A stretch of 64,000 nucleotides of DNA from Actinernus sp. WN-2022 (lineage: Eukaryota; Cnidaria; Anthozoa; Actiniaria; Actinernidae): positions 97,133,321-97,197,320 of the forward strand of contig JAOWCC010001634.1 of the NCBI GenBank assembly GCA_030867875.1. Reading direction: 5' to 3'. Each line of letters opens with the position of its first letter. The stretch's first letter is position 1. A model generated the notes under the pieces. The model searched no databases. It saw only the letters and a list, made by a program, of their open reading frames with translations, and was not told the origin of the DNA. Both the position numbers and the translations under genes were made by a program. Positions 1 through 64,000 of this stretch are shown piece by piece.

Positions 1-228
1 AAAATTAAAAAATATTTATAATTAATATTAATCACTGAGTTATCCCAAAATATTCTACCATAACTTGACTTAAACAACCTTTGGCCACATTACGTAGACA
101 TTATGCATCATTGCCTGCAGTTTAGAGTAGATAGCACATCTTTGAAACTTTTGCTCTATCGCACTCTTCCATGCGTTAAGTAGTTTAGAAGTTATTTAAG
201 AATGAATACCATGTCAAATAAAGCCTAA

Positions 229-342
229 GGTCGTATTGTCAAGCTTCCAGGTCGTATTGTCAAGTGAAGGTCGTATTGTCAAGTATTGGAGGTCGTATTG
301 TCAAAGTCGAGGTCGTATTGTCAAGTTTGAGGTCGTATTGTC
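229..342. repeat. Six copies of GGTCGTATTGTC with variable spacers
   Basis: The 12-mer GGTCGTATTGTC occurs exactly at 229, 250, 269, 291, 311 and 331. Copies are separated by 7 to 10 different bases, most beginning AA, so the spacing is 19 to 22 bp. A normal minisatellite keeps its whole unit, whereas here only the core is kept. It could be a cluster of protein-binding sites or a decayed minisatellite. No gene is visible nearby. Confidence 0.85.
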
Positions 343-365
343 AAAGATCAACCTCGCCTATGCGA

Positions 366-398
366 TTAGGTTAGGTTAGGGTTAGGTTAGGGTTAAGA
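366..398. repeat. Telomere-like TTAGG/TTAGGG tract
   Basis: A short run mixes TTAGG and TTAGGG units just before the 641-bp tandem repeat. A related piece (ATTAGGGTTAGGGTTAAG) recurs at the junction near 1,021-1,036. TTAGGG is the usual animal telomere unit. The tract is too short and internal to be a telomere and is best read as part of the tandem repeat boundary. Confidence 0.5.
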
Positions 399-1695
399 AT
401 TTACGAAAGTCACAACAGCTAGACAAAACTGGTATCAAAAGAATGTCCACGATGAGACATGATCAAAAATGACCATGGTTTGTCAATGAACCACGCCCAT
501 CACGTGTTATGACGTCAACAATATCAAATAACCCAATTTTCAGATTCATTCGATCGTAATAAAATTGGTATCACATGAAAGCCCATTCATACATCAATCT
601 AACGCCGTTTACTATTTGACGATACCTCAAAGATATTAGAAGATATGGGGGTTTTAATGAGACCAGTATGATTTTGACACCGCTACCGAAACAATGCAAA
701 ATTGAAACAAAATACGTTAACTAGGAGCCATGTCCAATGTAACGTTATACTCGAGAGTAAGTAAGCTTTCATTTGACACTATTTTTGAATTGATTGACTA
801 AACTTTAAATTTGACAGTTTTTAACTTGATGACGTCATAAGTAATGATGGGCGTGGTCGAAAGATACGTTAGCTATATTTTTCAACTCGTCTCGTTGAGA
901 TCTTTCATAAGACACCTATTTTGTCCTTTTCTGATTAATTTTACAATAAATATATTTTGTAGTCAAAACATGCAAAGGATGCTGTTCTTCACCAAGCAAT
1001 GTAGGGGACTTGAAGCTGTGATTAGGGTTAGGGTTAAGAATTTACGAAAGTCACAACAGCTAGACAAAACTGGTATCAAAAGATTGTCCACGATGAGACA
1101 TGATCAAAAATGACCATGGTTTGTCAATGAACCACGCCCATCACGTGTTATGACGTCAACAATATCAAATAACCCAATTTTCAGATTCATTCGATCGTAA
1201 TAAAATTGGTATCACATGAAAGCCCATTCATACATCAATCTAACGCCGTTTACTATTTGACGATACCTCAAAGATATTAGAAGATATGGGGGTTTTAATG
1301 AGACCAGTATGATTTTGACACCGCTACCGAAACAATGCAAAATTGAAACAAAATACGTTAACTAGGAGCCATTTCCAATGTAATGTTATACTCGAGAGTA
1401 AGTAAGCTTTCATTTGACACTATTTTTGAATTGATTGGCTAAACTTTAAATTTGACAGTTTTTAACTTGATGACGTCATAAGTAATGATGGGCGTGGTCG
1501 AAAGACACGTTAGCCATATTTTTCAACTCGTCTCGTTGAGATCTTTCATAAAACACCTATTTTGTCCTTTTCTGATGAACTTTAAAAAAAACAAATTTTG
1601 TAGTCAAAACATGCCAAAGGATGCTGTTCTTCACCAAGATATTTTGGGGACTTGAAGCTGTGATGAGGGTTAAGAATTTTCAGATGTCACCAAAG
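393..1695. repeat. Direct tandem duplication, ~640-bp unit
   Basis: The unit starting TTAAGAATTTACGAAAG at 393 is repeated at 1,034 (period 641). The same start recurs at about 1,670 (period 636), where the third copy soon breaks down. The two full copies differ by scattered substitutions and a small indel near 940/1,580. Both contain many stop codons, so no coding function is supported. The 89-residue frame at 844-1,113 crosses the copy junction and is not a gene. Confidence 0.9.
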
Positions 1696-1699
1696 CTTT

Positions 1700-2160
1700 A
1701 CAAAACATGTTATATATAGGTATCGTCCTACACAAGCGTTCCACTTGCGAGTTTGATGGCATTCGCAACAAGGGATGTTGCGTTGTCGGGCGACATGAAA
1801 ATGATATGACACCAATTTCATCCTCTCAAAATCAAGAGTAATGTCGTTAAAATGCCATTCATAATTATTAAAACTTTCCTGGGACAAGATTCTGTGTGAC
1901 CGATATGTTATCCAGGCAGGCTTGACTGCCCTATAGCCATTTTATATCTGCATGTTTAACATTTTCAGTCTATTACATTACAGTTATTATAGTAGTTATT
2001 TTACAGTCGAGCATATGGACTCTCGATTTCGCTTGATCTCCTTTACACTACACTGTCGTCATACAAGCAGGCAAAGTTATTTCGTGGATAATTAAACAAA
2101 ATTACAATATTCTTCAGTCACATTTTAAAATGTTCATCAAACTTGAATCGTTGTTGTAAC
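1700..2160. other. Stretch without recognisable feature
   Basis: AT-rich DNA with only short random reading frames and no repeat structure that I can recognise. Confidence 0.5.
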
Positions 2161-2166
2161 AGTCAA

Positions 2167-2611
2167 TTGACTTGACTTTTGAAATTGTCTCTAAGCATGT
2201 CCATTATTCCTGTTGGAGTCGAACCAACTTCCCACAAAATGGGCATGCCACTGGAATGTTTAGGACATAGCTCTACCATAACATTTAATTATATAATTAC
2301 TAACCCTAACCTAAAAAAATATAATTGACAAACATTTTTTGTAGGCTTGAAATGAGCAAATATAGTTTATATTCTTATTATGGGACTTGACTTGACTTTT
2401 GAAATTGTCTCTAAGCATGTCCATTATTCCTGTTGGAGTCGAACCAACTTCCCACAAAATGGGAATGCCACTGGAATGTTTAGGGCATAGCTCTACCATA
2501 ACATTTAATTATATAATTACTAACCCTAACCTAAAAAAATATAATTGACAAAACATATTTTTTGTAGGCTTAAAATGAGCAAATATAGTTTAGATATTTC
2601 TTATTATGGGA
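2167..2611. repeat. Direct tandem duplication, 220-bp unit
   Basis: The block starting at CTTGACTTTTGAAATTG (2,171) is repeated at 2,391 with only a few differences, including a 1-2 base length change in an AT run. Two copies are present. Nothing coding is seen. Confidence 0.9.
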
Positions 2612-2897
2612 TAGCAGCTAAAAACTAGATCTCTTTAAAGATATCTCTTCGACCAGGATAATCCAAAAATAAATTTACTAACTCTAACCCATAATCGTAG
2701 GTGCAGATATTAACATTATTCCACAAAAAGGTACCTACGGTATATACTTATATTGGTATATGTGAAGGACAACGTTAACGGCCAACCCGCATGCCCAAAT
2801 CTTCCGATTAGCTGAGGCTATTTAGGCAATTCTAAATATACACCATGGTCTGATAATGAGAGGAATTTCAAACCCGTAAAAAAAATATTATATTGAT

Positions 2898-3245
2898 TTA
2901 ACTAATAAAAGATGGTGTTCTCCATGTTAAAAAAAAAGAAATGAAATATGGGCGCTTAAGGTCCAGAAAAGCTGCGCGAGGACAAACAGAATCGCTGACG
3001 AGATGCAATTTTTGAATAAACTGTGCGGGCCCACGCAGCTTTAACCTTAATTTCAAGTGTAGCTCATCAGCATACTTAATTAAGTGTGTGTTAGGACTAG
3101 CATTAATTTCCAAGTCATTTAAAAAGATATTGAATAGGCTCGGGCCACTAACACTACCCTGGGTAGTTCCCTTGTTAACACTTCTCCATTTACAGCACAT
3201 AACCCTGAAGACTAGCCACTGTTTTCTATCTTTAAGGAAACTCAG
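2898..3245 (-). pseudogene. Non-LTR retrotransposon reverse transcriptase fragment
   Basis: The minus-strand frame contains GTTQGSVSGPSLFNIFLNDL followed by LIKYADELHL. This matches the order of reverse-transcriptase motifs 4 and 5 in LINE elements (PQGSxLGPxLFxxxxNDL, then YADD). The catalytic YADD box reads YADE, which would disable the palm. The frame is open upstream of the first methionine to about 3,245 (FLKDRKQWLVFRV), as expected for this family. Endonuclease and thumb regions are missing, so it is a short dead fragment, likely of a CR1- or jockey-like LINE. Confidence 0.75.
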
Positions 3246-3249
3246 TTAA

Positions 3250-4459
3250 GTACAGATTTGAGTTTATCACTCAATTGAACAAAATCTCATTTTGTTTTCG
3301 GACTATTTGGGATTCATTAGCCTTTCATAAATATTCATAAGGTTGGATTATGTAGATATGAACTTCCATTTCCAAACCTTTTGCACCAATGGCACAGCGC
3401 TAGCCCAAAGAGGTGCTCCCTGCATTAGTTAACTTAATGTCAAAGGGGGTTATGTCTCAGTTTGCACAATAATCATTCACTAGACATAATACAATGTGTT
3501 TTGTATGAGGTTATTTCCTCAAAAATAGACTGATTTAGATTATACATTTGTCCTAATGGACAATTTGTAGGAATGCAATCACGTGATAGTGCAATCACGT
3601 GGTATTGTTATTATAAAAACCTGTTTGTAAATGTTATTTTCCAATTCAATTGATTGTCAATCTTTTTAAAAGAGTGTTTATCAAGATAGCTTGCCATCCA
3701 GCATCCATGGCTACATCTTTTCCAATTCACAAGCTCAATTCATTTATTACATGGTTGCCACCCATCTGGGAAATGACCAGTGACCAGAAAACAATTTGCA
3801 CTGACCATAATAACACTGTTCGATATTCCCTCATCAAAAACATTATCAAAGTCATTATAAGAACTTGTAGCCTCCCCTCGCAGACACTTTGAGGCACAAG
3901 AGGGCATCATGGCAACCTAAAAATGAATTTCCCGACTTTTTCCTGGCTTTGACAAGAAATTTAGAATTGCCATGACTAAATGAAAAATTCCTTAACTTTT
4001 CACTGATCTTGAAAAAATATATTTTCCCATGACCTGTGACAACCCTGTGTTAACGAAGTATTATATCAGCATGTGACTGTTTCCTGCAAAATGCCTATAG
4101 AGGGTTTTCACTCAATCCCTCGACTTTCTCAAACAAATAGAAAATGCGTGGTACCTCTATAAAAATTAATAATTTGCCTACGGCTTAAAATGAGCTAAAG
4201 ATAGCTGATCTTTAAAGTATTGTCTACGGAGCGCACTTTTAAAAGCTTTAAAAGTTCGCTGCTTTTTTACACCAAGTGTTAAACTGTTCGAAAATCGGTT
4301 TTATGACACACCATCGATAAACCATTACAACAGGCTTCGAAGGACTGATAAGCTTTGGTCCGGCCAGGAAGCGAGCATTGACAATCACGTGATCAGGTGT
4401 TAATACCTGCCACAATGTGCTATAAAGTATATAAAACGTAAGATAACCACGTTTTTGGC
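3250..4459. other. Stretch without recognisable feature
   Basis: Short reading frames at 3,650-3,892 (+) and 4,248-4,484 (-) show no recognisable motif. No structural repeat was found. Confidence 0.4.
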
Positions 4460-4524
4460 TTTTCCATGAGTTGATGCTGTCCACACCTCAGTCTGAGGTG
4501 TGGACAGCATCAACTCATGGAAAA
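4460..4524. repeat. Perfect palindrome, 32-bp arms, 1-bp centre
   Basis: The left arm 4,460-4,491 is the exact reverse complement of 4,493-4,524 around a single T at 4,492. The inner part reads CCTCAGTCTGAGG. DNA this symmetric with almost no loop is unstable and is either very young or the fold-back tip of a transposon. Confidence 0.92.
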
Positions 4525-4529
4525 CCATA

Positions 4530-5930
4530 TTTGTTGGCATCAGGGAAGCACGTCATACATGTTTTGGATGTTAATTTTGCTATTATCATTACGTAAATAT
4601 GTTAATTATTACAACATCATTATTATTGTCCTTGTCGTTATTTACTATTTGCGAAGGTTAACATATTTTGGTACAAATACTTTCCTCCGTGCCATGTAGT
4701 TTACGTTGAATGCACGCAGTAACGTTTTATGCCTTGTTTGTTTATCCTTGATTATTGTAGAGGCTGAGTTGCTGCGACGGACACCCAGCGATCAAACTAA
4801 GATGCAAGATCAAATTGAAATGCTATACTTCACTGGTAATGTCTATCTACAGTGTTTAAGAACAGTTTAAAAACACTTTTATAGTTCAATTGTTCGATTC
4901 AAGTGTTTATGTTAATTTGTTATTTTAATTTCAAATAGCAAGAGATGTCAGATATTACCCCAGCGGAACATTTCCTGTTAGACCCTATACCTTAAGCGCA
5001 TGAGACTGAAGTTCGGCTTTGAATCAATTAAGTTCGACTGATTTGTATTTGGAAAGGCTCAGCCGTATTTCGCGCCTGGAGGGAATAACGGCTTTGGAGC
5101 TACTCTAATTCAAACGCTGATCTTTTCATGATCGAACTTAATAAATATATTACTGTAATGTTTTATGATGCCAAATAATTCCCGCATATCTATACGATAT
5201 TCGTTTTATGCATGATGTGATAATTCATGAACAAAAGTGCACTGGTGAGTACGGGAAGTCTTTCCTGTATGGGTGGTTCGATTCCATCAGCGCTTTAAAT
5301 GGACTGTCACAATCTTTATAAAGCAAATAATGTACACAACTACAGTACTCGTTTTAGTTTGAAAATAATTTGCATTTTGAAATTCCACTAATCACTATAC
5401 TCAATCATTGGGTTCTATAACGTTACCAACCAGTCGCTCTAGATAGTTCTTGCTAAGTTGCATAGTTCTCACGTTTCTTCAACGTTTCCTTATAATATAG
5501 TGATCGCCTTTCGGTGAAACTTGACTTTTTCCAGTCACGTGCATGGTAAAAATGTTTCATTTGGGGTCTTTCTCCATCTCTTTCTCTTCGGTCATATTCT
5601 CTTTCACCGATGGGTTAACCACTACACCATCAGGACGACCACGCTGGCAACGCAGCCGACTTTTTGGTTGTTGTGGTACAGTGAGTTTTCCCAGGCATTT
5701 CTCTTTCGGGTTCGGGACGGGAAAGCCCATAACTTCTGAACTAAGCTTTCAACCTAAGGATCATTATTGATTCACAGGCACATACGTCCAACCTAGGAAT
5801 CGCTTAGCCAGAAATGAGGATCTGAATCGAAACGAACTTATTTTAAATATTACATTAAGTATAAAGAGAGAAGAAACCCAACCCTAATATTAACAATCAT
5901 TTACTATACTTACCTATATACAGTATACAG
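4530..5930. other. Stretch without recognisable feature
   Basis: No gene-like reading frame. Two overlapping short frames at 5,521-5,770 have no recognisable motif. Confidence 0.4.
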
Positions 5931-5937
5931 TAATTGC

Positions 5938-6837
5938 TCCAAGTTTCTCACGAAAATAGATATCGGCATTCTTGACTTCCTGTGGTGTGTGTGTGCAGTA
6001 AAACGTGTCACGTGCTCTGTCACGCGACTTAGACCACGAAATCAGTAAATCAAAAACAGTGAGGATAATACGCACTCGCGCGGTCAAAACACGAAAAAGA
6101 GGCCGGTAGGTCCTCTGGAATGTTGAAATGCTAGCAGGAGGTGTGAAACGTGTTGAACATGATTGTTTAGTTGAAAAATGTTGCTAATCTGTCCTCATTT
6201 ATCCTTTCTTTTTCTTTATAGTACACCAGCCAGGCGCATAGCAAATTAACGGCATTGTTTCACTGAACATTTGTTCAGTGCATTTCACAACTCCCCGGGC
6301 GCTTCAATTTCAACATTCCAGAGGACCTACCGGCCTCGTTGACATGCTAGTTACCAGGACTTATGCATAGGGTCTATAAGTGGATATGGTTAAGGTTAAA
6401 GCCTTTTACCTATTTCAGCTTAGAAAAGATGACTACAATGTTTCGTTAACGAATTATTAAGCGGCGAAAATATGACTTTTTTTGTACCTTAATATTTCCT
6501 TATCTTTACATGTAGTCATGTTTTCTAAGCGTGGTCTAAACACTGTTGGAAGAGGATTGTTTTAACAGGGTTACTTTCTATTCATATGTTATACTCACAA
6601 CCGCATTTCACTTAAACAGGAGTCCATGGGCTCCTGACTTCAACCATTTTCTCTAATTATGACGTCATCGATCACGTGATACGACAATTATCCACTTGAC
6701 GAATTTAAGGAAGTGAATATTAGTATTGTGCATGGTGTGAATAGACTTTGTTTACAATGTTATTCTTGTTATAAACATTTATTTACGGTAAATCTATTTT
6801 CCGTTAAACGAACCAGGCCTTAACGTATGTGCTTGAG
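5938..6837. mobile_element. MITE copy (CTCAAG...TTAAGGCC family), interrupted
   Basis: The internal sequence from CAAGTTTCTCACGAAAATAG onward and the end at 6,811-6,837 (CCAGGCCTTAACG...CTTGAG) match the MITE copy at 57,912-58,572. The left terminal repeat is not recognisable here. A second fold-back element (6,100-6,338) is inserted within it. No coding capacity. Confidence 0.6.
6100..6338. mobile_element. Fold-back MITE with ~31-bp inverted ends
   Basis: GAGGCCGGTAGGTCCTCTGG...GTTGAAAT at 6,100-6,131 is the reverse complement of 6,308-6,338. The interior is about 175 bp and non-coding. It lies within a copy of another MITE, so it is the younger of the two. Confidence 0.8.
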
Positions 6838-6839
6838 TT

Positions 6840-7950
6840 AATCGGAGAGCCAATAAAGCGGTGATGCACTAGGTTACCATGGTAACAATTAATCTGGATT
6901 TCAACCTCGAATCTCTATTTAGCAAACTTCGTATACTGAACATATGCGGTACCAGTTTATGCATTTGTTATTTTCATGCGCGCACGCTCTCTCTCCAAAA
7001 GACCACTGAGACCCAGGACTTACTGTTGGTTGTTTTGATGAAAAGGGACGGAAATTGAAACTGCACTAACTTTGCGAATATTTAACCGATTGTGGGCCTC
7101 TGACCGATTTCTTTTAAAGAGCTACAATTCCAAAGTGGTGTCAGGAAAAAATACTTCATTCCATAAGGTGAAAGACATGTACTCAAACTTCATGTCAAGC
7201 TAGTTTCAGTTTCATTGGAGTTGCGGTTACAAAGATAATGAGATTACATTTTATTTATTTGTGGTAAGGTAGACACTTCTAAACGCCAAATTTTTCTACT
7301 TCAAGCGCATCAAACTACAGAACAGCTCAATTTACCTGAAAGAACAGAAAATTATCTTAAATGTAGTGGTTATATTATTTCAACGTTTTCCAATGTAATA
7401 AACATTGTAAATAGTGTACACCAAAAATGGCCAAAAAAAGTCGAAGGCCCACAAAATGTAACTTAGGATGTTTTTACTCTGGCTCCCGCCTATCGAGGAT
7501 ATGTAAACGAGTGAACTCAGGGCAAGTTATAGCCTGCATCGCATTCGAACTGAACCCCTACTAAGCAAACGAGCCAACCGCAGTTTGTTTTATGGTCTAT
7601 TCGTTTGTTTTATGGTCTATTCGTCTATTCGTACACGACACGGCGACTAAAAAGCATATATTTTACAGTTCCAACACTGACTGCATGCATGTAGACGTTC
7701 CTTTATGCAATTATGCAACTAAAGGAGCCAAGTATATTGCGTTGATAGGTGACGTTATCCATGGAATTATAAATCAAGTAATGGCGACAGTCGGAAATTT
7801 TAATACGGCCGATAATAAGATTAGGAATTTCCACTTAATATATGACAGTTTAGAGAATTTAGAGAAGAGAATAGTAATAAAGCCGGTGTAATTTTCCTAA
7901 TGTAATTGTCTTGGCAGTGCTGCCTGCATATGTTCAATCATGACGTTTAC
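6840..7950. other. Stretch without recognisable feature
   Basis: A small direct duplication (TTTGTTTTATGGTCTATTCG) lies at about 7,584-7,625. The 99-residue frame starting at 7,592 begins inside that duplication and has no recognised domain. Confidence 0.4.
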
Positions 7951-7956
7951 ATTTCA

Positions 7957-8164
7957 CGAAACCTGGGTAGACGTCATCTCATTAATGCATTATTCTCCAT
8001 GGCGCGTTTTTATCACAACAACATCGATGCATAGAAAATATACACAGTTTTTGAGTTGTTAGTAAAGAAAAAAGTCATTTTAGTCAACATGTTAAGTATT
8101 TCTTCAAATGATTGCAAAGCCGAATTAATTATATGACGTCAAGATGACGTCTACCCAGGTTTCG
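7957..8164. mobile_element. MITE with 21-bp inverted ends
   Basis: The left end CGAAACCTGGGTAGACGTCA at 7,957 is matched by its reverse complement ending at 8,164. The interior (CTCATTAATGCATTAT...AAAGAAAAAAGTCATTT) recurs at 19,079-19,190. The region 8,165-8,300 matches the reverse complement of 18,930-19,070. The element therefore belongs to a larger dispersed repeat family. Confidence 0.75.
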
Positions 8165-8299
8165 ACCCAGGCTTTTACTTACGCGGTCATGGGTCAGGAA
8201 AGGTCACATTTACACGATTTCAAACAAGCGTAGAACATAAAGTATTCACTTTAAACCAAAACTTTCTTCACAGAAGTACTCAAAACTTTTCGGAGGTTC

Positions 8300-9480
8300 A
8301 TAAGCTATAAAAATTGCAAAAGGGTGATAGGCACTTTAAAATCGATTTACTGACCTTTCGTTGTCGGTCTTGTTTATTCCAGTTAAGTAACTGAAAGAGG
8401 TTATCGGCGTTAGCGTCATAGCTTGAAAATGTTATTAATGTGGAAAGGAAAGACTGCAGGTTTCATTCAATGATAATAATACTTATAACAACAACGACAA
8501 TAATAAATTTAAAAAATTGCCAAAATAAACATACAGGGCCCAAAAAGTGCAACGAAGCAAGACACCCAGCATTCTCACGTAAAGTACCTATCTACATACA
8601 ACAAATAACTAAAAGCACCTGAAAACTTAATCAGTTGGATCGATTGCCTGTAATTGTTCAATGAGGTCTCAAGTTGCATGTGTTGAATGCTATTTTTCTA
8701 TATTTGTATTGTAATCAATGTTAACTTTGTTAAATATTAAGTACTGTAATTGCAGTCTCCACTATTGTTGTAATTAATGATGACATAATCTCCCTTGATG
8801 AGCTTTGCTTTTGAGAAAATGTCAAGAAAAAAAGGTTTAAATAAAAAAACATCACTCAATGGGACTGCACATAGGTGGCCATGCCTACTTAATAGAGGTG
8901 TAGGTTTAGCTAGGTCATGACTTTGACCACTCTTTAACAGCTGTTCACATGCCATTAAAAAAACTCAAAATTCAGTGCTACATTATGCTAATATATTTCT
9001 TTATGCTATTTTAAAACAGAGAGAGCTTGGAAATCCTAGTTTTCCAACACATTTAATCAGGAAAACTCTGACAAGTGTCATGCAGGAAAACCAGAGAACA
9101 GGAGAAAAGCTCTCAGAGCAAGGGAGAGACACTAAACAATCTCAACTGACACATATTAAGCCAAAATGTAAAATAAGCACAGGCACAAAAAGACCTTATT
9201 ACTGATATTTAGTATTTAAATGTTTATTATTGCAACATATGACATTGCTAGTACAAATTTGCTAACATAACTGCTCTCACCTGGAAATAAACTACATTAA
9301 TAAAAAAATATAAAAGACCAAAACTAATTGCTAAGAGATGACTGTTAAAAAGGCCACATGCAAATGATAATTATATAGTAGGATTATGGTTTCTTAATTC
9401 AAAACATACAGTACCTATATTAATTTAAAGAGGCTATGTCATGGTACTGCACAATGTATAAGTCATCACTCTGTTGGTGG
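8300..9480. other. No firm gene; one weak reading frame
   Basis: A minus-strand frame at 8,737-8,955 follows a possible splice acceptor (GAACAG at about 8,939). It could be a terminal exon, but no motif is recognisable. The plus-strand frame at 8,975-9,205 is also unsupported. Confidence 0.3.
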
Positions 9481-9486
9481 CTGTTA

Positions 9487-9800
9487 CAGTGCGACTACTG
9501 AAAGCGGGGCCACTTAGACAATGAGAACCAATCACATTGTAGAACGAAAACAAAGCATATTCAGATTTCCGCCAAGTCAAGTAGCATTGTTCTTTGCTAG
9601 CTGTTTGTTATACTAGTTAGTTAACCGGAATGGTGTTCGGTCATTTGGTTGTTTAGTTTTTGGGTTTTAACATACATGTATCCTAAACAATATAACACTG
9701 TTGATTGGCTAAAGTCACCAAAGTTGTAATGCTTTATTTTCGTTCTGCAATGTGATTGGTTCTCGTTGTCTAAGTGGCCCCACTTTCAGTAGTAGCACTG
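9487..9800. mobile_element. Mariner-type MITE, ~64-bp inverted ends, TA duplication
   Basis: CAGTGCGACTACTGAAAG... at 9,487 is the imperfect reverse complement of the sequence ending ...CAGTAGTAGCACTG at 9,800, over about 64 bp. TA flanks both ends (9,485-9,486 and 9,801-9,802). That duplication is typical of Tc1/mariner-related elements. It is 314 bp and non-coding. Confidence 0.85.
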
Positions 9801-10243
9801 TAATTGGATTCCAACTTTAATCAATACCAATGTGTTCTGGCTTTTGGTATGTTACAAGTTTTATATTAGCTACAATTAGCTGTGCATTGAACATTACATA
9901 ACAATTGCAATTATCTAGTTAAATATGCTAAAAAAAATATTATTGTTTGGGATGTACATTAGCATGAGCTCATGAAACAAACAAGTACATGTACAATGTA
10001 GTTGCACTACTGAAATAATGTACAGAATAAATGGTCTCAATGAGCTCTAGCCCAAGGTTGGATAAACCTGAGTTTTGTTGCTATAATTTAGCATTAGCCT
10101 CTTCTCAGTAGCTTAATTTATTTCAACACAATGTCTCTATGCACCCCATTATGTTTTAAAACATCCATTTTTATTCGAAAAGTTATTTATCTGCATAAAA
10201 TTTGAACTTAGCCCTTTGTTGTATATAAATAAAACAACAAACT

Positions 10244-10355
10244 GGAATTAAACAAGCTGAAACTTTTCTTTGTCAATATTTCGACTTTTAATTTAAAAAA
10301 GACTTTTGAATAAAGTTGAAATATCGCAAAGAAAAGTTTTAGCTTGTTTAATTCC
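10244..10355. repeat. Hairpin repeat with ~43-bp arms
   Basis: GGAATTAAACAAGCTGAAAC... at 10,244 is repeated in inverse orientation ending at 10,355 (...AGCTTGTTTAATTCC), with a short AT-rich loop. It is probably a small fold-back element. Confidence 0.75.
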
Positions 10356-10558
10356 TGTTTATTGTTTCATGCCAAATCCTATGGATTATATGATGAGTTA
10401 AAGGATGTCATATCAATATATATGTATATATATATACAGTTGTGTATATATATATATATATATATACATAATTCAACACAAATGACAGTTAAACGATTTA
10501 AAACATAAATAACCTGTATTTTTTACTGTGCTGAAGATTTATATACATGCAGTATCTA

Positions 10559-10612
<54 letters not shown>

Positions 10613-10615
<3 letters not shown>

Positions 10616-10827
10616 CCGTTTGCAAAAATTCTGACCCCCTTACCATATATAAATATATATCAAACATATATCTAACATTATGGGATGTCATTGCTGATAT
10701 TTTTTTCAAGTTGCCTATCATCAAGGGCTTCAGAAAAAGATATAGGAAGAGGTATCCCATAATGTTTGATACATTTTTTATATATATTTATATATGGTGA
10801 GGGGGTCAGAATTTTTGCAAACGGCTG
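10613..10827. mobile_element. 215-bp MITE inserted in TA repeat
   Basis: The ends CAGCCGTTTGCAAAAATTCT (10,613) and its reverse complement (ending 10,827) form inverted repeats that continue through GACCCCC and a TATATAAATATATA tract. Each end abuts TA dinucleotides, consistent with TA-targeting mariner-type insertion into the microsatellite. Confidence 0.85.
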
Positions 10828-10831
10828 TATA

Positions 10832-10865
<34 letters not shown>

Positions 10866-10868
<3 letters not shown>

Positions 10869-11019
10869 TCGCTGCCCAAAAGGTTGTCCAGCAGAACATA
10901 ATATAATACTTTAATATCCATTGTTTTGGCCTATTGTCTTGGTCTAGACAATAGCCCAAAACAATGGATATTATAGTATTATATTATGTTCTGCTGGACA
11001 ACCTTTTTGGCATTGACTG
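10866..11019. mobile_element. 154-bp MITE, almost fully palindromic
   Basis: CAGTCGCTGCCCAAAAGGTT at 10,866 pairs with the end near 11,019. Pairing continues almost to the centre at the CTAGAC/GTCTAG region. It is flanked by TA repeats on both sides, so it is a second independent TA-site insertion in the same microsatellite. Confidence 0.85.
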
Positions 11020-11039
11020 TATATATATATATATACACA

Positions 11040-12280
11040 CACAGTTTGTTAGCCATTTTGCATATTTGCTTTGATTTTAAACATACCACATGGGTGAGAG
11101 GTTTGTCAGTTCATGTCGAAATCAAATATAACAGACAGCAAATATAACGTCTCTCACAGTCTGTTACACAGCCCCCTTAATGCAGCTCATTAAAAAAACA
11201 GCAGAATTATTATTTTTATACTGATATGTGTATCCACCATGTGTATCTCATAAGGCCAGTTTCAGTCCCAGTTTATAGCAATTAAGGCTGCAGTGAGTTT
11301 TGTATGACAATGAACTTAAAGACCCTCTGTCCAAGCCTGTGGTGCTTTGCACATGCAAATATTTTTGTAGGCTAGGAAAATTAGAAAGATCAGTCTTGTT
11401 ATTGTGTGACTCTCGAATCTTTCGAAAGCCATCTCTAGTTTGGGCCATTGCGTAATTATGTCTAGAGTAGTAACATAATTATATATATACAGTATATGTT
11501 TAACTGACATTCTTTTGCCTTAATTTTTGTAATATAGTTTATACCTTTCAAAATGAAATTTTCGTCAAATATATAATTGAATACCAGTCTAGAATGGCAA
11601 GTAGAGGAATGCTGAAGAAGGCAAAATTTAAGCAACTCGACAAATAATTCTTCAGCACTCCACTCAAAATATATCATTCACAAGGAAAGTAGAGATCTGC
11701 AAATACAGCCAAACAATGCTGGAGATATGAAAACAAGCTACCAAGAGTATTTGTTTGTTTGTAGATTGTCAAAAGTTGCACTCGTAAACCGAATTCCAAA
11801 TTTAATGGGCTTCCTGCCAAGTACTGTTCAAATCATATTCGAAGCATGCAGGAAAAATTCATGGGCACGATGGGGTTTTTAATCTGGTAGAAATTATGAT
11901 TTTTTTTACCCAATGCATATACATGTGTACTTCGTTTATGAAACTGATAACCAATCAAGAGCATTTTAGTTTTGACTAAAAGCTAGCCTTTTATTTATGT
12001 GGCCGTTGGTAAACAAGCTAAACAAAACATTGGCGCAAAGCACCATGGGCTTGGAAAAAGGGTCTTCAAAGTTAAAATATTGTGTGAATTAATATTATTA
12101 TTTGAACACCTGAATGTATACATGTACAATGTAAAACAATAGCAATTTTCTCAGGCATGATCCTACACAAAAAATCTAAAGAAAAAAAAGGTAGGCAATG
12201 AACTAATATCACTTACATTCCAATCAGTGAAACATCTGTCAAAGAGGTTTACTACAGCTTCTCCAGATCAGGAAGCCTCT
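11040..12280. other. No firm gene
   Basis: Minus-strand frames at 11,248-11,448 and 11,462-11,677 look weakly protein-like but have no motif or clear splice context. They could be decayed exons of the same locus as the exon at 12,283-12,402. Confidence 0.3.
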
Positions 12281-12282
12281 AC

Positions 12283-12402
12283 CTTTTTGTGGCACCTAAA
12301 CCAGGCATTCCAAAACATTGGAATGTGTGTCCCCTTGAATGCTTCTGGTGATACATGATAATAATATCCCATTTGTGATGTAAATGGAGCACATGCAGTT
12401 TC
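12283..12402 (-). CDS. Candidate host exon (40 codons, phase 0)
   Basis: Exactly 120 bases are open on the minus strand between a strong acceptor (TTTTCCTTAG, 12,403 onward) and a donor (AAG|GTAGAG, 12,276-12,283). The translation begins ETACAPFTSQMGYYYHV and ends WFRCHKK, with a globular, aromatic-rich composition unlike random AT-rich sequence. I do not recognise the family. It is too short for a gene by itself. Neighbouring exons would lie above 12,403 and below 12,276 on this strand, but I could not identify them. It could also be an exon of a decayed gene copy. Confidence 0.5.
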
Positions 12403-12419
12403 CTAAGGAAAAAAACATA

Positions 12420-14375
12420 TTATTGACAATGAAATTTAAAAGAAAATATCAATTACATGTACATACTGATATATATCATATCATGGCCAAAATTAACCCA
12501 AACATAAACTGGCCTATTTTAAAGTGATAATTGCTGTACACTTGCTACAATCAAAGTTTTAAACATCCGGCATTGTACATGTATTCATCTTTCATGAATA
12601 ACCAACTATTAAATTCCCAGTTAAGCTTCAGATATTACAACCTGCATGCATGTGTATACATGCATGTACATGCAGTGCCAATTTCATTCAATAAGGAGAC
12701 AAGACTCAAATTTAGCCATGTGGTAACCATGCATGCTGCCATATTGCAATATCAATTAACTATAGTTTATCTTAATTTTGTTTGTAAAATAATAAAACAT
12801 TTTCCTTTAATCTTACTGTTATAAACATGTATCTTCTCTAAAAGTAGGTTTTATTTCTTTATTAAACTACTTCAAATGATAATATGCCCTAATTTGAATA
12901 GTGTTCATTCTGAAAGCAAATGTTATTGTTGTTATGGAGTTGATATTCCAATTTCAGCAACCTCAATCTTGACCCATGAATGACTTAATTACCATATTTC
13001 ATAAACTTAATAATTACTTGGTGACCCTTAGTGTGTAAAGTAAGTCAAACTAATTAAGAAATGAACCCAGTAGTACAATAAATATCACAGCAATTAATAT
13101 ACAATAACATATCATTACTGTAATAAAAGGTGGAAATGGGAGTTGAAAAAAATGGTGATTTACTGGACATTAAAATAAGGTATCAGATACAGGTGTTTTC
13201 TGGGGTTAGGGTAATCTTTGTATTGCAAGGTATTGTTTCGCTTTGGAACTACGTAATAGTGTTCTTTGTTTTATGTCATGTGGTGACCTGCAACACCAAG
13301 AAACCTGCTAAAACAGTTAGTAACAATCATTATTATATGACCAAGTAATTTTGTGAGCTATTGGTCAGTCAGAGGTCCATAACTTCCCATATCTTTTTAA
13401 ACTTGCTTGCTCAGTCCATACCGAAGTTATGATACTTGTTTTTCCCTGTTGACGTTGTATAAAGCATGGGGAAAATCTCACTCCATTGCATTGCATGGTA
13501 CAGACTGGCTGAGCAAGCAAATTTAATATATATTAGGTAATAATCCCCACCCCTTGCCCCCCCCCCCCCCAAATAACATTGATAGGTGCATAAAGATACG
13601 CTTGAAAACTTCGCTAATTTCTCCATTATATTTCAGGTGTATTTAGACTCGTTCTTTGAATGATTTGGGGTTTAAAATATTTAGGTTTTCTTTTAATTTG
13701 GGGATTAGGTTTTTAGATCAGGTCCATATATAGACCATACGTACGTTTCTCTACGACTCGATCAAGTGGGCGATTCCTATCTGAACTTTACAAGTCCTTT
13801 CGACTTTAGGGGATGGATGGCCGCCGCTGCCGTGAGATTACCACAATATTCCTGTTCCAAACTGGCTAGTATTAAAAACTATATAATTTTCATGATTCAT
13901 ATGATTCGAGCTCGGCTAATACCAGCCGACTATTCTACTTGCAAGTTGCTCCGAACTTACCTTCTGAGTCGCTCATCTTTACGACAAGTCTAATAGCAAT
14001 AGGCTGAATTAGACAGGAACTTCTTTATAAATTTACACAAATATTTTAACCTGTTCCACTGTTGGTTGTTCAGTGCACGAATTCATGGATTCAAGAAGAA
14101 TGCAAATGGCGCATCAAATTCCTTTGACACGTACCAGTCTACCTCGATCTTATCAATATTGCCCAAAAATTAACCATAACCATTATTCCAAGCGTGTTTT
14201 CCATTTAGGGATAGTTGTGAATTCAACGGGGAGAACGTGTTGCATGGGGATACCCATGGTTTGTACACGTCATAAAATGTTACCATATTTAGCTTGGCCG
14301 ACATCTTAGATCGCCAATACTCCCAAAATCTGGAAGTATTTGATCACGTGATCCAGCCTTTACCAGGGTCTTCTC
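12420..14375. other. Stretch without recognisable gene
   Basis: It contains a poly-C run near 13,558-13,570 and an imperfect inverted repeat (about 13,398-13,422 with 13,500-13,525) that may be a decayed MITE. A 13,634-13,675 segment (GTATTTAGACTCGTTC...) recurs in inverse orientation near 53,650-53,690. Short frames at 12,531, 13,130, 13,766 and 14,073 have no recognisable content. Confidence 0.4.
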
Positions 14376-14381
14376 TCGGGC

Positions 14382-15903
14382 AACCTTGTTCCCAGGGGTC
14401 TTTACGCGCCCTATTAAAATTTGGGAAATGATTCCTCAACATATCAGATCCAAAAACAAAAATATTTCTGCTGTGTTAATTAACGAATACTCAAACGAAC
14501 AGTAAAATTCACTAATATTTTACTTCAACTCTACCCAATTATTGTTTATAGAGCTATTTAAACTCCTCTCGTAATCCATCTTACGATATACTTCATTTAT
14601 CTTATTAGTTTATTGTTATTATTCTTTTATTAATGTAATAACTAGTCTTTAATTAATTATTAGCTTCTTGTCCCTATATCTCCTGCTTGTAAAGGTGTTC
14701 CTGACTCGATAACCCCTTGGTTTATTCAGGTCCTGCCTACTCAGTATTTTTTGTTAAATTTCTTATTTGTTTTTGTTTTGAGTGAAATAAACGTATATTG
14801 TATTGTATTGTAATCAAAGATGGCGTCGAAAGTACCCCTGGTACAGGCTAGTCATGTGACCCAAAAATATGCCCAATATATGGGCATATTTTGAAGCACA
14901 TCCGCCATCTTCGGGATTCATTATCGCTGAAGGAAGTGTGATCCCAATGAATTCCATCCGTACATTGTTAATCTTGTACCCACAACCCCGGACTAAAATG
15001 CTTAAGAAAATATTTTTATTATTCAATTGTTCTCTTATATTAGCTTTTAAACAAGAATAACACAATTTTACTTACCCTCCTTTCCCCCGGTACAATACAT
15101 TGTATGGGGAAAGGGAGGGGGGAGGGTCACTTGTTGGCCAAGTATTACCACAGTACACGAGCTTTTGAACTTTTTCTTAAGAATTTTGTCCGGGATTGCA
15201 GTTGCGAAGTGTGTATTAAAAAAGGCAAAAACGCTATGAATTTGAAGTTGTTCTCAACGAATTTTTAACGCGCAATGCGAAAGACGACATCACCAGTTTA
15301 TTTTTCAAATCAAAAATGCACGCGCTATTCGAAATTCTCCAATCAGCGCGCGCGTAACGTCTAGACAATCAGTGGCCGAATCCCACCAGCCTGTACCCAC
15401 ACCGCGGCAAAACGTCACGCGCATTCGTATTTGCTATTTCTTGTCCGCGCGCGGCAGCCCCCAGTTTCCCGCGAAAACTGAAATGAAACAACAGGCACAT
15501 GCCGTGATTTTAACGTTTCTGCTTAAAACGGTATTCATTTGTAAACTGTTTTGTCAAAAACTAAGAAAACTACTTAAAAGCTAAGCCTAAGACTTAACAG
15601 GTTGAAGTTTTCTTAATTTGTAATTCATTGTGAGTTTACTAAGTTATAAAATTATTTACTAAAAAAGTTGAAACCCTCGGTAATTTGTATTTGAGAGCAG
15701 AGCCTTCGTTCTTTTGGCCAGCGGAGCATACCGTTTTGCCGCGGTGTGGCCTGTACCAGGGGCACAACCTCGTTCCCAGGGGTCTTTACGTGCCTAATCA
15801 AAGTACTTTCGACGCCATCTTTGATTAGGCGCGTAATGACCCCTGGGAAGTACTTTCGACGCCATCTTGGATTAGGCGCGTAAAGACCCCTGGGAACGAG
15901 GTT
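14382..15903. mobile_element. Repeat region bounded by inverted CCCTGGGAACGAGGTTG copies
   Basis: CAACCTTGTTCCCAGGGGTC at 14,382 is the near reverse complement of the end at about 15,903 (GACCCCTGGGAACGAGGTTG). The right end is further duplicated: the block TACTTTCGACGCCATCTT...GATTAGGCGCGTAA occurs twice in 15,798-15,890, and an inverted copy of its start is at about 14,816-14,835. A third partial copy lies at about 17,290-17,310. I associate this family with stony corals (memory, not search). No transposase is visible. Confidence 0.55.
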
Positions 15904-15926
15904 GTCTCTCGGGTTCATGTGCCTTA

Positions 15927-17091
15927 TTACACTTTAATTTCGCGACATGTTAATTTCGCGAATTTCGCGATTTGCAAAAAATCGCGAAAAATTGATGTCG
16001 CGAAAATTAAGTGTCGCGAAAGTTTGCATGCGCGAAAATTAAGTGACCACACATATAAGCTTTAAGTGAAAAATAAGCCCTTTAATAAACGTTCTGAGTC
16101 CACTTATTCAATGTCTCCGTCGTCTTCACAATCGGTCTCCTCTTTCCTCAGTAAGGGCTTTTGTGTTACACAAAACCCTAAACATTATTCTAACGAAACG
16201 GAAACACTGAAGCTCATCGATGAGGTCATCCATCCTTACCTGGTACAGAAGCGCAAGGAACTGAAGCTGAGACAAACACAGAAGGTCATTCTGATCTGGG
16301 ATGTTTTTAGATGTCAGAAGACGCAGAGGGTGTCGTCGAAGCTCTCCTCTCTGAACATTGAAGTTGTCTCTGTTCCAGCTAATATGACGCACTTCTTTCA
16401 GCCACTTGACTTGACAGTAAATGGGCCGGCAAAGAAATTTTGCAAAGACAAATTTATATCTTGGTATTCAGCAGACGTCCAACGACAAATAGAGAACGGA
16501 ACAAGGATTGAAGACATAGAAGTTGACCTCAGACTATCAGTACTAAAGCCAGTGCATGCTGCATGGCTTGTTGACCTATACAATTATCTGACCAGTACTG
16601 AAGGAAAGGTCTACATTCATAAAGGATGGGAGAAAGCAGGAATCAAGTGCGTTGTTTCTGGCGAGCAATCTCTACCACCAATTGACCCATATCAAGGCAT
16701 TTACTGATTCATGAACCATTTAGTTCCTAAGTGCATTTGCGTAAATGAATGTAAATACATGTAGACTTAAAATTTAAAAAACTGTAAATGGACGTTGAAG
16801 TTTCTTGTGGAAGACAGTCTATTTCTATTCATTGTTTCATTGTTACCGTTCAGTTACCGTTTTGTTGCAGTTGGAAAAAGGTACAAATAAATACAAACAC
16901 TTTTACGTAATCTCGTTTATTTTTGTCAAATAGTCAAATAGCGAAGGTATTTAATTATTGATTTATCGACAAAATCGCGAAAGTAAAGTGACTCGTTTTT
17001 TACCGATTTCCCAAAAACGCGAAAATAAAGTGTCGCGAAATATGACCATCCTCAAATCGCGAAATTAAAGTGTCGCGAAAAATAAGTGTAA
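15927..17091. mobile_element. pogo-like DNA transposon remnant with TA duplication
   Basis: The ends TTACACTTTAATTTCGCGAC (15,927) and the reverse complement of AAGTGTAA (ending 17,091) form inverted repeats. Each is flanked by TA (15,925-15,926 and 17,092-17,093). Both subterminal regions are studded with TCGCGAAA-type motifs, probable transposase-binding sites. The 1,165-bp body holds a 3' fragment of a DDE transposase reading in the plus direction. The DNA-binding and N-terminal catalytic parts are missing, so it is an internally deleted, non-autonomous copy. Confidence 0.85.
16114..16707 (+). pseudogene. DDE transposase C-terminal fragment (pogo/Tigger type)
   Basis: The frame is open from 16,066, but the first ATG is at 16,114 and gives about 197 residues. 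KVILIWDVFRCQK carries the second catalytic aspartate and NMTHFFQPLDLTVNG the third. Both fit the DDE_1 superfamily of pogo/Tigger/jerky transposases, where QPLD is characteristic. The CENP-B/HTH DNA-binding domain and the first aspartate are absent. It lies inside the TA-flanked element 15,927-17,091, which confirms its origin. The remaining frame is uninterrupted, so the deletion may be fairly recent or the domain may be retained. Confidence 0.85.
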
Positions 17092-17109
17092 TAAGGTAGT
17101 TATGATAAT

Positions 17110-17312
17110 GATCATGTTTGCCGCGTAGCACTAGTAAGTATAAAGAATGTAACATAAAGTGGTAAGCTGTAGTGCTAAGTGTGCACGCCCTTCGAGGGAA
17201 AGAGAAAAAATCTCTGACCCAAGTGGGACTCGAACCCAACGACCTCCAGGTAACACCTCTCGGGTAGCCGCCATCTTGGATCTGACAGAGAAGACCCTGG
17301 GAACGAGGTTGG
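17110..17312 (-). repeat. SINE-like dispersed repeat with B-box
   Basis: On the minus strand, GGGTTCGAGTCCCACTTGGG resembles a tRNA-type internal promoter B box. It lies between an AAGATGGCGGCTACCCGAG segment and a TTTTTTCTCTTTCCC segment. The region ends in the CCCTGGGAACGAGG motif shared with 14,382 and 15,903. It is a Pol III-derived repeat rather than a tRNA gene, because no cloverleaf can be drawn around it. The reading frames in it on both strands are incidental. Confidence 0.5.
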
Positions 17313-17828
17313 CGGATGTAAAAAACCATAGGTATCCCAATCCGGAGATAACGGTAAACGTAGTGAAAACAGTTCTGCAAAACGGTTCGAAATGGAGTTT
17401 TATACTTGGATAAAGAAACAGTGGAAAGGTATCACAAAGCTACCAGGATGTATCTAAGCTACAAGAGAATCCTAAAAAGCCGTTAATTTTCCGTTAGCGT
17501 TGAAGCGAAGTGCCAGTCGATAGCACATGTTCAGGTTTAACGCATAACGGCTTCTCCTGGCTTTTCCACTGATGAAACTTACCAGAAAACTACCCAGTAA
17601 TGCACTTCATTTATTGCTCTACCTACACAACGTGTTTTAAGGTTATTTAAAATCGTTTTATTGATAACATTTGAGCAATCGAATCTACATACAAGTTCAC
17701 CTGAAACTCAGGGACCTTCTTTGTTATATGTCTTTGTTAGCTTTAAATTAACAATTATTCACCGAAGTGGAGGTGAATAGTGATGGATCCACCACTATTC
17801 ACCAACACTGAAGTGAATAATTGTTTTA

Positions 17829-18012
17829 GTATATACCACACTCCAGGTGAATAGCCAGCACCAAATAGTCATTTAATTTTCTGTCAAATGGACAAAAACT
17901 CGCGCGAGATGATCGCTGCTTTGCTCGGAGGTGAATATGAAATCATATTCACTGTTTGAGTAGCCAATCAGAGCGCGCGGAAAGTGATATTCACTGGTGT
18001 GGTATATACTAA
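17829..18012. mobile_element. MITE with imperfect inverted ends
   Basis: TAGTATATACCACACTCCAG at about 17,829 pairs with CTGGTGTGGTATATACTA ending at about 18,011. The pairing continues into GGTGAAT/ATTCAC. Adjacent sequence at 17,758-17,825 contains more GGTGAATAGTG-type repeats of the same kind. Non-coding. Confidence 0.7.
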
Positions 18013-18275
18013 TTAAGAAATAGAAAACATTTCCCGGTAGTCCCAAAAAACAATTTGTGCAAGGCTAAATGTCCCCCAAAAAAATTCCTGCAAGCACTAA
18101 GGCACACAAAAGAATTCTTGCAAAAGAACTGATGCATTGTTCAAAGAAAGAAGGCTGCAGGGCACTGGATCAGTGGCCTGCATGTGGAAGACATGCCTCA
18201 ACGCCACAAGGCTTTCTCTTATCACATTGCGTTTATGTTTCTGTGTATTAATTTTTAAGGGGTGAGAAATATGTT

Positions 18276-18413
18276 AGCCTGCCAAAACAGCCGCCTCTAT
18301 TCAGGCCAAAGCAAAAATGCATACTCCGAGAGAGACGTCTAAAAGTGCAAAGCCTCTCAGAGTTTGCACTTTTGTGGCTTTGACCCGAATAGAGGCGGTT
18401 GTTTCTGCAGGCT
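18276..18413. mobile_element. Fold-back MITE, 138 bp
   Basis: AGCCTGCCAAAACAGCCGCC at 18,276 is the imperfect reverse complement of the sequence ending GTTTCTGCAGGCT at 18,413. The arms continue through CTCTATTC/GAATAGAG and AAAGC/GCTTT, leaving a small centre. Confidence 0.75.
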
Positions 18414-18643
18414 GTAAACCGAGCTTTATGAAATTGTAAAAGTTGCAAACTGACTCATCACTTGAATATTTTTTTATGTTTCTATATTACATGTTGCAGT
18501 CTATTTTTTAGATAAGTTAGGAATTTGTATCAGTCATTAGTATAGTAAAGAGTTTTTCTATTTCATTTTATGTGCTTTTATTAGATTAGTTAGATTTTTA
18601 TAACTTTTTTTAAACTTCAGATTGTTACTATTTTAATTATTGT

Positions 18644-18692
18644 AAAGTGCTTAGAGCAGTTTGGATAAGCGCTATATAAGTGCTAAAGTACA
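18644..18692 (+). repeat. LINE/SINE 3'-tail-like sequence
   Basis: TGTAAAGTGCTTAGAGC followed by AAGCGCTATATAAGTGC matches the general form of the conserved 3' tails of L2-type LINEs and their SINEs (GTAAAGCGC...GGCGCTATATAA). It is short and no upstream body can be recognised. Confidence 0.4.
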
Positions 18693-18929
18693 TGCAAACA
18701 ATAGGTTTATACTGGTTTATACTGCTAGCTAGCTACCTGTCATCTGATGCCGTTATTGACAGATTATGAACATCCAGTTTGCCAATTCACCAATCAACGA
18801 GTTCTATGTCAGTATGGAATTTCTTCTCTGAAATCATGGGGTAAGCATTTTTGATTTTGCCTGAATGGGGATAGGCCTTTCCAGATTGTGCTAGTAAAAA
18901 TAGAAAAAGTTGCTCCAAAAAACGTTTCT

Positions 18930-19200
18930 ACTTATGAACCTGTGAAAGGTTTTGAGTACTTCTGCGAAGAAATGTTTGGTTTACTGGTAATATTCTATGT
19001 TCTACGCTTGTTTGAAATGATGAAAAACTTACCTTCCTGACCGGACCGCGTAGGTAAAAGACTGGGTCGATTTCCTGGGGTGACGTCATCTCATTAATGC
19101 ATTATCCTTGGTGCTTTTCTATCACAACAACATCGATTTATAGAAAAGATACATAGTTTGTGAGTCGTTAGTAAAGAAAAAAGTCATTTCATACATTCGT
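18930..19200 (-). repeat. Dispersed repeat copy related to 7,957-8,300
   Basis: The 19,079-19,190 segment (GACGTCATCTCATTAATGC...AAAAGTCATTT) is similar to 7,971-8,080. The 18,930-19,060 segment matches the reverse complement of about 8,170-8,300. The two halves are rearranged relative to each other, consistent with an inverted-repeat transposon family. Confidence 0.65.
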
Positions 19201-19299
19201 GCCGTCTATGGGCCATTCGTAGAGATTTAAAAAAATCTATTTTCAATCAAAATAGCGTTTTAAAAAAGGTCCCACTCAAGAGGAATTTAGTCGATTTGT

Positions 19300-19880
19300 T
19301 TGACATTTTCACAAAATGTCAATTGATATCTCAGCTGCAAAACCTTGTCGGGAATTGGAAAATTCTAAAAAGAGAGGTCTTGACGGCGTTTTCCGCATAT
19401 CTACTCGGATTATTTTTCGCCTTTTCACGGAGAGCATGATAACTTTTGAACTAAATCGAATTTTGAAATTCCCCGATACGGTTTTGTAATACGATTCCTC
19501 TGAAATGCGACAAAGCAAACAGATTAAAAAATATATATATATTTTCGGAGTCGGAGCTTCTGAGATCGGAGAAACGGGATTGCGGAAAATTCGAGATTTT
19601 CAAAGAACTCAAAACTGTTTATGTATTCTTGTAGCCAATTTTATAAGCTTTAAAATGATACCTGGATGTTTCCTCGAGGCGCTACATAATTTAGACTGGA
19701 AACGCACCCTGAAGGTATCCGGTAATTAACCTTAATTGAGCCCTGAAACCTAGTTTTGAGTGAGGAAAATATCCTCGTCACTATCGATCAGCCATAACGA
19801 AATCGGTGCACTGCTCGAAACGAGATCAAAATGCAAATAACACCACACTAGCCAAATTTCTCATCAAACACACTCAAATT
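19300..19880. other. Stretch without recognisable feature
   Basis: Short frames on both strands at 19,309-19,729 have no recognisable motif. Confidence 0.4.
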
Positions 19881-20346
19881 TAAGTAATGGTCCGCGTAAG
19901 AACTGTAGCGAAAACAATAGGCTTACGGCAGTTGACATATCCCCACATACGATTTTGCTGGAATATGCCTTAAATGTTGTATGAGATGTCCACATTCGAA
20001 ACTACACCCAGAAAATAAAGTATTCGTTATGCTCTTGGCCCTTTTTGCTGTGAAAACTCAAAGCAACTACCGTCCAGCCAATCAGAAAGGGAGAAAACAA
20101 AAGGTCTTTCAATCACAAATTTGAGAACTTTCCCCACATACAATATTCTTCGAAATTCATAGGTAATTTGATCTAATATAAATTAAAACTTCAAAATATC
20201 TCGAATTTTAATGTATTATTTCGATGCGTTTCTATTGAATTTATGAGTATCAACCAATCAAATTACGAGAAAGAAGAATAGGAAATTAACACCTTTTTAC
20301 ATTCCTTGCCGTCGAGTACTACAGTTCTAATCCGGACCATTACTTA
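19881..20346. mobile_element. MITE, 466 bp, 27-bp inverted ends
   Basis: TAAGTAATGGTCCGCGTAAG...CTGTAG at 19,881 is the near-perfect reverse complement of CTACAG...CCGGACCATTACTTA ending at 20,346. The interior is non-coding and AT-rich. Confidence 0.85.
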
Positions 20347-21335
20347 TAAATTGTATGAAGACATTCTCTATACTGTGTTTTATTATATTCTGTTATACTA
20401 TGCTTCTTCTATTCTTCGCAAAACTCGCCAAACTGGAAAATAAGCCAGTTGTTTTGAGGCACCCTCGGGGCTATGTCAATTCTTTACTGGTACCACCACA
20501 CATCTCATTTACGTCGTGTACACGAGTGCCCCCCGGAGTTTCAAATACCACTCCAGACTCCCGCACCTGATCCCATCTCCGCCATTGTCTTTTTCCGCGC
20601 GAAATTTGAGATTAGCATTTCTAAAAATAGACTACTCTGTAATCTCATGGAGCGCTACCCTAATACAGATTGACACTTCTGGTTATGGACTTCTGTATGT
20701 ACCCCATTTCGGGAAATATAAAATTATTTTACAGTGCCCCCTTAAATCTGGTTACCATGGCAACCAATCATTTAAAATTGTTTCAGGAATCAAGCTACGT
20801 CCTAGCCTGCTATCGAATTTGGTTGTTTCACCGAGTAACGAATAAAACGCATATTTAGCAGCTAACTAGCATATATTAACCGTAACCCAGGTATTAACAT
20901 GCTTGAGCCTCCGAGAGAGCCTTCTTCAACTCCACGAAAAGCGCCGGTGACATCCAGTGGTCTCGTTGGTGGGGAGGGAGGGATTAGAAAGTGTCAAATG
21001 AATTTGATATGTCCCTCTCAGGGAAAGAAATAATTTGTAACGGCCTGGTTACCCAAACGCCTGGTTACCAAAACGCGTTGTCAAGAAGGACCATTCAATG
21101 GACGTTACGAACTGTCGGCCGTTGGAAGTTGCACGAATCGCTTCACAAATCGTTCAAATCTAACGGGTTTGGAAAGGAGTCATCAAGCCTGGGGACTTCT
21201 GAGGGATAATTGATGTCCATGGATTGTACCGCGACCGAGTAAACGCCGATGGGATTGATATTTTGTGGAAAATTCGTCCTCGAGCGAAGGCCGTCGTTGG
21301 ATCGAGTGTGCAGCCTCCCCCTCTGGTTAGAGGGG
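20347..21335. other. Stretch without recognisable gene
   Basis: Several overlapping short frames at 20,355-20,858 are in different phases with no motif. TTAACATGCTTGAGCC near 20,895 resembles the terminal repeat of the MITE family at 57,912. Confidence 0.4.
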
Positions 21336-21533
21336 TGAAGCGTATGACTCAAGAATTCCATAAAACACCGTTCTAGCGACCTGAAACACACATAGGACGA
21401 CAAAACAACTTCAAATAAGTCTTCTTCCTTTATTTACCTTGTATTACAGAAGATTTATGTTATTATTCTGAGTTATCGGAAGAACTCCCATACAAACCTT
21501 GTTATACAGTCAGAACTTGGGCGGCCTGTGATA
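21336..21533 (+). repeat. ~190-bp dispersed repeat, copy 1
   Basis: The segment from GACTCAAGAATTCCATAAAA through AGTCAGAACTTGGGCGGCCT is present again at about 28,497-28,683 in the same orientation. The copies differ by two small indels (extra CAAATAAGTCTTCTTCCTT here; extra CTGTAACTAAATGTA there). It is not part of a recognisable coding element. Confidence 0.9.
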
Positions 21534-22019
21534 GGATATTTTGCAGTTCAACTTGTATTATTACTATAAAAAAAACCCAGGAAAGATGGCCAAACACGTG
21601 GCTGCCCTTGTAGGACGGCTGACTTAGAATGTAGAAAGCCATGTGCAACTGAAGGTATGAACAGCTGAAAAGAAAGTCAAAAGTTTGTGCAATCAACAAA
21701 ACACCCGACTAAATATTTTTACCACAGCCAAACTAAGGACAAAAATAAAAAGGTGTGAAATATGTTATTGTATTACGAACATTATTTCAGAATCCAGAAA
21801 CAGTTCCTCAAGGAAGCGCGCGTTATACAAGTGTACCAGGCTGTTCGTTAGTGAGGCAAATAAGAGAACACCAAACAGCTAGTATCAAAGTACACGATTT
21901 ATATTTTTCAGAACGATTTTAGTATAATCTACAGTGTCACTAAACTCCACATTTCTTTTTGTAAAGATTTTGTAAACGATTTAGCACGATGACAGAGTTG
22001 AAATTCTTGTAAAACTCCA

Positions 22020-22400
22020 GGGAGGGGGGTACTCCCTTATATGGCCTATACAGGGACGTGCGCTGGACAGGGTACGGTTTTTGGCCTCTGTCCTGAACAG
22101 GGTATATAATTTCATGAGAGTCTGAACCTGTCCTAACCAGGGTATTGATTGCACGATTATCCTCATCTCACCTGTCTTTAACAAGTCACCAGACTCCACA
22201 AGATCATCGTCACCCAATCATTGTAATTGGCAATAAAACACAATTGTGTAAAACAAGACAGTCTGTATTTTGTCATTTGTCCTAAACAGGGTCCTAGAGG
22301 GTGTTGTCCTACGCAGGGTAGGTATTTAGAGTTTTTCTGTCCTAAACGGGGTCAGGGTTTCAATCCTATACCCAAACATGGGTCCAGTATCCCCCAGGGT
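22020..22400. repeat. Degenerate TGTCCTAAACAGGGT repeat
   Basis: Variants of TCCTRAACAGGGT recur at about 22,090, 22,130, 22,268, 22,305 and 22,340, next to GGGAGGGGGGTACTCCCTTA at 22,020. The last motif resembles the ends of elements at about 22,830 (GGAGGGGTGGGAGCTCCCAT) and 63,061. It is probably a divergent MITE with an internally repetitive body. Confidence 0.6.
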
Positions 22401-23151
22401 AAAACTGTTGAACAATGGCCATCGGAGCAAAGATTTTACAATCTTCATGATGAGTCGCCAATCCAGGCCCAGAATTCCAGAAACGTTGTGCCTTGCTGGT
22501 GTATCTGCAACAACTGTGTATGCCAACTTCTAAGAATAAAATTTAATGTTACAGATGAAGGGAATGCATCACTTCATATGCCCTGGACGAAACCTATGTC
22601 TAGACAGACATGTTCTCGAAATTGCCATTCGCTGTAGGTGAAATTAGGGTGGATCCTCTAGACGTTTCAATGGCCAGCTACCGCAATACAGCCTACAGAC
22701 AGTTTATTTCGTGGGAGCATGGCTATTTGGGGAAAGCAACAGTTATTCCTTCTTGTGCCATAAAAAAGATCCATCAACAGATCCCTCCCCAGACAATGTT
22801 TACATAGGCTTCAGATCTGAGTAGAAAGTCCCCCCGGAGGGGTGGGAGCTCCCATATAAAAGTGATGGGATGCTTGTTGAAAAACTCCAAAGGAACCCTT
22901 AAAAGGTACCAAAATCGGATTTTTTCTGGGCATGGCCAAAATTAATTTTTACCCCTGAGGTAGCAATACTAGCTATTTTAATATATTACTTGGTTTACTC
23001 TGAATACCTTAAAGGTACTGTTGGCATTTCAAATTAAACAGCCAGAGGTACATTCTACCAAAATATGCATTTTTACCCCAAAAGGTATTACGAGCATCCC
23101 CATCAGCGAGATACAGGGAGTTGACCCCCGGCGAGTCTGTATTCACTGCTT

Positions 23152-23326
23152 TCTTATCCCAAAATTTTGTAATTTGTTGGAGGACACTTTGCATAAATAC
23201 AATACTAAGTTATTCATCTCTCCTGGAACAACTCATCTTTTCCAAAAAATATTGTCCCATGGAAGATAAAAAAGCTATTGTGTTTATGCAAAGTGCCCTC
23301 CAAGAATTGTAAAATTTTGGGTTGAG
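23152..23326. mobile_element. Fold-back MITE, ~175 bp
   Basis: CTTATCCCAAAATTTTGTAA...GCATAAATA at about 23,152 is the imperfect reverse complement of TTTATGCAAAGTGCCCTCC...CCCAAAATTTTAC (ends about 23,326 on the plus strand), arms about 45 bp. Overlapping reading frames on both strands are by-products of the symmetry. Confidence 0.75.
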
Positions 23327-23623
23327 AAAGTGGTGAATCTTTATTGTTCAAATAAAATAACAATTCATGTGCTCTCATTGGACAAAGATGACCAGACACG
23401 TGACTAGGCAATATGAGAGCATAGTGGAAAGTGCCCAGCTAGCACTATTGCAAAAAAAACCAGAGTAACAACAATAATAACAACAATAGAGTTTTTGTTG
23501 TGGGGCTATAGTGTGATATTCATTTATCTGACATTAGTTGTTAGAAATGAATTGTGCTCTATCAGCAATGCTGCAATCTAATTGGCTAAGCTACTCACTA
23601 TTAATAACACTTGTGTGGTATAT

Positions 23624-23783
23624 CAGGGCCGGCGGAAGCATTTTGGAAGTGGGGCGGCCGAGCGCCGAAGGCGCGAGAAATTTTACATATTTTTAAAATG
23701 ATTACGTCAGCTAAAATTTCAAACTTGGCCGAAAAAGTGGGGCGGCCGCGGCCGCCCCAGACGCCCCTGTTCCGCCGGCCTTG
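23624..23783. mobile_element. hAT-type MITE, 160 bp, 5-bp duplication TATAT
   Basis: The left end CAGGGCCGGCGGAA and the right end TTCCGCCGGCCTTG are inverted repeats with one mismatch, and GGGGCGGCCG is repeated inside both ends. TATAT flanks both sides (23,619-23,623 and 23,784-23,788). The CAGGGCCG start resembles the full-length hAT element at 34,542, which also shows a 5-bp duplication. Likely a deletion derivative of a related family. Confidence 0.8.
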
Positions 23784-23799
23784 TATATACAAGTACTAA

Positions 23800-25820
23800 A
23801 AACATTATTCAACACAGATCTAGTGACAATTGGTGGATATTTACCTCCCTGTGAAGTGACATGGCAAGTTACGGTGTCACAACTTCAACATGGGCCACCA
23901 CATTGTCAAATTGGATTGGCTTGGAAGCTACTGATGTCCGGGCCTTAAAAGTTTATTGGCTTGGGGACTACCAAAGTCTGGATCATTTGTTATAAACTTG
24001 TTCCGTGACTGGCTGGTTAGTCCTGTTAGAAGTAGTCACACTGTAAATATCCACTACTAGTCACAGACACTGTAAGGGATATTTATTTAATTATTTATTC
24101 TTAGACCTAAATCTGCTGCAATATTAAGTAATCAAATAAATCAATTCTGGGCTTTCTCGTAAAGCAATAGTTGGAGCCAGATGTCTTGGATGTTGTTGTG
24201 GCAGAGGCACTACCCTTTTGGCTACTTGTCATAAGCTCTTGCTTTAAAATTATGTGCTGTAATATAAGGGATGAAGTCGAAAGACTTCTCTGTCATCACA
24301 GGTTCTGGATGCCATCTCTTAGTGTGTTTGGAATACTACTGCTTCCAAATTGGCTGACCTTCTTTGGTGGGGCCTTATGGATGCAAACATGCATATTATG
24401 GTACACAGCTGCAAGTTGTATATACCTATACAGTGAAGGCTGTATAGCTGAGAAGAGCAAATATTATGGAATTTAGTCCAATAACAATAATAGAAAAAAT
24501 AGATTTGCTTCTAGCCTCCCCACTGTGATCTCTGGGGTGTCACACTTTCCCACCCCATAAACACCTGATTGTCAGATTAATGTTATCTACCAAAAACAGA
24601 AACTGTCATCATAATCAAAACTGTTGTAATAAAATATTGAAGAAATAGATCCGAAGCAGGGTTCTTCTCTGTACTTCTATAGTAAGAATGCTTTTTCAAA
24701 TGTCGAAGTGCATTACAACTCAACAGGTATGCTAACAAGACAGTGATCTATTTCTTTTATAAAATAAGTTTGGTGATTTGCTGCATGGCTTCGTGCTATG
24801 TCGAGTTATAATGCATGCCTGCTTTTCAGCATGCACAAAGTGTCATTATTTTATAATGCTACATTTGTACTTGTCTTACTTGAAAGAATTCCTCTATGGT
24901 GCATACTTGAGCATCATGCTATTGAAATTCTCGAGGAAGCTTGTGTGCCTGCAAATATAATAAAATATTAGTTGAAAATGAAAAGAAGTACACTGAATAC
25001 AGTATAATCCTGCTAATTATTCTTTTAAATATTATTAGCCATAATTGTCTTCACAGAAGAATAAATAGGTTTTGCAAAAAATTATATAATAATGTTTTGA
25101 TTGTTTTTGAGGAATAATTCTCAAATTGTGATTCAAATTGTCACCACAGAGCTATTTAGGCTTATGATTTGAGAAATAGGATTTTAGTGTAAAACCCTGA
25201 TCCTTGGGCCTAGCTATGTACAAGGTTACTCTTGTAATTTGAGAATGCATTCAAGAAAAAATGAAATTCCCTACCCTTTAGAAGACTTAACCCATCCAAA
25301 CTTGAAGCTAAATACTGAAGAACTTCAAGAATGCTAAAGGTAAATTGTATAGCCTATGTGTATATCAGACCAATACGACTGTGAAACCTGCATGCAACTG
25401 TACTCACTCATGAAATTACATAACGATAGTATGACATGTATAAAGTTGTTGAGGTAGAATTTGCTCGTGCTAATCACCTCCAGATCCTGTTGTGCTGATT
25501 GGACATGAACTGAAGACGAGACCAATACGTAAACAAGAGCCCATCTGGGCTTTCACTCGGGCCACATGAGATTGAAGATGAAATACACTTTCATTTGAAA
25601 TCCTCTTAGTAATAACCAAAGGGAATAATTATTAGCTGAATTTAGCAGTCTTTAGGGGTGGCCGGTAGCGCGGTGACTTTCATTATCTGCTCCCCTAGTA
25701 TATATGTAATTTAATAGTTTTGTTTTTCTCGTATGTTGACCTTTTAATTTAAACACTACTTATTCGTTTAACACACTGCATTTGAGCGGGCATATATTCA
25801 TTGTTTTGAACCCGAGAATT
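23800..25820. other. Stretch without recognisable gene
   Basis: The 101-residue frame at 24,171-24,476 is hydrophobic and cysteine-rich but has no recognisable motif. The other frames are shorter. I see no tandem or inverted repeat here. Confidence 0.4.
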
Positions 25821-25827
25821 AACCGTA

Positions 25828-26605
25828 CTACCGTACTTCATGGTCCCTTTCTTTAGTAGTGGATTGTCGGTCAGGTGATTGTGAACTCTCGTCATTTAGC
25901 ACAGAAAATGTATTCTGATGAATAGGGATCGGGTTGTCATGTAAGAAAGATGGCTCTTGAACAAACTGATAAGCTTCAGTAGGTTGGGTAGTCTCGGAAC
26001 ACTGGAGACCTTGGTCTTTCATTGTCTTCTTTTTTGTATTCTTGATATTTTTTTTAAAGTTTGAAAGTCGGATCTCAGCTTTATTATATCCGCTTTCAAC
26101 TCGCCATTTTCAACTTCTAGGTCAATAATATATTCGTGATGACAGCATCTTGATTTCAGTCTTGTATATATTATCTTGCTGCACTAATTTGTCTTCCAAA
26201 TGACTGAGTTTGGTTTCTTGATTCGTGTTTTGATGTGACGAGAGTAAGAATTCATTACGCATATCAGTTAGGTCAGCCTCCATGTTACAAATCAAGGTCG
26301 TTAAAGCAGCGAGAGAGTTCTTATTGCGGGCTAACAATCCTCGTGAAGAATCTGAAGAATTCCGTCTCTTCCGGTTTGAATTTGACTCATGTGTATGTTG
26401 CTTTTGGAGTTCGAAGGATATGTTGATCCAAAATTACAGGCTCTTGGGGATTTTCATTGACTTGTGAACTTGCAGGCTCTGTAATTTGTTTTGTTTTCTT
26501 AGTATAACATGAAGTGTTGAACATGTTCATTTTCTCAAGCATGTCGCGCGTGACCTCTGTTTCTTCATTCATTAAGTTCTCTACTTTCATCTGTAATCTG
26601 GGAAA
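25828..26605 (-). pseudogene. Coiled-coil ORF fragment, possibly retroelement ORF1
   Basis: Three successive minus-strand frames give one plausible decayed protein: LQMKVENLMNEETEV (from 26,605), then LARNKNSLAALTTLICNME with heptad-like LSHLEDKLVQQDNIYKTEI (26,337-26,122), then NPIPIHQNTFSVLNDE (26,022-25,828). A coiled coil followed by a Pro/Ser-rich linker resembles ORF1 proteins of invertebrate retroelements, but no RNA-binding domain is visible. It has at least two frame changes, and the N-terminal side is cut by the MITE at 26,606-26,984. It could instead be a host gene remnant. Confidence 0.4.
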
Positions 26606-26984
26606 CCAGGAGCCCATTACCAGGAGCGTCCATCTTCCCCACTGTGTCTGTACCCCAGCACAGAGGTGGTAGATGAGGCTATTTTTAGCATTGCGTTTCG
26701 CGCGAAAAAGAACAAAGGTAGGCTATTCTTAGCCAATCAGATACCTAACGTCACTTCTTATTTATATCATTCTTCTCACTTTCAACGCGGTTTTCACTCA
26801 ATCCCCAGAGATTCAAATGTTGGTGCCCCAACAAAAGAAGCTAACGAGGAATCTATTGTTTAAGGGCACCAACATGGCGGCAACCTCTTTTCGCGGCAAT
26901 TTCGAATCTAAAAATAGCCTCATCTACTCCTGTGCTGGGGACCCAACCCATAACAGAGGAACGCTCCTGGTAATGGGCTCCTGG
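26606..26984. mobile_element. MITE, 379 bp, 5-bp duplication GGAAA
   Basis: CCAGGAGCCCATTACCAGGA at 26,606 is matched by its reverse complement ending at 26,984. A second inner pair (CAGCACAG...GATGAGGCTATTTTTAG with CTAAAAATAGCCTCATC) continues the symmetry. GGAAA flanks both ends. It interrupts the coiled-coil ORF remnant to its left. Confidence 0.85.
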
Positions 26985-27031
26985 GGAAACTCAATCTTTG
27001 CCCATGCCTTGGCACATAACTAACATAACAT

Positions 27032-27688
27032 AGCATGTTAAGGCATGGTTTATTCAGCAATTCTGTTATACACTCTAAATTCGCTAACTTTGTCATTTTT
27101 CAATGAAATACCATAGAAATGTATCAACATTTTAAGTTAGGTATTCTCGTGTTTTGGTGGTCACGTGATCTTAAGGCTGATAAAACAAAGAATTCAAAAT
27201 GGGCCGATCACAGTGCATTTTTAATGTGACGATTCCTGGCTTATCTGATTACACTTCTGGTTGTCCGTAAATATCTGTCTGGAATGGTTGACATTTTCCC
27301 ATTGTAGGTGAGAAAATTGGGGAAAACTGGCATGGTTCCAAGAACAGGTCACGTGACCTGTTTTCTCTATTTTCGCCTTAACAATCTATCAGGGTCAACC
27401 ATTCCAAGCAGATATTTAGAAACAACCAGAAGTGTAATCACATAAGCAAGAAACCGTTACTTTAAAAATGCAGTGTAACCGGCCCATTTTGAGATTAAAT
27501 TTCCAGATTTTGTAATCACGTGGCTGGTCATGTGATAGACATTTTACAACAAAATCTGTTGAAACGACTCAGAACGCTGAGCTTAGTGATATCCACTATC
27601 TTTGTAGAATTCGGGCAAACATAAGCCACTCTATTCAATAAAATAGCTTTAGCCTCGATTTCATGCTCAAACCATGCCTTAACATGCT
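27032..27688. mobile_element. MITE, 657 bp (AGCATGTTAAGGC family)
   Basis: AGCATGTTAAGGCATGGTTT at 27,032 is the exact reverse complement of 27,669-27,688. The interior is itself largely symmetric (AAATATCTGTCTGGAATGG near 27,270 with CCATTCCAAGCAGATATTT near 27,400), giving a long hairpin. The ends belong to the same family as 5,938-6,837 and 57,912-58,572. Confidence 0.85.
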
Positions 27689-27786
27689 TGAGTTATAAGT
27701 AAAATCCTTCGACAGCTTGTACCGTTTCCGCTAGGTCAATATCCTCGCTGGAACGAAATAACTTGATCTCAATACTCTCTGATCCA

Positions 27787-28180
27787 ACTTACGCAGTTAC
27801 GGTAAATTTAAATCTCTGACAGTTTTTAAGAGACTCATAATATTGGTCTTGAAGTGCCTTCACCCAAGATAAGATGTTCTCCTCGAATGTTTTAAATGCA
27901 GCACAGCGAGCCGATGGCTTATAGATTCCAATATCTATTTCTTCGAATTTTAGCTTTCCGGATCCTGGCTTCAGGTCGTCGTACGTGTCGTATATAAAAT
28001 CACTGGCCATCTGGGTAAAAAACGCGGTCTTTCGGCTCCGACAATAGCGCCAGTTGAAATATCCTGAGCCTGTTGGAAGGCTTTCGCACGAGTGAAGTTA
28101 AATAAAACATTAAACTGGCTTACGTTTGAGAGATGAGACTCCCAAGTTAGAGAGCAAGTTGCTCGCGGGTCCTCCGCCAT
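27787..28180 (-). pseudogene. Candidate first coding exon with a frameshift
   Basis: From ATG at 28,180 the minus strand reads MAEDPRATCSLTWESHLSNV... to about 28,032. The protein-like frame then continues one base out of register (FFTQMASDFIYDTYDDLKPG...) to CQRFKFTVTA. It ends at a consensus donor (GC|GTAAGT, about 27,787). Composition and the donor argue for a real exon of about 130 codons with a single missing base near the AAAGACC at 28,030. I do not recognise the protein. It could be an intact gene with an assembly error, or a pseudogene. A second exon would lie below 27,780 but is not recognisable. Confidence 0.5.
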
Positions 28181-28496
28181 CTTACCCTGGTACCTAGAAA
28201 ACTAGAACCTCTGGCAACCATGGTACCGCCATCTTGCGGTGTATTATGTAAATAAATTAACCTGGCGATTGTTGCGTGACCAGCACAGTGCAATCTGATT
28301 GGTGTGAATTTGACCTTTAACGCATGCGCAGAAAGCTTGCTACACGGAATAAAAAAAATAATGACAGGCAGCCCGAGTAAAAAGGTAAGAACATATTTAC
28401 GTGAGTAGAGCAGAGTGTGCCGAGAACAGACTACAAACTCAAGTACAGAGGGCAAATAATTTCAAGTATTACTTACTGCAGTAAAACTTGAGCGAG

Positions 28497-28683
28497 GTGA
28501 AGCGTGACTCAAGAATTCCATAAAACACCGTTCTAGCGACCTGAAACACACATAGGACGACAAAACAACTTATTTACCTTGTATTACAGAAGATCTGTAA
28601 CTAAATGTATGTTATTATTCTGAGTTATCGGAAGAACTCCCATACAAACCTTGTTATACAGTCAGAACTTGGGCGGCCTGTGA
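28497..28683 (+). repeat. ~190-bp dispersed repeat, copy 2
   Basis: Same-orientation copy of 21,336-21,533 (see there). It begins at GTGACTCAAGAATTCC and ends at GGGCGGCCTGTGA. High similarity over the full shared length suggests recent spread. Confidence 0.9.
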
Positions 28684-28870
28684 CAAGAGTATAGAATTGA
28701 ATTATTTTTGCGAAATAACTGAATGTAAAGTTAACTGATTGACTTATACGTCTTTTGAGAGTATTTTTCCCCAAAAAATCGCTATGATTACAAGGATGGA
28801 AGAAGATTACTGAACCATACGGTCTAACTCCAATAACTCGCTAAAATTCGAGGTTTCGTATGATCTCGTA

Positions 28871-29198
28871 GAGGGTCCTGAAGGGGGGTCCTAAATCCCA
28901 GTTCCCAGCCCAATTTTGATCCAAATCCCAGTCATCAAAGTGGGCTAATTCGAGTATTTGTGTCATCAAAGTGGGCTAATTCGAGTATTTGTGTCATCAA
29001 AGTGGGCTAATTCGAGTATTTGTGTGAAATTATAGAGTCAGAGACTAGCAAGTCTCACAAAGAAGAGAATCCCATTCCCATTTTCCAAAGTGTTTGTCCC
29101 ATTCCCAGTGGTAAAATCCCAGTCCCAGTGCACGAATCCCATTTTCCCAGCCCAAAAAGAGGCAAATCCCAGCTCCCATTTTACCCTTCAGGACCCTC
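28871..29198. mobile_element. MITE with AATCCCAG-type internal repeats
   Basis: GAGGGTCCTGAAGGGG at 28,871 pairs with ACCCTTCAGGACCCTC ending at 29,198. The interior holds many variants of AATCCCAGTCCC and a 31-bp unit (GTCATCAAAGTGGGCTAATT...) repeated three times at 28,931, 28,962 and 28,993. The 90-residue frame at 29,020 reads through this repeat and is not a gene. Confidence 0.75.
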
Positions 29199-29786
29199 CT
29201 CGTACCCAGATCCAGTCTCGTACCCAGAGCTTTTCTCCACAGAGAGAGCTCTGGTAATTAACAGCCATTTTTGGTCCTTGCTGATTGGCTGAAATGATAA
29301 CGCATGCGTAAGAATCAATCGAAATACTTGATCGTGATTGGATAATTGTTACTTGTCATTAAATAATAAAGTAGGGCATGCTGGCCGAAGTACAGAGGCT
29401 CATCGAAAATTGTGAAGCCACGCATGTGAAGAAAAGAGAAATATCAACGTAGAACTCTGTTCTGAATAAGTTCAAGCTATTTCTGTGGTTGCACAGGAGC
29501 GTAAGGACTACTGTCTTTGTGTTTTTCCTACCGCTACGGGATAGAAAAACCACTTGTTTACCAGCTTCTGGCGTCTGCAAATATTGTCTTCGAGTTCGAC
29601 TGCAGTGCAGCTTTTATACCCAATAATTATTTGAACAGTCGTTTATATCCCCTTTGTCTTTGGATGTTATACAACGGAGGACCAGATATATAAGTGAACT
29701 CCTGATTACCATGCCGTGATGATCAATCAGCAATCAAAGGCAATGAGGAATTTTATCGACGAGGCCAATTCTTGGACGGTCATTAT

Positions 29787-30654
29787 GTAGAGGTTATTGA
29801 CCAAGCGTGAGGTCAAGATGGGGGGATATTGGTCGAGTTCATTTTTTGCGTTTTTATGGACTGAGACGGAGTCGAGGTCCATAAAAACACAAAAAATGAA
29901 CGAGGCCAATATCCCCCCCATCTTGACCGAACAAGCTTGGTCAATAAGGTTTTTATTATATGGCACAAATGAATAAAATCACACTTTGACACACGCGCCA
30001 GGAACCCATTGCGTGGTAAACTGAAGAGCGAATAGAAATCAATCTAAAATTAGACTGAGTCTCGACGACTTTTCACTTGAAGTTCAACCTTGTGGCGTTC
30101 AAAACAGTTTGTTTTCCGACGTAAAAAAATGCGTTTTTATGGATGAAAACTGACCTGTACTTTACTTCAGATGTACTGAGTTTCAATGACAACTTCATCA
30201 GGAAGGCCGAATGCATTAACTAGAAACAAAAATGTGCATATTTGTGTAAGATTTGAAAGTTGAAAACCGGCGTTGAAATCACTCGAGTGGCGATAACTCA
30301 GATAAGCACACTGCAAAACTTGACGGAAAACAAACTGTTTTGAACGCCACAAGGTTGAACTTCAAGTGAAAAGTCGTCGAGACTCAGTCTAATTTTAGAT
30401 TGATTTCTATTCGCTCTTCAGTTTACCACGCAATGGGTTCCTGGCGCGTGTGTCAAAGTGTGATTTTATTCATTTGTGCCATATAATAAAAACCTTATTG
30501 ACCAAGCTTGTTCGGTCAAGATGGGGGGATATTGGCCTCGTTCATTTTTTGCGTTTTTATGGACCTCGACTCCGTCTCGGTCCATAAAAACGCAAAAAAT
30601 GAACTCGACCAATATCCCCCCATCTTGACCTCACGCTTGGTCAATAACCTCTAC
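29787..30654. repeat. Very long inverted repeat, ~332-bp arms, 205-bp spacer
   Basis: The left arm 29,787-30,118 (GTAGAGGTTATTGACC...GTTTGTTTTCCG) is nearly identical to the reverse complement of 30,324-30,654. Only a few differences are visible, such as CTGAGACGGAGTC versus CCGAGACGGAGTC. The outer ~160 bp of each arm is itself a fold-back (GGTCAAGATGGGGGGATATT and its complement, with ACTCCGTCTC-type centre). The spacer contains no recognised gene. The very high arm identity means recent formation or ongoing gene conversion. Confidence 0.93.
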
Positions 30655-30659
30655 TTAGT

Positions 30660-32140
30660 GGTCTTAGCCTGAAATGCATGTACAACCGCCTCCTCAACTC
30701 GTTCCAAGGGTCCACTCGGCTGTATTTCAGCAGATTTCAGGCTAAGGCTTAATACTTTATTATTTAAATTTATACACAGCATTCATATTTAGATTAGATT
30801 TTGTTTTGTTTTTCTTGTTGAAACTGATTGGTACTGTACACTATTGGATGTGGGTATTCCTTAGTGTTAGAAAAAAAGGAAAGAAAAAGAAACAAACCTT
30901 TGAATTTCACACATTGTGTATTTCATAGTTCTGGTGGTGACTTCTTTTTATTTTCAACATGAATATTTTGCAGTGTCTTGCTGGATTTTTGTCTACCATT
31001 GAATCTGGGCCTTGAATCAATGGCTTAAAATTAGTTGCAGAATAACCCCCTCTACTCAAAATATCACTCTAGTATCACTCTAGTACTTAGGGGTCGTCAA
31101 CAAATTTTTTAAAAAATTACCGTCTGGGGAGGAAGGGTATTGGCCTGGGCATTAAGAAAATATTTTTTTGGAACTTTAGGAATAACTTTATTGCACAATT
31201 TTATGTGAAGTGGATGTTAAGGGGGGAGCAGGGCTTGCCATCCAAATGACAGTGAGATTTTTAAAATTTGTCTATGACCCTTAATAATACAAGATGAAAA
31301 GTTATTACCAGTACCAGCTGTCAAGCCTTATAACAAGAATAAGCATGCAGAGGGCATGCAGTGGTCATCCAGTATCTGAATATCATATATACATGTAGTA
31401 AGTTGCAAAAGTAATACATTATTATTATAAAACTTGTTAATAATGAATGCAAATGTCTACTGCATGTTTTTATTAGGAATGTGATGGTGAGAGTGAGAAG
31501 ATACCGGTAGATGGAATAATGCAAAAAATATTTACATGTACAAAAATTGTTATGCATAAAGGTTCAACCTTTATTGACTGGGATCATGCAAATTCTCCCA
31601 AAAAATATTGAGCACACTCAGTTTTTAAAAAAAAAATTTGCTTACAACCTAACCCCTAGAACATGGATGTTTTTGCCTCAGTATGTGTACACCATTATCT
31701 ACTACTACTCAGTTGACAGAGCTTGCAGCCTAAGAACGGTATAGAATATTATTTCAGTGGCAGAAAAATATTTCAGCTTGCCTGTTTGATGCCCATTTCA
31801 GACCACGTGACAGTTCTCTAGAGAATTGTACTTTGATTATAGAAATTGATACATTTCGTTTTGGGATACATAAAACAACAAAAACATTTTAGTCAAGAGA
31901 AAAGTCAAGCTGAATGGGTCTATTATAATTTTGAAAGCATATTAAAATTATAATAGAAACTTAAAACATATGGCTTTCAAGGACACAAGTTAAAACAAGT
32001 ATGTAAGCTTAATTATTGGTACTGATCATAAGTACAACGATTTTGTTTCAAGATTTTGGATAAGTCCAGAAATAAATGTTGTGCAAGGTCATGGTATCTT
32101 TATAAAGAAAGATAATGCAGGGCCAGAAGATTGAGCAAGT
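30660..32140. other. Stretch without recognisable gene
   Basis: AT-rich, with short frames only. A small inverted repeat (TATTATAATTTT...AAAATTATAATA) lies at 31,921-31,957. Confidence 0.4.
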
Positions 32141-32146
32141 GAAATT

Positions 32147-32383
32147 CTAACCTGTGACTGGCCCTTCTATTGGGAATATCAACCTAAAGGACCTGAAAGC
32201 ATCTTTCATTCCAGCGGTTTGACACCAGTTTGAAAGCTGTATTTGTAAATCGTAAGAATCAAACTTCTTCGCCATCAGCCATCTTTGCGCCAGGCAATCG
32301 TAATAAAATGTTTCGTTTTCCAGTCCTGAAAACGAGGTCATTCGAACTTGTCGCAAAGCACTATGGGAATTGTTAACTAACAT
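32147..32383 (-). CDS. Possible first exon of a host gene
   Basis: The minus-strand frame ends at a plausible donor (GTCACAG|GTTAGA at about 32,150). It includes an internal ATG starting MAKKFDSYDLQIQLSNWCQ at about 32,272. The segment after this methionine looks protein-like, but no family is recognised and no second exon was found. Low confidence. Confidence 0.25.
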   Translation of the reverse strand: MLVNNSHSALRQVRMTSFSGLENETFYYDCLAQRWLMAKKFDSYDLQIQLSNWCQTAGMKDAFRSFRLIFPIEGPVTG

Positions 32384-32581
32384 AACACGATAGCATAGTA
32401 TCTACTGGCTTCATAGAAGCAGCTAGTAGACAAAAATCTAGTGTCTATCCAAGTTAGTGAATTACCCTTTGTCATACAGGTAGATCAGGCTTGGCCTTTA
32501 GCCATCTGAATAATGTCAACAAGATGAGAACCAATGTTATCATCCATAGATCTAAGCCAATTTTGATTACTTTGACATACT

Positions 32582-32729
32582 ATTTCAAACACTCATTTCA
32601 GTGTTTGATCAGGGGTTCCAAATAGTCACAAGAAACAATTAATCCCAAGGGCCGTAGGCCTGATGGATTTATTGTTTCTGAGGTTTGGAATCCCTGATCA
32701 AACAATGATGCAAATGAGTGTTTGAAATC
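32582..32729. mobile_element. MITE, 148 bp
   Basis: ATTTCAAACACTCATTTCAG at 32,582 pairs with CAAATGAGTGTTTGAAAT ending at 32,729. The inner arms TGTTTGATCAGG/CCTGATCAAACA and TTCCAAA/TTTGGAA extend the hairpin. Confidence 0.85.
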
Positions 32730-33181
32730 ACTTTTCATATGTTGAATGACAATTTCTTGGGTCATTAGGAAGTATTGTTTACCAGTATTTTGTTGTTTAA
32801 CTGTTACTGATCCCAAGGATTAAGATTTCATAATTTCTCCTTTGTTAAACACAATTTTCTGCTGTGGCCACATCAGAAGACTTGGAACAATGTAGGCATT
32901 GTATGCGAGTGGTTTAAACACTTAATTATTTTCTATAACGGTAACGAAATTGTAATTTTATCTTCAAGGTGAAAGGAGCCTGGGGCCAAGTGTTTCCATG
33001 GCAACATCATAAGTTCCACAGTGATGTGTATTTTCTTTAGTACTACATATGTGCAAAGTTTCAATTGTTTTTACCCACTATTTGCAGAGATTTTATTCAT
33101 TTTGTGATTTGTCTCCAGGCTGTATTCATAAATCATTAGGAAGTATTGTTTGCCTTGTTGCATACAATATTATTGACAACT

Positions 33182-33297
33182 GAAGGGGTCCATGCAAGAA
33201 CAGCATAAGTGACTTCTAATAAAATTCCAAATTCTTCTTGATGTTCTTTGTTTTCTGAGAGAATTTAGAGCTTGATCAAAAGTCACTTATGCTGTTC
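33182..33297. mobile_element. Pre-existing MITE split by the virus-like element (left part)
   Basis: GAAGGGGTCCATGCAAGAAC...GTGACTT (33,182-33,215) is one inverted end. The other begins AAGTCACTTATGCTGTTC (33,280-33,297) and is cut exactly there. Its remaining bases (TTACATGGACCCCTTC) are found at 51,931-51,946 beyond the right end of the big element. The last five bases of the left part, TGTTC, are duplicated at 51,926-51,930. This is the footprint of the insertion and fixes its borders. Confidence 0.9.
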
Positions 33298-33513
33298 AGC
33301 AGCAGGGGGGCTGAGCATAATCCATGGTTGAAAATTTGTTGTATCCAACGATTTCCACGACGAAAACCAACGATATGACACAAGAAAAACAACATGTGAC
33401 ACAACGAAATCCAACACATCAACACTCAGACATCACCAGTACCACCCATCCCCCCTGCTGCTATTGCTATCATATTCGTTGTCCACATTATTGTATTTCG
33501 ATGCCCTATTAGA
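33298..33513. repeat. Left terminal inverted repeat of the virus-like element
   Basis: It matches the reverse complement of 51,680-51,925 with scattered mismatches, except that the unit TGACACAAGAAAAACAACATG is present once here and three times on the right. Weaker similarity continues to about 33,555. The outermost 13 bases (AGCAGCAGGGGGG) recur in inverse form at 33,450-33,462 inside the repeat. Confidence 0.9.
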
Positions 33514-33629
33514 GAAAGGATAACATACAGTATATCTATCCATGGTACTAACGTATATTCTTTACTTCACGATATTAACGTATGTTGTTATCTTAGTACG
33601 CATTAATACCACACAGATTAGACAAGAGT

Positions 33630-34095
33630 ATGCGATTGAAGAACCTCAACGTAGACGTCACAACTAAGATACCAATTAGACACATAACATATATAGGTAT
33701 ATTACACGATGACCGAGATAATAACTTGCGATTGGTTGATGCGAGGAAAGGACACGAAATGTATAAGGAAGATTTCGAAGACATCAGAGCACTGTGCTCA
33801 ACACAACTTTCAGATATCAAAAGGTAGCACCCCATTTGTCCCATGTTCGAAGTATGGTAGAGGATGTCGTACTAGTTACGGGCTTTGTACGAAGTGTGGG
33901 ATAATACCACGTCGTCACATACGAGAGAAGAAAGCATTAGATACGAAATGTACTAAGAATCGTTTTTCAAATGTGTTAACTGAATTGGAGGGTCAGCATC
34001 ACATACGAGAGAAGAAAGCATTTGATATTAAACGTACTAAGGATCGTTTTTCAAATGTGTTGGTGGAATTGGAGAACCTTAAGATAGTTCAGTAA
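33630..34095 (+). pseudogene. Small Cys-containing protein with internal duplication, frameshifted
   Basis: Two overlapping frames, 33,630-33,827 (MRLKNLNVDVTTKIPIRH...) and the frame ending at 34,095, look like two halves of one protein joined by a frameshift near 33,800-33,825. The second half has CSKYGRGC...LCTKCG, a possible small zinc-binding knot. It is followed by two tandem copies of a ~29-residue basic segment (HIREKKALDTKCTKNRFSNV and a variant), encoded by an 87-bp direct duplication. No family is recognised. A hairpin with a T-tract lies just downstream. Confidence 0.45.
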
Positions 34096-34115
34096 GATCG
34101 CAATAAAAGAAAGAC

Positions 34116-34168
34116 AAAAAGAATGAAGAGAAATTGGTATACGACCTCTCTTCATTCTTTTTTTTATT
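34116..34168 (+). terminator. Hairpin plus T-tract after the first gene
   Basis: AAAAAGAATGAAGAG (34,116-34,130) pairs perfectly with 34,148-34,162 across a 17-base loop. T-rich sequence follows immediately. It sits 20 bases after the stop codon at 34,095 and before the next gene at 34,221. Giant viruses such as Mimivirus and their virophages end and polyadenylate transcripts at such hairpins; the same role here is an inference. Confidence 0.55.
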
Positions 34169-34541
34169 TTTATTTTTAAACAATTAGACAATAGATTGGC
34201 CTATAACATACGTCGCTAGTATGGATGACTTTCTTAGCTTGTTTGGTTCCGCGTTTGGTATTAATCCTCGTATTCCACAGTTACGTCTTAACCACCAGGA
34301 AACGTGCCCAGAATGTATCTGTCCAATGGAAGTGCAAGGAATGGAATTCGTATGTCCCACATGTGGTCTTGTTTCAGAGAATGAACCATGTGAAGAAACG
34401 ATCTATCCTACTAATAGGTTGCATATAGTAGGTCCGGATAGCTTTCGGTATCAACATGATCTTGACCGTTCAAGCCAAACAGATAACCAAGAATTGCAAC
34501 GACTCACGATTATGCGAGAACTACAGTCATACAACACTATT

Positions 34542-37500
34542 CAGGGCCGTAGCAGGGTCAATACTATTGGGGGGGGCCATCTCGAGCGCCAACTGCGCGA
34601 TGCACGAACGCCAAAGGCGTTCTTCTCTAGGGGGGTCCGAAATAGCATTTCCAGCCTTCTGAGAGTAGTTTCCAGCAAGTTAAAACGGCTTTGAACTGCC
34701 AAAAAAAAAATTAAAATTGAAGTTGTACTTTCACGCAGTACCGTGAACGTCCTCAAATAATTCATGCTTAAATAATTTCATAAAATCAAATGAAAGAAGC
34801 TGGAAATATCCCGCGAAAATGAACAACAGCTATTTAAACAAGATCTAGTGTTCAACTTTGCACTAAAGGCAAAACCATGGATATGCGATCAGATATGTTA
34901 ATTAAACGTAATTGTATATAATTAATTGAACAGGTTTGTACAAATTATATTATGCAACTTGTCAGTGTTGTATGATGGATAAATTAACCTTCTACGTAGA
35001 CCCCACAGACACTAATAGTTCTTTGCCTAACTGGATGTCAGAGTTTGAGTTGACTTCGACAGAAAAGACAACTTTCGGGGCATATCGTTTGCAGTAAATC
35101 TTCCAAACAACTGCTTTCTGTTTTCATTTTGCCTCACAAACTCGTTGGCTGCAGTCACGAGGTCAATCTGGTCAGTCCTGTCCCTGTGTACATGGAGCAC
35201 CATGAGATGATTCAGCCGTGCGTCTCCGGTTGTTGAACGCAAATATGTCTTTACACGCTTCAAAGCGGAAAATGACCGCTCACTCGCGGCATTTGTTGCT
35301 GGAATTACTAACAGTAACTTGCCCAGCGTGCAAATCTCGGACAGAAGCAATTTGCGGGAATCATCAAGAGATTGAAAAAAGGTTATCAGATCATCAACGC
35401 TGAATCTTGACATGTCATAACCCATTGAGGCAGCGACTTGTGGCAGGAGTAACAGCTGGCCTTCAAGTTGAGAGGTATCGAAATCTTCACCATAGACTTT
35501 CAATACTTCAGCCAGCTCAGCATCATATATTTCATTGGCGGTAGCCTTCAGAAGGAGTTCCTGGATGTTCGTGTATACTTTAAAGTCCTTCTGGTCAAAT
35601 CGTGATGTGATGGCAGTTGTTGCAAAATCAATGGCTTCAAAATAGATTTGCTTGTAGTGCTCCTTGGCGGTTTGAGGAAAATGATGAGTTTGTGGTTGTC
35701 CAATCTCGAATTGTTTTGGTGCTTTTCTCTTCCTGGGAAGCTCGGGGTCTTTGATGATATCAATTTCCTTGTCTTTTCGCTGTATGATGCGAGCCCAAAA
35801 GAGATCAAATGATGCATCGTTCCGATCTCTTAACAAAGTTTTAACCACATCTCGCGCAAGCATATTTCCTTGAGCTGCTGAAATTGACGAACTCTGCAAA
35901 GCACGGCTCAGGTTGTCAGTTTGTCTCAGAAGTCTTTCGCCTAAAGAACAACCAAAGTAAAAACTAAACTGCGTCATCATACTTTTAACACCTATGATTC
36001 TGGATTTCATTTCTGTGTCCTTTAAGACCTCAAGCGACCACTCCCAAAGTTCCATGAGTTCATCATGATTATTTAGTACTGATGCTAATGCTTCGCCACG
36101 CACAGTCCATCGTGTCGGGCAAAGCGCATGAACTCCACGTGACTCATTTTTGGTTTCTGCTCTAATTTTATCTAATCTGGTGTTTCTTTGAGGGGATTTT
36201 TTTACCAACTTTCCAATTTCTCTGACTGTATCAAGTGAATCATTCATGCATTTCACTGATTTTATGGCATCAGCGACAGCCAAGTTCAAGGCGTGGCCAT
36301 AACAGTGTGTGTACAAGCACTTTTCATTGACAGATTTAATCTGTGTTGCCACCCCAGTCTTCTCACCTGCCATTGTTGCTGCACCGTCATAGCACTGACC
36401 ACGAGCGTTTTGAATGTCCAGATTCATTGACTGCAGGACATCCTTCAGTTTTTCTACCACCTGATCCGCAGTGGTTCTGGGCAGTGGGTACATCCCAATA
36501 AAGTCTTCGTGAATTAAGAACTTGTCGTCAACCCAGCGAATGCAGAGTACTAGTTGTTCCTTGATAGACACATCAGCTGTCTCATCGGCCATTATCGTGT
36601 AGAATTTTGCATTCTGAATCTGTTCTGATATTTTCCGTAGAATACCAAGAGCAAGAGCCTCGAGCATCTCGTTCTGAATTATCGGGGATGTATATTTGTC
36701 CGTTCTGCGATATAACCACTCCATTATTGCTGGGTTATCTTCAGATCGCAATTTCAGCAGTTGATAAAAGTTTGAGTTCTCCTCACTTACACTGTCGGTG
36801 TCCCAATTGCCTCGCAGTGGCTGGGGCCTGTCGAGCTAAATCGTGAGTAAAATACTTCTATTTTTGGCCTTTTCCTGCGCATGTTTGTCAGTGAGACAGC
36901 AACTCTCCGACATCACCGACTGTTGTTGCTGGTGCCGTAACATATCTGGCCACTGCTTCCCTGTAGATTCAGATGACTCGTGTTTCTGAAACCCTTTCTT
37001 TTTTTCCATTGCATTTTTCCAGTTCCCAAAGCCAATCCGTGTAAATGATGGATCTGCCTTTGTTGAGGAAAGCATATTATTTTGGATGGCTTTCAAACAA
37101 GTGTGGCAAAACACCGTGTCGGTTTCCTCGTCGTAATGTAACCATGATCGCTGGTCAAACCATGCTGGTTGAAAGGAACGCTTCTTTGTATTGTTTCCAA
37201 AGGTCTTTGTGGGGAACTTGAAGCTTTTTGGTTGATTGGGACCTTGTGACACTGATGCTAGACCTGGTGCCAGTAAATAAGGTTCTTGTCGTGTGGCTTT
37301 GATGCTAGAATTCGAAGATTCTGCTGCTTGTACGCCAGATGTTGTCTCTAAATCAGCCACTTCCGTTATCTGTTCTTCACTGTTTTCATTCTTCTCAGCA
37401 GATGGCTCGGGTCTCATCCAGTTAAGAAGTGTCCTTTGTCTTTGATTTTTCATGTTTGAAGCCATAAATGAATAAATTTCATGCTCTATCGAAGCGAAAG

Positions 37501-37628
37501 AAACACACAGGAGCGTGAAGAGCGTGACCGCTGACCAAATGTGCCTGTCAAAATAGAGCGTGGCCGCTGACCAAACGTGCCTGTCAAAATTATTGGGGGG
37601 GGGGGGGGCTCCCCCTGCTACGGCCCTG
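34542..37628 (-). mobile_element. hAT transposon (ZMYM1-type), 3,087 bp, 5-bp duplication CTATT
   Basis: The ends CAGGGCCGTAGCAGGG and CCCTGCTACGGCCCTG are perfect inverted repeats. CTATT flanks both sides (34,537-34,541 and 37,629-37,633). Poly-G tracts lie just inside both ends. The body carries a single minus-strand transposase gene. Most hAT families make 8-bp duplications, but a subgroup makes 5-6 bp; the intact flanking reading frame confirms 5 bp here. Confidence 0.93.
35027..37465 (-). pseudogene. hAT transposase, ZMYM1/TTF-type, one in-frame stop
   Basis: The protein starts most plausibly at MASNMKNQRQRTLLNWM (about 37,465) and runs about 810 codons to 35,027. A TTF-type zinc-finger region is seen near FQPAWFDQRSWLHYDEETDT followed by CHTC. 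The transposase domain (DUF4371-like) follows with YTIMADETADVS and GQCYDGAATMAG as aspartate motifs. The hAT dimerisation region at the end includes NAASERSFSALKRVKTYLRS, with the catalytic glutamate expected in that type. The reading frame is continuous across 36,751-36,838 except for one TAG codon at 36,836-36,838. This near-intact state suggests a recent insertion. Host ZMYM1-like genes share the domain, but the inverted repeats show that this is a transposon. Confidence 0.92.
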
Positions 37629-37870
37629 CTATTTATAAACAAAATTATGACCTCTCATTCCCAACGAATGTATTAGTAATCGTAACCGACGCATTCATTC
37701 AAGCGAAGAAAGTTTGTGTCAGGCGTAGCTATGCTAAGAGAACTATCTTAGCTGCATTGCTTTATCATGCATGTATACAATGTCAGTTCGTTCGATCTAA
37801 AAGTGAGGTTGCCAATTTCATGCAACTAAACAACGGATGCATCTATCGCGGCAACGACTTTCTACGATCT

Positions 37871-38248
37871 CTATGTGCTGATGATAAAATGTACTTTTAT
37901 TCCTAACTTTTTAGCTCCAATAGTAGTAGATGCTGAAATTAACCCACATATCCCACCAATAACACCAAGTGGTAGGCCAATTATGACACCAAAACCGGTT
38001 AGAGCAACTCCCAATCCAGATCCCGATAAAATCACAGATAGACCACCTGCTACAACAGAGATACCATGAACGATTCCTTGAGTACGCGCATATTTCTTAC
38101 GTACGCCATCATAGTGTTTTTCTTGAGTTTCTATATCCGAAAGCGTATCGCGGATTGTCTGTAGCCTAACATTATCTCCAGTACCGCCAGCAAGCGATGG
38201 ATAAACGGATGGTGCCGTTGGAAGTAGTTGAATAGAATCGCTTGCCAT
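37871..38248 (-). CDS. Small two-helix membrane protein
   Basis: 125 residues from ATG at 38,248. The N-terminal half is polar with a likely coiled segment (DTLSDIETQEKHYDGVRKKY). The C-terminal half is very hydrophobic and Gly/Val/Ile-rich (about residues 56-108), enough for two membrane spans. It overlaps the end of the TFIIB-like gene by 36 bases on the other strand. I recall similar anonymous proteins in cnidarian genomes, which would fit a conserved gene of this element family; this was not searched. Possible roles are virion membrane or host-membrane interaction (inference). Confidence 0.65.
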   Translation of the reverse strand: MASDSIQLLPTAPSVYPSLAGGTGDNVRLQTIRDTLSDIETQEKHYDGVRKKYARTQGIVHGISVVAGGLSVILSGSGLGVALTGFGVIIGLPLGVIGGICGLISASTTIGAKKLGIKVHFIIST

Positions 38249-38265
38249 TATGTCTATACTGTATC

Positions 38266-38933
38266 TTACTCAATCTTCAATGCGTAGCGTATGGGACGAC
38301 CACGGAAGTCTATGGTATTGCCTTTCTCATCATAAATCGTTAGACGAAGGCTATTTTGCATCGTACCAGAAGCTCGTATGACCTGGGGATTCATTAGAGA
38401 GTAAGTATTTTTTGCAAATCTTTCACCTCGGATATCTAAGATAGCCAGTACTTTTGATCGCTTTCCATCGAGAATTGAGAAACTAGAATCCACCACATCG
38501 CAGTGGATATATACTATGTGGGTCTCAAAGATATTTATATCGTAAGGACCTACCTTTACCTCTACGATCGCGTCGGTATCTAAATCCCCCCTACATCGTT
38601 TAATAAACAGTGCGCAGATATTTCTGCTTAGAATGATCGGTTCCTTGTCATCTAAGATCCAATCCCCCGTCGATAAGAGTTTCACGAATTTTATGATACC
38701 AGCATCAATTGCGGGTTTGAAGAGGGTCTGGAGACTTGCCATATCATAGTTCCCGCCTTAATTTCGTATGGAAACATCACACCATCGACATACCACTTAA
38801 AGCTCCCTGGCTTTGCTATGTTCCACCAACTATTCTCAATGGTTATCTCAACTAGTGAGATGTTGTTTATAAGAATGGGATTATCAAAGTAGACAATGTG
38901 GTCAGCCGATGTGATGGTGACATATAAGAGCAT
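38266..38933 (-). pseudogene. Beta-rich structural protein, two overlapping frames (probable frameshift)
   Basis: The frame from 38,933 (MLLYVTITSADHIVYFDNPI...) reads to WYVDGVMFPYEIKAGTM and soon loses sense. A second frame from 38,742 (MASLQTLFKPAID...) carries on to KIE at 38,266. They overlap by 52 bases. The composition is continuous, beta-strand-like, and the C-terminus (NSLRLTIYDEKGNTIDFRGR) resembles a jelly-roll or minor capsid/penton-type ending. The simplest reading is one protein of about 220 residues broken by a frameshift near 38,740; two overlapping genes are the alternative. A capsid role is inferred from fold-like pattern and context only. Confidence 0.5.
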
Positions 38934-38955
38934 ATTAAAGGTATAAACAGTATGT

Positions 38956-40599
38956 ATGTGTAGCTTTAATATGAGGAGGCACGGAGGTAATTTCAGCTAC
39001 CATTATGATGGGGGAGACGACGAGAGAGATGATGAGACCCCAACACAGAATGCTAATTTACGGTTAAAGGCTGATATTCTAGCTAGGAGAGATAAAGAGA
39101 GAATAGCTGAGGAAAACGAAAAGGTCGCAGTACTGAATGCCAATCTATTTGAGAAGTTCAAGAAAAAATACCCATTTGCAGATCCTAAGAAGTTCTATGC
39201 ATCTACGGATATAGATGGGCCCGGCAAATATTCGACGAGTATTTGGTTTCGAGATGGGGATTCTAGTTATGTGGTTTACGGAGATAATGTCTCCAAACTA
39301 CCTGCTGACATTAAAAAACGAATCGATACCGAGTTGCAAGGAACAAAAGGTGGTTTCCCACATACCTTAGTGCTATGGCCAGGTGTAAAATATCCTATTG
39401 CAGCAGTTCCTTTTCAAGAAGAAGCACAAGATATCGATCTCACTAATCTATTGATATATGTCACTCCAACGAAAGCATTCAAAGCAGGTGTCAAGGACAT
39501 ATTCAAGGAGACCATTGTAAAACATAGATCACTAAGTGAGGCTAATAAATGGTTGGCAGGACCTAATTTCAACCATTGGTCTCAACAGTTAAATTTCGCT
39601 ACGTGGTGCGCAACTTCTGGTTGTGGAGTGTCGTTGTTCGATCCACTCTTCAAGACCTATCCACCAGTCGTTCAAGGATTCCTACGATTTCATACGTATT
39701 TCACAATACGAAGAATTCTACATGAACTTGGTGGTATTCATGGCGTGCCTTTACCCGGTGATAGGGCTTTTGAGCAATTTGATAACTTCTACGACAAGTC
39801 AGCTCTTGAAAACTTATGCATCGAGTTTGGCTTATCTCAAACACCAGACTTTCGATGGGATGGAGGTAATAATCATGGTTTAGGAGACGTCTACGTAAAC
39901 TCTCATGGAAGAATGGTGAACTATACAGAGAAGTTTGCACATAACACTTCATACTCTGCGAAATGGCCTGGTGGTGACTTCAAATTTCCTAAGGAGAGTC
40001 GTACCGACTATCAGTTTTCGTTATCTTACATTAGCGATGGCAATGGTAAACAATACAATTGGTTCGTACCACTAATCGGTAAGGGCTTGACTGAGGCCGG
40101 ATTGGGTAGATTGAATAGATCAGTTGAGGCTTTCGCGTATTGCATTCTAGGTGCTCAACTAGAGGTTAATAGTCTACTTGAAGTAGCTATTCTTGAAAAC
40201 GATTTAGTGAAAAGCGTAAATAACTATCAGGTAGCTATAGATGGTACAAAGAAGAAGTTAGATCTAGCAATAGCTATAGGAGTGTGGTTGTTACCAAGCA
40301 ATCTAGTGTTCGATGCTCAAAAGATTAGTGGCTACAATAACGCATTCAAGATAGCGACAAAAGATATGGTATTAGGCTCAAACTCCATCAACAATGATCA
40401 CAAGAAATCAAAACCACATGATATGGAAGGAGATACGCAAAAGAAACAATTACCACACATCGCAAATCAACAAGTTTCATCTCCAACGATCAGTGAAACT
40501 GCAGTGTATCACTCACCAAATCTAGTTCCACAACATGAGACCAATCTAGCATTAGTAACTATCGTTTCATCTGGAATCGCATGGTGGTTATTTCGCTAA
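38956..40599 (+). CDS. Large conserved protein of unknown function, 547 aa
   Basis: The frame is uninterrupted from ATG at 38,956; a second ATG at 38,971 (MRRHGGNFSYHYDGGDDERD) is also possible. The first ~75 residues are charged and probably coiled. A globular central part contains FNHWSQQLNFATWCATSGCG, then RFHTYFTIRRILHELGG, PLPGDRAFEQF and GGNNHGLGDVYV. The last ~15 residues (LALVTIVSSGIAWWLFR) could be a tail anchor. The start lies 22 bases from the divergent gene at 38,933, so they probably share a promoter. I recognise the pattern as recurring in uncharacterised cnidarian proteins but know no function. It is the longest intact gene of the element, so it is likely a structural or virion-core protein (inference). 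Confidence 0.75.
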   Translation: MCSFNMRRHGGNFSYHYDGGDDERDDETPTQNANLRLKADILARRDKERIAEENEKVAVLNANLFEKFKKKYPFADPKKFYASTDIDGPGKYSTSIWFRDGDSSYVVYGDNVSKLPADIKKRIDTELQGTKGGFPHTLVLWPGVKYPIAAVPFQEEAQDIDLTNLLIYVTPTKAFKAGVKDIFKETIVKHRSLSEANKWLAGPNFNHWSQQLNFATWCATSGCGVSLFDPLFKTYPPVVQGFLRFHTYFTIRRILHELGGIHGVPLPGDRAFEQFDNFYDKSALENLCIEFGLSQTPDFRWDGGNNHGLGDVYVNSHGRMVNYTEKFAHNTSYSAKWPGGDFKFPKESRTDYQFSLSYISDGNGKQYNWFVPLIGKGLTEAGLGRLNRSVEAFAYCILGAQLEVNSLLEVAILENDLVKSVNNYQVAIDGTKKKLDLAIAIGVWLLPSNLVFDAQKISGYNNAFKIATKDMVLGSNSINNDHKKSKPHDMEGDTQKKQLPHIANQQVSSPTISETAVYHSPNLVPQHETNLALVTIVSSGIAWWLFR

Positions 40600-41648
40600 C
40601 GTCGTTTGTATTGCTCTATTGTGATCACCACTATAGCGACGATAAATAACCAAACGTTCTCTGCTAATACTCCAAGGGCCTTGCCAGCCATAGTAAATAC
40701 GAAACTCGCAATTGATCCAATCATTCCAGGTAGGATCTGTCCAAGTTTCTTTCCCATTTCCTTTAACAACTCACCCGTAGTTTTTAATCCCTTCTTTACT
40801 ACATCTGCCACTTTGTCGATACCATCTTTTACTGGTTTCGGTACGGATTTCGATAACTGGGAAACTATTACACAAACGATAGCACCAATAGCAGTTACCA
40901 CCGCAAGAACGGTCATTCCATACTTTCTGAAAATGTATTTAACCCTCTCATGTAGCGACGTACGTTCTAGTATGGCTTCTTCTTGACGTTCAATGAATTC
41001 TCTTGCCCTACTAATAGACATTAACTCCTTCTTAGCTACTTCTTTCTGAGCATCGGTCGATTCGGAGTCTCTAAGAATAGAATAATCATTTGCTTCCCGA
41101 TCAGCGAGTTGTCGTTCTGCAAATATTACTTCATTGGCAACTTCTTCATTATTTGGACCTAAGGCCTCTTTGAGAGCTTCCCTCATCCTTACACGTAATT
41201 TCTTATCTCCTTCGTCACCGACGAATAGACGTGTGAAGGGTTCTTTGCTTCCAAGTTCGCGAACTTTGATTTGTTCGTCTACTAAGGAGATTTCGATGTT
41301 ATGTCGAACGCCCGCGTCCATATATTGCCCCTTTACTATGTCAACCAGCATTTCTTTTGCCGAATCTTGAATGGTTTGTTCGAATGTGAATCCTCGAAGT
41401 GGGTCATCACTTTCTATGGCATAGTCATGCAAATCATCCATGGTAATTGTCTCACTACCTCCAGCTTCATCTTGATTATCACCCAATAAGCGAACCATGT
41501 ATTTTTTACTTGCTTCTCGTTCTCGTCGGTCTTCTTCATCTCGTTCTAGTCGGTCTTCTTCATATCGTTGTCATCGGTTTTCTTCATCTCGTTGTCGTTC
41601 TTCGTGTCTATCGGTATTATCCTCAGGTCTCACATCCTCACCTTCCAT
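40596..41648 (-). pseudogene. Charged coiled protein with membrane-spanning C-terminus, premature TGA
   Basis: The open part runs from 41,498 to 40,596 (300 residues). Upstream the same frame continues to an ATG at 41,648 (MEGEDVRPEDNTDRHEERQR...), interrupted by one TGA at 41,571-41,573. That codon lies in an Arg-rich D/E-E-D-R tract, so the stop is probably a CGA-to-TGA change. The whole product would be about 350 residues: an acidic/basic repetitive N-terminus, a middle helical domain, one membrane span at VLAVVTAIGAIVCVIVSQL, and two more in the last ~50 residues ending IEQYKRR. The gene ends 4 bases into the convergent 547-residue gene and starts 34 bases from the capsid gene. Function unknown; a virion membrane role is an inference. 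Confidence 0.65.
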
Positions 41649-41682
41649 ATTGAATATAACTACATATCTTGGTATATTCAAC
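41649..41682. promoter_or_regulatory. 34-bp divergent intergenic region
   Basis: Only 34 AT-rich bases separate the inferred start of the minus-strand membrane protein (41,648) from the capsid gene start (41,683). Any promoter must be bidirectional or lie inside the coding sequences. TTGAATATAACTACATATC and GGTATATTCAAC form an imperfect inverted arrangement that could serve both directions. Confidence 0.35.
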
Positions 41683-42921
41683 ATGATATCGTCGAAGTTA
41701 ATTCCCGCACAAGCACGAAGAGAGCCTCTCGCACTCAAAGCTCCACGTACATTATATAGGAAAACTTTCAACCCATCATCTTCTAATCCAGGAGAAACAC
41801 TCTATGTGGACGTACCAACTCTTGGAGAAAATATAGTGTTGGTTCCAGGTAGTTTAGCATTATTGGCTGATATAGTATTATCTGGTGGACATGCAAATAA
41901 TCGTGTTGTAGCAAACGTTGGACGATGCTTGGTAGTACATCGAATTTGTAAAGTTGGATCTGAGAAGGTAGAAGATGTCTCTCGCGTAGATCTATTACAA
42001 TCATATTCAGATCTATATCTCTCTACTCAAGATCGAGAATCTCGTATACAACAAGGTATCCAATCAGAAAACACAAATAAGTTACGATCTGGTTCTAGTG
42101 ATAAGAGCATCGCTAACGTTGGAGAGAACGCACTTCTAATCGCGTATGGTTCGAAATATAGAATTCCATTAGATGTCGATATCCTTACGCAACATGGAGC
42201 TCTATATCCACATGCACTACAAGATACCGTTTCATTCGAATTAACTCTCGCACCTACCATCGATATAATTATTGGATCGGACAGTACAAAGATAGGTACG
42301 TACAAACTCAATAATATCCAATTGGAATATGAAGCCATCAAGAACGAAACTCTAGCTAGAAAAGCGATGCACGCATATGAATCAGGCACTGCCTTCCTAT
42401 TCAACCATGCAGTCCACTTCAAGACCGTAACTATCGCTAAGGCAGTAGAATCTTTGATATCTCAGAATGTTAATGTCCCACGACGATCTTTCGCTGGATT
42501 GCTTCTACTATTCGTTGTTCCACATACCGCAGGTACAAGAGATAGTGAGTCATTCGTCAATCCAAGCATTTCTAAGCTTGAGATAGATGTTAATGGAATT
42601 CCAAATAGATTCTTTCCAGGGGGTATGTTACCACAAGATTTGTGGGAATCAGCAAAGGGATGGTTTGCCACATCAGAAGAAACGTCGATGACACCTACTA
42701 AATTCCATAATAATAGATTCGCCATTCTCGTTGATTGTCGAACAGCGAAAGACCCATCAGTTCATGGCGATGGCATGGCACAAACTGGTAGTGGGAAAGA
42801 TATTGACATTCGTATACATAGAACCGCAGAAGGCAGTGGTAATGTAAACATGCACATCTTCGTACTTTCGGATGCCCAGATCACGATATTGAACGGAGCT
42901 CTACAAAGTATTACATACTGA
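41683..42921 (+). CDS. Major capsid protein, probable double jelly-roll
   Basis: The frame is open from 41,497, but the first ~60 codons are low-complexity Ser/Arg, antisense to the charged tract of the neighbouring gene. The ATG at 41,683 (MISSKLIPAQARREPLALK) is the likely start and gives 412 residues. The product is beta-rich throughout with few charged helices. It has GETLYVDVPTLGENIVLVPG near the start, SKYRIPLDVDILTQHG and FELTLAP in the middle, and SGNVNMHIFVLSDAQITILNG near the end. Length, strand-rich pattern and position directly before the packaging ATPase fit the double-jelly-roll capsid proteins of Polintons and related viruses. The frame is fully intact. The fold is inferred, not demonstrated. 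Confidence 0.7.
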   Translation: MISSKLIPAQARREPLALKAPRTLYRKTFNPSSSNPGETLYVDVPTLGENIVLVPGSLALLADIVLSGGHANNRVVANVGRCLVVHRICKVGSEKVEDVSRVDLLQSYSDLYLSTQDRESRIQQGIQSENTNKLRSGSSDKSIANVGENALLIAYGSKYRIPLDVDILTQHGALYPHALQDTVSFELTLAPTIDIIIGSDSTKIGTYKLNNIQLEYEAIKNETLARKAMHAYESGTAFLFNHAVHFKTVTIAKAVESLISQNVNVPRRSFAGLLLLFVVPHTAGTRDSESFVNPSISKLEIDVNGIPNRFFPGGMLPQDLWESAKGWFATSEETSMTPTKFHNNRFAILVDCRTAKDPSVHGDGMAQTGSGKDIDIRIHRTAEGSGNVNMHIFVLSDAQITILNGALQSITY

Positions 42922-43546
42922 TGGATATCTTGGTAGAACACATTCCATTTAACGCACTAATAGTAAGTCCAACAAATTGTGGGAAAACCGGATTCATCGT
43001 TGAGATGCTTCGTGGTGCATTTCGTGGAAAGTTTGACTATATAGTATTAGTTTGTCCCACGTACGTACATAACAAAACTTATCGGGGATTTGCATATAAA
43101 GATCCACATTTCTTCGTTATATCACCACCACAGGATGCTATCAATTCCACATTGGAGATATGGGTGCTACATTTTGGACTAGTACTAATACGCTTTTGAT
43201 TCTAGATGATTGTGCTGCATCGAAAGATGTAAAAAGAAGAACTGATAAACTCGTCGATTTGGCATTCTCTGCTCGACATATCGGTCTATCTATTTGGGTT
43301 CTATCCCAACAATTAACAAGAATATGCAAACCTTTCCGTGAGAACGTAGCTATCGTTGTCGCATTCCATACCGTATCCGCTATTGATGGTAAAAAGCTAT
43401 TCGAAGACTATGGAGGTTCACAAGAAGATAAGGAATTTCGAGAAGAACTTAAATCAAATAAATTCGCTCGCATGTGTTTCTGTTTACGTCATCCATTTTC
43501 GGTAGTGTTAGAGATACCCGCACCAATAACATATCATGGACGATAA
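42921..43546 (+). pseudogene. Genome-packaging ATPase (FtsK/A32 type), frameshifted
   Basis: The first frame (from 42,921, sharing its first base with the end of the capsid gene) has a Walker A motif, SPTNCGKT at residues 16-23. It loses sense after about residue 78. The second frame (from about 43,160) has a Walker B motif LLILDDCAAS, then GLSIWVLSQQLTRI, typical of the sensor/arginine region of A32-like ATPases. The two halves are offset by one base change between about 43,140 and 43,185. Undamaged, it would be about 208 residues, normal for Polinton-type ATPases. It powers DNA entry into capsids in this family. The stop overlaps the start of the next gene by 11 bases. Confidence 0.85.
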
Positions 43547-44093
43547 AGTAATGGATGAACTTCTTGGCGAAGACATAATAGGCCCTTGCGAAGTTCCAGC
43601 ACATATAGATGAAAATAGAGAAGCACTTGCTATCTTGGCGGCGACTGGTACAACGAAGGAATATCTTGGTAAGAATTTATCTCAAGGAGACGTTGCTAGA
43701 TTACTCGATAAAGATGTAGAGAAATTGCATAGAAGATATCAGGCAGTTCTGGCACAACAAATAACGGGATGTCTAGTCAATGGCGTGATGAGTCTAGCTA
43801 CTCGAGCAGTTTCACAGTTAGTATCAATAGATTCTCAAGAAGCACTTCTTAGAGATTTACAAGGAGATAATCTAGTACGTAACGAGATCAGTTCTATAGC
43901 AGGTCTATTATCTCTTAAAGCAGGTCGCTTTGTAGCACTAGCCAGTGTCTTATTCCATGTAATTGACCATATAGGCGTACCAAGTGATCCATCTATTGAA
44001 GTCATAGAGAATAATGATATATCGACGCAACGAGATGATGGAGGAACAAACGGATCAGATAACTGCAGTTCTTCCGACGACCAAACCAACTAA
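43536..44093 (+). CDS. Helical protein of unknown function, 185 aa
   Basis: The intact frame starts within the last bases of the ATPase gene (MDDKVMDELLGEDIIGPCEV). The middle is predicted helical (LSQGDVARLLDKDVEKLHRR) and includes a moderately hydrophobic segment (AGRFVALASVLFHVIDHIG). The tail is Ser/Asp/Asn-rich and disordered. Its overlap with both neighbours suggests a shared late transcript with capsid and ATPase. Not recognised by name. Confidence 0.6.
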   Translation: MDDKVMDELLGEDIIGPCEVPAHIDENREALAILAATGTTKEYLGKNLSQGDVARLLDKDVEKLHRRYQAVLAQQITGCLVNGVMSLATRAVSQLVSIDSQEALLRDLQGDNLVRNEISSIAGLLSLKAGRFVALASVLFHVIDHIGVPSDPSIEVIENNDISTQRDDGGTNGSDNCSSSDDQTN

Positions 44094-44406
44094 GTCGAAA
44101 GATCCCGCTAAGATTGCTGCTGGTAAAACCCATGCGGCAAATAACAAACTTGCAAGAGAAGCATTGAAAAGGGAATTAGCACGCGAAAAGGACTCATTGG
44201 ATGTCGAATCATGTGAAGAAGAAAATTGGTGCAAAAACGTAAATACCAATACCACGCTTGGAGTAGCGATCGTTGGAGTAGGCATCGCATTGGTTGGTCT
44301 GTACTATCAATATTGCATCTACAAAGTTAAGACGAATGTCGTACCAACCACTCGTCCAACCGAACGCATAGTTCCTACCAAGGTAACATTGCCTGATATG
44401 GAATAG
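44035..44406 (+). CDS. Small single-span membrane protein, Lys-rich
   Basis: The frame is open from 44,014; MMEEQTDQITAVLPTTKPTK at 44,035 is the likely start, overlapping the preceding gene by 59 bases. A basic segment (KDPAKIAAGKTHAANNKL) is followed by a charged linker. One clear membrane span (TTLGVAIVGVGIALVGLYY) lies near residue 75-95, with a short basic tail. Part of the compact cluster of small genes; probably a virion-associated membrane protein (inference). Confidence 0.6.
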   Translation: MMEEQTDQITAVLPTTKPTKSKDPAKIAAGKTHAANNKLAREALKRELAREKDSLDVESCEEENWCKNVNTNTTLGVAIVGVGIALVGLYYQYCIYKVKTNVVPTTRPTERIVPTKVTLPDME

Positions 44407-44407
44407 G

Positions 44408-44662
44408 ATGGTGCGACATTTAAAGACTGGGGGATATATGATATATGTTAGAATGGATAAAGAGTTGATGAAAGCGGCATCTGATGCTGCTATGATAACT
44501 GGACTTGCTACTGGTATTGGGTGGATCGTAAAAAAGGCTACCAAGGAATCTATGCTTAGTGATCCTTCCATTTCTATTATAAATTACATGAAGTGGACTG
44601 CAGTAATAGCTGGTAGCATACGTGCAAAACAATATCTCGAGAAACAAAAGATCATACCATAG
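44408..44662 (+). CDS. Small hydrophobic protein, 84 aa
   Basis: It starts one base after the previous stop codon (44,406); internal starts at 44,438 and 44,453 (MDKELMKAASDAAMI) are also possible. Two modest hydrophobic segments (DAAMITGLATGIGWIV and YMKWTAVIAGSIRA) suggest a two-pass membrane protein. No family is recognised. Tight packing with its neighbours supports reality. Confidence 0.55.
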   Translation: MVRHLKTGGYMIYVRMDKELMKAASDAAMITGLATGIGWIVKKATKESMLSDPSISIINYMKWTAVIAGSIRAKQYLEKQKIIP

Positions 44663-44677
44663 GATTTGTAGTATAGT

Positions 44678-45097
44678 ATGGCGGCAGCAATTGGAATGTC
44701 TATTTTCGGGGCGATTATGAATGCAGCGGCATTCACTGGTGGTGGCGTACTTGCTAAAATATTTGGAGGAAAAGATATCGAACGAGAAAGGCACGATAGG
44801 GCTATGGAAAAACTCGATATCGCTCGGGAGGCATATATCGAAGAACGTCAAAAATTGTCCGATTGGGCACGTGAACAAGAAGTTGCTGAACGCAATGCGT
44901 ACAATATTCAACGCGATACCAACCGAGCTTTTGTGCGATCCTATAAGTTACACCAGGCACTGGAACGACTCAAATCAATGAAAGAACCTCGTTTATCAGA
45001 CTACTATCAACCATCCAACGCACAGAAGACTGGTGAGTTGATTTTTGTTGGTAGCGGAATGCTAGTTGCTGGATATGCTGTTAGTCGATTGCTTTAA
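44678..45097 (+). CDS. Membrane protein with coiled centre, 139 aa
   Basis: The intact frame has a hydrophobic N-terminus (AAAIGMSIFGAIMNAAAF) and a long charged helical middle (ERERHDRAMEKLDIAREAYI). The C-terminal span is GELIFVGSGMLVAGYAVSRL. The hairpin-like layout, two spans flanking a coiled coil, is common in small virion membrane proteins. It is the third of the closely packed small genes. Confidence 0.6.
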   Translation: MAAAIGMSIFGAIMNAAAFTGGGVLAKIFGGKDIERERHDRAMEKLDIAREAYIEERQKLSDWAREQEVAERNAYNIQRDTNRAFVRSYKLHQALERLKSMKEPRLSDYYQPSNAQKTGELIFVGSGMLVAGYAVSRLL

Positions 45098-45136
45098 AAA
45101 AACGAATTTTCTTATACTAATGGTCCATTTAAAGCT

Positions 45137-45613
45137 ATGTATGTATATATGTATCAGAGTGCGATGTGTGAACTGATTAAGGTTGGCGTTAGGCTTGAAG
45201 GAGACGAACGGTTCGTAGAAGTTAATGCTTTCCTACACTTAGATTCCCCCATTTCGTATTGTACGAATTCGTTCATAGACACGTTGAATTCTAACGAAGA
45301 GCCCGTCGTTACTAAGTTCGATGGCGACGGTCCTTTCTACTTAGGAAATCTAGAAATGCAAATCTCTACATCGAATAGATTCTTCACCGTTAGTAATATA
45401 GCGATTTGCAATGATAACTACATAGATAAGTATGTGCGCGAGTATGGAGGTCAGAATAAGAATTGGGACAATGGATACTACAGATTCGGTTTAGTATTGG
45501 GATACGATGCCATTGAAGCCATTGAAGCCATTAATGACGCATCTAATCAAGATAGAATAACTAATGAAATTGATAAAGAACTGGCCGAACTTGCATACAA
45601 ATCTATTAACTAA
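45137..45613 (+). CDS. Unknown protein, possible aspartic-protease-like fold, 158 aa
   Basis: The intact frame starts at 45,137, or at 45,152 (MYQSAMCELIK). FLHLDSPISYCTNSFIDTL, then a beta-rich stretch, then FGLVLGYDAIEAI about 80 residues later, follows the retropepsin pattern (LDSGSxxSF...L, and a later hydrophobic-hydrophobic-G-x-D segment). The catalytic Gly after Asp-Ser is Pro here, so the match is weak. No other protease is visible in the element, which makes the idea attractive but unproven. The tail is acidic. A terminator-like hairpin follows at 45,633. Confidence 0.45.
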   Translation: MYVYMYQSAMCELIKVGVRLEGDERFVEVNAFLHLDSPISYCTNSFIDTLNSNEEPVVTKFDGDGPFYLGNLEMQISTSNRFFTVSNIAICNDNYIDKYVREYGGQNKNWDNGYYRFGLVLGYDAIEAIEAINDASNQDRITNEIDKELAELAYKSIN

Positions 45614-45615
45614 TT

Positions 45616-45693
45616 GTTTTTTTTTTTTTTTTAAAGTAATAAGAGCTCATATGCATGCATTGGCTCGATAAGTTCTTATTACTTTTTTTTTTG
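45616..45693 (+). terminator. Hairpin with flanking T-tracts
   Basis: AAAGTAATAAGA (45,633-45,644) pairs with TCTTATTACTTT (45,674-45,685) across a 29-base loop. T-runs lie on both outer sides. It follows the stop codon at 45,613 and precedes the integrase start at 45,730. It closely parallels the hairpin at 34,116, so it is probably a transcript-end signal of the element. Confidence 0.55.
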
Positions 45694-45729
45694 TGTGCTT
45701 GTTGAAGGTTAGAATGCGTATATATATCA

Positions 45730-47718
45730 ATGGATGCTAAACTAAGTTTACGTACTGTTTAAAACACGAACAGCAGTGTTTTATCAAGTTTAAAAATTCG
45801 AGGGCGAAGCCCGAGAATTTTTAGACTTGATAAAACACGTGCTGTGAGTGTTTTAAACGGCTTCAAAAACGCTTTAAGAATGCAATGAAAGAAAGACGCA
45901 CATCTCAAGGGAATGGTTACTTAATGAACCATTGAACCTTTGTATTCACAACGCCATGCAAAATATTCGAGTAATCACCGCCTGCAATTACGATCTCAAG
46001 GGAATGACATGAAGAAATTACCATACTATGTTGTTTGAAGCGGCGTTTCGCAATCGGCAAGAAGAATCTGCACTTGAAGGATTTGGTGTCGTGGTTTACC
46101 TCGATAAAGTTCAAGACTTGGAAAGCGATGTGACTGACATGACGGCAGACTCTAAATTTTTGACTCCGGCACAAAATATGTAAGTTTAATGCACGTTTTT
46201 ATAATTTTACGGCTTTGAGTTTGGTTTAATAATTGGAACTAAACAGTGGCTCGGTAAACAAGTAATGGTAGTTGGACAACTTCATTTTAAAAATATTATC
46301 TGTGTATCTCGGTAGTCTGCTGATATTAGTAAATTGAGTGCAAAATTTATTATCTAGGTACCTTATGTTCCGTGTACTTTTTGCTATCTTTGGGTCTTTA
46401 TCAGTGAATTCTTAATTAGGATGAAACTTTATATAAAATTTCATGTTCATTAATATTCTTTATATAAAACGTTCATCCTAATTAGCAATTCAGTGAGAAA
46501 GCTGAAACATCAATAGAAATTCCATTGTCTCAATCATTAACCCCGTTTCCCTCTGGGACAGAATTCAAATCCCTCCGCGGGCCTTTTAGAATGATGAGAT
46601 TTTATCAGGTATAAAGGAGCATGCACGTGACTGATTTGCTTCATCTGATTGGACAAAATGCTCATTAATTATTCATGAGTTTTTGAAGATACTATAGTCT
46701 GAGTGGTTATTGGAAAGGACTTGCAGCGATTAAACATCTTTCCAATGCGACTGGTATTTCTGAAGATGCGACGCGTATGTGGCTAGAAAAACAAGCTATA
46801 TGGCAGATTTATTTACCAGCGCCCAAATACGTTCCACGACCTAAATTCGATGTATCTACACCAAATGAAGTTCACCAAGCTGATTTGATATTCCTACCTC
46901 ATGATCGCCCTGGACGTGGAAGAAAGCTATATAAGTATGCATTGACAATTGTGGATGTCGCTTCGAGATACAAAGAAGCCGAACCATTAGCTACTAAAGA
47001 ATCTAAAGAAGTTGCTGCGGCATTTGAACAAATCTATAAGAGAAGTCCACTGGTATGGCCAAAGTTATTGCAGGTCGATCCAGGACGTGAATTTATGGGT
47101 GCAATGTCTTCGTTACTAGATAAACATAAAGTCTCTGTAAGACGTGGAAGAGTTGATATACATCGGGATCAAGCAATCGTTGAACGATTCAATCGTACGT
47201 TAGCTGAGAGATTGTTTGGACACCAATATGCTCAAGAAATGGTACTTTCTTCACAAGGAAATGACGATAGATCTGTCGAATGGGTAGTTCGTTTACCGAT
47301 GGTAGTTAAAGCATTGAACAACGAAGTCACTCGTTTGACTGATAAACGACCATCTCTAGCAATTACCAAAGATGAGGTTGAATCGAAGCCATCAGAACCC
47401 GCACATGATCGACCGATTGGTCTCAAAGAACAAAGACTTCCATTTGGCGTTCTCATTAGATATCTTTATTCTCCTGGTGAATTAGAAGGTGGTCGACGTC
47501 GTGCAACCGATCCAATCTGGTCACATTCCATATACCAACAAAGACGCATCGTAATCAGGCTTGATGGGCCAGTCCTTTACTATTTGACGATACCACAAAT
47601 AACGACGCAACGACCGAAAGTCGTCCCAGATCGTGGATTCGTTCGCGAAGAGCTCCTTGTCACTCTTGTCATTCCCAGAGATACCATGTTGCCACCTGAT
47701 AGCGTTCTCATCCGTTAA
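45730..47718 (+). pseudogene. Retroviral-type (rve) DDE integrase, interrupted
   Basis: The likely start is MDAKLS at 45,730. A ~930-bp insert follows, and the coding resumes at about 46,690 (YYSLSGYWKGLAAIKHL). From there it is open to 47,718. With residues numbered from the ATG at 46,777, the catalytic triad is D36 (HQADLIF), D101 (QVDPGREF) and E136 (AIVERFNR), a DD34E spacing typical of rve integrases in Polintons and LTR elements. The C-terminal ~100 residues are basic and beta-rich (LEGGRRRATDPIWS...GFVREELL). It would join element ends to host DNA and make the 5-bp duplication. The last 198 bases overlap the minus-strand nuclease frame. A small frame offset also exists upstream of the insert. 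Confidence 0.85.
45757..46689. mobile_element. MITE-like insert splitting the integrase gene
   Basis: Coding sequence of the integrase stops at about 45,752 and resumes at about 46,690, with TACT on both sides. The insert begins with a striking hairpin (45,757-45,860: GTTTAAAACACGAACAGCAG... with its inverse, loop at GGGCGAAGCCC). The right part (46,600-46,680) includes CATTAATTATTCATGAG, which also occurs at 52,370-52,385. The 85-residue minus frame in it (45,917-46,174) is unsupported. The exact borders are approximate. Confidence 0.65.
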
Positions 47719-50700
47719 TGGTGATGATCCCCTTCTTGCGTTACATTCGAGACATGTCAGTCTAACATTGTCGCGAGTGTGTCCCATAGAATTATCTAAC
47801 CTATCAACTGAGAACTGTTGTGGGTCCCATGACTCATAAATCCAAAGTAATTCTATGTTGCATGCAGAACATAAGTTGTTTTGAACTTCCTTGAAATGCA
47901 ATACATCACAGACCTTTAAGTCGAAACCTTTAAATCCCTTAGCTTGATCACTACGCTTATAGTTCACGAGCTTTCTGCAAATGACTTTACGAATCTGCTG
48001 AGAGGATGATGATGAATGATCTTGAGTTTGTTCCATGGGACAATTAACTCGTTCAAGTTGATTCATATATTCGACTCTTGATACGGCAAGATAGGCAAGA
48101 TTGGACCATCCAAGATAATCGTCGATGATCCATACCTTTTTGGGATTATGAATTGTGAGACCTTGGCTGGAATGGATAGTCAATGCATAACCAAGTCGCC
48201 AATCGGATTCCTTTTTGGAATAGATATCTTCCGCCGCATTCATAGTGACATTTACGATATCATTCGAGACTAGCACTTCTTTATTATTGGTTCCTGGAAT
48301 GGATATCGCGATATTTTGCCTACGACTATCTCGAGGATGATATAATAAAGGGACGAAGATGTCTGGGAAATGCTCTTTGTGTCGTTGGAATAATAGCTTC
48401 TGTACGTGATCTCGAACTTTCTGACGACTGGTCAATATAACGTCGCATGGCTTCCATGATAGAACGAATTCGTTCCATTCGAGACAACTAGGTAGACAGC
48501 GACGAATCTCTTCACATTGGAATTTATCAGATTGAAGACGAATTCTCTTCTTCAAGATTTTAGTTCGTCATCTTTCGCCCTATAGTCGGTATCTATCTCT
48601 TCATAGTAATTAACTCGTTCTCGAAGCCAATCATGTGGGGAATCACCTGCTATTGGAGGAGGTTGGCCATGATCACCACAATAAATTACTTGGACGCCTT
48701 TTTGATTGAGCCAACCAAGGAATATCTCTAGGATCGCACGAGGCACTATACAAACTTCATCCCATATTATAACTCTAGGTATGTATTTCTTTCCCAATCG
48801 ATCGGGTGTCCATTCCTTATCAGCTATTTGTGGACCAAGCATATCAGATCCAGGATAATGTAGTGGATCACCATATTTTCGAGCAACGAATACTATCTCT
48901 TCTGGTTCCTCATCGTTTCCATCGATATCAAGTCTGGGATCCACATCGGTATCTCTCGATAAGATGAGATCGTTACCTTGAGTCCAATTCTTTTTTGCAT
49001 TCCAAACTTTGATCGATTTATTTCTATATTTTGGCAAAGACTGGAGAGATTCGAGATCTTCATCTGTTGCTCGTACTCTTTTGACACCACAATAACGAAA
49101 GAAACTATGATAGGTTTGAGATTGGACGCCTCTATCACGCATTTCTTTAGCTAATCTATGGGTTGGAGTGAATACTATGGGATTTCTCGTTCGAAAGAGT
49201 TCGATTGCTCTCGTAGTTTTACCACTTCCACCACCACCATTAACATAGCAGAGTTGATGTCGTGATAATGGGTCTTGATAACATGGTGAAGTACTAAGTG
49301 ATAGTTCTTTTTGTTGGATGACATATTCTGGCTTTGGAAGGTAATCTGCGTGTTCTTGTGGCATATATAGTTGTTCATTCTTATCTCGCCATTGAGCTGG
49401 AGATACTGTTGGAAGATATCGTTCCTCAAACATACATAAGAAACACCATTCTTCATTACAATCACACATTCTTGGAACTACATATGCTGAAATTCCATCC
49501 AATTTGCGAAGTGCATGTTTCTGAATATATATAGAATCAGTAGCGACACGAACAGCTTCGTTGGTAGTGAAACGTTGTAACATACATAGTAGATTTATGT
49601 GTGCATAGGCCAACATGCTTGCACGCAAATGAGTATATTGAGGTTGATTTCCATCGTAGTACGTAAGGATGTGACCAAGAGGACATTGTTCGGGCGATCC
49701 AACCAAAGTGCCATTTCGTATGGTATATCGTACTAGGAAATCGAGTTCTCCTTGATCAGTTACCAATCGTCTGGTCAAACGTTTTCCATCGACTTTGCTA
49801 CCTTGGGTGAACTTTCCTATAATGGCACATCCCTGATCTCGACTTTCTGGAAGCCATATCTTCGTTTGCTTATCGAAAGACACAATGACCTCGCGAATGA
49901 TGAGAGTTTCGAGAAATCCTTGGTCTACAAGAAATGCAAGAAGTTGTGTTGGTGCCCATCCATTCTCTGAGAAATGTTTTCCAAACCACGATGGAATGAT
50001 GGGATGGCATGTAGGAGCAAATGACCATTCTTGGATTTCAGCAAATCCAGTTCCAATGTCAATAGGGAGTGGACCATTCACGGAAACTCGAGTCATACGA
50101 TTAGTTGGATGACCGAATCGTTCGAAATATGGTTTCGCTTCACCTTCACCTTGAAAACTCGCCGGATAACAAGACTTCATATCAATGCTAACGACATCTC
50201 TAGTATCGTAGTCCATCGAATTCCACAGACCACCATGGCCATGCTCCACACAAGACTTTTGGATATCTTCTAAGAAATTGGATGGCGTCGGTTTCCAATT
50301 ATTCTTTTCTTTTGCTATTACGCTTGCCGCATGATTCTCACCAAAGACCCGATCGGCAAGGGATTCGTCACCCAAGTCTTGGCATATTAGTTGGAGTCTA
50401 TCTTGAGTTCGTTGAGTCCTGTAAGTGCTACCATCTTGGAGTACGAATTGATTGACATTAAGTTGTCTTCCTTCTGATCCTCCTAACAACCATACAGCTT
50501 TTGGTTCATTCAAAGTTGCTTGTCGAATGGCTTCCCACACATCACCATCATATATATGGACAGAACGAGATTGTGGGAAATGCAGATCTTTGGACCAGGC
50601 ATGGCCATTGTGATAGATTAGTTCTATAGATTTCCATTTGCTTGCCTGATCTTTGCCACTATTATAGATATCCTCACCAACAATGTCACTCAGTATTATA

Positions 50701-51468
50701 GACCGGTTGATAATCGTCTCCAGCTTAGACATATCATCGATTGTGGCACCTGTGTCATGGACTTGTTCTTCCCACTTCTGAATCTTATGACATCTAGTAG
50801 GAGTTAGACCTTGGCCTCTCGTAGTACCTTCGAAATGTTCTATAACTCTCTGTGCGACGCAATTAAGATCACCTGTGAATGCGCATGGGAGCTAGATTTG
50901 CTAGATCTGGTGCTCTGATGGGATAAAGTCCATAGACCACTGCAGTAACTGGATATGCGTTCTGATAGTATACCTTGTCGATTCCAACTATCGCACCTGG
51001 ATCAGTGTCATGAGAAATCTCGATTACACCATAACCCTTCTTTCTCTCAACGTGGACTGGTTCGAACTTATCGTCGACGACCCAATACGTATTTCCATCA
51101 TTGTTATGTTCTCTAAGGAATTTAATTTTCAAGATGAACTCACCATCTGGAAGTGCCGTAAGAAGTTCTCTTGCTCTTTCTATGGTCATACGGACATCCA
51201 AAGCCAATCGACCAGCTCTTACTTCGATACCATCGGCGACATTAATATTGCCAATATCAAGTGGGTCTTCTGTTTCTACTCTCCACGTAGAGAAGACGGC
51301 AGTTGCACCATCGACTTCAAACATATCCTTAGCATCTATCAAGAGTTCTACCCATTGCTCATCTGGAAGTGTTATAGGATGAGGCACTTGGATGTCTAAG
51401 TCGTATCTCTCGTTATTCTCTGGGATTGGTACGTACTCTGCGAGAATCTCATCGATCAGATCATCCAT
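47521..51468 (-). pseudogene. Family-B DNA polymerase - SF1 helicase - HNH fusion, split by two frameshifts
   Basis: Three consecutive minus-strand frames make one long protein of roughly 1,300 residues. The N-terminal part starts at MDDLIDEILAEYVPIPENNE (51,468) and leaves frame near 50,870. The middle part is open from about 50,880 to 48,552, although its first ATG is at 50,732. With residues numbered from that ATG, it has PolB motif A (SIDMKSCYP, D184), motif C (VATDSIYIQ, D399), Walker A (GGGGSGKTT, about 499-507), Walker B (VIIWDEV, about 654-660) and YCGDHGQPPP. The last part (from 48,555) has GYALTIHSSQGLTI and AYLAVSRVEY, helicase motifs V and VI. An HNH-like CSAC...DRLDNSMGHTRDNV...CLEC nuclease follows. 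A one-base loss near 48,556 explains the second break. It would replicate the element; no stand-alone primase or exonuclease is seen. Confidence 0.8.
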
Positions 51469-51498
51469 AGTAGCAATGATGATATACCTAATAGTAAC

Positions 51499-51745
51499 CC
51501 TTCCTCTAAATGGTTGTCGAAATACAATAAAGTGTATCACGAACAGGTATGTAACAATGGATGGATATAATATATGTTAGCCTTCCTCTAAATGGATGTC
51601 GAAATACGATAAAGTGGATCACGAACGAGTATGTAACGATGGATGATATACTATGGGATAGCCTATCTCTAAATGGGCATCGAAATACAATAATGTGGAC
51701 AACAAATGTAATCGCAATAGCAGCAGGGGGGATGGGTGGTACTGG
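51499..51745. repeat. ~82-bp tandem repeat at the inner edge of the right terminal repeat
   Basis: CCTTCCTCTAAATGG at 51,499 is repeated at 51,581 and, as CCTATCTCTAAATGG, at 51,662. Each copy continues with TCGAAATACAATAAWGTG and similar sequence. The third copy merges into the terminal inverted repeat. The left end has one related copy near 33,490-33,555. Confidence 0.85.
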
Positions 51746-51925
51746 TGATGTCTGAGTGTTGATGTGTTGGATTTCGTTGTGTCACATGTTCTTTTTCTTG
51801 TGTCATATGTTGTTTTTCTTGTGTCACATGTTGTTTTTCTTGTGTCATATCGTTGGTTTTCGTCGTGGAAATCGTTGGACACAACAAATTTTCATCCAAG
51901 GATTATGCTCAGCCCCCCTGCTGCT
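51680..51925. repeat. Right terminal inverted repeat of the virus-like element
   Basis: Reverse complement of the left repeat (33,298-33,513), with three tandem copies of the ~21-bp TGACACAAGAAAAACAACATG unit instead of one. AGCAGCAGGGGGG also occurs inverted inside it at about 51,719-51,731. TGTTC at 51,926 is the target duplication. Confidence 0.9.
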
Positions 51926-51930
51926 TGTTC

Positions 51931-51946
51931 TTACATGGACCCCTTC
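51931..51946. mobile_element. Right remnant of the MITE split by the element
   Basis: TTACATGGACCCCTTC completes the inverted end of the MITE that starts at 33,182. See the left part at 33,182-33,297. Confidence 0.85.
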
Positions 51947-54000
51947 CGTTATTTTCTAATGGTCATTTCAACAAAATAATGGTCTGATAGTGTAGCAGAC
52001 AAGGCAGAAGCTAGCAGTCGGGAGTAGTTGCAAGGACGATGGTTTGAGCCACACTCTAGATGCTGATTTTTATTTCCATCTTGTCCTTTACTTCCCTTCA
52101 TGTAAAGTCATACATTGTAATATTGTAGTTTACCGGAAGTCCAAATTCAAGTGTCTTAATTAGTGTTTGAACCGTTTTGGAGCAGTCTTGATCTGGTGTT
52201 TCATTGGATATCAAGAATCACTAGTGATTTTGATCAGACTCAGTGTCATTTCGGATTGGATATCAAGATTCAACAATTGATGCATGTGACAAGTCAGTGG
52301 CATACAGCCTTTACCAGGTATGAAACCTCATGCACATGAAATGCATCGCTGGTATTGGTTGCTGCCCTCGTTAATTATTCATGAGTCTGAGAAATATATT
52401 TACAGGACATTTGGTCTCATTGTCTGCAAAATAAGATTTAAAATGTATTAGAATATTACATATAGTCAGCTTATTATAACAGTTAACTCCATGCATATGA
52501 CCAACTTTGTGCTGTTACCATCAGTTTTAAAGTACATAATCATTATTGGGAACAGATGGTTGGTAGAAAAATAACCACAGCATAATTATTTAATCTCAAA
52601 TCTAGATCAGAAAAAGAACATGGCATTGACATGATCTGCCCTTTACTGGGCTATCAACTAATTGAATAGAAACACTCCTCATTCCCTCGTTCAATGTCCA
52701 AACCATGTGATTACAACTGCAGTTACTTATTAACATTGACAGGTCAATAATTTCTTAATGTTTGTAGGTTCCAGCTGTATTAATCCTTTAAGAAAACAGC
52801 AGAAAAAAAAGTTACAATATATTTCATTGACTGTACTTCACAATCTTAATAAATATAGTGATACTTACTGCCACGTCATCCATTGTCATTAATGTGCCAA
52901 CCAGATATCCATTGGTTCCAGTGACACAGTGGCCTTTTGAAACCATGGTTGGTACATTAGCATAACAATTGTAATGTTTATCAACACGAAGTATCGCTAT
53001 AGTGTTGTTTCAATAATTTGATCAGTACATTATTAGCCAGACAGGTTGTTCAGAAACTTGTATTATTTTATAATACCGGTAATAGTATTTAGAAACATGT
53101 TTTCTTTTCAACCTTGGGAGAGTCAGGTTTGAAGTGGTTTATATTCCTAAATAAATTTAACTTATCCACTTTCCCAAAAATTACTTGTGTTAATCAATTG
53201 ACAGTGCAGTGTTCATTCAGGGGAATAATAAAAATAATAATAATAATAATAGCATTTATTTAAACACGGTATTGGCGATACTGCAGCATTCAGAGCTGAT
53301 GTAATGTCAATACATGTTTTGGTGGCTGCATATTTATTTATAGAAATCCTACTGAAATATACATGTGTTTGCTCAGTGCATGCAATACAGCCATTATTAA
53401 TATTTAGACACTTCTACTTTTGGGTGTTGTTTTTAGCATGATTTATAGGTCATTGACTCCATATAAATTAAGCTTTGATTTTCTTTAGATTTTCTGGCTC
53501 GAGGACAATCGAGCTTGCTGACATAGTTATATAAATCGGAACGATTGCAGAATACCCCACCACTTGGTTCATTAATAATGCATTTTCTCAAATTCTCTTA
53601 CAAACCCTCTAAAAACCTAACCCTGAAATTCAAATAAATCTTACCCATTTTCAACTCCAAATCATTCATAGAACGAGTCTAAATACGCCTGAGCGAAATA
53701 AACATTTTTACTTATAGTTATAGTGAAAATCAGTTCAGCTAACCTTTTCAGTATTTCTGCCTTCTGGTCCCGACTGCATCGTCGGCTATTTTATGGCTTT
53801 GTGCTGGAATTCCCGTCTTTTTCCTTGTACTGAGTAGACTGGTGGAAGGAGAACTTGGGTTTCGACTGTTCCACACGCTCCTCATGATCATATCTTCTGC
53901 CATCTTGGAACTATCGATTTTTCATGGCTTCCTTTTTATTTTGACCGGAAGTTGATTTCAGGAAATGATTCCTACGAATGCGTTTTCTTTTAGCCAATCA
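51947..54000. other. Stretch without recognisable gene
   Basis: It contains an (AAT)n microsatellite at about 53,228-53,252 and the inverse copy of the 13,634-13,675 segment near 53,650-53,690. No gene-like frame. Confidence 0.5.
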
Positions 54001-54011
54001 GCAAAGACCAA

Positions 54012-54296
54012 AAAATGGCTGTACAATATATAGGTGAGACTAAACGACGCTTAAAAGACAGATTTAACGAACACCGCCGGACGATAGATAACTCTAACAA
54101 CAAATCTAAACCCACAACAGTTGCCGAACATTTTCTTAATTCTCCTAATCACACTGCCAACGACATGCAACTTATTCCTATCGAAAAAATATTTTCCAAG
54201 AGAGACTCTATACGTAAGGCCAGAGAAGCGTTTTTAATCGCACAGGCGAGAACACTCGAACCTCATGGCCTTAACATCCGGGAAGAGTCATACTAG
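54012..54296 (+). pseudogene. Penelope-like element GIY-YIG endonuclease fragment
   Basis: The frame reads VQYIGETKRRLKDRFNEHRR, the core of the GIY-YIG nuclease that forms the C-terminus of Penelope-like retroelements. Conserved R (KDRFNEHR) follows the YIG motif and IREES is at the end. The reverse transcriptase upstream is missing, so this is a 5'-truncated copy. The frame itself is open. The downstream sequence at 54,413 has a hammerhead-like core, another Penelope feature. Confidence 0.85.
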
Positions 54297-54412
54297 ATAT
54301 CTGTGTTCACCTTCTTAACATTTTTTCACGATCTATCATATTGTAATCTGTTTTATGACAGCTCAGTATCAAGTTCAAAAATACACGCCAATGTAAATTT
54401 TCTTCATTGTAC

Positions 54413-54441
54413 CTGAAGAAGGCTGGTGTGGCCAGCCGAAA
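54413..54441 (+). ncRNA. Hammerhead-ribozyme-like core
   Basis: CTGAAGA (fits the CUGANGA box) is followed by a perfect GGCTGG/CCAGCC stem with loop TGTG and then GAAA. This is the order of the hammerhead catalytic core. GTAC lies on both outer sides and is self-complementary. I cannot identify a proper cleavage site triplet or closed stems I and III, so activity is doubtful. Hammerhead motifs are known in Penelope-like elements, one of which lies just upstream. Confidence 0.35.
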
Positions 54442-54958
54442 TATTGTACCACTAATTTCAAAATTCTAAGTTGTATCGGTCTTTGCTTCTTCATAGTTAT
54501 TTTTTATTTGATAGCCGATTAGATCACTAGTTTGATCCAACGTACACCAGCAGGATTGTCGTTCACGGTTGCTTGCTTGAAGAATTCGTCTTAAATAGGT
54601 TCTTATTTTTTAGAGGAGCTGTGTCACGGTGAGGGACATGCCTTTATGTTCCGGGCAGGAACAAAATTATCTTCAGTGATTTTCATTTAAACTGACGACT
54701 CTAGCACACGTGTGGGATGGATGAAATCAAAGTAAATGTGCAAAAATGATTAACAATACGTGCGTAGATCTAATCTTTAAAGAAAATATAACGTATACTT
54801 TCAATGAAGCGTTAAAGTGCCTATGAACAAATTTTTTTTATTTTAGATATCAATTCACTCTTTTCACCTGGTGGCCATCTTGGATTCAAAGCGAGGCAAT
54901 CCTTTGTTTTTGCCAGGTTAGGCTCGTTTTGACTATCCCTCACTGCGAGGCTTACCTG

Positions 54959-55408
54959 AGGGGCTGAATGGGGTTAACTGATAACTGAGAAATGGCCAAA
55001 AACTGAGAATTTTACCTTTTTTTAGCTGTTAGCTGATATTTGTGAGATAGCTGTTACCTGATATTTCATTATTTTTTATTAAAATGACGTAACGTCACAT
55101 GCTATTATTGGCTTTTCGGATGGTTTTCGACAGATTTGATCCAGTTGATAATAGTCAAATATTAAACATGACACATCAGAGTTATGATACTAGAAAAATC
55201 TATTGAATAGACAAAATGTAGTGTTTGATGTTGAATTAGCGGTTATTATTCATTTCATACCAGCAAATATGTATTCAAATCAGGTTAGGGTAGTCTTTTT
55301 ATATAACTTAACTGATAACAGCAAAATTTAACTGATAACTGATAAATAGCTAAAAATTTAGCTGTTAACTGATATTGGTACCCCCCCCCCCCCCCATTCA
55401 GCCCCTCT
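54959..55408. mobile_element. Innermost MITE with TAACTGATAACTGA repeats, TTACCT duplication
   Basis: Inverted ends GAGGGGCTGAATGGGG are flanked by 6-bp TTACCT. The body is made of AACTGATAACTGA-like repeats. A relative with ACTGACAACTGACAAA repeats lies at about 56,553-56,787. A poly-C run (about 55,380-55,396) sits next to the right end. Confidence 0.85.
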
Positions 55409-57636
55409 TACCTGGCAAAAATAAAGGATTGCCTCGCTTTGAATCCAAGATGGCCACCAGGTGAAAAGAGTGAATTCTAAATCAAGTGAATAGTAGAATG
55501 GTACATGGTGGGAACAAACGACCATAAAAACGGTATGAGTTCCATAATTTTAAAACGTTTTCAACGTAGACGGTTGAATTTTCGTAAGTGGGTGTAGAAT
55601 CGTAAAAGGAATATAACCTGGTAATTTAAGCTATGTCGATACCATTATGACGTCACAATGACGTCATTTACCATTTGCAATACGTTTCTTATAACTTTTC
55701 GTTACCTCTAAAAACGGAATGTCGTATATTGTTAACATCTCTTCGTGATGAAAATGAAGGAATCGAAAACCCGATGTAGATTGGTTAAGGAAATCAAAAG
55801 TTATGAAAGTTAGAATTTTGGCAATTTTCCCGCTAAAATTTGGCGGAAATAACAACACAAAAGCATTTATGATCGAAAATATCGCTTCATTCATCTTTTA
55901 GAGTTTTAAATACTGTTGCATGACATTTTGTCCAGTCATAAAACGGGCATAAAACACGTTGGTGGCTAAAATCGTAAGCCTGGATTGTCGGCCTTAACAG
56001 ACCCCCAGCAGAGATTTTAAAGATCTTCAATTCTCTGTCGATATATTTATATGTAAGTTGTCCAAAATATGAAAATACCTAATATTTGACTTTCTTAATC
56101 ATATGGAAGTCTCCTTTAGTGTCACGTGACATTCCCCAGTTGATGACGTCATAAAACGAGTTCTTTGAAATGGGGGAAGTTTACACAGGAAAATTTGGAT
56201 TTCGTTTGCTATCACACTGCTTAAAATGACAATTGCATTGCATTTGCGCCTTTTGAGGCGGTATCGGTCACTTATATTATAATATATTTTACTATTTACT
56301 ATGTTACGTGACCTGTTTCCTTTAATCAAGTACTTCCGTTATGATCTGGACATGACTAAAAGGCCCTTATTATGATTCATTTAAGTTCACTTTCCGTACC
56401 CCGTTTTTGTCCCAAGGTTTCAACCGTTAACGGCCGTTTTCAAGTCACGTGACACCACTTTGAAAGATACAAGTAGTTCATATTGTATCAAATACCGATA
56501 ACAAACAGCCTACCGAGTTTCACAAATATTCGATGAAAGCTTCCCCTGACTACTGACAAACGGACTTAAAAATAACTGACAACTGACAAATGACATTTTT
56601 TTTTATACTGACAACTGACAACCGAAAAATAACTGACAACTGACAAATTTGGTTTTTGTGGGTCAAACATTGTAAATTTTCTCTAGTAATGATTAATTAG
56701 GGCTAACTGACAACTGACAAATGGCCAAAAATTTAACTGACAACTGACATGTAGACCCCCCATTGAGACCCTCTAACAGGCGAGTCAGGCCTTAATATGC
56801 TTGAGCGTTTTTAGAATTTTAATATTTTGTCCACAACCTGCTTAAACTTTAAGTGATATTTTCGGCAACGTCATTAGACGTCATATTGTTTGATGCATAC
56901 CTTAGAAAAAAGCATTTGAGTAATTTTCGAGTTTAATTGACGAAATGCACTAGTCTGGCACTCAAAAGTCACATTATTTTATTGTCTTGATTTTTTAAAT
57001 AATAGGCAGCCTTATTTAGGTACAACGCCTGACGTCACTAAATATGACGTCATAGCAACAGTCATTCCTCTATAACTTTGGCTATAATCATCGTAGAATG
57101 TTCAAACTTGTGCCAAATGAATGTGTGTCGTGAAGGACATTTGATGGTGTAGTCTGTTTGTAACATTTATTAAAGGGGGAATTTCACCAAAAAAGAAGGC
57201 ATCGCTTATGACAACATCATCATACTAACATAAAACACCTAAAATATGTAGTTTCATTTTGTTACCAACTCACCAACATTTCTTCAAATTCAGACTATAA
57301 GTAAAGAAATGGTGTTAATTTCAATTATTTGGTCGCGTTTATTGAAGCCGTTTTCGACGTTCTTTATGCTCGCCGTGGTTACGTTATATTTTGCTTTGTT
57401 ACAATTAAACAAATATTTCAAATTATCAGTGTTATACCCATGGTTGAAATAAAATGATGTTAGAAATTTGTTTTCCTATATCAGTAGAAACGCCCATTCA
57501 CAACCCGCACTAAGAAGTGATTGCATATACCTCCCCTGACGTCATGTAATTAGCATTTTGGATATTTAAACCTCATTATCGTCAAAATACGCGGCCAAAT
57601 AGAAAACCGGCCTCGCGAAATTTCTCAAACTAGCGA

Positions 57637-57716
57637 GCCGATGACGAACCGAGTGGGCCGATGACGAACCGAGCGGGCCGATGATGAACCGAGCGGGCCG
57701 ATGACGAACCGAGCGG
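57637..57716. repeat. 20-bp tandem repeat, four copies
   Basis: GCCGATGACGAACCGAGCGG recurs at 57,637, 57,657, 57,677 and 57,697 with two single-base variants. GC-rich compared with its surroundings. Confidence 0.92.
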
Positions 57717-57911
57717 GCTGCAAACACATTTACCGCCCAGTCAACTTTTAGTAAGCTGATTATGCCGAATGATAATTCAGTAAAGTATTTTATCAGTTAT
57801 TTGGCCTTGTATATTGATGAAAATGATAACCTGACTTTTTTGTCGGGACATATTGTTTATTTGTGTCCCTTGTAGTGTCATGTTACGCTCGGGCGCAAAT
57901 GACACTACGCC

Positions 57912-58572
57912 TCAAGCATGTTAAGGCCTGGTTCAGGGGTCAAATTTCGGGTAAAAACAGCCGAGTATGGTAAGTACGCCAAGTTTCTCACGATAATAGA
58001 TATCGTCATTCTTCACTACCTTAATGGTTTGTGTGTAGTAAAAACGTGTCACGTGGTCTGTCACGTGACTTAGAACACGAAATCAGTAAATCAAAAATGC
58101 GGCTCCGAGTTTAAAACAGCTAGGATGATGAGTGGATAGGTTTAGTTAAGGTTGAAGCATTTTACCTAAATCAGCTTAGAAAAGATGACTACAATGTTTC
58201 GTTAACGAGTAATTAAGGCGAACAAATGCAAAATAGGTCACGTGACTTTTTGTACCCTTAATATCTCCTTCTCTTTACATGATAGTCATGTTTTCTAACT
58301 GTGGTATGAAATACTGTGGGAGGAGTAATGTTTTAGCAGGGTACTTTATATTCATATGTTATCGTCGGAGCCGCATTTGACTTAAACGATCTTATATAAG
58401 TATGACGTCATCGATCACGTGATACGACAACCATCCACTTAACAAATTTAAGGAAGTTGATATTAGTATTATGATGTAATTATATTTAGTTTAAACTGTT
58501 ATTTATGTCAGAAAACATTTTTTAACGTACATCTATTTTCCGTTAAATGAACCAGGCCTAAACATGCTTGAG
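57912..58572. mobile_element. MITE, 661 bp (CTCAAGCATGTTAAGGCC family)
   Basis: CTCAAGCATGTTAAGGCCTG at 57,912 is the near-perfect reverse complement of the end at 58,572. It is inserted into a further inverted-repeat element whose ends (GGGACATATTGTTTATTTGT) are at about 57,844 and 58,602. The internal sequence matches 5,938-6,837. Confidence 0.85.
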
Positions 58573-58796
58573 GCGGGCCACAAATAAACAATATGCCCTC
58601 CAAAAGTCATGTTATTGCTATATTAACTCAGCGGCACAGCATTCAAAGCGAAATATATTTTACCATTCTACAATTTACTTGATTTAGAATTGATGTCTAA
58701 AATAAAAAAAAAATGTTCATAGGCACTTTAAGGGAGGGAAGTTTAACTGTTTGAAGCCAGACAGATTCCAGACAGGCGTAAAACCGTGACACAGCA

Positions 58797-59402
58797 CCTT
58801 TAATGTGCCCCTACGATCAAATTTTGACATATCAATGTTTTTGCATATTCATAAAGTAGAGTTCATATATTATTACCAGTTCAAATTGTTTTTCGATACA
58901 ACGACAGGAAGTCTTATTTTTTTAGCTCCGAATATTGAATCTACACGTCCGCCATTACTGGAAGCCGTGCCCTTTGTTCAGCTTTAAACAAAGGTTTATT
59001 CACCGGAAATGATGTCATACACTTAACGCTCGCCTGCAGAACACAACGCCTGGAGGCATATTTCTACTAAAAACGTCTTCACGTACATAAGAAGAAAGTT
59101 ATATTTATCTTTGCGAGGTTGGCTACTTTTTTATGCACGCTATTTCGCGCCACGAGGTTGTCGTGTTAAGTGTATGACATCACTTCCGGTGAATAAACCT
59201 TTGTTTAAAGCTGAACAAAGGGGCACGGCTTCCAGCAATGGCGGACAGGATTTTACCGGTAAACTCTCCTAAAATTTGTGGTTTAAGATGCCCATTTGGG
59301 AATATTTTTTACTATTTCGGATATTTCTAATACTGATTGACCTATAGACACTGAAAAAGTGGCAAATCGAAATGGTAAATTTTCGTCGTAGTGGCACTTT
59401 AA
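58797..59402. mobile_element. MITE, ~606 bp, with inner 83-bp inverted arms
   Basis: CTTTAATGTGCCCCTACGAT at 58,797 pairs imperfectly with GTCGTAGTGGCACTTTAAGG ending at about 59,402. Inner arms 58,948-59,029 and 59,165-59,247 (CGTCCGCCATTACTGGAAGC and inverse) are nearly perfect. Non-coding. Confidence 0.8.
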
Positions 59403-59600
59403 GGGGAAAAGTGCTTGTTTCTGGTTAGAAAACTTATTCAATATGGGTGTGGTCCATAAAACTCTAGCCTCTGTCCTTGTGGTCTAATTTTATCATCTTC
59501 AGAACCATCTGCTGTCATGAGACAGCAAGAAACTATATGTATACATAATCAATAGAAGCAATTATACGTACAGATTGAAATTATAAAACAGTCAGACCAC

Positions 59601-60710
59601 GTGGTAGGAAGTCTGGTAACAATAGTATCAGAGTGAGGTCAGTTGTACCAAAGATTACAATAATGGAGTCGGTCAGAAATGTCTTAGTTTCTATCATACA
59701 ACAGTCTGCCATGTACCTTATTCATACCTCATGCCCACGTGGTAAGAAGTCTGGTAACAATGGTACCAGAGTGAGGCCAGTTGTACCAAAGATTACAATA
59801 ATGGAGTCGGTCAGAAATGTCTTAGTTTCTGTCATACAACACAGTCTGCCATGTACCTTATTCATACCTCATGCCCACGTGGTAAGAAGTCTGGTAACAA
59901 TGGTATCAGAGTGAGGCCAGTTGTACCAAAGATTACAATAATGGAGTCGGTCAGAAATGTCTTAGTTTCTATCATACAACAGTCTGCCATGTACCTTATT
60001 CATACCTCATGCCCACGTGGTAAGAAGTCTGGTAACAATGGTACCAGAGTGAGGCCAGTTGTACCAAAGATTACAATAATGGAGTCGGTCAGAAATGTCT
60101 TAGTTTCTGTCATACAACACAGTCTGCCATGTACCCTATTCATATCTCATGCCCACGTGGTAAGAAGTCTGGTAACAATGGTATCAGAGTGAGGCCAGTT
60201 GTACCAAAGATTACAATAATGGAGTCGGTCAGAAATGTCTTAGTTTCTGTCATACAACACAGTCTGCCATGTACCTTATTCATACCTCATGCCCACGTGG
60301 TAAGAAGTCTGGTAACAATGGTATCAGAGTGAGGCCAGTTGTACCAAAGATTACAATAATGGAGTCGGTCAGAAAGGTCTTAGTTTCTGTCATACAACAC
60401 AGTCTGCCATGTACCCTATTCATATCTCATGCCCACGTGGTAAGAAGTCTGGTAACAATGGTATCAGAGCGAGGCCAGTTGTACCAAAGATTACAATAAT
60501 AGAGTCGGTCAGAAATGTCTTAGTTTCTGTCATACAACACAGTCTGCCATGTACCCTGTTCATATCTCATGCCCACGTGGTAAGTAGTCTGGTAACAATG
60601 GTATCAGAGCGAGGCCAGTTTTACCAAAGATCGCAAAATTGGAGTCGGTCAGAAAAGTCTCTTTTCTGGAGTAATACAGTACCACTTCCAGACCTGTATT
60701 CTGATTGGAC
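59601..60710. repeat. Minisatellite, eight units of 138/140 bp
   Basis: Units start at 59,601, 59,739, 59,879, 60,017, 60,157, 60,297, 60,437 and 60,577 (GTGGTAAGAAGTCTGGTAAC). The first four intervals alternate 138 and 140 because of a CA insertion in the CATACAACACAGTCTGCC part. Later ones are all 140, and the last unit is diverged. Because 140 is not a multiple of three, the overlapping frames (MYLIHTSCPRGKKSGNNG...) are artefacts and not a repeat protein. Confidence 0.95.
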
Positions 60711-61005
60711 CCATTGCTCGTTCTACGGGGTTAGGCGATCGAATATAATAATAGGTATTCATTTTATATAGCGCAAATTCTATATGAAATTCAAATGCGC
60801 TTTACAATGACAGACTGCTACTGTGGCGCAATGTGCTGCCGTGCAGTTTACAATCATGAGTTATTGTTAGTATACCTCAGAATACTAGGCTGTTGTGTCG
60901 GGAGACAATCCCTACTCTTTCTTTAAATAACACAACTTTCTTTTCACAAGGTTCTATTACGTCCCCCTCGCATACATTAGAAGAGGAAGGAGACAATACG
61001 TCCCT

Positions 61006-61083
61006 GCCCAAGGACGGGGCCGGGATTCAAGCCCCCGACCTCCCGCACTCTAGCCCATGCTCTACCAACTGAGCTACCCAGTA
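61006..61083 (-). repeat. tRNA-like SINE head or tRNA pseudogene
   Basis: On the minus strand TAGCTCAGTTGGTAGAGCA is a perfect A-box/D-arm. GGGGGCTTGAATCCCGGCC is a B-box-like T-arm at the right distance. The anticodon and acceptor stems do not pair properly, so it is not a functional tRNA. The neighbouring GCGCAAATTCTATATGAAAT/GCGCTTTACAATGACAG at 60,773-60,812 may be part of the same SINE. Confidence 0.6.
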
Positions 61084-61678
61084 AGGCGGTGTCATTACGA
61101 GCGAACTGTCTGGCTCTGTCGTACCGCACTATTGTGTTAGAAGTTCAGTGTTTTTCTGTTGTTGTGTAAACGTTATTTACCGCCATCGACTGAAGATTTC
61201 TTCTTTTCCGGTGAGAAGCTGGGACAACTGGCCTCGTTTTGATGCCTTTATGAATAAGGTCAATACGACAGAGGCATACCTAATAAACAAACTATATACT
61301 GCTTTCCGTAGTGCTTGCTTTAAGCGAGCCACACATAGCGGGTGGCGGGAATTGAGAGGAGAGGGGTGGGGATGGAAATGGGATTCAGAGGAGAGGACTT
61401 GATGAATAACATTGCAGACGCACCTTACAATACTCACAATTTTATTTTTGAACTTCCTTTTCGGTTTTACAGCTAAATATTTTATTTCTTGGATAAATTC
61501 TTCTTCTTGAAACCAATATCATTCTTTAGGTAATCGTACAATGGGAAAATGCTAAGAATGTTGTTAGTATGGCCCGGCTGTCATGGTGATAAGCACTAGC
61601 TGTTTATTCACCCACCAGTGGACGAAGCCCCGGGAGGGGGCACTCTTGTCATATATATGTTATGATGTGCAGCGGTAT

Positions 61679-61741
61679 GAACCTAATTCCGATTTCCGGG
61701 TCCGGTTTTGAACCTAATTCCGATTTCCGGGTCCGGTTTTT
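61679..61741. repeat. 31-bp direct duplication
   Basis: GAACCTAATTCCGATTTCCG...GGTCCGGTTT occurs at 61,679 and 61,710, followed by related sequence. It is located beside GGGAGGGGGCACTC, a motif like the ends of the element at 63,061. Confidence 0.85.
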
Positions 61742-62400
61742 CGTAAAAATACGTCGCATTCCGGGTAAAGACGATTCAGAATAATCAAAGAAGAAAATCC
61801 GGGTTGGTTTTCGCAATAACTTGGAAATCCGATTTGGAGCTATTTTTTCTCGTAAAACCAGCTCCGGTTCTGGACTCTATGACCGCACATACCTCAACAG
61901 GCTTAAACCGCTCGAGTGCCTACGATTTATCATCCTTATCCGAGAATACGCGAAGGTCTAACCAGATTGTTTCACAAAGGCAGCACCTTCTACTGGGAGA
62001 TGGAAGGGAGGGATCTGTAAATATTATAGCATTTTCGCTCACGTAAATGAGATACAGATTCATCTTTCCTCCTCCCCTCCCCCTCCTACTCAGTTATTTT
62101 AGGACCTCGAGTGCTGGTCCGGTCAGGATTTTGAACCCTCGACTGACTGACGCTGTACCAGAGCTATTTCGCTGTGTTGCGTGTCTATGAAGAGAAAATT
62201 AGTTTTCAAGTTCGAAAAATAACCCATTCTTCGCTGATAATTCAATCTTGTGCGCATGGCGGCTCCATTCAGTGCAAATTTCCCGTCATCGTACGTCACA
62301 CATACCAAGAAACGCAATCACACCTCCACTAAAACGAAAACACAACCTGACGTCACAAATTACAAGAGTGGAGCCGTCTGTACATAGACCAGATTTCGCA

Positions 62401-62577
62401 TGAGTGGGACAAACTACGGCATGTCCGTAGCCTTACCGAACCGTACTGTAACCGTACTGTATCTCTGTAATTTGATTGGATCAGCAGGACAAAAACAATA
62501 GGAAACCATTTCAATGTCACGCCATGCCGTACAGTAACCGTGCCGTACAGTAACCGTGCCGTAGTTTGTCCCACTCA
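62401..62577. mobile_element. MITE, ~177 bp
   Basis: TGAGTGGGACAAACTACGGC at 62,401 pairs with GCCGTAGTTTGTCCCACTCA ending at 62,577. The inner parts contain repeated CCGTACTGTAACCG and its inverse. Confidence 0.88.
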
Positions 62578-62639
62578 TACAAACTCTGCTCTAGCGGAGG
62601 TTGTGAGGAAGGTTTTCAGATTGTCACTTCATAGACGTG

Positions 62640-63055
62640 CAACACAGAAATAAAATAGCATAACTTATTTCTTTCGGATACATCTTGGTTTGATTTTAGG
62701 GTTCGGTTCCCCTTTAACTAATGAGCTAACCTGGAGGACGTATATGTGTAATTATATATTATTATGTTATTTACATTCGAAATTGAAAGAAACTCTATCA
62801 CCAAGTAGTGATAAAACGGCTCTTTTGGCAGAAGTTCCTTCGGTATTTCATCGCGGTTTATTTTTCGGTATTATATTTAAGCTAGTAACTTGGTGATTAC
62901 AGAGACAAGTATGTCCGTTAATTTTGTAAAAAAACATGTGTACATTCTAAAAACGTCCCTTTACTGAAAAGCCAATAGCAGCCAAATGGAAACTCCATGG
63001 CAACACTTACTAACTCATTGGCTACTCCTAGTATACGATTTAATTGAGGGAGGGT
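62640..63055. other. Stretch without recognisable gene
   Basis: A 68-residue frame at 62,690 has no motif. Confidence 0.4.
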
Positions 63056-63060
63056 AAACG

Positions 63061-63410
63061 CCCGGGAGGGGGACTCCCCTATAAAAAAGTCGGGGATGCT
63101 AGTTGGGAAAAATGAATTTAACTCCTAAGAGATAGCAATTTGGGCGTGGTCCATCATGACTTTTACCCCTATGAGATAGCACAATTTGATCATTTCATTT
63201 GATATCCAGTGTAACAAGTGCAATGATTAGAACAAGATTAAGGCCACCGTTGGCGAAAGACCCTAAGTGATAGCGGACTCGTAAAAAAACATCCGCTTTA
63301 GCCCTTTAACTCCTAAGAGATAGCGTAGCCAACGATTTTGTCCCCTAAAAGATATAGGACGAGCGTCCCCGACTTTTTTTATAGGGGAGTCCCCCCCCCC
63401 CCCCCCCCCG
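63061..63410. mobile_element. MITE, ~350 bp, with CTCCTAAGAGATAGC repeats
   Basis: CCCGGGAGGGGGACTCCCCT at 63,061 pairs with AGGGGAGTCCCCC ending near 63,410. The arms continue through ATAAAAAAGTCGGGGA and its inverse. The body repeats CTAAGAGATAGC variants at about 63,123, 63,169 and 63,313. Related ends are at 22,020 and 22,830. Confidence 0.8.
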
Positions 63411-63419
63411 GAGGATTTT

Positions 63420-64000
63420 ATTTGATCAATGTTTGAATTAAGCAAGGTAAGGTAATCAGCTTATTCTAGCTCCAATACGGTCTTCCGAAGGATACTTAGC
63501 AATAAGGGGCACTGTAAAACCCCCAAAAACAATGACTACTCAGATTAGCAGAGCATGCTTTCCAGGTTTACTGGAGAAAATCGGAGACACATTTGATGAA
63601 AGATGGAAAATATTCAAGTGGATGAAAAATACTGCTTTCAAGACAAATTTAGAGCGACTTGAAATCGGTTCAAAGTAACCCACTTTAATCTTTGCCATCC
63701 TCTATCGAAAAAGTTTGAAAAGCATATAAGGACATTTACATGGTCCAATGTTGTTATTTTTATAGTTTTCTTTTCAGTAAAGAAACTTGAAGGTTCACTT
63801 CAAGCAGGCATGCCGTGCAGTTTCCTAGTGGATTTATCAAAAATACAAAATGAATTTAGTCATATTAGTTACTAGCTTTGCACAATGGCATAATATTTCT
63901 CTAATTGACTTTTGATGTGGGAGAACACAGTTCGTAGACCAATCTTTAGAAGACCTAGTAAGTGAACAGAAATAAATACGGGTTATTAGTCGGCTAAGCA
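63420..64000. other. Stretch without recognisable feature
   Basis: AT-rich DNA at the window edge, with no long frame and no repeat seen. Confidence 0.4.

Follow-up and report, generated by a model that had tools for sequence, protein, structure and literature searches.

Within the 64,000-nucleotide stretch of Actinernus sp. WN-2022 DNA analysed here (the window), an integrated element is best read, at a probability of roughly 0.77, as a defective, endogenous member of a dsDNA virus-transposon family that is of the Tlr1/polinton-like-virus (PLV) type, probably encodes virions and is present in many copies in a hexacorallian cnidarian. A preliminary description of the same DNA had called the element complete-looking, which holds for its ends, both of which are defined, but not for its coding content: the polymerase is broken into three ORFs and the ATPase into two, and the zinc-ribbon gene is interrupted by a 3.1-kb hAT transposon, so that the window copy is defective. 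What is new is the animal host, a dN/dS of about 0.1 in the capsid candidate up to a dS of about 1.5, and the mosaic synonymous divergence among copies.

Borders and insertion footprint

Defined ends and an insertion footprint had been proposed for the element, and both are borne out by the terminal inverted repeats (TIRs), by TGTTC at each border and by a split host MITE (Table 1). The TIRs, which are about 220 bp long and start AGCAGCAG, align with each other across the 222 bases of the left arm, except at dispersed mismatches and where their numbers of 21-bp repeat units differ, by 42 bp in all. The 5-bp TGTTC duplication is real. When the host flanks are joined around one TGTTC, the resulting 166 nt find uninterrupted matches at 39 other places in the genome, with 154-166 bases of the query aligned at 89-96% identity (40 of 1,735 first-look candidates were scored, giving 80 rows that include reverse-strand matches of the palindrome). 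A single TGTTC stands at the junction in all four uninterrupted MITE loci that were read out.

Table 1. Features of the integrated element and its flanks (window positions; L-numbers denote other loci of the family)
Feature	Position	Strand	Remarks
Whole integrated element	33298..51925	.	18,628 bp including nested 3.1-kb hAT transposon; defined by TIRs, TSD, split MITE
Left part of split host MITE	33175..33297	+	Own locus aligns to query 1-123 only
Left TSD TGTTC	33293..33297	.	Single copy at junction of uninterrupted MITEs
Left TIR	33298..33519	+	Starts AGCAGCAGGGGGG; inverted internal copy of start motif at 33447-33462
ORF a	33709..34095	+	Partial homologue at same place, at edge of L040
Zinc-ribbon (TFIIB-like) gene	34221..34541	+	Interrupted at residue 107 by hAT; weak PF08271 match, E=0.3
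Nested hAT transposon	34542..37628	-	16-bp TIR CAGGGCCGTAGCAGGG; transposase-related ORFs
ORF b	37871..38248	-	Hydrophobic segments (hydropathy); 94% in L040
ORF c	38266..38742	-	58% in L040
547-aa protein	38956..40599	+	65% in L040; no profile match
300-aa protein	40596..41498	-	Two hydrophobic segments; very variable, 35% in L040
Capsid-protein candidate, 412 aa	41683..42921	+	Directly upstream of ATPase
A32-type packaging ATPase	42921..43546	+	PF04665; frame broken into two overlapping ORFs in window copy
Five small ORFs (185, 130, 84, 139, 158 aa)	43536..45613	+	Hydrophobic segment in three; same order in L041, L042, L043
rve integrase	46777..47718	+	PF00665, E=5e-9
PolB-like palm - SF1 helicase - HNH fusion gene	47521..51540	-	Three ORFs here: 50869-51540, 48552-50732, 47521-48555
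Right TIR	51662..51925	-	Exceeds left TIR by 42 bp (two 21-bp repeat units); inverted internal copy at 51719-51734
Right TSD TGTTC	51926..51930	.	
Right part of split host MITE and flank	51931..51973	+	

Gene content

Several of the genes named in the preliminary description are confirmed by profile matches, including the integrase (by the rve domain) and the packaging ATPase, whose two window ORFs match Pox_A32 (PF04665) at E=3.6e-5 and 1.3e-4 and whose frame is unbroken in L041, L042 and L044, with E=1.4e-11 in L041. The proposed polymerase fusion likewise stands, on helicase and HNH profile matches and on its occurrence as a single ORF in relatives, the palm part being recognized by motifs. 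The several membrane proteins agree with simple hydropathy. For the TFIIB-like factor, a CxxC..CxxC pattern is visible, but the profile match is weak; homology of this gene with L040 ends exactly at residue 107, the site of the hAT insertion. The hAT ORFs themselves match DUF4371 (E=3.6e-15) and Dimer_Tnp_hAT (E=2.3e-6).

In the fusion protein, the SF1 helicase (AAA_30, E=3.2e-7) sits C-terminal to the PolB-like palm (assigned by motifs only) in one ORF, the C-terminal nuclease is of the endonuclease VII/HNH type (PHROG match, E=4.6e-12), and the 3' end of the gene overlaps the integrase gene in antisense. Palm motif A reads DMKSCYPAS and motif C reads ATDS, without the first Asp; alignment of the palm by hhalign to the phi29 and PRD1 polymerases gave non-significant E-values of 0.18-0.32, with three of five shuffled controls scoring better. 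Open frames of the fusion extend to 1386 aa among relatives, and in L012, an intact relative, the fusion is a single 1,309-aa ORF that has the peptide IDAKDMFE in common with the first window piece and DKFQCEEI with the third. Towards its N-terminus, where the Tlr1/PLV type has terminal-protein and vOTU domains, L012 gave no Pfam match.

The 412-aa protein is a capsid candidate by its position, its conservation and a motif. All 90 genomic candidates that were scored matched it; it matched no HMMER profile, and PDB searches made with it and two alignments gave chance-level hits only. Its single-sequence AlphaFold2 model had a pLDDT of 30, too low for a fold search. No penton protein was identified among the element's proteins, although the 547-aa protein may, by inference only, be a minor virion protein. 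The 300-aa protein reached E=0.046 with PRD1_DD, short of the cut-off. Among the 40 ORFs of at least 80 aa, the 20 scanned against Pfam showed no adenovirus-type cysteine protease, of which a diverged form could escape such scans, and Pfam and PHROG profile scans of ORFs from the element returned no superfamily 3 helicase.

Further copies in the genome

Common ends, a common gene order and short duplications had been suggested as marks by which further copies might be known, and all three were found within the same genome. There are at least 62 polymerase loci, and copies are spread over many large contigs. Nine more copies with paired ends carry duplications, five of them exact at 5 bp, one exact at 6 bp and three with one mismatch; with the window included, recognizable short duplications occur in ten of ten end pairs (six exact 5 bp, one exact 6 bp, two imperfect 6 bp and one imperfect 5 bp). 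Two of these, GGTGT and CAGGC, were read by eye, and CATGT was read separately, the motif scan having found no motif there. The 5-bp length that had been put forward is true of the window copy but not uniform, 6-bp duplications also being present in the family. One copy has AGTAGTAGG ends. Gene order is the same in the five partial copies examined, within what each covers and with two small exceptions, and many copies have stops in the capsid candidate or the polymerase. The mitochondrial contig, for its part, has two tRNA genes and a nad5 split around nad1-nad3, as in a hexacorallian cnidarian.

Selection and mosaic divergence

Across 27 non-identical pairs from eight copies, dN/dS of the capsid candidate lies between 0.07 and 0.24, and in five comparisons with dS of 0.15-1.5 it lies between 0.09 and 0.15; for the capsid candidate and the ATPase alike, the ratio stays at about 0.1 even where dS approaches or exceeds 1. 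From these ratios, the capsid-type genes look kept by selection. Certain small ORFs and short genes are weakly constrained or unconstrained, as with ORF g, whose ratio is 1.28 in L043. Synonymous divergence also varies along the element, with dS between genes of one pair differing more than 10-fold in four of five comparisons and 7-fold in that with L041, and dS between adjacent genes differing more than 10-fold in two of the five. These gene-by-gene counts were made without ORF a, the hAT ORFs, the polymerase pieces and a short additional match to ORF d in L042, and with the zinc-ribbon gene cut at the hAT site. Such a mosaic suggests that capsid cassettes have been exchanged between copies.

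Relationship to known elements

The gene content had been described as Polinton-like, with departures in polymerase architecture, protease and duplication length. The element is indeed virus-like, related to Polintons and integrated in a cnidarian, but the first two departures fit the Tlr1/PLV type; the polymerase architecture and the lack of a detected protease match the known Tlr1/PLV replication module and are not unexplained. In the portions of PMC11071308 and PMC4028283 available, this type has a helicase-fused polymerase and no adenovirus-type protease, Tlr being without a protease in the latter source, and Tlr1-like helicases are given in the former as having a palm motif C without its first Asp. 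As a reading of the departures, the Tlr1/PLV type was preferred to a wholly unknown one.

As outlined in partial sources, the Tlr1 element of Tetrahymena thermophila resembles the present one in its rve integrase, its fusion of a palm (recognized here by motifs) to an SF1 helicase and a C-terminal nuclease, its FtsK-type ATPase, its capsid gene (a candidate here) and the absence of a detected adenovirus-type protease; compared by description only, it differs in having a GIY-YIG rather than an HNH nuclease and in its host, which here is an animal. PLVs with Tlr1-like helicases (class Aquintoviricetes) are said in similar extracts to have the helicase fusion and, in some, a C-terminal HNH, but most lack the RVE integrase present here, and their named hosts are algae and protists. 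Oxyrrhis OmPLV, again from excerpted text, is also endogenous and multi-copy with an SF1 helicase-polymerase fusion, whereas its helicase is N-terminal, its exonuclease is kept, and a tyrosine recombinase takes the place of the RVE integrase. Polintons/Mavericks (Polintoviricetes, Eupolintoviridae) are alike in size range, TIRs starting AG, rve integrase, packaging ATPase and the placing of the polymerase gene, which lies at one end and runs opposite to the integrase. The present element differs from them in its protease, none having been found, and in its polymerase-type ORF, which is fused to an SF1 helicase and HNH, the Polinton pPolB having its own exonuclease and no helicase fusion; their 6-bp duplication is not the rule here (one exact and two imperfect among ten pairs), most being 5 bp.

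Scans of IMG/VR by short exact words, which reach mainly close relatives, found no relative. Among titles and the beginnings of abstracts, no report was found of an animal carrying a polymerase-helicase element of Tlr1 type, partial precedent being possible; a legend in PMC3671162, as far as the available text goes, names Hydra among the species in a figure of Tlr1-protein trees. The earlier suggestion of a distinct lineage of animal-integrating viruses is plausible. The fuller proposal, of an animal-infecting Tlr/Aquintoviricetes-type branch that still forms virions, recombines capsid cassettes in the cnidarian germline and is distinct from animal Polintons at the family or order level, is tentative and falls somewhat short of even odds.

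Alternative origins

An ordinary animal Polinton/Maverick that acquired a PLV-type morphogenesis module is an unlikely source of the element. Such an origin has been proposed for two Nematostella elements, sea-anemone Polintons with PLV-group capsids that are, in the available part of PMC4642659, perhaps chimeras with pDNAP and RVE integrase; they resemble the present element in anthozoan host and RVE integrase, and the AG start of its ends and the copy with AGTAGTAGG ends recall the (AGT)2 ends of Mavericks in extracts of PMC8097293. However, their polymerase would be an ordinary pDNAP, whereas the one here carries an SF1 helicase and an HNH nuclease, no protease was found, and the duplications are mostly 5 bp against the 6 bp given for Mavericks in the same extracts. 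It is distinctly improbable that the family consists of pure self-synthesizing transposons in which the genes of capsid type are relics or have a function outside virions; the many copies with stops, and the fact that no particle is known, agree with that idea, but relics would not be expected to keep a dN/dS of about 0.1 once dS is close to or above 1, which disfavours it.

More improbable again is a virophage-like or host-beneficial element that a co-infecting giant virus would activate and that is maintained in many copies for defence; a protist precedent appears in the consulted part of PMC10120064, but neither a superfamily 3 helicase nor a protease was found here. The probability that a protist or virus contig has contaminated the assembly is negligible: relatives of the Tlr1/PLV type are, in the partial sources, mainly protist- or alga-associated, but contamination is rejected for the window copy because that copy splits a host MITE, which is decisive, within a 149-Mb contig, and copies lie on many large contigs.

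Proposed life cycle

Under the preferred reading of a Tlr1/PLV-type virus-transposon, the rve integrase would join the ends of the TIRs to host DNA cut with a stagger, so producing the observed duplications of 5 or, less often, 6 bp. The palm-SF1 helicase-HNH protein would copy the linear genome, starting at the repeated ends of (AGC)2AG type, with priming, to judge from the type, probably by a protein, and the A32 ATPase would then package the genome into a capsid built of the putative 412-aa capsid protein. The elements may re-infect or re-integrate, their capsid cassettes being swapped by recombination while the integrase-polymerase module is held in common, a process consistent with the divergence seen between copies.

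Significance

Whether animal Polinton-type elements form virions is a long-standing question, and it becomes testable in an animal through a family of this size, in which capsid-type genes are under purifying selection and capsid cassettes are apparently exchanged. The element may also bridge the protist-type polinton-like viruses and Metazoa. In the available portion of Bellas et al. (PMC10120064), no metazoan capsids other than cnidarian ones fall outside the main Polinton cluster, and the presence of elements such as the one described here could be one reason for these outlying cnidarian capsids.

Boundaries and insertion footprint

The element is real, replicated and well bounded, and the copy in the window is broken. 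It lies within a 149-Mb contig of a 1.39-Gb genome. Its terminal inverted repeats (TIRs) begin with AGCAGCAGGGGGG and align along the whole left arm (222 bases) but for scattered mismatches, the right one being longer by 42 bp, or two 21-bp repeat units. In each TIR the first 16 bases also recur further inward in inverted orientation. TGTTC borders both ends, and the host flanks put together form a palindromic MITE. When these flanks with one TGTTC (166 bases) served as a query, at least 39 other places matched at 89-96 % over 154-166 of the 166 bases, the window's own locus aligning over 1-123 only. At the four uninterrupted MITE loci read out, TGTTC occurs just once at the junction; both borders and the 5-bp duplication are thereby shown. 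The TIRs, duplication and split MITE of the preliminary description are thus borne out by the TIR alignment and the unsplit MITEs.

Features of the window with coordinates
Feature	Position	Strand	Remarks
Element	33298-51925		whole span
Inverted copy of TIR start, left	33447-33462		15/16 matching
hAT-type transposon	34542-37628		within zinc-ribbon gene; 16-bp TIR CAGGGCCGTAGCAGGG
P7	40596-41498	-	300 aa; hydrophobic segments
Direct repeats	51500-51726		three of ~64 nt, spacing 81-82 bp; inner edge of right TIR, overlapping N-terminal end of polymerase gene
Inverted copy of TIR start, right	51719-51734		15/16 matching

Other copies

A polymerase query gave at least 66 matching stretches at no fewer than 62 distinct places (best 62 of 442 candidates scored), and the capsid candidate at least 90 matches (best 90 of 5,074). 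A 173-base TIR query, inverted internal copy included, returned 45 matches, 27 over its whole length. Plus and minus TIR matches on one contig were taken as end pairs, giving ten with the window, the nine others being fetched. Exact 5-bp duplications were TGTTC (window), TGCAG, GGTGT, CAGGC, AAAGA and CATGT, with GGTGT and CAGGC read by eye, and the chance of an exact 5-base match is about 1 in 1,024 per pair. One pair has an exact 6-bp duplication (GTCGGA), and three have one mismatch (TTCTCA/TTCCCA and GATACA/GATACG, 6 bp; GGATG/AGATG, 5 bp), so that exact 5-bp duplications, sought in further copies, hold for six of the ten pairs, window included. The CATGT copy (C942:6611000-6629840) ends in AGTAGTAGG instead of AGCAGCAGG and so resembles vertebrate Mavericks, with their (AGT)2 ends.

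Five other copies (L040-L044) each supplied one interior piece for comparison with the window genes. For the part that each covers, the order is that of the window: a, zinc ribbon, b(-), c(-), P3, P7(-), capsid candidate, ATPase, five small ORFs, integrase, then HNH-helicase-polymerase on the opposite strand. A shared gene order is found in these partial pieces with small exceptions: L044 lacks ORF g and contains no more than 76 residues of the integrase, and in L042 an additional short piece of ORF d is present. The integrase and HNH ends share an antisense overlap, of 180 bp in each of L041, L042 and L043 and of 198 bp (containing stops) in the window. Zinc-ribbon homology with L040 stops at residue 107, the exact start of the hAT element, which is flanked by a 5-bp CTATT repeat only, the usual hAT duplication being 8 bp. 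Of the 'complete-looking' element first described, the well-bounded ends stand; its genes are partly broken, the polymerase being three ORFs and the zinc-ribbon gene interrupted.

Replication and morphogenesis proteins

Polymerase frames in relatives reach 1,386 aa, and the unbroken 1,309-aa ORF of the relative L012 contains peptides that also occur in window pieces one and three. Pfam detects an SF1 helicase in the fusion, and PHROGs matches are endonuclease VII and a Dda-like helicase. The sequence shows DMKSCYPAS, IGKFTQG, ATDS and GGGGSGKTT, which we take to be motifs A, a possible B, C and Walker A, respectively. The palm assignment rests on these motifs, because comparing profiles gave no significant match to the phi29 and PRD1 polymerases (three of five shuffled controls scored better). 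Tlr1-like helicases are described in PMC11071308 as having motif C without the first Asp and a C-terminal HNH.

Profile matching in a relative with an unbroken gene places the ATPase clearly in the A32 family. The capsid candidate had no profile match and only chance-level matches to PDB; its position ahead of the ATPase gene, its conservation and the motif IPLDVDILTQHGALYPHALQD lead us to infer a double jelly-roll protein. Neither a penton protein nor a protease was identified, Pfam having been run on 20 out of 40 ORFs of 80 aa or more. No gene differs more in L040 than P7 (35 %, against 97 % for the capsid part); its match to the PRD1 membrane DNA-delivery protein is weak and below cut-off (E=0.046).

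Selection and mosaic divergence

Among eight copies, dN/dS was 0.07-0.24 for the capsid candidate (27 of 28 pairs, the remaining pair being identical) and 0.13-0.27 for a polymerase fragment (28 pairs). Between the window and the five pieces, capsid dN/dS was 0.09-0.15 at dS 0.15-1.5 (partial in L040 and L042). Constraint is weak in some small ORFs, with dN/dS up to 1.28 on few changes (ORF g, L043). Against the window, dS in L040 was 0.18 for the zinc ribbon, 0.20 for b, 0.76 for c, 0.65 for P3, 1.9 for P7 and 0.15 for the capsid part; in L041, 1.3 for the capsid and 0.25 for the integrase; and in L044, 3.1 for ORF d and 0.16 for ORF e, the high values being near or beyond saturation and short genes noisy. 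Between genes of one pair dS varies more than 10-fold in all but one of the five comparisons, the exception being L041 at 7-fold; between adjacent genes it does so in L040 and L044. Saturation and short-gene noise notwithstanding, this unevenness suggests that morphogenesis cassettes have been exchanged on a common integrase-polymerase module.

Host and affiliation

At 35.7 kb, the mitochondrial contig (C144), which carries cox1, holds a 15,968-bp unit in tandem, about 2.2 times. The tRNA genes number two per unit, one for Met and one that ARAGORN labels SeC (anticodon UCA) and that we read as tRNA-Trp if TGA stands for Trp; nad5 is in two halves with nad1 and nad3 between them. Together with the two tRNA genes, this is a hexacorallian combination.

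Accounts of Tlr list an RVE integrase, ATPase and helicase fusion, without a protease (PMC4028283, PMC11071308), and that of Mavericks gives AG-type ends and 6-bp duplications (PMC8097293). Capsids of the polinton-like virus (PLV) group are noted in two Nematostella Polintons (PMC4642659). A 2025 taxonomy summary records creation of the class Aquintoviricetes with the first PLV family inside (PMC12451622), and PMC12721341 places Tlr in it. The window element probably works like PLVs of the type of Tlr1, the Tetrahymena element, and likely belongs among them. This kind of element is already known; this one stands out by having an animal as host, a footprint mostly of 5 bp, overlapping HNH and integrase ends, and evidence of selection and mosaicism in its family.
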